Shown here one piece after another: positions 1 to 34,950 of a stretch of DNA of 34,950 nucleotides (positions within the stretch are counted from its first letter, which is position 1; the number at the start of each line of letters is the position of its first letter). Made by a program: the position numbers and the translations under genes. The DNA lies in the IMG/VR virus record IMGVR_UViG_3300025120_000231, positions 1-34,950 of that record, one strand, 5' to 3'. The DNA comes from a virus. The notes below the pieces were generated by a model. The model had not been told where the DNA came from and ran no database searches. It saw only the letters and a program-made list of their open reading frames with translations.

Positions 1-54
1 GACTGGTTTATGGAAAAGTATGATAAGTATGCAGGAAAGATTGTCAAGGTTTAG
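1..54 (+). CDS. 3' end of an unidentified gene (partial)
   Basis: The first 17 codons of the window form an open frame ending in TAG at 52-54. The residues read DWFMEKYDKYAGKIVKV, a charged, basic C-terminus. The gene lies directly upstream of the helicase on the same strand, so it probably belongs to the replication region. In T4 the neighbourhood of gene 41 contains uvsX and gene 40, but the visible tail does not match a UvsX ending that I can recall. No function is assigned. Confidence 0.6.
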   Translation, partial: DWFMEKYDKYAGKIVKV

Positions 55-55
55 C

Positions 56-83
56 TTGATTATGATCTGTAATACTTTATACT
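56..83 (+). promoter_or_regulatory. Sigma70-like promoter for the helicase gene
   Basis: TTGATT at 56-61 and TATACT at 78-83 are separated by 16 bp. Only 7 nt (84-90) separate the -10 from the ATG at 91, so the predicted start point falls at or next to the start codon. The same -35 (TTGATT, followed by AT) and spacing recur before the gene at 2637. Confidence 0.6.
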
Positions 84-90
84 AATAAAG

Positions 91-1395
91 ATGGCAAGAC
101 TTTGTTTAGATACATTTGAGAATGTTCTCATGTTTAAATCGCTTACTGATAGCGGGTATCTAAGTACTATTGCAGATCATGTAAAGCCAGAATACTTTAA
201 GAATAAAGATATTGCTGGTGTCTTTGAGATCATTAAAGACTTTAACGAGAAGAGGAATAAGATACCTACTATTACAGAGATTAAGTCTTATCTGATTACT
301 GATGATATGAAAGAATCTTTTAAGAGGCTTGTCAAGTCATTTTCAGATATTGATAAGCATCTTGATAAAGATGAGTTGTATGAAAATACAGAACGATTCT
401 TAAAAGAGAAAGCTGTATACTATACAATGCTAAATGTAGCTGAAGATGTTGCATCTGGTGAAGTAGATACTTCAAATGTATTAGATAAGTTTGAGAAGAG
501 TTGTAATATTAGTCTAGTTACTGATCTTGGTTTAGATATTCATGGTGATATTGATCATATCATCGAAGATATGAATACTGTTCAAGATAAGATACCCTCT
601 AATTGGGAATGGCTTGATGATGCTTTAGATGGTGGCTTTTTGCAAGCAGGTAAGTCGTTATATGTCTTTGCTGGTGAGACTAATATTGGTAAGTCTATCT
701 TCCTTGGTAATGTAGCTACTAATATTGCTAATCAGGGTAAGAATGTATTGCTTATTACTCTAGAGATGTCTGAGCTACTTTATGCAAGACGGGTATGTAC
801 TAACATATCAAAGATTCCAATGAAGGAAATGGCTATCAATGGTGCATCTTTGAGAGCTGCTATTAAAGAAGAGCCAGGTCAGATCTTTATTAAAGAGTTT
901 CCTCCTTCTACTGTAACTCCAGGTCAGATACAAGCCTATATTAAGAAGTTTGGTGATCAAGGTATTCAGTTAGATGCTATAGTTATAGATTACCTTAATT
1001 TAATTCACTCTGCTGTAGGTACTAACTCTTATGAACGTATTAAGAACGTTACAGAGAAGTGTAGAGCAATGTCTTACCTATTTAACTGTCCTATCATTAG
1101 TGCTACTCAGTTGAATAGGGCTGGTTTCGATCAAGATAATCCTGATCTAGCTACTATCTCCGAATCTATTGGCTTGGCTGCTACTGCTGATGTTATTATG
1201 TCTATCTTCCAGAATGATGAGGATAGAGACTTGGGTATTATTAGGTTAGGTATGATGAAGAATCGTTATGGTCCTCGAGGTATGACTCAAGCGATGCGTA
1301 TTAAGTACGAAACTTTAACTATTGAGCAAGCAGATGATGTAGATCTCGAAGAAGATGATACTGCATTGCAATCACTAGCTGCATTCAGTAGTTGA
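91..1395 (+). CDS. 41: Replicative DNA helicase, DnaB/T4 gp41 family
   Basis: This is a hexameric 5'-3' helicase that unwinds the phage replication fork. The 434 aa compare with 475 for T4 gp41. An N-terminal helical domain (about residues 1-150) leads into a RecA-fold ATPase. Walker A is GETNIGKS near residues 195-202, the LEMSE motif lies near 225-230, Walker B is AIVIDYLNL near 296-304, the sensor-type SATQLNR is near 337-343, and NRYGPRG near 391-397 fits the DnaB-family arginine region. The C-terminus is acidic. The ATG at 91 has no Shine-Dalgarno sequence but has a promoter immediately upstream. It heads the replication cluster that also encodes the primase with which it would form the primosome. 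The family assignment is secure; the gp41 equivalence rests on context. Confidence 0.93.
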   Translation: MARLCLDTFENVLMFKSLTDSGYLSTIADHVKPEYFKNKDIAGVFEIIKDFNEKRNKIPTITEIKSYLITDDMKESFKRLVKSFSDIDKHLDKDELYENTERFLKEKAVYYTMLNVAEDVASGEVDTSNVLDKFEKSCNISLVTDLGLDIHGDIDHIIEDMNTVQDKIPSNWEWLDDALDGGFLQAGKSLYVFAGETNIGKSIFLGNVATNIANQGKNVLLITLEMSELLYARRVCTNISKIPMKEMAINGASLRAAIKEEPGQIFIKEFPPSTVTPGQIQAYIKKFGDQGIQLDAIVIDYLNLIHSAVGTNSYERIKNVTEKCRAMSYLFNCPIISATQLNRAGFDQDNPDLATISESIGLAATADVIMSIFQNDEDRDLGIIRLGMMKNRYGPRGMTQAMRIKYETLTIEQADDVDLEEDDTALQSLAAFSS

Positions 1396-1413
1396 TTTAC
1401 ATGAAAGGTAGGC

Positions 1414-1419
1414 TAAATA
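1414..1419 (+). promoter_or_regulatory. TAAATA element abutting a GTG start
   Basis: TAAATA lies 6 nt before the GTG at 1426, the same geometry as the late-promoter cores elsewhere in the window. It sits in a 30-bp intergenic gap in an otherwise early-looking operon, so it could be chance in AT-rich DNA. Confidence 0.35.
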
Positions 1420-1425
1420 TTCTAG

Positions 1426-2301
1426 GTGAATATATTGGTCTTTACAGATAACGATCTCGATGGCGCAGGCTCGGCATTATTATTAAAGAAGATATTTACC
1501 GGTCATGAAGTTATTATCGTTGATACTACAGAGTGGAATATTCTTAACGAGTTTAAAAGTCGTTGGAATACATTAGACCACTTTGATAAGATATTTGTTT
1601 GTGATCTTTCCTTAAGTGAAGAACAAGCTGAAGCAATTAATCGCGATAATGTTGTAATAATAGATCATCATGCATCACATGTTGAGCATATTGCAAAGTA
1701 TACAAAAGCTAAAACTATACTAAAAGAGTATAGTTCATGTACAAAGCTAATTGCTGATAAGTTTGAGTCAAAACTTAACCTAACAGAACCTCAAAAGGAA
1801 CTAGTTGGGTTAATAGATCAATATGATAGTTGGTCATTTGACTTCCCAAAGGAAATTGAACCTGCAAAACTAAATGCAATCTACTATGGTTATAATAGAC
1901 CAAAAGTAAAACAGTTTATTGAATCATTCGCTGATGGGTTGAGAGAATATACCCCACATGAGAAAGGCTCTATAAAATTATTTTTTAAACGCTTTGTAGA
2001 ACAACTTGATAGTCCAAAGTTTGTTGTACATGGTAAAGAGAATAAGATTGTATCAACGTTTGTAACTACTACAGTTAATGAAGTAGCAAATTACATAATT
2101 GATAAGTATGATGCAGACATTGCAATCATGGTTAACTTGGATCGTAAGATTGTTACATTTAGAAAGAGAAAAGGATGCAAAGCTCATTTAGGTGAGTTAG
2201 CAGAAAAGCTCTGTGATGGTGGTGGTTCACATAATTTGGCTGGAGGTAAGCTTGAAGACAGGTTTATGGCTTTTAGTCAAAAATTTATCCCTATTGAATA
2301 A
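1426..2301 (+). CDS. DHH-family phosphoesterase (NrnA/RecJ-like)
   Basis: The 291-aa protein has the motif series of the DHH superfamily: TDNDLDG at residues 7-13, CDLS near 58-61, DHH near 80-82, and a glycine-rich GGGSHNLAGG near the C-terminus that resembles the DHHA1 substrate-binding motif. These acidic and histidine residues bind two metal ions, usually Mn2+. Known members degrade short oligonucleotides (NrnA), cyclic dinucleotides, or single-stranded DNA (RecJ). The short length without extra domains suits an NrnA or nano-RNase-like enzyme better than full RecJ. The start is GTG at 1426, because the upstream ATG at 1401 is in another frame and closes quickly. Its position just after the helicase suggests nucleotide recycling or a role in DNA replication. 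The substrate is unknown. Confidence 0.85.
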   Translation: MNILVFTDNDLDGAGSALLLKKIFTGHEVIIVDTTEWNILNEFKSRWNTLDHFDKIFVCDLSLSEEQAEAINRDNVVIIDHHASHVEHIAKYTKAKTILKEYSSCTKLIADKFESKLNLTEPQKELVGLIDQYDSWSFDFPKEIEPAKLNAIYYGYNRPKVKQFIESFADGLREYTPHEKGSIKLFFKRFVEQLDSPKFVVHGKENKIVSTFVTTTVNEVANYIIDKYDADIAIMVNLDRKIVTFRKRKGCKAHLGELAEKLCDGGGSHNLAGGKLEDRFMAFSQKFIPIE

Positions 2302-2600
2302 TGCAGCCACCTAAGATACAGTCACCATCTGGTAATATAGCAACACAAGAAGTAGAACATCTACTATTATGCTTTTGTACTTTTTGTTGTCTACTAAAAG
2401 GTAAGAAGTTATCACCACAGAATGTATTTGTATTAATACTTAAAGAATCGAAACTCCGTAATATTCTTAAAGTACTACTTACTGTTGATAATAACTTTGA
2501 ACTAGTTACTTTATTCCTTAAGTTTGAACCACAGATTGCTGAATCCAAGTATATAACTAAGTACCTAAATCAAAATAAGACAATCTTTCAAGAGGATTAG
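2301..2600 (+). CDS. Small helical protein, hypothetical (gp33 position)
   Basis: The 99-aa frame starts at an ATG overlapping the stop of the DHH gene (TAATG at 2299-2303), which implies translational coupling. It has a cysteine cluster CFCTFCC near residues 24-30 and predicted hydrophobic helices (LLLCFC, VFVLILKE, LVTLFLKF), with a charged C-terminus. In T4 the transcription order is 33-59-32, and here this gene is followed by a 216-aa gp59-sized protein and then the SSB. That makes a gp33-like late-transcription coactivator a positional guess. However, no C-terminal sliding-clamp-binding motif of the T4 type is visible, so no function is asserted. Confidence 0.65.
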   Translation: MQPPKIQSPSGNIATQEVEHLLLCFCTFCCLLKGKKLSPQNVFVLILKESKLRNILKVLLTVDNNFELVTLFLKFEPQIAESKYITKYLNQNKTIFQED

Positions 2601-2628
2601 TTGATTATTCAAGACTAGCGTCTATAAT
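2601..2628 (+). promoter_or_regulatory. Consensus-like sigma70 promoter, leaderless geometry
   Basis: TTGATT at 2601-2606, a 16-bp spacer, and a perfect TATAAT at 2623-2628. The ATG at 2637 is 8 nt downstream, so transcription should begin essentially at the start codon. It fills the 36-bp gap between genes. Confidence 0.65.
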
Positions 2629-2636
2629 ACTTATAG

Positions 2637-3287
2637 ATGGTAAGTGAGCGTGAGAAGCAGATATATAATAGCTACTTATATGCTACTAGATCTGCTAAAA
2701 ACCAACCTACGAAGTTTAGAAAGGACTTCAGTAAATTAAAAGATGAAGATTTCATCGCTCTTAAGAAGTTATCTGGCTTTTTCAATAAGCATACACATAT
2801 TAATTATCGAGATTGGTTCGCTGCTCCATTTGAAGTATACTCCAAAGATGAGTACTTCGATTTAAGATTTTTTAATACACGTAAGGCATTAAGATGCTAC
2901 TCGTTGTACATGAAAGAAAAGGAACTATCTAATCCTGATACAGAAGAAAATATTAATACTCTTAAAGAAGGTTTAAAATTCATTTATAACTACTGCATTG
3001 ATAGTAATATCTCTGTTGATGAATATAAAACACATATAACAGGTAATATGCCGACTTGCCTCTTGCATTTACAAGAACATAGGTTAACATTTTACTTAAT
3101 ACATGCATTGGAGGTTGAACATACAATTAAGTCAGTTGAGAACGCTGTTCTCAACTTTATCGTTCAAGACTTCCATACAGTTTTCGCGCGTACGCGCACA
3201 AAGTTCTCTGGCTCTGCAACATACAAGTTAAAGGCCAAAGATGGTATAACCAAAATAAAAACAATAGTTGAAATAAAACAAAAATAG
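2637..3287 (+). CDS. Putative DNA helicase loader, gp59-like
   Basis: The 216 aa match the size of T4 gp59 (217 aa), which loads gp41 helicase onto gp32-coated DNA. The gene stands directly upstream of the gp32-like SSB, as gene 59 does in T4 (order 33-59-32). The sequence is basic and aromatic-rich with an all-alpha character. A region around residues 50-100 contains HINYRDWF, APFEVY and DLRFF, spaced like the conserved aromatic and charged patches of loader proteins. This is inference from size, order and composition; no catalytic motif exists to check. It has its own promoter at 2601-2628 and no Shine-Dalgarno sequence. The alternative is an unrelated replication-accessory protein. Confidence 0.5.
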   Translation: MVSEREKQIYNSYLYATRSAKNQPTKFRKDFSKLKDEDFIALKKLSGFFNKHTHINYRDWFAAPFEVYSKDEYFDLRFFNTRKALRCYSLYMKEKELSNPDTEENINTLKEGLKFIYNYCIDSNISVDEYKTHITGNMPTCLLHLQEHRLTFYLIHALEVEHTIKSVENAVLNFIVQDFHTVFARTRTKFSGSATYKLKAKDGITKIKTIVEIKQK

Positions 3288-3295
3288 TATAGAAT
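3268..3295 (+). promoter_or_regulatory. Putative promoter for the SSB gene
   Basis: TTGAAA at 3268-3273, a 16-bp spacer, and TAGAAT at 3290-3295, with the ATG at 3305 lying 9 nt further on. A perfect TATAAT at 3295-3300 overlaps it but lies at 21 bp from the -35. Either reading gives a very short leader. Confidence 0.45.
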
Positions 3296-3304
3296 ATAAT
3301 AATT

Positions 3305-4150
3305 ATGAGTGCGTTTAATATGTCCATGTTCGAAAGTATCAAAGGTGCCTTGGCCTCTGATTCAAAAAAGCAATCCAAGTTCTCTGAGATCATTCAATGT
3401 AAGCCCGGTAATACATATACCGTCCGTTTACTTCCTTACTCTCCATCACCGGTAGACACCTTCTTCCATTATTATAATATGGGTTGGGTTTCCTTCGCTA
3501 ATGGTCAGTATGTCCAGACTCTATCTCCTCAAACGTTTGAAGAGCGTTGCCCTATTCAAGAAGAGCGTTTCCGTCTCTCTCGTATGGGTACTGATGAAGA
3601 GAAAGAGAAAGCAAGTGCTCTCCGTCGTATGGAGAAGTGGCTTGTTAATGTCTTTGTTGTAGATGATCCTACTAACCCAGATAATAACGGTAAGGTTAAA
3701 CTTCTTCGTTATGGTAAGCAGCTTCAGAAGATTATTCACGAAGCTATCGAAGGTGAAGACTCAGAAGAGTTCGGTGCTAAGGTATTTGATCTCGGTGATG
3801 ATGGTGTTAACTTTAAAGTTAAGGTCGAGCAGCAAGGTGATTATCCTACTTATGTTAGTTCACGCTTTACTGGTGTAGGTAAACTTGGGCTTGATGAAGA
3901 GAAGCAGAAGAGTATCTATGATAGTGTACATAACCTTAAAGATGTATTTACTCTTAAGTCTACTGATGAGCTTAAGCAAATGCTTGATGAGCATTTCCAT
4001 GTACGTGATTCATCTACTGACAGTGCTCCAGTTGTTGAAAGTACTTCACCACCATTTACTCCTGATCCAGCGCCTGTCGCTGAACCAACTCCAGTACCGG
4101 TAGCAGATACTTCGGATGCTGATATCGATGACCTCCTAGCCGACCTGTAA
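3305..4150 (+). CDS. 32: Single-stranded DNA-binding protein, gp32 family
   Basis: The 281-aa protein coats ssDNA at the fork and coordinates helicase loading, primase and polymerase. A basic N-terminal segment (about 1-25) fits cooperative binding. The OB-fold core begins with FSEIIQCKPGNTYTVRLLP (26-44) and contains the WVSF and ERCPIQEE regions. The C-terminal tail is Pro-rich, then strongly acidic (DADIDDLLADL), the usual partner-binding tail. T4 gp32 (301 aa) holds zinc with one His and three Cys. Here only single cysteines are visible near residues 32 and 82, so the zinc site looks lost. It lies between the gp59-like gene and the clamp operon. Confidence 0.88.
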   Translation: MSAFNMSMFESIKGALASDSKKQSKFSEIIQCKPGNTYTVRLLPYSPSPVDTFFHYYNMGWVSFANGQYVQTLSPQTFEERCPIQEERFRLSRMGTDEEKEKASALRRMEKWLVNVFVVDDPTNPDNNGKVKLLRYGKQLQKIIHEAIEGEDSEEFGAKVFDLGDDGVNFKVKVEQQGDYPTYVSSRFTGVGKLGLDEEKQKSIYDSVHNLKDVFTLKSTDELKQMLDEHFHVRDSSTDSAPVVESTSPPFTPDPAPVAEPTPVPVADTSDADIDDLLADL

Positions 4151-4154
4151 TATT

Positions 4155-4685
4155 ATGGATCCGAATATGACACCAGAGGCGAAGGCCGCAGTTATGAATC
4201 TCATGGGTACCACGTATGGTCAAATGAAGAAGCATGATGATATGATTGTTGGCGCATCAGGTAATTTAAGTCCAGCTGCTCAACAAATGCAAGCCGCAGT
4301 TAAGAATCTTGCGCAAGTGCCTACTATATCTCAAGAGCAATATCGTGCACAGCAAGCTGGTCACCCAATGCCAGCGCCACCTGCACCGCAAGCTGCTCCT
4401 ACAGCACCAGAGCCTGCTCCTGCACCTACTGCAGTACCAGCAATGGTTACACCAGAACAAGCACTAGCAGAACTACAAGCACCTATAACACCACCATTAG
4501 AGGTTAATGCATTTGCTCCTGTTGAACAGACACTTGAGTTTGACTTTAGCGAACCAAGTCAAATGGATAAATTGCTAAATGCTGTTAAAGAAAGTAACTT
4601 GCTATTGAAAGATATTAAAGTACAATTAGAGAAAGTAGATGTCAGATCAAAACGTAAAACAGCTAAATCTAAAATCGCCGAGTGA
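4155..4685 (+). CDS. Pro/Ala-rich linker protein, hypothetical
   Basis: The 176-aa protein has three parts: a helical N-terminus (about 1-65), a Pro/Ala linker (about 70-120) rich in PAP and APT units, and a C-terminal segment with QTLEFDFSE followed by a predicted amphipathic helix (MDKLLNAVKESNLLLKDIK) and a basic end (RSKRKTAKSK). Its last 47 nt overlap the start of the sliding-clamp gene in another frame, so the two are probably co-translated. The short hydrophobic-acidic motif recalls T4 clamp-binding tails, which makes a clamp-interacting adaptor possible, but this is inference. It starts 4 nt after the SSB stop, without a Shine-Dalgarno sequence. I do not recognise the family. Confidence 0.75.
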   Translation: MDPNMTPEAKAAVMNLMGTTYGQMKKHDDMIVGASGNLSPAAQQMQAAVKNLAQVPTISQEQYRAQQAGHPMPAPPAPQAAPTAPEPAPAPTAVPAMVTPEQALAELQAPITPPLEVNAFAPVEQTLEFDFSEPSQMDKLLNAVKESNLLLKDIKVQLEKVDVRSKRKTAKSKIAE

Positions 4686-5370
4686 ATTTCTAAAGTTCTT
4701 AGACTCTTTATCAAAAATAAGTGAGAGTGCTATTATTACTGTAGATCGTGAAAAAGTATCAAGCTTAGTATCATCACCTGATAGTACGTTAATTTTACAT
4801 GCACAGGTAAACATGGAATCTGGTTTCTACGATACTCTTAATATTCCTGATGTTAAGAAGTTAACTAGAATTATTGATACCGTTGGTGGTACAGACTTAA
4901 ACCTTAGCATTAATTCTAATAATATTGAGTATAAGGGCAATGGTCTTAAGTTTAAGTACCATCTATTCGATGAAGGATTTTTAACTAAGCCGAGCTTAAA
5001 CTTAGATAAAATAAATGCATTTAAATATAATGTTGAGTTTGACTTAACTAAGGATATATTGCAGAAGATTTTTAAAGGAGCTACCTTTGCATCAGAAACT
5101 AATAAGATTTATTTTTATGCAGAAAGAGGCAAGCTTATGGCTGAGTTAACTGATAGGTCACGACATAATACTGATAATTTTGGATTACAAGTAGCTGATG
5201 TTGACTTTGAGCTTGATCCCATCCCGGTTAATTTTGATAACATTAGATTATTAACTAATATTAGTGATGTGTTTAAAGTACGTGTTAATACCGAATTCGG
5301 TGTTGTAGTATTTGAAGCAGAAGGTGCTGGTATTAAGCTGAAATATATTATCTCATCTTTAACAGCGTAA
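4639..5370 (+). CDS. 45: Sliding clamp, gp45 family
   Basis: The 243-aa protein is a DNA polymerase processivity clamp; T4 gp45 is 228 aa and forms a homotrimeric ring. Features include an N-terminal LNLKSPSEFLKFLDSLSK segment, a FYDTLNIPDVKKLTRII stretch, alternating beta-strand patterns through the body, and a closing VFEAEGAGIKLKYIISSL typical of clamp C-terminal strands. In T4-like phages gp45 also activates late transcription with gp55 and gp33, which fits the many late promoters in this window. The gene starts inside the upstream 176-aa gene (47-nt overlap), and its stop overlaps the next ATG (TAATG). No clamp-loader genes (44/62) are present in the window. Confidence 0.85.
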   Translation: MSDQNVKQLNLKSPSEFLKFLDSLSKISESAIITVDREKVSSLVSSPDSTLILHAQVNMESGFYDTLNIPDVKKLTRIIDTVGGTDLNLSINSNNIEYKGNGLKFKYHLFDEGFLTKPSLNLDKINAFKYNVEFDLTKDILQKIFKGATFASETNKIYFYAERGKLMAELTDRSRHNTDNFGLQVADVDFELDPIPVNFDNIRLLTNISDVFKVRVNTEFGVVVFEAEGAGIKLKYIISSLTA

Positions 5371-5753
5371 TGTTATCTGATAAAAATAGGAATAAGCTAA
5401 GGACTCCTGGATACTTTATCAAACGTCTTAAGGATAGTGGTTTTGCTACCCTTAGGATATTTGATAAGTATGGTGAGCATGATGCACGTAGATGGACTAT
5501 ACTCGTTGATCCAGGTAGTGTGTCTGTTTACGTGACATGCTTTGAAAATCTTCCGTTTAAAGATGAGTTCTTGTTTAGTTTCTCTGATGGTGGTCAGAGA
5601 TTTAAAAGAGGTTATGTGTTAAAGACCAATTCAATTGAAGTTGTAGTTCAAAGGTTACTAGACCGTGGATGCCAACAAGTTGAAGATAACGACTTCTTGA
5701 CTAAATATAATAAGAATGGAAGAGAACAATCAGGAACCAAAGAAAACAGCTGA
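5370..5753 (+). CDS. Conserved-looking 127-aa phage protein, hypothetical
   Basis: It starts at an ATG overlapping the clamp stop (TAATG). The protein opens with RTPGYFIKRLKDSGF and contains RRWTILVDPG, VYVTCFEN and FSFSDGGQRF, which suggests a compact alpha/beta domain. This type of small protein is often found beside replication genes in marine T4-like phages, but I know no function for it. Its last 38 nt overlap the next gene in a different frame. The tail (NGREQSGTKENS) is polar and probably disordered. Confidence 0.75.
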   Translation: MLSDKNRNKLRTPGYFIKRLKDSGFATLRIFDKYGEHDARRWTILVDPGSVSVYVTCFENLPFKDEFLFSFSDGGQRFKRGYVLKTNSIEVVVQRLLDRGCQQVEDNDFLTKYNKNGREQSGTKENS

Positions 5754-6048
5754 TGATGAAGTGAGAGAGCTGATTGAAGCAGCTCTTAATCTTCAACCTG
5801 AAAATTTGCAAAAATATAAAAGTGAAAAAGAACTTCGTGAGAAGTTAAAATCGGTTGTATCAGAGTATCTAGATTCGTTCTATATATTCGGGTATGATAT
5901 AGAAGGTAATACTGTATTAGTTAAAGGAGCACATTCAGATCAACAAATGGATGCTTTAGATACATTAGCAATGAGGTTGTTTATAGCTGGTAATTTAGGT
6001 GGCACTTACGGGACCGGCGGCTATAATAAAGGTGATGGACCCTATTAA
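5716..6048 (+). CDS. Conserved-looking 110-aa phage protein, hypothetical
   Basis: This acidic protein has a helical N-terminus (EVRELIEAALNL), a central EYLDSFYIFGYDIEGNTVLVKG, then QQMDALDTLAMRLF and a Gly/Tyr-rich tail. Short proteins with a GYDxxGN strand followed by a DALDTL helix recur in T4-like genomes, without assigned function as far as I know. It overlaps the preceding gene by 38 nt and the following one by 14 nt. TATAAT lies 4 nt before the ATG (5706-5711), inside the upstream coding sequence; this may be chance. Confidence 0.75.
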   Translation: MEENNQEPKKTADDEVRELIEAALNLQPENLQKYKSEKELREKLKSVVSEYLDSFYIFGYDIEGNTVLVKGAHSDQQMDALDTLAMRLFIAGNLGGTYGTGGYNKGDGPY

Positions 6049-6283
6049 GCAGCGAGAGTTATATGCCGTAAATAACGGTGATTATGTTGGTCAAATGTTT
6101 GCTGTTATATCAGTAAGCAAAGATAATGTCTCTTGTCTAAGTATGCCAAATATGGAAAACGTTGAGGTTCCTCTTGATAAGTTTGATCTCGGAAGGAACT
6201 CAGATATAATTACATTAGTAGAAAAGCTTTCTAAGGATATCTGGAAGACTTGTGAAGCTCAATATAACAAAAATAAAAGATGA
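6035..6283 (+). CDS. Small 82-aa protein, hypothetical
   Basis: I place the start at the ATG at 6035 (MDPIKQREL), not at the further-upstream non-ATG codon at 5999. The extra residues overlap the previous gene's glycine-rich tail and look like out-of-frame sequence. The protein is a small, probably beta-rich domain (VGQMFAVISVSKDNVSCLSM) followed by a basic helix ending in NKNKR. AAAGG just before the ATG is one of the very few Shine-Dalgarno-like sequences in the window, though its spacing is short. It overlaps the exonuclease start by 4 nt (ATGA). Confidence 0.7.
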   Translation: MDPIKQRELYAVNNGDYVGQMFAVISVSKDNVSCLSMPNMENVEVPLDKFDLGRNSDIITLVEKLSKDIWKTCEAQYNKNKR

Positions 6284-7152
6284 GTAAGATCTTAATCATA
6301 GATGGTAATAACCTTATCCATAGAACTTTCTGGACTGCAAAAAACCAAGTAAAGAAGTATAATGAAGGGGAAGAGAGTAAAATTGCTGGACTACATATTT
6401 ACTTTACTCTTAACGCTATTTACTCCTACGTTAAGAAATATAAGCCTACTCAGACGATTTGTGTATGGGATGAAAAACCTGACTATAAGCCGAATGTACG
6501 TAAAGATCAGTTAGATGGTTATAAAGGCAATCGATCTAAAGATAGTACCCCACATGAGCAGAATGATACTATTAAGAGACTATTATCTCATATCGGTATT
6601 GTATCTATATTTCCACGAGAGCGTGAAGCTGATGATATTGTAGCTTATATTTGTAAGACGTTTCCTGGTGAGAAGGTTATTGTTTCTGTAGATAAAGACT
6701 TTTTACAGTTAGTAGATAATAGTACTATCTTATTTGACCCTATTCGCAAGCGTGAGTTTAGATTAGAGACGTTTATTGAAGATACAGAATATACTAAGAG
6801 TGAGTGGTTACGTGCTAAATGCTTGTTAGGTGATAAATCTGATAACGTCCCTGGTATACCTCGCTTTGGTAAAGCTAAGGTACGTAAATGGCTTGATAAC
6901 GAATTACAGCTTACTGAAGAGCAAGAAAAAATATTTGAGAAGAATATGAAAGTATTTAATCTTGATGAAGTTATGTCTCATACAGAAGAAGCTAACTACT
7001 ATCAAGAACAGTTAGATGTAGATGTAGAGTATGCTTGGTCAGAGTTTGTGTATGAGTGTGAAGAGCTCGAGCTTATTAACATTATCAAGAAGAAAGAAGA
7101 TTGGTATAGTACTTTTATACTAAGTCATCGATTGACTTCTATGTTCGGATGA
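6280..7152 (+). CDS. rnh: 5'-3' exonuclease / flap nuclease, T4 RNase H-like
   Basis: The 290 aa compare with 305 for T4 RNase H, which removes RNA primers from lagging-strand fragments. Metal-binding acidic residues of the FEN/PIN-like fold are visible: IIDGNN (6-11), the arch-region YKGNR (81-85), EADD (116-119), SVDKDF (136-141) and GDKSDNVPG (184-192). The last runs into the helix-hairpin-helix GIPRFGKAKVRKWL that binds duplex DNA. The ATG overlaps the previous stop (ATGA), and the gene's own stop overlaps the primase start the same way, so the three genes are tightly coupled. It acts in the cytoplasm at the replication fork. Confidence 0.92.
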   Translation: MSKILIIDGNNLIHRTFWTAKNQVKKYNEGEESKIAGLHIYFTLNAIYSYVKKYKPTQTICVWDEKPDYKPNVRKDQLDGYKGNRSKDSTPHEQNDTIKRLLSHIGIVSIFPREREADDIVAYICKTFPGEKVIVSVDKDFLQLVDNSTILFDPIRKREFRLETFIEDTEYTKSEWLRAKCLLGDKSDNVPGIPRFGKAKVRKWLDNELQLTEEQEKIFEKNMKVFNLDEVMSHTEEANYYQEQLDVDVEYAWSEFVYECEELELINIIKKKEDWYSTFILSHRLTSMFG

Positions 7153-8189
7153 TATTAACACTTCCTAGAGAGTATGTTGTAGCTAAATTCTACGAGTATG
7201 GTAGAAGTCCATACTACAATAAGTTTAACAACGTATATCAATGCTCTTGTCCGGTGTGTATGGAGTCACCGAAGAAAAAACGTTGTTATTATTTACCGGA
7301 TAATGACAACATATATTGCCATAATTGTGGTTGGAGTAGTAAGCCATTTAAATGGATTAAAGAAGTAAGTAACTGCAGTAACTCAGATATTATTGAAGAA
7401 GTAAAGGATTATGAAGTTACTATTGATATTACTAAAGATGATGAAGTAGTAGTCAAAGTACAAACAGAGACACTACCTGCTGATAGTATTAATCTATCAG
7501 ATAAGATGCAGCAAGATTTTTATAAGGACAATATTATTATTAGAGCATGCAATCATATTATTAAGTCGAGAAGACTGGATACTGCTATTAATAGACCTGA
7601 CAATCTCTACGCTTCATTAACTGATAAGGTTCATAAGAATAGAATTACAATACCGTTTATAAATGAACATGGCGAAATAGAGTTTTATCAAACACGTACA
7701 GTTATGACGTCAGATTTAAAAACAAAGCCAAAGTATCTTGGTAGGGTAGGTAGTGAGAAAACTCTATTTAACATCGATAAAGTATCAAGTGATCATGATA
7801 AGGTGTATATCTTTGAAGGTCCTTTAAATGCCTTCTTTACTAAGAACTCAGTAGCTGTAGCTGGTATTACAGAGCGTGGAAAATCATTCACTGCAAGACA
7901 AGAAGAGCAGTACAGTGGTCATCTTAAATGGTATGATAAGGTGTGGATCCTTGACTCTCAGTGGGTTGACCGAGCTTCATTGATAAAGTCTGAAGTATTA
8001 CTTAAACAGGGGGAGAGCGTGTTTATATGGCCGGAAAAGTTCGGTAAACGCTTTAAAGACTTTAATGATATTGCGATGCATTGCAAAGTGGATGAGATCA
8101 GCTGGAACTTTATTGAGAAACATACCTATAGAGATCTTGAAGGAATTATTAAGATGACTCAAATTAAAAAATACTGCAATGGAAAATAG
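7149..8189 (+). CDS. 61: DNA primase, gp61-like (zinc ribbon + TOPRIM)
   Basis: The 346 aa are close to T4 gp61 (342 aa). An N-terminal zinc ribbon has CPVC at 34-37 and CHNC at 57-60. A DnaG-type TOPRIM domain follows, with the glutamate motif VYIFEGPLNAFF at about 219-230 and the acidic ILDSQ motif near 267-271. Downstream FGKRFKDFNDI resembles the KD-N segment of phage primases. It would synthesise short RNA primers while bound to the gp41-type helicase encoded at the left edge. It overlaps the exonuclease by 4 nt and the next gene by 11 nt. Confidence 0.88.
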   Translation: MILTLPREYVVAKFYEYGRSPYYNKFNNVYQCSCPVCMESPKKKRCYYLPDNDNIYCHNCGWSSKPFKWIKEVSNCSNSDIIEEVKDYEVTIDITKDDEVVVKVQTETLPADSINLSDKMQQDFYKDNIIIRACNHIIKSRRLDTAINRPDNLYASLTDKVHKNRITIPFINEHGEIEFYQTRTVMTSDLKTKPKYLGRVGSEKTLFNIDKVSSDHDKVYIFEGPLNAFFTKNSVAVAGITERGKSFTARQEEQYSGHLKWYDKVWILDSQWVDRASLIKSEVLLKQGESVFIWPEKFGKRFKDFNDIAMHCKVDEISWNFIEKHTYRDLEGIIKMTQIKKYCNGK

Positions 8190-8943
8190 TAAAATGTTAT
8201 ATTGGGGATCGTGCAGATATATGTACGATTTTATGTGGAATTCATTTGCAGGTAGGTTGCACACCACGCGTGAAATTGGTTCAGTTATAATGGGGACTGG
8301 TATCGACTTAATTAATCAGTTTCCACAAGAGTATTTTACGTATGTTTTTGGAGATATACATAATGCTATTGCTTCTAATAATGTTTCTTGTACAACTGCA
8401 GGATTTGAACGAAAGTTACCAGATCTTAAAGATATTAAAGATGTTATTATCGAAGTTTCATCTAATGTAGTAAATAAAGCATATATTAAAGGTAGGACAG
8501 TATATGTAAATACGTTTTATGTAAATAGAGATGCAGATAACACTATAGATTCACCGGGAAGAGTTATAAGTCGGGAGATACGTGATGCATCACAAGTAGT
8601 AATTCTATCACCTAAAGATTTAGAATTAGACTTAGTGCTTATTAGAGACTTGATTAAAGAGAAGTTTCACCCGGAAGCACGTCTTCATGTTATACCACCT
8701 CTTAATCTTCGCACAGGAGGCGATAATAGTCACTATATCCGAACCCGTGCAGCTAATACGTATGCACTAGAAGCTGCTTGTAACCAGTACAAAATAAACT
8801 TCTACAATGTAGGTAAACATCTAGAAGACGTTTGTATAAATCCTACATTAGAGAAGTTTCAACCTACAAGAGCTCATTATGATGAAGATCTCTTTGCAGA
8901 GTATGTTAGGCCTTATCTAGAAGAGCAGATTAAACCCCTTTGA
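8179..8943 (+). CDS. SGNH/GSCFA-like hydrolase, putative
   Basis: The frame gives 254 aa from the ATG at 8179, or 249 aa from the ATG at 8194, which places MLYWGSCRY at the N-terminus. GSCRY looks like the GSCFA-type nucleophile block, VIIEVSSNVV like a beta strand ending in an Asn block, and VIPPLNLRT followed by NFYNVGKHLEDV and RAHYDEDLF like the C-terminal SGNH blocks. SGNH enzymes act as esterases or acyl-transferases on carbohydrates and lipids; here Cys would take the Ser position. The substrate is unknown and the Asp/His dyad is not certain. It ends the rightward replication operon and overlaps the 3' end of the convergent gene by 14 bp. Confidence 0.55.
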   Translation: MENSKMLYWGSCRYMYDFMWNSFAGRLHTTREIGSVIMGTGIDLINQFPQEYFTYVFGDIHNAIASNNVSCTTAGFERKLPDLKDIKDVIIEVSSNVVNKAYIKGRTVYVNTFYVNRDADNTIDSPGRVISREIRDASQVVILSPKDLELDLVLIRDLIKEKFHPEARLHVIPPLNLRTGGDNSHYIRTRAANTYALEAACNQYKINFYNVGKHLEDVCINPTLEKFQPTRAHYDEDLFAEYVRPYLEEQIKPL

Positions 8944-9367
8944 GTATAGGATTCTCAGATTGAGCAAGATAGCCTCGAAAGGTCTCATTAAGAGCAGCAA
9001 GATCGGTAGCTACTTTAGATACTCGGCGTTGCTCACCTTTCATTTTATCAAAAAGTGTATCTGCTTCAGCATTACCAATTGCATATGAAATAGAATTAGG
9101 ATCTTCACTATCATTAAGGCTTTTAAGGAACGCATCACCACTTGCTATCCAACCTTTAAGTGTATTAACCATTGCAGCATTAGCTTCGCCCATTGCTTCT
9201 GCAGCTTTAACAGCAGGATCAACTTCAGCAATTTCTGTATCTGCTTCCATATCAACATCAAAATCTTCTGAAGAAGTATCATCGTCAAGTTCAAGCTCGA
9301 AAGCTTCTTTCTCGTCTTCAATATCCTCTGTGATAGCTTTAAAGAATCTCTTTTCAAATTTACTCAT
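8930..9367 (-). CDS. Acidic 145-aa protein, hypothetical (late)
   Basis: I choose the start at 9367 (MSKFEKRFF), because it is 5 nt after a minus-strand TAAATA; the upstream in-frame codons read through that promoter. The first half is highly acidic (DDDTSSEDFDVDMEADTE), and the rest is Ala-rich helical (DPAVKAAEAMGEANAAMV). This resembles prohead-core or scaffold-associated proteins in composition only. It is the only minus-strand gene in the left third and is driven by a bidirectional late promoter shared with the gene at 9402. Confidence 0.75.
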   Translation of the reverse strand: MSKFEKRFFKAITEDIEDEKEAFELELDDDTSSEDFDVDMEADTEIAEVDPAVKAAEAMGEANAAMVNTLKGWIASGDAFLKSLNDSEDPNSISYAIGNAEADTLFDKMKGEQRRVSKVATDLAALNETFRGYLAQSENPILKGV

Positions 9368-9372
9368 GTTAA

Positions 9373-9394
9373 TATTTAGTCTCGGGCATAAATA
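9373..9394. promoter_or_regulatory. Divergent late promoter pair
   Basis: TAAATA reads leftward at 9378-9373 (5 nt before the minus ATG at 9367) and rightward at 9389-9394 (7 nt before the plus ATG at 9402). Only 10 bp separate the two cores, so two late promoters share a 34-bp intergenic space. Confidence 0.65.
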
Positions 9395-9401
9395 ATAATA
9401 C

Positions 9402-9728
9402 ATGAATGTTGCAAGTAATCCGTATTATGTTGGTCCTGCCAAAAATCCTGTTAATGCTCAACTAAGTGTTAAAGATCAGGAACTTCAATATAAGAACGAC
9501 GAAAAATTTCAGAAAGCCCCTCCTATTATGCCACACGAACTAGAACAAATTACAGCTACTCTTGGAAATACATTTGTATCACTTGCCGAACTACAGCGTA
9601 TGCTGGAAAATGTTAAACAAAATGAGACAGTAGATGAGGAATATGTAAGCGACCTGCAGGATAAAATTGATCGCATTAATAATCTTATACTTGAACTACC
9701 AGAGCAACTTGCTAAACTATCATTATAG
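9402..9728 (+). CDS. 108-aa coiled-coil protein, hypothetical
   Basis: A polar N-terminus (NPYYVGPAKNPVNAQL) is followed by two predicted helices (HELEQITATLGNTFVSLAELQRML and YVSDLQDKIDRINNLILELPEQL) with heptad-like leucines, so a short coiled coil or helical hairpin is likely. The ATG lies 7 nt after a TAAATA late element, which marks it as a late, perhaps structural or assembly, gene. I do not recognise the family. Confidence 0.7.
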   Translation: MNVASNPYYVGPAKNPVNAQLSVKDQELQYKNDEKFQKAPPIMPHELEQITATLGNTFVSLAELQRMLENVKQNETVDEEYVSDLQDKIDRINNLILELPEQLAKLSL

Positions 9729-9731
9729 TAG

Positions 9732-9759
9732 TTGCAACTACTCCAAAAGATACTATACT
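9732..9759 (+). promoter_or_regulatory. Sigma70-like promoter, 7 nt before ATG
   Basis: TTGCAA at 9732-9737, a 16-bp spacer, and TATACT at 9754-9759; the ATG is at 9767. Spacing and leader length are identical to the helicase promoter at 56-83. Confidence 0.55.
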
Positions 9760-9766
9760 ATAGTAT

Positions 9767-10138
9767 ATGTTTAGATCGCTCTTATTAACTGCAGTCGTAT
9801 CAACGTTATTTGCTTTCGGATTAGCAAACCTAATGGGTTTCTGGCATGCCTTTGCACTTACTACTGGAGTGCAGTTTGTTGTTTTTTGGTTTGTTAATTC
9901 TTTTAGTGTGACTAATAAAGAAGCTTTATATGCAGAGTTTGAAAGTGAAATGGATGCTGTATTATCCCTAAGTAGAGTATCAGCCCAATGCCCGTGCGGT
10001 GATTATACTTTTGATGTAGATGTCTTCGCGAATACAGAGAATGTTTTTAGATGTCCTAAGTGTAATAATAATGTAGAGCTTGGAATGATGAAGATACCTG
10101 TTCTACAAACTAATCCTGAAGAAGTAACAGGAGAATAA
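9767..10138 (+). CDS. Membrane protein with C-terminal zinc ribbon
   Basis: The 123-aa protein has two hydrophobic segments, about residues 4-23 (SLLLTAVVSTLFAFGLANLM) and 27-45, which form a helical hairpin in the inner membrane. A soluble tail follows with CPCG (75-78) and CPKC (96-99), a likely zinc ribbon of about 20 residues between knuckles. With both termini cytoplasmic, the ribbon would face the cytoplasm. The family is unknown. It is expressed from its own promoter and sits in the envelope-oriented accessory cluster with the lipoprotein and the outer-membrane protein. Its TAA stop forms part of the next gene's TAAATA. Confidence 0.75.
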   Translation: MFRSLLLTAVVSTLFAFGLANLMGFWHAFALTTGVQFVVFWFVNSFSVTNKEALYAEFESEMDAVLSLSRVSAQCPCGDYTFDVDVFANTENVFRCPKCNNNVELGMMKIPVLQTNPEEVTGE

Positions 10139-10141
10139 ATA
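10136..10141 (+). promoter_or_regulatory. Late promoter core overlapping a stop codon
   Basis: TAAATA begins with the TAA stop of the membrane-protein gene and ends 5 nt before the lipoprotein ATG at 10147. Confidence 0.55.
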
Positions 10142-10146
10142 CTTAT

Positions 10147-10470
10147 ATGTGTAAATTTATAACTGCATTTATTGCATTGTTTCTGGTAAGCTGTGATGGT
10201 ACGTATACATCTTATTCTTATGATCCGACTCCGACAACTACTGTAAGGCATATACCTACTCAAACTTTATTCGCACGCGAACGGCTTAGATATACTACAA
10301 GTCAGTATTATGTTCCTTACTACGGAGCATATCGGTATAGTACTTACTGCCCACCAACATATCGGTATAGTTCTCGGCCAGATGTTCCATTATGGTCGCG
10401 AACAACTCATAAACACACGTCAAGACCTGTTCGTGTGCGTACAAGCAAGTATGAGAGTAAATCTAAGTAA
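10147..10470 (+). CDS. Phage-encoded lipoprotein, Tyr/Pro/Thr-rich
   Basis: The 107-aa protein starts with a signal peptide (MCKFITAFIALFLVSC) whose lipobox LVSC places the lipidated cysteine at residue 16. The next residue is Asp, which in E. coli keeps a lipoprotein in the inner membrane; whether this host follows the rule is unknown. The mature part is rich in Tyr, Thr, Pro and Arg, with two RYS units (AYRYS, TYRYS) from a DNA direct repeat, and it ends very basic (RPVRVRTSKYESKSK). Candidate roles are superinfection exclusion or an outer spanin-like lysis partner. Neither is shown by sequence alone. Confidence 0.75.
   Translation: MCKFITAFIALFLVSCDGTYTSYSYDPTPTTTVRHIPTQTLFARERLRYTTSQYYVPYYGAYRYSTYCPPTYRYSSRPDVPLWSRTTHKHTSRPVRVRTSKYESKSK
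10328..10371 (+). repeat. 14-bp direct repeat within the lipoprotein gene
   Basis: CATATCGGTATAGT occurs at 10328-10341 and again at 10358-10371, a period of 30 bp (10 codons). It encodes the two YRYS units. Confidence 0.8.
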
Positions 10471-10498
10471 ACCATAAGGAACTATCATATAATTAGGT

Positions 10499-10540
10499 AT
10501 GGAGAATGATAAAAATAATCAATCGAAATACGAACTATAA
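10499..10540 (+). other. Mini-ORF of 13 codons after a TATAAT
   Basis: The 84-bp gap 10471-10554 holds a TATAAT at 10488-10493, 5 nt before an ATG at 10499 opening MENDKNNQSKYEL and a TAA stop. No good -35 is visible. It may be chance or a leader peptide before the 81-aa gene. Confidence 0.25.
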
Positions 10541-10554
10541 TACAATAATAATAC

Positions 10555-10800
10555 ATGAATAATAATATTACTCTAAATAAGAAAGATGGTACTACGGAAG
10601 AGATGACTCTAGAAGCTTTTTCGCGATGGGCATGCTTAGTTGAAGGCATTCAAGCAGTAGATCAGAAGTTAGTAGATGCAAAAGTACCTGATTCTGATAC
10701 GAAGTGGGTAAAGCCGCTTGCATTTGAAAAATATATTCAAGAACGTTATCATTCAATGCTTAGTGATGTACGCATTGAGCATCAGATCGGTAATATCTAA
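10555..10800 (+). CDS. 81-aa protein, hypothetical
   Basis: A small mixed-charge protein that begins NNNITLNKKDGTTEEMTLEAF and continues with helices (FSRWACLVEGIQAVDQKL, FEKYIQERYHSMLSDVRI). TATAAT at 10536-10541 is 13 nt upstream, with no clear -35. The gene ends 8 nt before the tRNA, so the tRNA may be part of the same transcript. I do not recognise the family. Confidence 0.7.
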   Translation: MNNNITLNKKDGTTEEMTLEAFSRWACLVEGIQAVDQKLVDAKVPDSDTKWVKPLAFEKYIQERYHSMLSDVRIEHQIGNI

Positions 10801-10808
10801 AATTTTAT

Positions 10809-10883
10809 TCCGGAGTAGCTCAGCGGTAGAGCGTCTGACTGTTAATCAGAATGTCCTAGGTTCGATCCCTAGCTCCGGAGCCA
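10809..10883 (+). tRNA. tRNA-Asn (anticodon GTT), CCA encoded
   Basis: A complete cloverleaf can be drawn: acceptor TCCGGAG with CTCCGGA, D stem GCTC with GAGC, anticodon stem TCTGA with TCAGA around the loop CTGTTAA, T stem CTAGG with CCTAG and loop TTCGATC. The discriminator is G, followed by an encoded CCA. The anticodon GTT reads AAC and AAT, both frequent in the Asn-rich, AT-rich tail genes of this phage. It is the only tRNA in the window. Confidence 0.96.
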
Positions 10884-10889
10884 ATTTAA

Positions 10890-10907
10890 ATGTTGCATAT
10901 GCAACAT
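10890..10907. repeat. Perfect 18-bp palindrome after the tRNA
   Basis: ATGTTGCATATGCAACAT is perfectly self-complementary and starts 6 nt after the tRNA CCA, 12 bp before the TAAATA of the outer-membrane-protein gene. It could fold as a small hairpin (tRNA 3' processing or weak termination, though no T-tract follows) or act as a dimeric protein-binding site. Confidence 0.7.
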
Positions 10908-10919
10908 AATATTATACAA

Positions 10920-10925
10920 TAAATA
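10920..10925 (+). promoter_or_regulatory. Late promoter core for the outer-membrane barrel gene
   Basis: TAAATA ends 4 nt before the ATG at 10930, so the predicted transcript would be leaderless. Confidence 0.55.
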
Positions 10926-10929
10926 CGAT

Positions 10930-11649
10930 ATGCTAAAAACTATTATATTAACAACGTTGGCTGCAGTTGGCTTTGTCTCTGCAGATATTACTGTACCTCC
11001 AATTGAGGTATCCTCTACTTATAGGGATACAGATGTTTGGCGAGGTGCGAAGTTTGGTGAAAGTGATAAAGTAACTGGTCTTAGTACTGGTTATGATTTT
11101 GACTTTGCACGATTGGAAGCTTCATTCTCTTATGCTGATAACTCTCAGCTTAATAACACTAATCTATCTGTTGGATTTACTCGTGATTTCTCTTTAGAAA
11201 GTGTCGGTGAGTTCTCAGCTGGAGTCGCTTATAAGCGTTATACTGGAGGAACTGATCTTGCAGGTGATGTCACTAGTGAAATTGGAGTTTCTCTTGCTAA
11301 GGAGCTTTTTGAAACTAATATTACAGGTACCCAATACTTTGCTACTGAAGGTAACGGATTGGGTTACTTTGAACTTACAGCTAAACGTTCAATTGATCCA
11401 TTTCCATTTGTACTTGGTAATGAAGTGCTTATTGATCTAACTGCTACTGTTGGTTATAGCTTTGATGAGTCAGAGTTTACTCACACACAACTAACCTTTA
11501 GTAAAGATTACGAGTATAACTATTTTGGAGGAATTACCCTTACACCATTTGTTTCATTCGTAAATGTAGCATCTGATACTGTTGGTACCATCTATGCTGG
11601 ATCAGATGATGAAACTCTTACAGGAGTTTCCTTTAGGAAGTTCTTTTAA
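10930..11649 (+). CDS. Outer-membrane beta-barrel protein, porin-like
   Basis: The 239-aa protein has a signal peptide of about 18 residues with a VSA cleavage site before DITVPP. The mature part alternates hydrophobic and polar residues in strands separated by short turns (DFARLEASFSYAD, NTNLSVGFTRDF, EFSAGVAYKRYTGG, ALTATVGYSF-like patterns) and ends GVSFRKFF. A C-terminal Phe is the hallmark of proteins inserted by the Bam machinery. The early STYRDTDVWRG resembles the start of small TorF-type putative porins. It is expressed late and alone, between a TAAATA and a strong terminator. It could alter the host surface, for example to block reinfection or change permeability; this is inference. 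A virion role is less likely given the signal peptide. Confidence 0.8.
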   Translation: MLKTIILTTLAAVGFVSADITVPPIEVSSTYRDTDVWRGAKFGESDKVTGLSTGYDFDFARLEASFSYADNSQLNNTNLSVGFTRDFSLESVGEFSAGVAYKRYTGGTDLAGDVTSEIGVSLAKELFETNITGTQYFATEGNGLGYFELTAKRSIDPFPFVLGNEVLIDLTATVGYSFDESEFTHTQLTFSKDYEYNYFGGITLTPFVSFVNVASDTVGTIYAGSDDETLTGVSFRKFF

Positions 11650-11674
11650 ACTATTAATAAACTAACTTAGATTA

Positions 11675-11705
11675 CCCCTTCATAATATATTATGAAGGGG
11701 TTTTT
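11675..11705 (+). terminator. Rho-independent terminator
   Basis: CCCCTTCATAATA is followed directly by its reverse complement (11675-11700, a perfect 26-bp palindrome) and then TTTTT. It ends the outer-membrane-protein transcript. The minus-strand side lacks a good T-tract, so it mainly serves the plus strand, at the junction with the convergent tail block. Confidence 0.9.
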
Positions 11706-11715
11706 ATGTTTATAA

Positions 11716-14433
11716 TTAGCACTGTGATGGTGTATAACTATTAGGTGGTGTAACCGCTGGTGTACCAGTTACTGTTGGAGTCACACATGCTGTAGCTAAT
11801 GGTGTAGCCGTTTTAGTTGGCGTACCCGTCTGTGTTGGTGTACCTGTTACGCATGCGGTACCAGTATTAGTAGGTGTCGGGCAAATACCACTACTACAAG
11901 TTACTGTAGGTGTTTGTGTAGACGTACCTGTTTGTGTAGGTGAAATCGGTGGTGTTGCAATTGGTGTACCTGTAGCAGTAGGTGTAACAACCTGTGTCTG
12001 GGTAGTAGATGGGGTCTGAGTAGGTGTAACAACCTGTGTCTGCGTCTGAGTCTGTGTAGGTGTTTGTGTAGACGTACCTGTTTGTGTAGGAGTTTTTGTA
12101 GGTGTAATCGGTGGTGTAGGTAATGGTGTACTAGTAGTAGTAGGTGTACCTGTCTGAGTAGGAGTACCGGTATTTGTCTGAGTAGGTGTACCAGATTTGG
12201 TATTTGTCTGAGTAGGTGTACCAGATTTGGTAGGTGTAAAGGTGGGTGTACCAGATTTTGTAGGTGTGTGGGTAGGTGTAGGTGTTTGAGATGGGCAAAT
12301 AACAGGACACTCTAATGTATAAGTCCATTGAGGCTTATCATGAACCGGTGATTGGATCGTTACAATAGCTTTATCATCTTCAAAAAATGCTATCTTTGCT
12401 GTAGATACTCCTGATGTAGTATTATTAACATTTGGAAAGCCATCTGCAGCAATTGAAAGACCAGGGAAATTATATGCAATAAAGCCTTCTGCAAGTAAAG
12501 CATCTATAAATATATGCCTTTTACTACCTGAGAAATTATAAGATGAATTACCAATGAAACCAGAGTCAAGAACAACCTCCCCTTCATAAGTAACTATAAA
12601 CCGATCTGGTCCATCAACCACATTGTATCTAAGATTAAGGCATCTCTCAAAAGTGAGAGTAGGCGAATTGCTTATCGTTGGTGTATGGCTAGGAGTTCCT
12701 GTCTGAGTAGGAGTGCTAGTAACTTTAGCTGTTGGTGTAACTGTTTGTGTAGCTGTATTACTTGGAGTTACACCTACAGGTAATGAGCAAGTTGGTGTAC
12801 CCGTTGGTGTGCCAGTAGGAGTACCAGTTTTTGTAGCTGTGTTACTTTGTGTTACAGCTATAATTTTTGAAGTAGATGGTGTAACACTCGATGTAACAGA
12901 TGGCGCAGGTGGTGTAAAGGTAGGTGTAAAGGTAGGTGTACTAGTTGCACATGGGGTAGTAACTGGATTAGTTGGTATCGGGGTACAGTTACCAATAGTT
13001 GGTGTTTGACATCCTTGCGAGGCTGGTGGGGTAAAGCTTACAGGTGGAGTAGGTACTAAAGGTGCAGAACAAGAAGGGCTGTTACTGTTTGTTGGTGTAG
13101 CAGTCGCTGCTAAAGGTGCTGTACCTGTTTGTGTGTAACTAACTGTCGGTGTAGGAGTCGGTGAAGCAGAAATATTATTAGTTCTGATTTTAAGAATCTT
13201 ATCTGCCTCTTGTGGAAAATAATAAATACAATTACCAATTGTTGCTGCAGAAGAAAAGTAATCACTATCAGTACCAGTGCCACCTAATTCAGCATTAATA
13301 TCTCTGTAATTGACTGTATCTGTAGATGGATCAACCCAAATAAGATAAGGAGCATTAACTGGTACAGAAAAAACGCAACCACCAGGTCCTAAAACCGAGT
13401 TAAGCGATTTAGAAGCGAAATTACCTGCAGGTAATGTAGTTTCATATTCATCAATTGCATCAACAAGAGCTGGAGGTAAGGGAAGTTCCGTAGTAGTATC
13501 ATCTGTTGTATCAATCTTAAGAACAGAATTCGCGCGCTTCGGCATTGCATAAATAGCATTATTTGATGCCAAAGAACCACCTGAGTACATGTTAAAGAAT
13601 GGAAATGGTTCTAGATCTCTTGTAGATGAATCAATTGGTGCTGCGGTAGGTGTTAAGCAACCAGTAATAATGCAATCACCAAATGTAACTTTATCCGCGC
13701 AAGAATCTGGGCATGTTGTATCTATTATAAGAATAGACTCACTTGACATTGGCGTTGCGTAGATCTTATCATTACCACCATCAGTAGCACCACAAAATCT
13801 TCTGTAAACATCTTCTACAACTCCTTCATCTGCTGCAGTATTTCGTATACTATGTATTGGGCCAGATGTTGGAGTTTCAGGAAAAGGTAGATCAGCACCA
13901 ATTGAATCTGTACTAGTGACCATAGTCCGTACCTTAGCAGGTCCAGTAAAAGGTACCATAAACAAACACTCACTCGCACCAGAGCCTCCTATAACACCTC
14001 CAGCTGTTTGAAGACAGCAACGAGAATTGCAATCTGAAAAGTAACTTGGTGCAACTGTAGCTGGTGATACTGCAGTATCAATAACTAATGGTCCAGTAAT
14101 TGCGTTAAGCGGGTTAGCGTAAATTTTTCCACTAGTTGGTTCTAAAACACCACCTGCATACTTACATGATTGCTCGCAAAGCGAGGGGTCAATCGTTCCA
14201 AGATCAGCAAACTGATTAACTGTTGTATCACTACCTGGATCAAACTTTGTTACATACCGAGCATCATCCGGTATAAGGTAAAAATTTCTATCAAGCCCAA
14301 GAACAGCACCTTGAAACTTTGATCCTGTCGTACAACCGAGAGGTAACGTATCCGCGAGACTTGAACCAACAAATTCGAATGTAAGATTCGATTGATTACA
14401 TGTAAGACTTGGGGTAGGTATAGGTGTGCTCAT
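11716..14433 (-). CDS. Tail fibre/adhesin with beta-propeller and Thr/Pro repeats
   Basis: The 905-aa protein has four parts. Residues about 40-420 contain propeller-like repeats (KIYANP, KIYATP, AIYAMP, each followed by a VLKIDT-type strand), as in NHL or YVTN-type propellers. Residues about 422-590 and 711-905 are low-complexity TPTQTGTPT linkers, probably extended and possibly glycosylated. Between them (about 596-711) lies a globular domain also found in the adjacent 472-aa protein. Cysteines are unusually frequent in the propeller. It is the last gene of the leftward tail operon, where T4-like phages keep host-range fibres. The start ATG is 3 nt after the upstream stop, with no promoter or Shine-Dalgarno sequence. 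A distal receptor-binding role is inferred. Confidence 0.8.
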   Translation of the reverse strand: MSTPIPTPSLTCNQSNLTFEFVGSSLADTLPLGCTTGSKFQGAVLGLDRNFYLIPDDARYVTKFDPGSDTTVNQFADLGTIDPSLCEQSCKYAGGVLEPTSGKIYANPLNAITGPLVIDTAVSPATVAPSYFSDCNSRCCLQTAGGVIGGSGASECLFMVPFTGPAKVRTMVTSTDSIGADLPFPETPTSGPIHSIRNTAADEGVVEDVYRRFCGATDGGNDKIYATPMSSESILIIDTTCPDSCADKVTFGDCIITGCLTPTAAPIDSSTRDLEPFPFFNMYSGGSLASNNAIYAMPKRANSVLKIDTTDDTTTELPLPPALVDAIDEYETTLPAGNFASKSLNSVLGPGGCVFSVPVNAPYLIWVDPSTDTVNYRDINAELGGTGTDSDYFSSAATIGNCIYYFPQEADKILKIRTNNISASPTPTPTVSYTQTGTAPLAATATPTNSNSPSCSAPLVPTPPVSFTPPASQGCQTPTIGNCTPIPTNPVTTPCATSTPTFTPTFTPPAPSVTSSVTPSTSKIIAVTQSNTATKTGTPTGTPTGTPTCSLPVGVTPSNTATQTVTPTAKVTSTPTQTGTPSHTPTISNSPTLTFERCLNLRYNVVDGPDRFIVTYEGEVVLDSGFIGNSSYNFSGSKRHIFIDALLAEGFIAYNFPGLSIAADGFPNVNNTTSGVSTAKIAFFEDDKAIVTIQSPVHDKPQWTYTLECPVICPSQTPTPTHTPTKSGTPTFTPTKSGTPTQTNTKSGTPTQTNTGTPTQTGTPTTTSTPLPTPPITPTKTPTQTGTSTQTPTQTQTQTQVVTPTQTPSTTQTQVVTPTATGTPIATPPISPTQTGTSTQTPTVTCSSGICPTPTNTGTACVTGTPTQTGTPTKTATPLATACVTPTVTGTPAVTPPNSYTPSQC
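11905..12090. repeat. 36-bp exact direct repeat in the Thr/Pro linker
   Basis: Positions 11905-11940 and 12055-12090 are identical, a period of 150 bp (50 codons). They encode PTQTGTSTQTPT on the minus strand. Flanking sequence is a dense array of degenerate GTAGGTGTACC-type units spanning about 11740-12290, with a second array at about 12660-13160. Confidence 0.85.
12170..12232. repeat. 30-bp tandem duplication in the Thr/Pro linker
   Basis: A 30-bp unit containing GTACCAGATTTGG is present twice in tandem with an extra partial unit, encoding two SGTPTQTNTK decapeptides. In-frame gain or loss by slippage would change linker length without breaking the gene. Confidence 0.85.
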
Positions 14434-14436
14434 AAC

Positions 14437-15855
14437 TTATGAATATTCTGGAAATACTATTCTTCTGAGGGTCTCGTGCTGCTGGGTTAAGCCACATAAG
14501 TAGCTATCTTCTGTACCACAAGATAACGTGTAATATGGGCACCCAACAAAGGCTTCCCAGTCAGTAGAAGATAGGGGTGTATATACATTAAGAGTAACAC
14601 GTGAAGAATCTGTATCTTTGTAAAAGGTAGCACCACCATTAGATTTAGTATCAGTAACATACGGATAACCATCTGGTGCTATAGCACTTAGTGCAAGTTC
14701 TGCTTGCTGGTTATTAATAGAATAACTTGATAAAAGGCCGGTAATAAATGTAGAACGTCCTGATCCTTCATAGTCATATATACTATTACCTACATATTCA
14801 GTATCATATACCATATTGTTTTCGTAGCTATAAACAAATCTAGTAGGGAGTCTGAAAGATGGTGTATTCCAACGTATTTCAACATCACCTATAAAGGCAG
14901 AGATACCATAAAGAGTAGTCGATGGAAAAACACCTCTGCTGAAATTAGTTATATCAGATCCTAAAGCACTTAAACCGCAATAATCATTAGGACATCCAAT
15001 ATCTGGTTCAATACCTAAAAAAGGTAAATTTTGTTTTTCTTCCGTATTAGGTGAACCTAATATACTAGGTGCACTAGGTGGTTTTAAACTAGCTTTATTA
15101 TTTGTAATAGGTGCAGTAAATGTAGTAGAAAGAACTTCATTCGTAGTAATAGAGTCATTCTTACCCTCGACGTGAAAATTAGATACTACGATAGTACCGT
15201 TAGCGTTACTAGATGTTAATGGTTTACAGAATGTAACACCTGGTCTGTATCTTGTGAAAGCATTAATTTGTGGTCCGGCAATATCTGCTTTAAGTAAGTT
15301 GGTGTAGAAGATATCACCTTGCGCTTTATAATCAACTTGGAGTCTTCTACCATAGTTACCGAGACGAGCTCTTATTGTCTTAACACCACTATCTGTAAGA
15401 TTAAATGCACTTATAGTCTCGTTAATGTTAAGATACTTATAAGGGTTGTTTGCATCAACTGTAGTACTACGAGATGAATCAACTCCACGTACAGATATAC
15501 TATTTATTTTACGTAAAGCAGGATTGATACCATCTCTAGTAGAGCTATCTACATATGTCTTAGGTAAAGCAAAGCTGCCTAAACTATCTAAACCTATACC
15601 TATAATCGCACCGCTTAGTGCATCATTCGCATCGGCTGCGAAACCTGTAACAGCACCGGAATAGCCTAAATCAGTACCATTACCTCCACCAGAAAACGTT
15701 GTATATGCATTTTGCAAGAACATACAGAAGCCTATCTCGTCAGAAACCTCCCAGTTACTTAATTGATAAGTAAATGACCAGGTAATATCAAACTGAGGTG
15801 ATAAACCATCTTCGAAAATTGCTACTGATGTAGCAGATAGTGGTAGATTAGACAT
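14437..15855 (-). CDS. Tail fibre/adhesin-associated protein, hypothetical
   Basis: I start it at the ATG at 15855 (MSNLPLSATS), 9 nt after a TAAATA, rather than the in-frame GTG at 15861; this gives 472 aa. The N-terminal two thirds look beta-rich, with aromatic and Gly residues (WSFTYQLSNWEV, FSGGGNGTDLGYSG) in a legume-lectin or concanavalin-like pattern including VDYKAQGDIFY. Residues about 323-442 are a domain shared with the neighbouring 905-aa protein. It precedes that gene by 3 nt, so the two are probably co-translated and may assemble together. No enzyme motif is seen. Confidence 0.75.
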   Translation of the reverse strand: MSNLPLSATSVAIFEDGLSPQFDITWSFTYQLSNWEVSDEIGFCMFLQNAYTTFSGGGNGTDLGYSGAVTGFAADANDALSGAIIGIGLDSLGSFALPKTYVDSSTRDGINPALRKINSISVRGVDSSRSTTVDANNPYKYLNINETISAFNLTDSGVKTIRARLGNYGRRLQVDYKAQGDIFYTNLLKADIAGPQINAFTRYRPGVTFCKPLTSSNANGTIVVSNFHVEGKNDSITTNEVLSTTFTAPITNNKASLKPPSAPSILGSPNTEEKQNLPFLGIEPDIGCPNDYCGLSALGSDITNFSRGVFPSTTLYGISAFIGDVEIRWNTPSFRLPTRFVYSYENNMVYDTEYVGNSIYDYEGSGRSTFITGLLSSYSINNQQAELALSAIAPDGYPYVTDTKSNGGATFYKDTDSSRVTLNVYTPLSSTDWEAFVGCPYYTLSCGTEDSYLCGLTQQHETLRRIVFPEYS

Positions 15856-15864
15856 TAACACCTA

Positions 15865-15870
15865 TATTTA
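15865..15870 (-). promoter_or_regulatory. Late promoter core (AGATTAAATA type)
   Basis: On the minus strand AGATTAAATA ends 9 nt before the ATG at 15855. AGGTG in the short leader is one of the few Shine-Dalgarno-like sequences in the window. Confidence 0.6.
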
Positions 15871-15908
15871 ATCTGGTGTATGTCAGATACAAGTATAATA
15901 AATAGAAT

Positions 15909-17522
15909 TTACATTCCCCATTCGAATTTAACTAGCCCGGCTTTAGTATTAATACTTGTACCCTCATGACCACCACCACCAGCTCCAGGAGCTTGGTCTG
16001 ATCCCCAGAAAGATGCAGGACCGCAAGACTCTTCATCATCACTATTAGTATCCCACCCACCTGAACCACCTTCTATAATATAACCACCTATAATACGCGG
16101 ATCAGATGTATTTAATGTACCTTTATTACCACCATTTAAAGAAGCTGCTGTATGGATTGAAGCACTAAGACTAGCAGCTCCATTACTTATTAATAGATTA
16201 GTTCCTCCAATTGCAATCTTACTTAAGTTTCCGGAAGAATTAGCAGTAGTTTGACCAGCTGCTACATATACGTCAATACTAGTACCTGGTTGCGCTGAAA
16301 TTATAGCATATACTGTTGCTGCAGCACCACCTGTACGTAGTCCGCCTTTAGCACCAGAACCTGTTACCCATACTTTTGTATGCTCAGCTACGGTTGTAAA
16401 TGTTGTTTTTCCATTAGCAGATAGATTTGTAGCGATCGTAAAAGCTTGTATACCTGGAGGCACTGGCCCAATCTTAATTGCACCTGCCAGGGTATTTATA
16501 GGAACACCATTGGCTACTGCTGCATTATTGTTAGAAGCAGTTAAACCACCGTTAATTGTTAATGTAGAAGTAACTACTGCATCAGGTAGTGCTTTAATAT
16601 AATAACTTACTGCTTTAGTTGTGTACGTAGCACCGGTAGAGTTAAGGGTACCATTACTAAAGCTTGAAACATCCGCTTGTCCTACATGTACTACATCTTC
16701 ATAGTTAGGTAAGTTAAAGTTATTACCTGAACCACCATATTGCGCACCGATAATACTTGAAAGAACACCGTAGGTTGTATTAGATACAGCTGAACCATCG
16801 CAAAGTAACCATCCAGATGGAAATGCTTTACCACTAGCAGCTGCCATTATAGTACCAACCGGTATAAAGGCACTAGAGGAATTTACATAAAACTGACCTG
16901 TATTAAGCGGCGCAGACCATGAAAGTTGTCCTGCAGAATCAGTGCGTAGAAATTGATTATTAGCAACTGCACCTACAGGAAAGTTATAATTAACATCGTT
17001 AATATTGAGCTTTTCTGGTAGTTTAAGATGAGTACCGTTTTTAACGTTAATTCTATCAGTTAAGATCTGCGTACCACTTAATGAAATCCTTCCAGCTACT
17101 AATTCAAGTGAATTACCTAAAGCATCGTTATCAAAGTTATTGGCTGATAGTGTACCTACCCGTATAGTACCATTTACATCATCAATAACAATTGAACTAT
17201 CGTATGCTGCTAATACTTGTGAAGCTTTTACCCATGCTCCTTCCCATAATGTGTATAGAGCTTTACTTGTTGTATTGAAAGCTATATCACCATCTTCTGC
17301 ACCAGCACTCAAAGCTGAATGATCAGAAGCAGTACCTAAGAACTTATTACCGGTTACGATACCTCCTGATGTTGAAGCATCACCAACAAATAGACGTTTA
17401 TTATCTGTAGTATAACCTAGCTCACCTTCATCGAGAGTTATGTTTTGCCGATCAAGATTACCACCACGTCTAACAAGAAGTTTTAATAGAGTGTTTTCGA
17501 GAATTTCAATTTTATTAGACAT
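15909..17522 (-). CDS. Tail fibre with collar domain and Gly-rich tip
   Basis: The 537-aa protein starts with a module LLVRRGGNLDRQ..GELGYTTDNKRLFVGD (residues 15-48), which the next upstream gene also carries. A phage tail-collar domain follows at about 217-275, with PVGTIMAAASG, GWLLCDGSAVSNTTY and FNLPNY. The C-terminus is Gly-rich (GGSGGWD, PGAGGGGHEG) and ends LVKFEWGM, like the variable tips of phage adhesins where Gly-rich loops contact receptors. It is thus a likely receptor-binding fibre. A variant element TAAAATA lies 5 nt before its ATG. The start MSNKIEILEN is unambiguous. Confidence 0.85.
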   Translation of the reverse strand: MSNKIEILENTLLKLLVRRGGNLDRQNITLDEGELGYTTDNKRLFVGDASTSGGIVTGNKFLGTASDHSALSAGAEDGDIAFNTTSKALYTLWEGAWVKASQVLAAYDSSIVIDDVNGTIRVGTLSANNFDNDALGNSLELVAGRISLSGTQILTDRINVKNGTHLKLPEKLNINDVNYNFPVGAVANNQFLRTDSAGQLSWSAPLNTGQFYVNSSSAFIPVGTIMAAASGKAFPSGWLLCDGSAVSNTTYGVLSSIIGAQYGGSGNNFNLPNYEDVVHVGQADVSSFSNGTLNSTGATYTTKAVSYYIKALPDAVVTSTLTINGGLTASNNNAAVANGVPINTLAGAIKIGPVPPGIQAFTIATNLSANGKTTFTTVAEHTKVWVTGSGAKGGLRTGGAAATVYAIISAQPGTSIDVYVAAGQTTANSSGNLSKIAIGGTNLLISNGAASLSASIHTAASLNGGNKGTLNTSDPRIIGGYIIEGGSGGWDTNSDDEESCGPASFWGSDQAPGAGGGGHEGTSINTKAGLVKFEWGM

Positions 17523-17527
17523 ATTAG

Positions 17528-17534
17528 TATTTTA
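17528..17534 (-). promoter_or_regulatory. Variant late promoter TAAAATA
   Basis: TAAAATA on the minus strand ends 5 nt before the ATG at 17522, matching the geometry of the canonical sites but with one extra A. It fills the 12-bp gap to the upstream gene. Confidence 0.35.
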
Positions 17535-18569
17535 TTAATAGTTATATACAGGTATTGCAAGCTTACCGCATGTACCAGAATCTATTGTTATAAATCCGGC
17601 AGAACATAAACAAATCGTAACTGCTGCGATATTACTACCGGTATCAGCTGCGAAACTTCCGGATTGAGCACAGACCACGGTCCGCCCGACTGAAGTCGTA
17701 TCAATAAGATCACCAAAAAAGGTTGCACCAGCTCCACTAGTGTTTATCCCTGATAGGTTAGATGTAATTGCATTAGTTGTACCTGTAACTCTACCAAACT
17801 GATCAAAAGTTGTGGTATTAAGCGGTTTACTCTCACCAGCTCCAATAGTAGCCATACCTAAAGTATTAGCAGTATTATTTACTACTAATCCATTAGTAAC
17901 AGTAGAGGCAACAATTGCGCATGCGCAAACTGTATTACATGGTGCATTGCAGAATGATAATTTACCGAAAGGCAGTCCGAAAGAATTGGAAGTAAAAAGG
18001 CCCACTGGCTCTACCCCACCGCCGCTTAAGCCATTACCAATACAAGTAGCAGGTATAGGTGCACCTAACACACTAAGTTGACCTGTAGTTGAATTTACTC
18101 TGATAGATGTACCATCCACGGCAGCTGAAAGACCTTGAACTGGGTTAAGTGTGATACCACCGTTAGTAGCTACAACATTTGAATTTAAAGATGAAGCTGA
18201 AATAGCACCGGTAACAACATGTAGTTTGTTATTTACATCATAGCTAATAGATGCTGTATCTGTTTGCGATCCTATGAAAGCCCAACTAGAAAGTAGAGCG
18301 GAATCAGTACCAGAAAGCTGATATAAAAGGTTATTTTCATATACTAAATCATTTTGAACAGCTTGAGCTAAAGAAGTTTTTGCACTTGATGTAAGTGGTG
18401 CATATACCAAATTACCAGCTACATGTCCCCCCGGTGTAAATCCATCACCAACCCAGACTCTCTTACGATCTGTAGTATAACCCATTTCACCCTGTTCAAG
18501 GGTAACAGTCTGACGCTGCACGTCAGTACCTCTTCTTAATTTTAGTTTTACGATTTCAACGTCTGGCAT
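17535..18569 (-). CDS. Tail fibre protein, RRGT-module, cysteine-rich core
   Basis: The 344-aa protein begins with KLKLRRGTDVQRQ and GEMGYTTDRKRVWVGDG (residues 8-43), a short N-terminal module common in fibres of marine T4-like phages and shared with the 537-aa neighbour. The body is beta-structured and Ser/Thr/Asn-rich, as in trimeric fibres. Unusual for a fibre, it has a cysteine cluster FCNAPCNTVCACA at about 204-216 and a second group (ICLCSAGF, TCGKL) near the end. There is no collar domain. It starts 12 nt after the 208-aa collar protein, with no promoter seen, so it is probably co-transcribed with it. Confidence 0.8.
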   Translation of the reverse strand: MPDVEIVKLKLRRGTDVQRQTVTLEQGEMGYTTDRKRVWVGDGFTPGGHVAGNLVYAPLTSSAKTSLAQAVQNDLVYENNLLYQLSGTDSALLSSWAFIGSQTDTASISYDVNNKLHVVTGAISASSLNSNVVATNGGITLNPVQGLSAAVDGTSIRVNSTTGQLSVLGAPIPATCIGNGLSGGGVEPVGLFTSNSFGLPFGKLSFCNAPCNTVCACAIVASTVTNGLVVNNTANTLGMATIGAGESKPLNTTTFDQFGRVTGTTNAITSNLSGINTSGAGATFFGDLIDTTSVGRTVVCAQSGSFAADTGSNIAAVTICLCSAGFITIDSGTCGKLAIPVYNY

Positions 18570-18581
18570 TTTTTTAAATTG

Positions 18582-19208
18582 TTAAGATGTTCTTTGCCAT
18601 ACATACAATCCGAATGATGGTGGCATATTATTATGTGGAGTTCCGCTTCCAGTAGAAGCTGAAGTAAATGTATTGACTGTGGCTTGTCGACCAACAGCAT
18701 CACGTTGCTGGTTATTAGAAACACCCTGTCCGAAAGCACTACCATCAATACCAGCATTATTACTGAGTTGGTCTAGACCGTGACTATGGGAAGCTAACTC
18801 AGCTGTAGTAAGTGGGTGATTATATTTACCAGTAGTGTCATTACCAGCTGGAATTGTTTTAGCTTCAGTACCGTCATTACCAGCCCCTTCTCCAGCTATA
18901 AACCGACCTGTAGCAATTTGTATCCAAGTAGTACCTGTAAATCTCGATCCTGGATTAGTATTATCTTGCGAAAATGTAACAGACCCAACAGGGTATATTG
19001 CTTCAGCTATAGCAGTTTTAAAAGCATCACCAAGTGGACCGTCTACATCAATACCTTTACCTGCTTGACCTACCTTAAGAGCACTTTTATTACCAAACCC
19101 ATCGTATACATCTTCTTGTCCAGTAGCTGGTAACGCTGCACCTTTCGCATGCAGTACACCAACGTAAGTTTTGCTGATGTTAGTATTAGTTAAGGAAGTA
19201 CTTGCCAT
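18582..19208 (-). CDS. Short tail fibre-like collar protein
   Basis: I start it at the ATG at 19208 (MASTSLTNTN), 5 nt after a TAAATA; the longer frame would read through that promoter. The 208 aa contain the collar-type signature YPVGSVTFS at about 72-80, WIQIATGRFIAGEG at 95-108, HSHG at 141-144 and a C-terminal HNNMPPSFGLYVWQR. T4 gp12 uses an HxH motif to bind a central metal ion in its trimer, and the HSH here could do the same. It probably forms part of a short fibre or a baseplate-attached spike contacting the cell surface. Confidence 0.8.
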   Translation of the reverse strand: MASTSLTNTNISKTYVGVLHAKGAALPATGQEDVYDGFGNKSALKVGQAGKGIDVDGPLGDAFKTAIAEAIYPVGSVTFSQDNTNPGSRFTGTTWIQIATGRFIAGEGAGNDGTEAKTIPAGNDTTGKYNHPLTTAELASHSHGLDQLSNNAGIDGSAFGQGVSNNQQRDAVGRQATVNTFTSASTGSGTPHNNMPPSFGLYVWQRTS

Positions 19209-19213
19209 ATGTA

Positions 19214-19219
19214 TATTTA
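19214..19219 (-). promoter_or_regulatory. Late promoter core
   Basis: TAAATA on the minus strand ends 5 nt before the ATG at 19208, in the 33-bp gap between genes. Confidence 0.6.
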
Positions 19220-19241
19220 TGTCAATGGCAGTATTAAGCAA

Positions 19242-21275
19242 TCAAATATTTGTTAAAGCATCTTTATTAAATACCGGCTGTACGTCTGCTTCTGTATTCA
19301 CTTGCACTGTATTCATTATTTTTTGCTGTAGATTAAAAATTAATTCAAAACACCTGTTTAGGGTACCAGTTAAGTTTTCTTCATTTCCATGAACATAAAG
19401 ATTTTCTATCTCTTGATTAAGTAATTGCTTAAAGTCGATTTCGTAGTTATAATCGTCTAACTCAAGTATATTATTAACAAATTTACCAGTAAATCTACCT
19501 ATTATGTTATTTTTAATAGCAATTGTATCATTAATAACTTTAAACAGCTCTGTATTAACAACAGAATTTTGTATAAAACTATCTGTATTCAAAGAAAATG
19601 CTGCACTACCGTAGTTATTGTAGTTAACATCTTTTATTACACGTTGATATGCATCTTGAGTAGGTTCATCAAAGAAAAATAACCTACCAGTTGTTAACAT
19701 AATAGCACGATCTGTAGAACTCACACCTGGAAAAATGGAGAATGATGTAATTTTATCATCTAAAAGACCATCAACAGCAGCTGTTGTTGGAATACTAACA
19801 GGTACAGCATTTGTCGCAGCACTAACATTTTCAATCTCTATCTCCACACCTACATTCCATATAAAATCAGCATTAGAATAATCTATATTAATAAAATTCC
19901 ATCTGTTATTGATAGTATTAACTTCTACTTCTTTATTTTCAAGGGCTACTTCTAGAGGTATTTCTTCTGTAGTTTCAGTAAAATCTAGTAAATATAAACG
20001 CTGCGTTCTAAACTTACCAATTATTTCAACTGGTCGAGTTTTAAATTTCTTATAAACAGTATTATCTGTACCAAAATACCAATAATTACTATCCGTACCA
20101 GAGAAGGTTAGTGAATTAATATTTTCATTTAACCCTAATGTATCATTTAAAGTAAACTTCTCACTAAAACGATAATTCTTACCACTAAATCTATATAAGA
20201 ATGGTGTTCTAACGGTTATTTGATTTGTAGTAATATCTCTATAAGTTATAACATAAAGCGAATTAAAGTCAGGATCAAATCCCATGGCTCCAAATGTCTC
20301 CTTGCCTAACTCAACAGATGTAATTCGAGTTATAAAGTTAAAATCACCATCAAAAATCTTAATATTTTTATTACCAGAATCAAAAACAGCTAATTCAGTA
20401 CCATTAGCTGCTAAGAAAGTAGGTTTATTAAATTTAGTTTGTCGTGTTGCTCCACCAAAACCACCAACTAACTCTATATAATTTCTCCGGAATCTTAAAG
20501 AACTATCATTATTACTATATCCAGCAATATCATACTTTAAAACTACATTATTACCAGTATCAGATATATATAAAAATTCTTTAGTAGAAGTGATACCTCC
20601 TAATTCATTAAAAGATAGGTCGTTATTTTGACTCTCATAACCTGTAGTATCTTCAACTACTGTAAGAGCATTATTATCCCCAGTTAAACAGAGTAAATTG
20701 GTTTTAGTTATTGCGAATAGTGAAAATTCACCACTAAGTGGTTCAAGATTAGTTTGTGCAGTAGCTGCTACTACGTTCCCAAATGCACTTAAATAATTAT
20801 TGTTTGCAAACCTACTATTAGCAGAGAAAGCAGGAGTTGAACTATCTGATATTCCTATTTCAAACTCAGTGGCAGATACTGATGATACAGATGCATATCG
20901 TAAACTAGTTGCGAAAGGTAGCTTATTTGATGGTATAAACAATTTTGAATATACGTATGTATTATTCTCTCTTAACCTTTCTAACTTATATTTAAATAAA
21001 TCATAGTTAAAATTATCATTTAAAGCAAATAAACACTTATCAAGAGTATTAGGCAGTGCTAGATTAAGATCATCGACTACCCTATCCCTAAAATAACTTG
21101 TATAAAACTGATCTGTTCTATACGTTCCTTTTGGTGTAAGTGTTTTACCTGTACTTACTTCTTTAGCTTCACCATTAACTGTTTCAGCAAAACCATAGAA
21201 ATCACTACCGGTTAATGTAAACATATCACCTGAAGTATAAATCTTTTTGTAACTATAATAATTAGGAATTGCCAT
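19242..21275 (-). CDS. Baseplate/tail structural protein with NHL-type propeller
   Basis: I use the ATG at 21275 (MAIPNYYSYKK, 677 aa) and not the TTG at 21281; it overlaps the preceding gene by 14 nt. The middle of the protein holds NHL-like blades: GGITSTKEFLYISDTGNNVVLKYD, then FNKPTFLAANGTELAVFDSGNKNIKIFD, then FGAMGFDPDFNSLYVITYRD. The rest is beta-rich, with an acidic helical C-terminus. NHL propellers bind proteins or carbohydrates. With the large neighbours it would build the outer baseplate or fibre hub. No T4 homologue is recognisable. Confidence 0.8.
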   Translation of the reverse strand: MAIPNYYSYKKIYTSGDMFTLTGSDFYGFAETVNGEAKEVSTGKTLTPKGTYRTDQFYTSYFRDRVVDDLNLALPNTLDKCLFALNDNFNYDLFKYKLERLRENNTYVYSKLFIPSNKLPFATSLRYASVSSVSATEFEIGISDSSTPAFSANSRFANNNYLSAFGNVVAATAQTNLEPLSGEFSLFAITKTNLLCLTGDNNALTVVEDTTGYESQNNDLSFNELGGITSTKEFLYISDTGNNVVLKYDIAGYSNNDSSLRFRRNYIELVGGFGGATRQTKFNKPTFLAANGTELAVFDSGNKNIKIFDGDFNFITRITSVELGKETFGAMGFDPDFNSLYVITYRDITTNQITVRTPFLYRFSGKNYRFSEKFTLNDTLGLNENINSLTFSGTDSNYWYFGTDNTVYKKFKTRPVEIIGKFRTQRLYLLDFTETTEEIPLEVALENKEVEVNTINNRWNFINIDYSNADFIWNVGVEIEIENVSAATNAVPVSIPTTAAVDGLLDDKITSFSIFPGVSSTDRAIMLTTGRLFFFDEPTQDAYQRVIKDVNYNNYGSAAFSLNTDSFIQNSVVNTELFKVINDTIAIKNNIIGRFTGKFVNNILELDDYNYEIDFKQLLNQEIENLYVHGNEENLTGTLNRCFELIFNLQQKIMNTVQVNTEADVQPVFNKDALTNI

Positions 21276-24200
21276 GATCAATGAATGTTATGTTATTAAT
21301 TTTAGTACCTACCGGTAAAAACTGCTTAGCCTCTGCTAATATACTAGTTTTAATCTGATCCTGTACAACAGAGCTTGCAAGGTTAAGATCTCGTACAACA
21401 ATATCAATTAAGTTAGAAGAATTATTTCTGTTAAACTTAAAGAACTGCTGTATTTCTGTTTTTGATGTTCGTTGACCACCAGGTAAAGATAATGTAATAT
21501 CATCAATACTTTTTGTTGAAAGGTATATTGCAAATACCTCTTCTGTGCTAATAGCCCTATCGTAGATAAATGGATTACGTACTATTAAATCTTTAGAGTA
21601 ATAATATTTAGGTTGCCTCAAGTATGTAGCAAGATCAAGATTACTCTGGAAACCAGTTGATCCTATAAAGAACTGATCAGAGAAAATATCTTGAATTAAA
21701 TACTTTCCTGGTTGAAAGGTTTGATTTTCATATAGATCTCCGTTTATATATAGAGTAGAATTACCTTGTAGACTATCAAGCCTATACGTGAAGTTATAAA
21801 ATCCTGGCTCGAAAGAGCTTGGTTGGAAAGATATGGTCTGATTTAAAACATCTTCTGTATCTAGATAATTTCTTAAACTTAATTTAAAGTCTATAGATGT
21901 ATTATCGTAAATTCGGTTAATAGCATTATAATTAGTAAGATTATTTTGACTTGTATTATCACATAGATAAACACCTGATAGAGCTGTAGCTGTTAATGTA
22001 GGAAACAACCCTTTTGCTAAATACATGTTTTTATCACTTCCTTCAGCAAGAATTACTGGGTATTGATATTGAATACCTTCAATATATTCATTAACCCAAT
22101 CAATAGATGTGAATGCACCACCAGATAATGAAAACGTAGTATCATTAAAAGGTATTGGTATATTAATATCACCTATACTACCAGATAGCAAAAATACAGC
22201 GCTAGTGTTATGTATAAAATATTTATCCGTAGTTAAAGTTACAATTGTATCATTTAAAATATTAAAGTCAACGATTTGGTCATTTGACTTAAGAAACGAT
22301 TGTGGTCCAAAGTCTATATTATGCTTAACTATAAAATTACTTACTTTGTAGAAGAATGTATTATCATTTTCCCATTTAGTTTTTGAACCTGGCAACTTAT
22401 AAATTGTATCATTGTAATCTACTACATTATCGTACAAACACATCTCATCCTTGTAAACATCAAACTCTGTAGAAGAGAGAGCAGATACAGACATAGTGTT
22501 AATATTCATCCGGGTAGTCTTTTGATCAGAAGATATAAAGTCAATATGATCATGCTCCATATGTGTACCATAGTAATCTAAAATCCCAGAACCACATTCA
22601 AGCTTAATCTTGTTACCTTGGGTATTTACCTTATAGTATATATTACCAGCAGTTGCAACAATATAATCATCTAATGCACTTCTCTTAAAAACATGTTTAA
22701 TTTTTGTTTTAAATACTACTTTGTTAAGCAATACAAAGTCGGTATTGTATATATAGAGAGTATAATCCCCAACAACATGTATAAATGGCGTTACCGTTTG
22801 ATCTTGGAAAATACCAAATCCTCTGTTAGTGTTATTACCAATTAACTCAAAACCATAATTAACCTCAGGGTCAAGATACATATCAAAGTTCAAGGTAAAT
22901 GATTTAGAGTCATTAATTGCATCTTGAACGTCAAAACTGGTATAATTACTACCATTGAAAGTTAATTCTTTGCCGGTATAATCTACACAAATATTTTCCG
23001 TTTCACCTCTTACAATTTTAGAGGTTATATAACTATCATATGATGATATTAAAGGAGCAGACGAATCAATAATTTCTGTAATATCTGCATTACCAATACG
23101 CTGATACTTAATATCAATATTAGGTTCGATGGCTGCATCACTCTTTTTATCAAAAAATTTCTCTCTTGCTATTACAGCATCTGTGACTGATAGATCAACA
23201 CCATCAACACTATCATTTAAAGCTGGCGCATAACGAGATGAGCTTGAAAGAGCTGCAGTCTTGGTAATTTTATCTGGGTAGTAGTACCTATCAACCCATA
23301 TACCAGTTTCTTCTAAAGAACTACCAGATAACCAAGTGCAAAGATATCTACCATTATCATATTGAGTAGAATTTATCCGTTTTATAAAAATTTTATCAGC
23401 TAGCTGTGGTGTCGGTCCAGCAAAAGCACCATTATTTACAAATGTAGTATCATTTATATTTAATTTTGAATATGGGTATATTGAAGAAGGTGCTTGAAAA
23501 AAGGTATCTGTACCATTGGTGATAAATACATCTTTATTGTAAAATGTATAGTTGAGTATAGGGTTGGTTAAGCCACCCTCTTGATCGTTACCTAAATAGA
23601 GGTTATTATAGTCGCGATTTTCATAGCCAGGTAATCCATATGGTGTATCAATTAAGTTACTACCACGTTTAATGAAGTTAAATTCAGATCTATTAGTATC
23701 TAGAGCAAAGTAATTAATAGGCATCTTATCACTAGATATTGTATTATAATTTGTGATAAACATATATTGACCATTATCATTAAATGAGCTTCTTTGAGTG
23801 TTAAGAGTTAAATTAGATGCATTTTTTGAACTATATGAAATAAAGCTATTATTAAGAAACTGCTTATTAGTATCAAGATTATAGTCAATATTAATTAGAT
23901 TATTAAAATCTCTATTTAAACCAGATGGTTGTAGAGGGGCCATTATAGGTACTATACCTGTAGGTATAGAACTTAGCGTAAAGATAGTAAGAGTTGTACC
24001 AATAGTTTTAAATAGCTGTAGGTAACCATCATCGTCTAAATTATATCGAAAAACATCATTTCGCTCTTGCGATATATTCTTGTAATTATCTGTATTTTGA
24101 TAGAAAACAAACTCTCCTCCTGATAAAGACACTCCAGTGTAATTAAGGTAAAAATCAAATATACCGTTATTATGTTTAATTCTTAATAAATTATTATTAA

Positions 24201-24618
24201 GTGCTTCTATTTCGAAAAAGTAATTATTACTAAACGCATTTATAGCATTTAAAGTACGTACACCTAAGGGTTTTTGTTGATTAGTTGCAACTTCACCATC
24301 GGAATTAAAAATATACAGATATTGATCTAGATCACCTAAAGCTCGTTGGAACCCTAATTTAGTAACAAATGATGTACTCTCGTCCCCCGCTATACTAGAT
24401 AATTGTAGAAAGTCAGAAAGTTTACTTTTGTTAGTAATATGAAAAGATGTATAATTATTGATCTTACTATCTTTTGCACCTGATAAAGCTGTAATATTAT
24501 TTACTTGAAATCCTTGCTCTAAAACACTATGATACTGATCAAGTGTGACAAATCTATCGTCATATTCCCCAGTTGGGAAAGAGATTGAACTAACAGATTT
24601 TGTATATGAAGAACTCAT
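21262..24618 (-). CDS. Large structural protein with LamG-like lectin domains
   Basis: At 1118 aa it is the largest protein in the window. Two concanavalin/LamG-like regions are visible: one in the middle (SKSFTLNFDMYLDPEVNYGFEL onwards) and one near the C-terminus, with FYNFTYRLDSLQGNSTLYINGDL followed by FFIGSTGF and NPFIYDRAISTEEVFAIY, a typical LamG closing pattern. Such folds bind glycans. The final 80 residues (NSSNLIDIVVRDLNLASSV and beyond) are helical, ending in a possible attachment segment. It is transcribed from a late promoter 6 nt upstream. A virion structural and glycan-binding role is inferred. Confidence 0.8.
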   Translation of the reverse strand: MSSSYTKSVSSISFPTGEYDDRFVTLDQYHSVLEQGFQVNNITALSGAKDSKINNYTSFHITNKSKLSDFLQLSSIAGDESTSFVTKLGFQRALGDLDQYLYIFNSDGEVATNQQKPLGVRTLNAINAFSNNYFFEIEALNNNLLRIKHNNGIFDFYLNYTGVSLSGGEFVFYQNTDNYKNISQERNDVFRYNLDDDGYLQLFKTIGTTLTIFTLSSIPTGIVPIMAPLQPSGLNRDFNNLINIDYNLDTNKQFLNNSFISYSSKNASNLTLNTQRSSFNDNGQYMFITNYNTISSDKMPINYFALDTNRSEFNFIKRGSNLIDTPYGLPGYENRDYNNLYLGNDQEGGLTNPILNYTFYNKDVFITNGTDTFFQAPSSIYPYSKLNINDTTFVNNGAFAGPTPQLADKIFIKRINSTQYDNGRYLCTWLSGSSLEETGIWVDRYYYPDKITKTAALSSSSRYAPALNDSVDGVDLSVTDAVIAREKFFDKKSDAAIEPNIDIKYQRIGNADITEIIDSSAPLISSYDSYITSKIVRGETENICVDYTGKELTFNGSNYTSFDVQDAINDSKSFTLNFDMYLDPEVNYGFELIGNNTNRGFGIFQDQTVTPFIHVVGDYTLYIYNTDFVLLNKVVFKTKIKHVFKRSALDDYIVATAGNIYYKVNTQGNKIKLECGSGILDYYGTHMEHDHIDFISSDQKTTRMNINTMSVSALSSTEFDVYKDEMCLYDNVVDYNDTIYKLPGSKTKWENDNTFFYKVSNFIVKHNIDFGPQSFLKSNDQIVDFNILNDTIVTLTTDKYFIHNTSAVFLLSGSIGDINIPIPFNDTTFSLSGGAFTSIDWVNEYIEGIQYQYPVILAEGSDKNMYLAKGLFPTLTATALSGVYLCDNTSQNNLTNYNAINRIYDNTSIDFKLSLRNYLDTEDVLNQTISFQPSSFEPGFYNFTYRLDSLQGNSTLYINGDLYENQTFQPGKYLIQDIFSDQFFIGSTGFQSNLDLATYLRQPKYYYSKDLIVRNPFIYDRAISTEEVFAIYLSTKSIDDITLSLPGGQRTSKTEIQQFFKFNRNNSSNLIDIVVRDLNLASSVVQDQIKTSILAEAKQFLPVGTKINNITFIDHGNS

Positions 24619-24624
24619 TATACT

Positions 24625-24630
24625 TATTTA
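24625..24630 (-). promoter_or_regulatory. Late promoter core (AGATTAAATA type)
   Basis: On the minus strand AGATTAAATA ends 6 nt before the ATG at 24618. Confidence 0.6.
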
Positions 24631-24652
24631 ATCTGGAAGCTAGTTGTTGCAA

Positions 24653-25192
24653 TCAATCTTTATCGAAGAATGTAGTATAGGTCCTCTTATTAAATCTAGA
24701 TTGTAAATTAGCAATAGTATTTGATGCAGATGTACCTACCATTTGAGTGTTCAAGATACCTAATTTTTCAATGCTATCATAGTATGACTCTCTCAATAAT
24801 CTAATTGGTTGAAAAACATTCGCGAAAAAGCCATCATTAAAGTATATAAGAAATTGTACGCTTAGGCTAGTTACTTGAGAACTTAGAGAAGGTATATATG
24901 TATGACCATATTCCTCTAAAACACTACCACCAATTTTGCCATACAGAACTTCATTAAGAATTGATTGTTCTCTATAATCATAAACTACATCTCTTTGATA
25001 GTACTCAATATTACTGTTATCACCCCAGTTGATATCTAACGTAAGAGCTTTACTTTTTGATTCATCAATACCTGTAAGTACAAACATAATAGATGGGGCT
25101 CCTTTAAAAGTAACCTCAGGTAACGTTGCAGATATTGATGATTGAAGCGCTGTACCACTTAAAGCAGGTAGTTGGATAAAAATATTTGACAT
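24653..25192 (-). CDS. 179-aa structural protein with PKD-like fold
   Basis: The protein contains LDINWGDNS at about 52-60 and EEYGHTYIP at 93-101, the WGD and HTY pair that frames PKD-type beta-sandwich domains. A helical C-terminus follows (SNTIANLQSRFNKRTYTTFFDKD). Its ATG overlaps the previous stop (TAATG), so it is translationally coupled to the 973-aa protein. A minor baseplate or fibre-hub part is likely. Confidence 0.7.
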   Translation of the reverse strand: MSNIFIQLPALSGTALQSSISATLPEVTFKGAPSIMFVLTGIDESKSKALTLDINWGDNSNIEYYQRDVVYDYREQSILNEVLYGKIGGSVLEEYGHTYIPSLSSQVTSLSVQFLIYFNDGFFANVFQPIRLLRESYYDSIEKLGILNTQMVGTSASNTIANLQSRFNKRTYTTFFDKD

Positions 25193-28113
25193 TAGATTGT
25201 AACAGTAAAGTTGTTAGTATTGCGTGTGAACGAACCAGAGTTGGCTGATATGGAACCAAACATTGAACTTAATCCAAATGTAGTCGATCTTAATATTTCC
25301 TCTTCATCTTCATATTTATATATACTCTGTAGAGTGAAATCATTATTTACTTGTCTAAATGAAACGTCAATAAAATGTGACATGTCATTAGGATCATTTA
25401 CAATATACGTTAGCTTAAATATATCATTTCGTTTATTATATGCTATCTTCGGTGTATGAACCTCTTCAATTGTATAGTTTCTCGTAGCACTTACACCTAA
25501 ACTCAAAGCAGAAGTATTAACATCAAATACACTAAGAGTAGTAGATGCTGTATCAGCTGGATACACCTTATTTACATGATTATCTAGTATAGAGTATTCA
25601 TAAATCTCTGGATAAACTGTTAAATAATTTCTTGGAGAAACATCACAATCATTAGCACCAATAGTTTGAAATCTTGCAAAATATACTTTACCGGTACCCT
25701 CAACGTAGAATCTATTTGAGAACGTTTCTGCTCCTATAGAGCTATTAACGCTATATAATGTGTTGACTGTACTAGGCTTAGTAAACTCTGCATCTTTATA
25801 TTCAATCTTATCTATTAGTAAGTTAGATTTAGTTTCTAAGAAAATAGTATTCTGTATAATATCGAAATCTATTAAAGCTAGATTTAAATCTGTTTGAATA
25901 CTAGTTGAATACTTTTGAAGTATGTTTGAAAGTGCAGTAGAGAGTGGTTGAGAATCAGAATATGAACCATTCTTTACATATAATCTACCATCCAAGGCTT
26001 TACGCTCTTCAGTAGTAAGAGTTAGATCTTGAGAAGATAATGTTGATAATACAGTAGCACCACGAGAGTCAGGATTATCAAGATATCGATAATTATCTGA
26101 ATAAATAAAATCGTTAGGTAGATTTACTTCGTCAGTAAATAAGCCACCGTCATAATTAGTATAAGGGCTTCCAGCTGAAAGATAATTACGAACATCTGTT
26201 GCGAACTCTAATATGCTAAGATCAGTTATAATATTAAATTCATCTTCGGTAATAATATTCATATCTACAGCAGATAGTATAGCTTGCTCTACCGCAAAAG
26301 TACCTTCTGCAAGAACGGTGTAGTAGTAATTTAAAGGGGATGGAAATCCAGGTCCTATTCCGGATAATGGGTTAGGTAACTCACTACCATCAAAGAAAGT
26401 AAATGCTCCACCATCACGCCAGAACGGTTTAAGATTTCTAGTCTTCTTAATGAGATCTTGGTATGGTGAAAATTCTCTAAAGTATAATGTTAAAAAGGTA
26501 TTCAGTTGTGACATACCATTTGTATTAGCCGTTAATCCTGATCTAATAGTATTACCATTAACGCTAGCTGTACTATAATCAAAATTATAACCCTCGTTTC
26601 TATCCCAGAATGTATGACCATCTAATAGCAGATTTTTAATATAGTCTTGATCAGATATTCTCGGCTGTAAGGGTGTATATTTAAGTAAAGCGTATTCGTT
26701 ACCAAATATATCTGTTTGATATTTATCAATAACCCCTTGATCAAAAAGATCAGTAAAGTTTAGCTTATAACTAATATTATTTAGCTCTTTTAACTGAGTA
26801 CTATTACGCTCTTTTGTAGTATATGATTCAAAGGTAGTTACTTTATTAGTAATTTTTGGATCACCTGAAGCTACACCACTTGAAACGTTTCGTACATTAT
26901 CCCGGTAATCAAACTTATAGTATATAGGATAGCTACTTACTGGGTTAACTGATACATTACCATACTTATTAGGATCTGGAAAAATAACAAATTCATTACT
27001 TAAAGCAGAGAGGTTAATTGAATAGGTATATGTTTCAGCTTGTAGTTTAAATAAGCCAATATTATCAGGTTTAAAGTTCAAACCTATATCTCTTAATAAC
27101 TTAACATCATTTGATTCTACTTGTGCTGCATCTGCACCTTGTAAATTTAATGCATTAGAAGTTGGATTATCAGCAGTAATTAACAATCCAGATGTTGGTG
27201 GTATAGTGGTTGCATCTACATAATAGATATCAGTACCTAAGTACTTTTTAATTAATGAGCGTTTAAGACTATAGACATCGGCTAGACTAAGACCACCAGA
27301 TTTATACGCATTAGATACTTGTACAAGATCATTATCCGGATCGCATATAGCGTCAAACTCTTCTGGAGTGATAACCGGAGGATTAATCTTAAAGTTTCTA
27401 ATAGCACCTATAAAGTTTTCTTGACCAGTAATAGCTTCAACTGCAAGAGGATCTAAATAATACTTTTTATCAATATTATTAATATTATTAGCTTCACCGT
27501 CAGATGGTAAATCAAAATAAGTACCATACACATCAACAAATTCTTCTATCTCTATACCTAAACCACTTACCGAAGCAGCGATAGTTGCTGTTTGTGCTTC
27601 TTTAGAATCCTCTGCAGTAAATATAAAATTATAAATATTATCAAAAATTGCTTTCTCAACACCTGTTGTGCTCCCTTTAAGTTTATTTCTATCGATAACA
27701 TACTTACCTTCATCTCTCCTTTTCTTATAAAAGAGTGCAATATCTTTTAGCCTATTTGCAAAGAACGGGATAGCTATGTCAAGATCAGCTGAATTATTAA
27801 AGTCTATATTCTCGAGAAATCTTTTCTCACTCTCAGTCGTATAGCTAATAACAATTTCTTTAATAAATTGCTGGTAATAATCTTTAAATTGTGTTTTTTG
27901 TTCTTCTTCTGATATATCTTGAAGTGAATACCAGTTTTGAAGGTAAGAGCTATAGAAAGAGCTATATTCTTCCGGTGAATAATCTGCTTGTGTATAATTT
28001 ATAAAGTCTAGAAAGGAGAACGGGGTAATATTATCTCTATAATCGTCATTCTCAATTTTTGAGTTTGTGATAGAGTAGTTAACTACAACTGTTCTGAGTG
28101 ATTGGTTAGACAT
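25192..28113 (-). CDS. Large virion structural protein, hypothetical
   Basis: The 973-aa protein has no domain I can name. The N-terminal third is helical and charged (YSPEEYSSFYSSYLQNWYSLQDISEEEQKTQF), the middle mixed, and the last third beta-rich (AETFSNRFYVEGTGKVYFARF). Position and size fit the large baseplate-wedge or peripheral baseplate proteins that follow gp25 and gp6 in marine T4-like phages, the place occupied by gp7, gp8 and gp10 in T4. Equivalence to any one of these is not established. A TAAATA lies 9 nt before its ATG. Confidence 0.75.
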   Translation of the reverse strand: MSNQSLRTVVVNYSITNSKIENDDYRDNITPFSFLDFINYTQADYSPEEYSSFYSSYLQNWYSLQDISEEEQKTQFKDYYQQFIKEIVISYTTESEKRFLENIDFNNSADLDIAIPFFANRLKDIALFYKKRRDEGKYVIDRNKLKGSTTGVEKAIFDNIYNFIFTAEDSKEAQTATIAASVSGLGIEIEEFVDVYGTYFDLPSDGEANNINNIDKKYYLDPLAVEAITGQENFIGAIRNFKINPPVITPEEFDAICDPDNDLVQVSNAYKSGGLSLADVYSLKRSLIKKYLGTDIYYVDATTIPPTSGLLITADNPTSNALNLQGADAAQVESNDVKLLRDIGLNFKPDNIGLFKLQAETYTYSINLSALSNEFVIFPDPNKYGNVSVNPVSSYPIYYKFDYRDNVRNVSSGVASGDPKITNKVTTFESYTTKERNSTQLKELNNISYKLNFTDLFDQGVIDKYQTDIFGNEYALLKYTPLQPRISDQDYIKNLLLDGHTFWDRNEGYNFDYSTASVNGNTIRSGLTANTNGMSQLNTFLTLYFREFSPYQDLIKKTRNLKPFWRDGGAFTFFDGSELPNPLSGIGPGFPSPLNYYYTVLAEGTFAVEQAILSAVDMNIITEDEFNIITDLSILEFATDVRNYLSAGSPYTNYDGGLFTDEVNLPNDFIYSDNYRYLDNPDSRGATVLSTLSSQDLTLTTEERKALDGRLYVKNGSYSDSQPLSTALSNILQKYSTSIQTDLNLALIDFDIIQNTIFLETKSNLLIDKIEYKDAEFTKPSTVNTLYSVNSSIGAETFSNRFYVEGTGKVYFARFQTIGANDCDVSPRNYLTVYPEIYEYSILDNHVNKVYPADTASTTLSVFDVNTSALSLGVSATRNYTIEEVHTPKIAYNKRNDIFKLTYIVNDPNDMSHFIDVSFRQVNNDFTLQSIYKYEDEEEILRSTTFGLSSMFGSISANSGSFTRNTNNFTVTI

Positions 28114-28122
28114 CGATATAAA

Positions 28123-28128
28123 TATTTA
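28123..28128 (-). promoter_or_regulatory. Late promoter core
   Basis: TAAATA on the minus strand ends 9 nt before the ATG at 28113. Its first three bases are the TAA stop of the upstream 749-aa gene. Confidence 0.6.
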
Positions 28129-30375
28129 GTTATCAAAAAGGTTCAAGCCTTCGTAAAGTGAGTTAGCAAAGATATTAGACACAATACCGTTATCTTTTGA
28201 CCAATCATTGTAAGATGTAATACCATAAGTTAACGTATTGTTAGGATCGTCGAAATTAATAATAGAATCAGTTATATCACCAACAGAACTAGCTTGATAG
28301 TAGAATGAGTAAATATCTGTGATTTCTCTACTCCCACCTGATAGTAATGGCCATCCCCAAGTTTCATTATAATCACTAAGATTATAGAATTGAGTAGACG
28401 TCATGACATCTTCAGTTAATAGACCAGATAATGCTTCTGTTAGAACCGAGCAATTAGATGCTCGTTCTAACGTTATAAACTCACCCTCTGATATACGCTC
28501 TGGTGAAGTAGCTGTTAATATGCCTGTAACTGTACGATATACTATACCAGATGGTATAGTAATAGTTGGAGCAATTCTTGCACTTAACGGTAACGTTGTA
28601 TTTAGCGTTACATACTTACCACTATATAGTTCATTCGCTACTATTGGATCCCCAGGAACTATAATACTGTTAGGTGTAAGTTTTTCACCTAAATTATAAC
28701 CATAAAAATTATTAGATCTATAACCATACGATTGATACTGCGTTCTATCTCTATTTCGTTTACCAAAAAGCTTTGACTTACTAATAGAAAGTAAATCCAT
28801 TAATCTTGCGAGCTTCGGAGGCAGAGAGTATTTATTAAGCTTTGGTAAATCTAGCATTTGAAGCAATCCATCTAGCTGCTCGATATTACTCTCATCTATA
28901 ACTGTATTATTCTCTAAAAAGTTTTGAATCTTCTCATAGGTAGCCTTACCTATTGAATCTTGTGTAGAACTCAAGTCACCAAATATTGACCCTAAAAAGT
29001 CTTTCATTAACACTCTTGCATCCGTAAATAACGGTTGAATAGCTATTTCTTTAAATGCATCTTCAAAATCTATATCTTCGTTCTGCTTTGCTATTGTATA
29101 GTAGCTACTAGGGTTAATAGTAAATGTATTACTTGCACCGTTTAAGAAAACGCCATTATAGTTACCCTGTGCACCGGATAGGTATACGTTGTTAAGAGGT
29201 ACAGTAGTATTGGATACAAAATATCCTTTATAAAACCCACCATTTGATAAGGATGAAAGAGATCCAAAATCTGACGTGAACTCTGCATCATAAACTGTAG
29301 CACCATCAGTTAACTTAAAATTCATTGCACTAATACTACCTTGAGTTGCACTTAATACCGGAGCTGATCTATTACTAAAATTATCTTGATCCTTTACCTT
29401 GGCAACAAATGCTATTTTAGTTCCTGCAAACTTCTCTGAGTTTATATCAAATACACTAAAGTTATCAGCCCCTTCACCATCAACACCATTTGATGAAAAA
29501 TCCAAACTATTATATTGTGCATTTGATGTAATAACCGCTTTCATACCATAGTTAGTAGTATTTGCATACTCAAATATATCACCTTGCTGAAAGCCAAATA
29601 TTAAATTATAATTATCAACAAAATCACTCTTAAAGTATACGTCAGATGTACCAGAAACACCAGCAAAGAAAGCATCAACATCATTCTTGTCTGTATATAT
29701 AATCTGGTTATTTGCATCTAACTTAATGTATATAGATTTATCGATAGTATCAATAGTATTAACGTTAAATGTTTCAACTATACCATTAGAAGTGAGTATT
29801 TGAACGAAAGAATAGCTAGGATATAAATGTCCATATGCTAATTTATCATAACCACTTCTAAAGAAGTCATATTCATTGCTAGATAGAGTTGCGCCTGACG
29901 CGTAAGGTACTATAGTGGATAGACCAGTATTTAAAGTTCTGTAAGAATTATAACGCTTTACAGTAATTGGGTTAACTACTTTACCTGCTTTATGATTTAT
30001 ATCTGCTGTACTAGTAACTACTAACTCATCCTGAACAAAATCTCTAATGTTAACATCAGCATGAAAAGTATCAAGATAACCATTACCAGCATCGTCATAT
30101 AGAAAGCAATTAACTCTATATGAACCAGGATGGTCAAATGCATGAGTAGCAGATACAGCTTCAGCGGTAGTACCATCTCCAAAATCCCAGACTATACGCT
30201 TATTAGATACAAAGTCTTGAATAGTTGGATCTAAGTTAGGTATAAAAGAAAGAGGAGCAAAGGGTAACGCAAATCCTTCATATGTTTCCTCACCACTAAT
30301 GTTCTTCACATAGAAGAAATTATACAATAGATCAAATTCACCTGATTGATCGAGTTGTAAAGAACTGAGCGACAT
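28126..30375 (-). CDS. Baseplate-associated protein with N-terminal PKD domain
   Basis: The 749-aa protein has a clear PKD domain at about residues 60-110: IVWDFGDGTTAE, then THAFDHPGSYRVNCFLYDD. PKD domains are beta-sandwiches used for surface binding and spacing. A long beta-rich body follows. A helical region near 480-560 (FLGSIFGDLSSTQDSIGKA, GLLQMLDLPKLNKYSLP) may anchor it to the wedge. It sits directly after gp6. The ATG is only 6 nt after TAAATA. Confidence 0.8.
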   Translation of the reverse strand: MSLSSLQLDQSGEFDLLYNFFYVKNISGEETYEGFALPFAPLSFIPNLDPTIQDFVSNKRIVWDFGDGTTAEAVSATHAFDHPGSYRVNCFLYDDAGNGYLDTFHADVNIRDFVQDELVVTSTADINHKAGKVVNPITVKRYNSYRTLNTGLSTIVPYASGATLSSNEYDFFRSGYDKLAYGHLYPSYSFVQILTSNGIVETFNVNTIDTIDKSIYIKLDANNQIIYTDKNDVDAFFAGVSGTSDVYFKSDFVDNYNLIFGFQQGDIFEYANTTNYGMKAVITSNAQYNSLDFSSNGVDGEGADNFSVFDINSEKFAGTKIAFVAKVKDQDNFSNRSAPVLSATQGSISAMNFKLTDGATVYDAEFTSDFGSLSSLSNGGFYKGYFVSNTTVPLNNVYLSGAQGNYNGVFLNGASNTFTINPSSYYTIAKQNEDIDFEDAFKEIAIQPLFTDARVLMKDFLGSIFGDLSSTQDSIGKATYEKIQNFLENNTVIDESNIEQLDGLLQMLDLPKLNKYSLPPKLARLMDLLSISKSKLFGKRNRDRTQYQSYGYRSNNFYGYNLGEKLTPNSIIVPGDPIVANELYSGKYVTLNTTLPLSARIAPTITIPSGIVYRTVTGILTATSPERISEGEFITLERASNCSVLTEALSGLLTEDVMTSTQFYNLSDYNETWGWPLLSGGSREITDIYSFYYQASSVGDITDSIINFDDPNNTLTYGITSYNDWSKDNGIVSNIFANSLYEGLNLFDN

Positions 30376-30381
30376 ATAACA

Positions 30382-30387
30382 TATTTA
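30382..30387 (-). promoter_or_regulatory. Late promoter core (GATTAAATA type)
   Basis: GATTAAATA on the minus strand ends 6 nt before the ATG at 30375. Confidence 0.6.
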
Positions 30388-30403
30388 ATCACTCAACTTA
30401 CGT

Positions 30404-32248
30404 TTACAACCGTCTTATTGCTATCTTATTAGTAATATTAGCAATATTGTAAAAATATGCATACTCAAAATCTTCTAACTGGTAGTTGAGAGATTGAATA
30501 GTTCTATCACTATCTTTGTAATCTGGATTCCAAACAACAAAGCTCAAATTTGGAATTTCTGCATCACCGTTAACGGTATGTAGTTCTGTTACTCCTTGAA
30601 TATTAAGTATATCATTAGTCATAGCAGCTACATCAATTACATCACCAAGCTGCAGCTTACTAAAGTAATTAATAAGAGTAGTCGAAACAGCATTTCTTAT
30701 TGATCCATTATTTGAAGCTTGATTTTTATCAACTGTAACACGTATTATACTATCTTGTACAATTTCATCAACACTATCACTGTCTCTGAAGCTAGCTATT
30801 CCTGTATTAGAAGCACCAAACGCAAAAGCTTTAAATAAAGCATCCGTAACGACGACATTATGAGTTATGTCTTTCTTATTGTTACAAAAATCAGCAATAA
30901 TTTGCTTTTGTGCAGCATTAAGATATTTTGGTGTTAAACTATTTAATGTAGAATCTCCACTAGGAACTGTATAGATATAAACGTTGTTAAAGCTAGAAGA
31001 AGTTGAAAACTGAACCTGAGAGAATAACATACGTGCATCATCATTACCTTGACCGAGACCTTGTTCAGCGTAATATCCCAATACCCTTGATGTAAATTCA
31101 TCGTTAGATAGAACTTTTACATCTTTGGTGATATTATTGAAATTTCTATTTACCTGATATTCATAATCCTCTTTTGTAACTAACCGGTTCTGTGAAGCAA
31201 AGACTTTCGGCGCGTTAGCTTTTATATCTTCTGTAGTTTCTGCCTTCTTTGGTGGTAAAGTGCCATTGGTATTATTAAGAGTTACATTGGCAATATCAAT
31301 TGAATTAATTAAATTTTGATCATCGTTATATAGTATACTCTGTATAGCTTCAAAATTAGTCGAACCGTATAAGTTAAATGAAGCATTAGCTAAAGCATCT
31401 GGCCCAGTTATGCCTGCTTCATTATCAGAGATTACATAGAATATAAGTACAGTATCGTTACTTTCTAACTGCTTACCGTTTAGATTATTACCAAACTTAA
31501 ACTCATAATTACCAGATGAATTTAGTCGCTTTTCATAACTTTTACTCTCAGCTGATTTCAGGAACAGAGAAGCGCACTCATACCACTCAGACCAACCCCC
31601 GGTTACAGCATTTTTAACAAATACGCTAAATGTGTTATCTGAAATAAACTTAGTATTATTTAGATTTGTTACACTCTGTATAAGTTGAGGAGATGTAAAG
31701 CTATCGACGAGAGTTATATTCTCATATGGTTCTCCTGTTGCTGCAAAGGATGCTTCTGTAATAGCACCTTGATAAAGAGTATTGTTTGATGGTGATACTG
31801 CTTCTACTGCAGTGTTAGTTACCTTTTGAAAGGTAATATCTTCAGTTGTTATAAAAGAATTACCAGCAGCTACAACAGAACTAAATCTTGGTATTGTATA
31901 AACATTAGCAGGAATATTTGTAGCAGATAAATTAAAATTAAGAAGAGCTGTCTGATCACCAAGAGGTTTGTACCCAATATTGCTAACAAGCTTATTCATG
32001 TTTTCATAAATAGTAGCAGTATTAAACGTAGATTCGTTAGATGTTGTATTAAGCTGGAAAAGCAATACATGATACATATAGGCTACAACATCGATAAAAG
32101 CACTAAAATTAGAACCTTCAAAGTTTTGATCTGTAAATGTTTCATTCTCATTTAACCTTTCAATAATAAGACTCTTAAGAGTATTTGCATCGAAGGTGAG
32201 ATATGCGTTTTTAGGAAGTTTGTAATCTGTGAAGTCTTGTAAGCTCAT
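30404..32248 (-). CDS. 6: Baseplate wedge subunit, gp6 family
   Basis: The 614 aa compare with 660 for T4 gp6, the dimeric core of the baseplate wedge (baseplate J-like family). The N-terminus has FSAFIDVVAYMYHVLLFQLN and ENMNKLVSNIGYKP, the typical gp6/J helical start. The centre has KFGNNLNGKQLESNDTVLI, and then TTEDIKANAPKVFASQNRLVTKEDYEYQVNR, which is a hallmark of this family. The C-terminal part has IRVTVDKNQASNNGSIRNAVSTTLINYF. It lies immediately after gp25, the order expected for a wedge module. Its late promoter is at 32264-32269. Confidence 0.9.
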   Translation of the reverse strand: MSLQDFTDYKLPKNAYLTFDANTLKSLIIERLNENETFTDQNFEGSNFSAFIDVVAYMYHVLLFQLNTTSNESTFNTATIYENMNKLVSNIGYKPLGDQTALLNFNLSATNIPANVYTIPRFSSVVAAGNSFITTEDITFQKVTNTAVEAVSPSNNTLYQGAITEASFAATGEPYENITLVDSFTSPQLIQSVTNLNNTKFISDNTFSVFVKNAVTGGWSEWYECASLFLKSAESKSYEKRLNSSGNYEFKFGNNLNGKQLESNDTVLIFYVISDNEAGITGPDALANASFNLYGSTNFEAIQSILYNDDQNLINSIDIANVTLNNTNGTLPPKKAETTEDIKANAPKVFASQNRLVTKEDYEYQVNRNFNNITKDVKVLSNDEFTSRVLGYYAEQGLGQGNDDARMLFSQVQFSTSSSFNNVYIYTVPSGDSTLNSLTPKYLNAAQKQIIADFCNNKKDITHNVVVTDALFKAFAFGASNTGIASFRDSDSVDEIVQDSIIRVTVDKNQASNNGSIRNAVSTTLINYFSKLQLGDVIDVAAMTNDILNIQGVTELHTVNGDAEIPNLSFVVWNPDYKDSDRTIQSLNYQLEDFEYAYFYNIANITNKIAIRRL

Positions 32249-32263
32249 ATTATACTACGTTAT

Positions 32264-32269
32264 TATTTA
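32264..32269 (-). promoter_or_regulatory. Late promoter core (GATTAAATA type)
   Basis: GATTAAATA on the minus strand lies 15 nt before the gp6 ATG, the longest leader among the late sites here. A TATAAT directly touches the ATG (32249-32254) but is too close to act as its -10. Confidence 0.55.
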
Positions 32270-32271
32270 AT

Positions 32272-32757
32272 CTACACCGCTACATACCCATCTCGGTTAA
32301 GAGAAGCATTTAAAGTTAAATTATAGATATCTAATGTGGGTATACTGAATTCAATAGTAATATCATATTCTGCCATATCCGGATTTCCTACGATATCTAA
32401 TTTATTAAGAATCATACGAGGTTCTTGAACCCCTAAATTATTATATATGTAATAACCTAAAAAATAAGCAGTTGTTGAATTTATTGGCTCGAACAGATAT
32501 CTTCTAAAATCTAGTCCAAGCCTAGGGTTAAGTAACTTTTGACCGGGTGATGTTGTAAGAATATTTTTAATAGAATTAATTACAGCTTGACCGTCTTGAA
32601 TTTCATTTAAATCTTTAAGTTCACTCGTACCATAAAGCTCCGTTCTCTTAAATCGGCTAGCCGCAAGATCGAACTTTATATCTTTGTATAGATACCCGCT
32701 CTCCAGTGATTTCTTTTCACTAGCTGGGATCTGTAAATTATCTAACCTTACTGCCAT
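32272..32757 (-). CDS. 25: Baseplate wedge subunit, gp25 family
   Basis: The 161 aa compare with 132 for T4 gp25, which clamps the sheath-baseplate wedge; related proteins occur in type VI secretion (TssE). Conserved elements are AVINSIKNILTTSPGQKLLNPRLGLDFRRYLFEP and the family's EPR motif (VQEPRMIL), followed by a beta-rich end. The N-terminal extension of about 45 residues precedes the usual domain. It is the first gene of the 21-kb leftward tail operon, behind a near-perfect TATAAATA element. Confidence 0.93.
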   Translation of the reverse strand: MAVRLDNLQIPASEKKSLESGYLYKDIKFDLAASRFKRTELYGTSELKDLNEIQDGQAVINSIKNILTTSPGQKLLNPRLGLDFRRYLFEPINSTTAYFLGYYIYNNLGVQEPRMILNKLDIVGNPDMAEYDITIEFSIPTLDIYNLTLNASLNRDGYVAV

Positions 32758-32765
32758 AAAATGTG

Positions 32766-32793
32766 TATAAATATTTATATGAGTGACTAAATA
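32766..32793. promoter_or_regulatory. Divergent late promoters with 14-bp palindrome
   Basis: TATAAATATTTATA (32766-32779) is a perfect palindrome. Its minus-strand TATAAATA drives gp25, with the core 14 nt before the ATG at 32757. A separate plus-strand TAAATA at 32788-32793 ends 5 nt before the ATG at 32799. The whole divergent control region is 41 bp. Confidence 0.7.
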
Positions 32794-32798
32794 ATAGT

Positions 32799-33323
32799 AT
32801 GGCTAAATCGAACAAATTCACAACTCTTTTGGAGTCTTATATGCGACGCAACCAACGTGGTGGCTTTCTTGTAGGAGACGTATTCAAATTTAATGATAAT
32901 TTTAAAAGTGACGATGGTTATAAAGATCTCGCTGATATAGTTAAGAAATCAATTGACTCGATGATTGATTCAGGTCTTAATATTCGTGTTATTAATATTA
33001 AAGACACTTCTCCTGCTAGGTATCCTGCATCAGATCAAACATCATCACTTGATGTAGTTCTTGATATTGCACTTGATACAGGAGGTGGGCGCTATACCGA
33101 TGAATGCTCAATTCCTGGTGGTTTAGGTAGTTGTGAGCAATATGCTCCTAATTTACTTCCTATTCCAGATGAGCAGCGCCGTAAGAGCAAAGTTAACATT
33201 AAACCTGAAGAGGTAGAGGAGAATGAAGAGAATCTTTCAAATAAGACAGACCGCGGAGATGGTAAGCTTACACAAACAGAACTTACTCTTAAGAAAGAAA
33301 GCTATACTCAACAGTATCTCTAA
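32799..33323 (+). CDS. 174-aa protein with RGGFLVGD motif, hypothetical
   Basis: The protein begins MAKSNKFTTLLESYMRRNQRGGFLVGDVFKF. I recall a similar RGGF-x-GD segment from small proteins of marine T4-like phages, with no known role. The centre is a beta/alpha domain (GLNIRVINIK, SLDVVLDIALDTGGG), and the tail is acidic and polar. The start resembles that of the interrupted gene at 34330 (MAKxN, late promoter with the same 5-nt spacing). Its stop overlaps the next ATG (TAATG). Confidence 0.75.
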   Translation: MAKSNKFTTLLESYMRRNQRGGFLVGDVFKFNDNFKSDDGYKDLADIVKKSIDSMIDSGLNIRVINIKDTSPARYPASDQTSSLDVVLDIALDTGGGRYTDECSIPGGLGSCEQYAPNLLPIPDEQRRKSKVNIKPEEVEENEENLSNKTDRGDGKLTQTELTLKKESYTQQYL

Positions 33324-33487
33324 TGCCTAAAGAAGTCGCGACCACGAAGTGGTGCCCTGTCTGTAGTAGTTCGCAGAAGATTAAAGGGTTCCGTTCGTTC
33401 TATTGTTACGATTGTTGGAAAGCAGCCGGGAAGCCTAAAATAGAGCCATTATTTAAGGCAATGGATAAACCTAAAACTAAGAAGTAA
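33323..33487 (+). CDS. 54-aa zinc-ribbon protein
   Basis: This short frame starts at the ATG that overlaps the previous stop (33321-33325) and ends with TAA at 33485-33487, directly against the convergent gene's stop. It reads MPKEVATTKWCPVCSS.. with CPVC at 11-14 and CYDC at 28-31, a compact treble-clef or ribbon zinc site. The C-terminus is basic (KPKTKK). Coupling to the 174-aa gene and the well-formed cysteine pairs support a real gene. The function is unknown; nucleic-acid or protein binding is possible. Confidence 0.75.
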   Translation: MPKEVATTKWCPVCSSSQKIKGFRSFYCYDCWKAAGKPKIEPLFKAMDKPKTKK

Positions 33488-33745
33488 TTACTTCTTTTTC
33501 TTCCAGCTCTTTCTAGCTGGACCCCTCTTTTTGTACTTCTTGTTTTTAATCTTCTTACAAGCTGCATGAGTTGGTCTACATGCAGGGTATGAAGCACCTT
33601 TCTTACCAGCCTTTTTACGACCACAAGGACCACCGGTCTTACAGTTGATCCAGCCTTTAAACTTTTTTCCTGTCTTCTTATCAGTACGAGTCTTGAACCA
33701 ATCTCGTAGGTTCTCACTTAATTGTAACGTCTCTTGCTGAGTCAT
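33488..33745 (-). CDS. Basic Cys-containing protein, DUF5872-like
   Basis: The 85-aa protein is extremely Lys/Arg-rich, with four cysteines in WINCKTGGPCGRKK and ASYPACRPTHAACKK (C35, C41, C56, C63). The motif CKTGGPCGRKK followed by PACRPT is one I associate with small basic phage proteins of the DUF5872 kind; their function is not known to me. It may bind DNA or zinc, for example as a capsid-packaged basic protein. Its ATG overlaps the upstream stop by one base (TAATG), so it is co-translated with the 172-aa protein. The tail PARKSWKKKK is nearly pure charge. Confidence 0.8.
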   Translation of the reverse strand: MTQQETLQLSENLRDWFKTRTDKKTGKKFKGWINCKTGGPCGRKKAGKKGASYPACRPTHAACKKIKNKKYKKRGPARKSWKKKK

Positions 33746-34263
33746 TACTTAATTTTACCTCCTCGGTTAACACATTTCTGAACATACCCGGAAGCATATG
33801 CAGAAGGCCAAACGTCATACTTACGTTTAGCTTTAGCTTGACATTTAGCGCGAGTCTTAGATACTTTCTTTTCAGCATCTTCTTCCTCACTCTCAGACTT
33901 CTTCTTCTTACCACCCTTCATGTTAGCGCACCAGTGATACATCTTACCCTTTTCACCACCATACTTCTTAGCTCTCTTACGAAGCTCAGTTACAGAACCT
34001 TTACAGCTGGCTCCAGCACGCTTAACACGTCCAGGACTACTCTCAGCATCCTCAGAAGGTAACTCCTCATCAGAATGTTTACTGTTATTTAACTTATCAC
34101 CAGCCTTTTTAGCTGCCTTATAAGCCTTACTACCTTTGCTAGCACTCTTACCACCACGCTTTTTCTTAGCGTTGATGTTAGCCCATAAACCTTCAGTAAA
34201 AAAATCTACATCTTCAATAACATACTCCTTAAGTAGCTGGTTATATAGCTCATCAAACTGCAT
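33745..34263 (-). CDS. Basic Cys-containing late protein, partner of the 85-aa protein
   Basis: I start it at the ATG at 34263 (MQFDELYNQL, 172 aa), because tandem TAAATA elements lie directly upstream; the longer frame would include them. An N-terminal segment has FFTEGLWANINAKKKRGGKSAS, a motif I associate with small basic phage proteins. Two Cys-containing basic repeats follow: RAGASCKGSVTELRKRAKKY with YHWCANMKGG, and RAKCQAKAKRKYDVWPSAYASG with VQKCVNRGGK. Acidic stretches separate them. The same YDVWPSAYASG box is familiar from marine T4-like phages. The role is unknown; a nucleic-acid-binding virion protein is plausible. Confidence 0.8.
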   Translation of the reverse strand: MQFDELYNQLLKEYVIEDVDFFTEGLWANINAKKKRGGKSASKGSKAYKAAKKAGDKLNNSKHSDEELPSEDAESSPGRVKRAGASCKGSVTELRKRAKKYGGEKGKMYHWCANMKGGKKKKSESEEEDAEKKVSKTRAKCQAKAKRKYDVWPSAYASGYVQKCVNRGGKIK

Positions 34264-34268
34264 ATTTA

Positions 34269-34276
34269 TATTTATA
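34269..34276 (-). promoter_or_regulatory. Late promoter TATAAATA (minus)
   Basis: TATAAATA on the minus strand ends 5 nt before the ATG at 34263. A second TAAATA overlaps the ATG itself (34263-34268). Confidence 0.65.
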
Positions 34277-34316
34277 TCTAAGATGTTAAAATTCTCTTTA
34301 TTTTTAGCACCTTTGA

Positions 34317-34324
34317 TATAAATA
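34317..34324 (+). promoter_or_regulatory. Late promoter TATAAATA (plus)
   Basis: A perfect TATAAATA ends 5 nt before the ATG at 34330. With the minus site at 34269-34276 it forms a 66-bp divergent late control region. Confidence 0.7.
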
Positions 34325-34329
34325 CTAGT

Positions 34330-34827
34330 ATGGCTAAACACAATACCAATTTTGGAAAAGATCTAAAAAATCTTTCAGAGCTGGCATTCTCGGTCCTTAA
34401 TGAGAATACCAATGAAGTTATTAATGGCGGAGCTGCTTACAAGGGCGGTGATGTCGAGCATGATTGAGCGTCTCATATTAAAGCTCCTCCGTTTGGGGAG
34501 TCAATTAAAAGGATTCTTCACCACAATCTTACAGAAGAAGGTATTGTTGAAGAATATTATGTAGAGCATAATGGCAAATTAGTAGGTGTCCTTGCTGAGG
34601 ATATTACTGTGATTCAATTAAATGAGCATGGCAGCAAACCATCAGATGAAGAGTCCAATGCTGAGAAAAAGAAGCGTGAGAAAGGCGCTCTTAAAGATGA
34701 TAAGGCTCATATTAAAGATCTTGAAAAAGATGAAGAAGATGATAAAGAGGATGAAGACGAAGAGACTGTAGTAAGTCCACTACACGGTGCTCGTCCTAAG
34801 CTTATCGGAGTACCTATCTTTAGGTAA
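34330..34827 (+). pseudogene. Late gene interrupted by an in-frame TGA
   Basis: One continuous frame runs from the ATG at 34330 to the TAA at 34825-34827, except for a single TGA at 34465-34467 (codon 46). Before it the frame reads MAKHNTNFGKDLKNLSELAF.., ending GGDVEHD. After it, it continues ASHIKAPPFGESIKRILHHNL.., then a very acidic stretch (DLEKDEEDDKEDEDEE), and closes GARPKLIGVPIFR. Codon quality is equal on both sides, and there is no good restart codon nearby. Read through, it would be 165 aa. Options are a recent nonsense mutation, a sequencing or assembly error, or recoding of the TGA, since other genes here use TGA as a normal stop. It has an excellent late promoter. I do not recognise the family. 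Confidence 0.65.
34484..34500 (+). other. Hairpin shortly after the in-frame TGA
   Basis: CTCCTC pairs with GGGGAG (one T-G wobble) around a 5-nt loop CGTTT. It starts 16 nt after the TGA. Downstream hairpins at this distance can stimulate stop readthrough or act as bacterial SECIS elements, but this one lacks the known SECIS bulge features. Confidence 0.35.
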
Positions 34828-34950
34828 TAGCTTTCTCAAGTGATACTAGACATGCAAATGCATTAATCTCTTTATCTACTACAAAAGCACTCTTATAGAG
34901 ATGATCGGCAATTATGACGATCATCTCTTTCTTTTTCATATCAGGTAGAT
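34820..34950 (-). CDS. 3' part of a small minus-strand gene (partial)
   Basis: The minus-strand frame is open from the window edge to the stop at 34820-34822. Its residues include MKKKEMIVIIADHLYKSAFVV and end CLVSLEKAIT. A start at the ATG at 34939 (39 aa) is possible, but no TAAATA or other promoter precedes it, so the true start probably lies outside the window. It overlaps the end of the convergent interrupted gene by 8 bp. The function is unknown. Confidence 0.5.
   Translation of the reverse strand, partial: LPDMKKKEMIVIIADHLYKSAFVVDKEINAFACLVSLEKAIT

Follow-up and report, generated by a model that had tools for sequence, protein, structure and literature searches.

Promoters placed at the start codon predict leaderless late and early messages in a clade of uncultured T4-superfamily phages

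In a large clade of uncultured T4-superfamily phages, the promoters of late genes, and of early genes as well, are very likely placed so that RNA polymerase would begin transcription at the start codon or no more than about 4 nt away from it, an arrangement that most likely fits a host poor in Shine-Dalgarno (SD) sequences. We analyzed one whole stretch of 34,950 nt (the window; IMG/VR record IMGVR_UViG_3300025120_000231, positions 1 to 34,950) together with its relatives. Late transcription in T4 is among the textbook systems, and the messages it makes have SD-bearing leaders. Where a conserved clade instead joins late promoter and start codon, nature itself tests how the placing of promoters and the initiation of translation co-evolve once a phage lineage meets hosts whose initiation rules differ, and for many genes of these uncultured phages the start site is predicted to the base. 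Viral metagenomes would gain from better calling of promoters and gene starts, and box-to-start spacing adds a possible signal for host prediction. Late-promoter prediction is reported to have failed for pelagimyophages (PMC7029224), and among the open-access papers searched we found no earlier report of such fused late promoters.

The window is a piece of the genome of an uncultured T4-superfamily phage. It encodes gp6, gp25, gp45, a helicase and an SSB, and other T4 core genes (gp13, gp15, gp17, gp18, gp20, gp21, gp23, gp43, gp44, gp46, gp47 and uvsW) were found in the relatives G025, G001 and G003, a gene set that places the phage in the T4 superfamily (Caudoviricetes). A gp45-like clamp lies in the window, while the gp44 clamp loader was found in five relatives and in G025. 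The late sigma factor gp55 is encoded in G001 and G003 and in the close relative G025; the pattern scan for gp55 mostly reached the distant branch, and the close-branch gp55 came from the full G025 contig. The window fragment itself has no gp55, gp33 or major capsid gene, gp33 being small and divergent. The family phrog_272, guessed to be gp55, gave zero matches and was the wrong one. Wholesale amber recoding, hinted at by a tRNA-CTA in G001 and G002, was also rejected, since TAG still terminates 14-15 genes in each.

The preliminary description had listed twelve ATG codons closely preceded by TAAATA, and every one of these gaps is correct on re-check (Table 1). TAAATA occurs 87 times in the window vs 79 +/- 9 expected, and neither its frequency nor that of TATAAATA is enriched there, so the signal is one of position and not of frequency. 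At gaps of 4-9 nt before an ATG opening at least 40 codons, TAAATA is found at 13 sites vs about 1 expected, with none at gaps of 0-3; fourteen other orderings of its letters give 1-7 sites each, the highest of which overlaps the same sites. When 36 window genes were called without letting the box influence the choice of start, 11 of them had a box at gap 4-9, vs a mean of 0.59 and a maximum of 5 in 2000 shuffles of the upstream sequence, and the spacing proposed earlier thus withstands the shuffled control. Coincidence in AT-rich DNA, combined with a reader's selective picking of starts, could draw on the lack of enrichment of the word, but it is refuted by these shuffles and by the spacing in relatives and retains a practically negligible probability; AT-richness does not account for the positioning of the boxes. 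A further candidate before the ATG at 5716(+), at gap 8 and inside an upstream gene, is probably due to chance.

Table 1. Promoter boxes and related features of the window (gap, nucleotides between box and start codon).
Feature	Coordinates	Strand	Gap	Remarks
Extra candidate: TAAATA 1414-1419, GTG 1426 of DHH phosphoesterase gene	1414..1428	+	6	
Sigma70-like early promoter (TTGATT ... TATAAT) before ATG 2637	2601..2639	+	8	Read from sequence
Sliding clamp (gp45-like), platform of T4 late transcription	4639..5370	+		PHROG 223, 1.2e-13
TAAATA 9373-9378, ATG of gene 8930-9367	9365..9378	-	5	G006 ortholog keeps gap 5
TAAATA 9389-9394, ATG of gene 9402-9728	9389..9404	+	7	Divergent from box 9373-9378
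Box and ATG of gene 10147-10470 (lipoprotein-like)	10136..10149	+	5	
AGGAAC-N5-TATAAT-N5-ATG	10477..10501	+		Predicted clade-specific early/middle leaderless promoter type
Box and ATG of gene 10930-11649 (outer-membrane-like by eye)	10920..10932	+	4	Gap 7 in relatives L035/L036
Box 15865-15870, ATG 15855 of gene 14437-15855	15853..15870	-	9	
Box 19214-19219, ATG 19208 of tail protein gene 18582-19208	19206..19219	-	5	Gap 5 retained in G006
Box 24625-24630, ATG 24618 of 1118-aa gene	24616..24630	-	6	Gap 6 or 9 in 19 distinct upstream sequences of relatives
Box 28123-28128, ATG 28113 of 973-aa gene	28111..28128	-	9	Retained in some relatives only
Box 30382-30387, ATG 30375 of 749-aa gene	30373..30387	-	6	Gap 5-7 in relatives
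gp6-like baseplate wedge gene	30404..32248	-	15	PHROG match; gap 6 in most close relatives
gp25-like baseplate wedge gene (structural, late)	32272..32757	-	14	PHROG match; exception
Box and ATG of gene 32799-33323	32788..32801	+	5	Divergent from gp25; gap 5 in 16/17 distinct ortholog upstream sequences
Box 34269-34274, ATG 34263 of gene 33745-34263	34261..34274	-	5	L012 ortholog keeps gap 5
Box (TATAAATA 34317-34324), ATG of gene 34330-34467	34319..34332	+	5	

The T4 late box is numbered -13 to -6 (PMC2988020), so that at a gap of 5 position +1 would coincide with the A of the ATG. The base before the ATG is a pyrimidine at 120 of the 130 gap-5 sites, and the start codons found at this gap are ATG (130, background 2.6), GTG (22, background 1.1), TTG (1, background 1.7) and CTG (0); fused starts include GTG, in relatives also, and exclude TTG and CTG. 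Gaps of 6-9 imply predicted leaders of 1-4 nt rather than none, and a purine occupies the sixth position past the box in 18/19, 10/10 and 7/9 cases at gaps 7, 8 and 9, respectively (35/38 in total).

The same spacing is found across the clade. Among IMG/VR relatives in the gp6 region, the distances peak at gaps 5 and 6 (109 and 89 in close relatives, 82 and 38 in distant ones), and the peak is also present in 80 replication-region relatives. In seven clade genomes TAAATA stands at gap 5-6 before 177 of 1023 genes, counts that are partly non-independent as some sites are inherited, vs 0 of 442 genes in T4 and Syn9 and 9 of 827 in the pooled genes of T4, Syn9, Mosig and Melnitz (Fisher p 2.6e-37). 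At gap 20-30 the figures are 11 of 1023 clade genes vs 66 of 827 in the same four phages, and the boxes of T4, Syn9, KVP40 and P-SSM2 regions lie about 20-30 nt upstream of starts. Ortholog comparison shows box and spacing kept while the flanking sequence diverges. Boxes stand before the structural genes gp13, gp17, gp18 and gp21; the late-gene exceptions are gp25 and gp6 of the window, at gaps 14-15, and gp23 of G025, which has an SD-like leader.

Along with this placement, SD sequences have been lost. SD 4-mers precede 5-11% of clade genes vs 63% in T4, operon-internal genes of the clade are also SD-poor, and in G025 the SD motifs upstream of called starts are at chance level (7.8% observed vs 9.3% by shuffle). 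In T4 the boxes lie about 20-30 nt upstream of the starts and the leaders contain an SD, whereas in the clade they are fused to the start codon and the SD is gone.

Start-codon-fused promoters extend beyond the late genes, to sigma70-like early/middle boxes at gap 6. In relatives this early class peaks at gap 6 with a pyrimidine at -1, and the predicted +1 would fall on the ATG here too. It is probable that a whole T4-superfamily branch gave up leadered, SD-driven translation, with gp55-type late transcripts and early/middle transcripts both beginning on the start codon, the latter from sigma70-like promoters of which some carry the clade-specific boxes AGGAAC or ATTAAAACC, and with this programme matched to SD-poor hosts of the PVC group.

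TAAATA might instead serve translation initiation, as an A/U-rich context, unstructured or S1-binding and akin to the Kozak-like context of Bacteroidota, within a longer leader and with no promoter function. The absence of SD sequences and the scarcity of SD at operon-internal genes would suit such a role, and SD-less bacteria do use other start contexts (PMC6847099). However, the spacing is exact to the base and tied to a single word, with no equal peak from permuted AT words; the frequency of the box at divergent or widely spaced genes is roughly 1.5-3 times that at closely packed genes of operons; and the match to the T4 late box, the initiator bases and the exclusion of TTG and CTG argue for a promoter, leaving the translational role very unlikely. 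We regard it as similarly improbable that the boxes belong, as -10 elements, to sigma70 promoters of the host type and not to gp55 late promoters, which would leave the transcripts leaderless all the same. A TTGNNN lies about 16 nt upstream at some sites (24618, 30375, 1426), and the early class of the clade is itself sigma70-like, with transcripts predicted to be leaderless too, but the late promoter logo, built on 170 sites, has no -35 element, the late and early classes differ in both word and gap (5 vs 6), the boxes precede gp13, gp17, gp18 and gp21, and gp55 is encoded in relatives. Finally, as the starts are predictions, they could be misassigned, with the ATG marking the transcription start only and translation beginning at a later codon behind a normal leader; this is extremely unlikely, given that ortholog N-termini across relatives begin at the same codon, that GTG is used and TTG is not, and that SD motifs upstream of the called starts occur at chance frequency.

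Collectively, the spacing peaks, initiator bases, start-codon choice, SD loss, clade conservation and gp55 in relatives, all computed directly as were the box positions, strongly support the initial proposal of leaderless late mRNAs (0-4 nt) from T4-type late promoters, with a mechanism read from sequence. The actual start sites, leaderless translation and the host we infer as follows. A gp55-type late sigma factor of the phage, acting with the sliding clamp, would recognize the TAAATA core at -11 to -6, and transcription would begin at the sixth base after the core, in most cases the A of an AUG or the G of a GUG. Because the start codon would then supply the first base of the transcript, the messages should be without the 5' leader and ribosome-binding site usual in T4, and translation should be initiated at the 5'-terminal AUG, like that of leaderless mRNAs elsewhere. 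Early and middle genes would likewise be expressed from sigma70-like -10 boxes 6 nt before the ATG. The strategy most likely suits a host with SD-poor, partly leaderless translation, probably a member of the Verrucomicrobiota or a related PVC bacterium.

The preliminary description had offered a tolerant host or ribosome modification as reasons for the short spacing. The former is favored, as a PVC-type host with the SD-poor Verrucomicrobiales in view, while the latter fails for the sole candidate tested, phage bS21, which is absent in 13 clade records and present in Mosig and Melnitz. PSCyt2 and DUF1501 genes, the two families on which the host reading is based, suggest a Verrucomicrobiota/Planctomycetota host, and Verrucomicrobiales look SD-poor and partly leaderless. 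Planctomycetota were rejected as a translation match, the single Planctomycetaceae genome sampled having a clear SD peak, unlike Verrucomicrobiales. A host search through binned phage contigs with gp6 in GTDB genomes found nothing, and the closest-cultured-phage approach gave none above about 37% identity.

Similarly to the T4 late promoters (gp55/gp33/gp45, Straboviridae), those of the clade have a TAAATA core and no -35, occur on both strands and precede structural genes, and the clade shares gp55, gp45, gp44 and the T4 morphogenesis set. The nearest cultured relatives include Kyanoviridae cyanophages (Syn9, P-SSM2), pelagiphages (HTVC008M, Mosig) and the methylophage Melnitz, at about 28-37% amino acid identity in gp6, gp17 and gp32. 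Syn9 has zero genes at gap 5-6, whereas Mosig has 6 and Melnitz 3 at gap 5 and pattern matches occur in HTVC008M; in these last three, late starts without a leader seem to form a minor class. Unlike the clade, Mosig and Melnitz keep SD sequences (52% and 65%) and carry bS21. Leaderless genes with a TANNNT box roughly 12 nt ahead of the start are described in bacteria (PMC3160421); the box stands directly before the start and there is no SD, a logic that matches the sigma70-like early genes of the clade. In contrast to them, the clade involves the late sigma system of a phage and extends over both the early/middle and the late genes of a single virus. Single leaderless phage mRNAs, as in lambda (noted in PMC3160421), are alike in their 5'-terminal start codon, whereas in the clade such messages are predicted genome-wide and not for one gene.

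The box sequences themselves differ from that of T4 in their first two bases, TA in T4 and mostly AT, AC or CA in the clade, which keeps the TAAATA core of the 8-bp TATAAATA (-13 to -6) at the right distance and usually does not conserve the TA. Late box variants such as (a/g)C in Aeh1 have been noted (PMC2988020), and the late boxes NATAAATA/TATAAAT are reported for marine T4-like phages (PMC2984593, PMC9004378). Among the twelve boxes of the window, only those of 34263 and 34330 have the full T4 TATAAATA, the remainder being mostly GAY/AACTAAATA or similar. At the gene start 34263, a second TAAATA (34263-34268) shares one base with the start codon, the A of its ATG.

TAAATA had been described a few nucleotides before the ATG of twelve genes in the window, and all 12 of these gaps (the nucleotides between the end of the box and the start codon) were correct when re-read in the sequence. 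The word is not enriched per se (87 copies, 79 ± 9 expected); its position is non-random, with a gap of 4-9 at 13 of the ATGs opening at least 40 codons, where about one is expected, and a gap of 0-3 at none. Permuted letter orders gave 1-7 sites at gap 4-9, the higher values being overlaps with the same TAAATA sites. The spacing also withstood the shuffled control: when gene starts were picked without regard to the motif, a gap of 4-9 was seen in 11 of 36 genes, against a mean of 0.59 and a maximum of 5 in 2000 upstream shuffles. Late boxes lie on opposite strands in three divergent gene pairs with very short intergenic spaces.

The spacing pattern is clade-wide. TAAATA-ATG distances peak at gaps 5 and 6 both in close IMG/VR relatives (n = 109 and 89) and in distant ones (n = 82 and 38) whose gp6 is only 32-44% identical, and most other gaps are much lower. 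Because close loci share descent, whole genomes were counted separately, yielding gap-5 counts of 17 and 22 in the close relatives G006 and G025, 34 and 15 in the distant relatives G001 and G002, and 16 and 33 in G007 and G003. Among pooled clade genes, 177 of 1023 have a gap of 5-6 and 11 of 1023 a gap of 20-30, versus 9 and 66 of 827 in T4, Syn9, Mosig and Melnitz (p = 2.6e-37); T4 and Syn9 together have none of 442 genes at gap 5-6. Upstream of orthologs the box and spacing are kept and the flanks diverge. In G025 and G001 the major capsid gene gp23 lacks a late box fused to its start codon, unlike gp13, gp18 and gp21.

The 8-bp late box of T4 spans -13 to -6 (PMC2988020), leaving five bases before +1, so that a gap of 5 would put +1 on the A of the ATG. 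Start codons fused to the late box are purine-first only: at gap 5 there are 130 ATG (background 2.6), 22 GTG (1.1), one TTG (1.7) and no CTG. Of 130 gap-5 sites, 120 have T or C immediately 5' of the ATG, the pyrimidine that is usual at -1 of bacterial transcription starts; at tightly spaced operon genes in the same genomes the share is 28-68%. At gaps 7 (18/19), 8 (10/10) and 9 (7/9) a purine occupies the sixth position past the box, which suggests that transcription still begins at this position, with leaders of 2-4 nt. The -1 base, the start-codon choice and the sixth-base purine thus agree in predicting leaderless late mRNAs at gap 5.

Early genes may be organized similarly. The commonest gap of sigma70-like TANNAT boxes is 6 (37 in G001, 22 in G002, 12 in G006, 13 in G025), again mostly with a pyrimidine at -1; since a -10 hexamer occupies -12 to -7, +1 would fall on the ATG here too. 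An AGGAAC box lies a few bp upstream of TATAAT-N4-9-start at 17 promoters in G006, five in G025, four in G007 and one in the window (scrambled controls, 0-1), and looks like a candidate clade-specific early/middle activator site. A ATTAAAACC(G) box stands just upstream of leaderless -10 boxes in G001 (53 promoters, 67 occurrences) and G002 (22 and 39). Both boxes are clade-specific, and we would guess that they may be middle-gene activator sites.

Coordinates of features in the window and its relatives (L, loci or contigs of relatives)
Feature	Genome	Location	Detail
Divergent late pair	Window	9367-9402	Two late boxes 10 bp apart
Divergent late pair	Window	32757-32799	
Divergent late pair	Window	34263-34330	
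AGGAAC promoter	Window	10477-10501	
AGGAAC promoter	G006, G007, G025	L082-L089, L292-L299	
ATTAAAACC box	G001, G002	L090-L100, L108-L114	
gp23	G025	114980-116512	SD-like AAAGGA
gp23	G001	6914-8365	
Gene with GAGGAGG	Window	33488-33745	Minus strand
Tail-fibre genes	Window	15909-18569	Two adjoining genes
CUA (amber) tRNA	G001	L091:3941-4013	
CUA (amber) tRNA	G002	L108:2757-2830	
PSCyt2/PSD1, DUF1501 genes	G006	L083:12151-15094	
PSCyt2/PSD1, DUF1501 genes	Other close relatives	L019, L029, L039, L040, L041, L046	
Relative contig	G025		154.6 kb
Relative contig	G001		206.6 kb
Relative contig	G002		138.7 kb
Relative contig	G003		126.3 kb

Shine-Dalgarno (SD) 4-mers precede 5-11% of clade genes, compared with 63% in T4, 65% in Melnitz, 52% in Mosig and 32% in Syn9; in G025 they reach 7.8%, versus 9.3% by shuffle. 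Exceptions such as gp23 of G025 exist, and one window gene carries GAGGAGG. A phage bS21 was looked for and is absent from 13 clade records; Mosig and Melnitz have one. By analogy with T4, the gp55-type late sigma encoded in G001, G003 and G025 would recognize TAAATA; transcription would, from the base pattern, start at the sixth base after the box, and ribosomes would initiate on the 5'-terminal AUG without an SD, as in known leaderless initiation via the IF2/initiator-tRNA route (summarized in PMC10783764).

The promoter itself would work much as in the T4 late system, most of whose tested features were found in the clade; the first two bases of the box differ. The new element is the placement of the box relative to the gene: clade gp18, gp13 and gp21 have it 5 nt from the ATG, whereas in T4 gp18, gp20 and gp22 it is followed by a leader of about 25 nt and an SD. 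We found no earlier report of this placement in the open-access literature, of which our coverage was incomplete. TAAATA-N5-ATG forms a minor set in cultured phages, with six called genes in the pelagiphage Mosig (MT647606), three in the methylophage Melnitz (MZ577097) and 14 raw hits in the pelagiphage HTVC008M (NC_020484). Given these few leaderless-like late starts, the clade represents the extreme of a trait rather than a new kind of system, and these three phages may offer a way to test leaderless late genes in culture.

PSCyt2/PSD1 (DUF1549/DUF1553) and/or DUF1501 genes occur in G006 and six other close relatives, possibly as auxiliary genes and a host marker; the DUF1501 protein has 17 GTDB relatives (~30-40% identity) titled Verrucomicrobiota, Planctomycetota or Hydrogenedentota. 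Promoter-proximal genes of sampled Verrucomicrobiales lack an SD peak and show a TANNNT excess at gap 5-7, while in the one sampled genome of the Planctomycetaceae the SD peak is normal. Akkermansia and Verrucomicrobia bacterium IMCC26134 are listed as SD-scarce (PMC10783764). On these grounds we lean slightly toward a Verrucomicrobiota host, which could differ between branches.

The window is an IMG/VR record of 34,950 bp. Its left side carries T4-type replication genes (DnaB-like helicase, gp32-type SSB, gp45 clamp, exonuclease, primase) and the right side tail genes, including tail fibres and the gp6 and gp25 baseplate wedge. Judged by sequence, the phage has no near cultured relative (gp6, ~28% identity across 62% of its length; gp32, ~30-36%); IMG/VR yielded 71 relatives by gp6 scan and 80 by helicase scan. 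The two adjoining tail-fibre genes share a similar N-terminal segment (GELGYTTD...VGD), and a Mtd_N domain was matched in a relative. G001 has a large accessory set (L090-L098) with PARP, Thg1, polyA-polymerase-head, Clp protease, nicotinate phosphoribosyltransferase, ribonucleotide reductase and RNA ligase domains. G001 and G002 have sets of 23-25 tRNAs, each with one CUA anticodon; TAG still terminates 14-15 genes in each, which argues against full amber recoding and for limited suppression.
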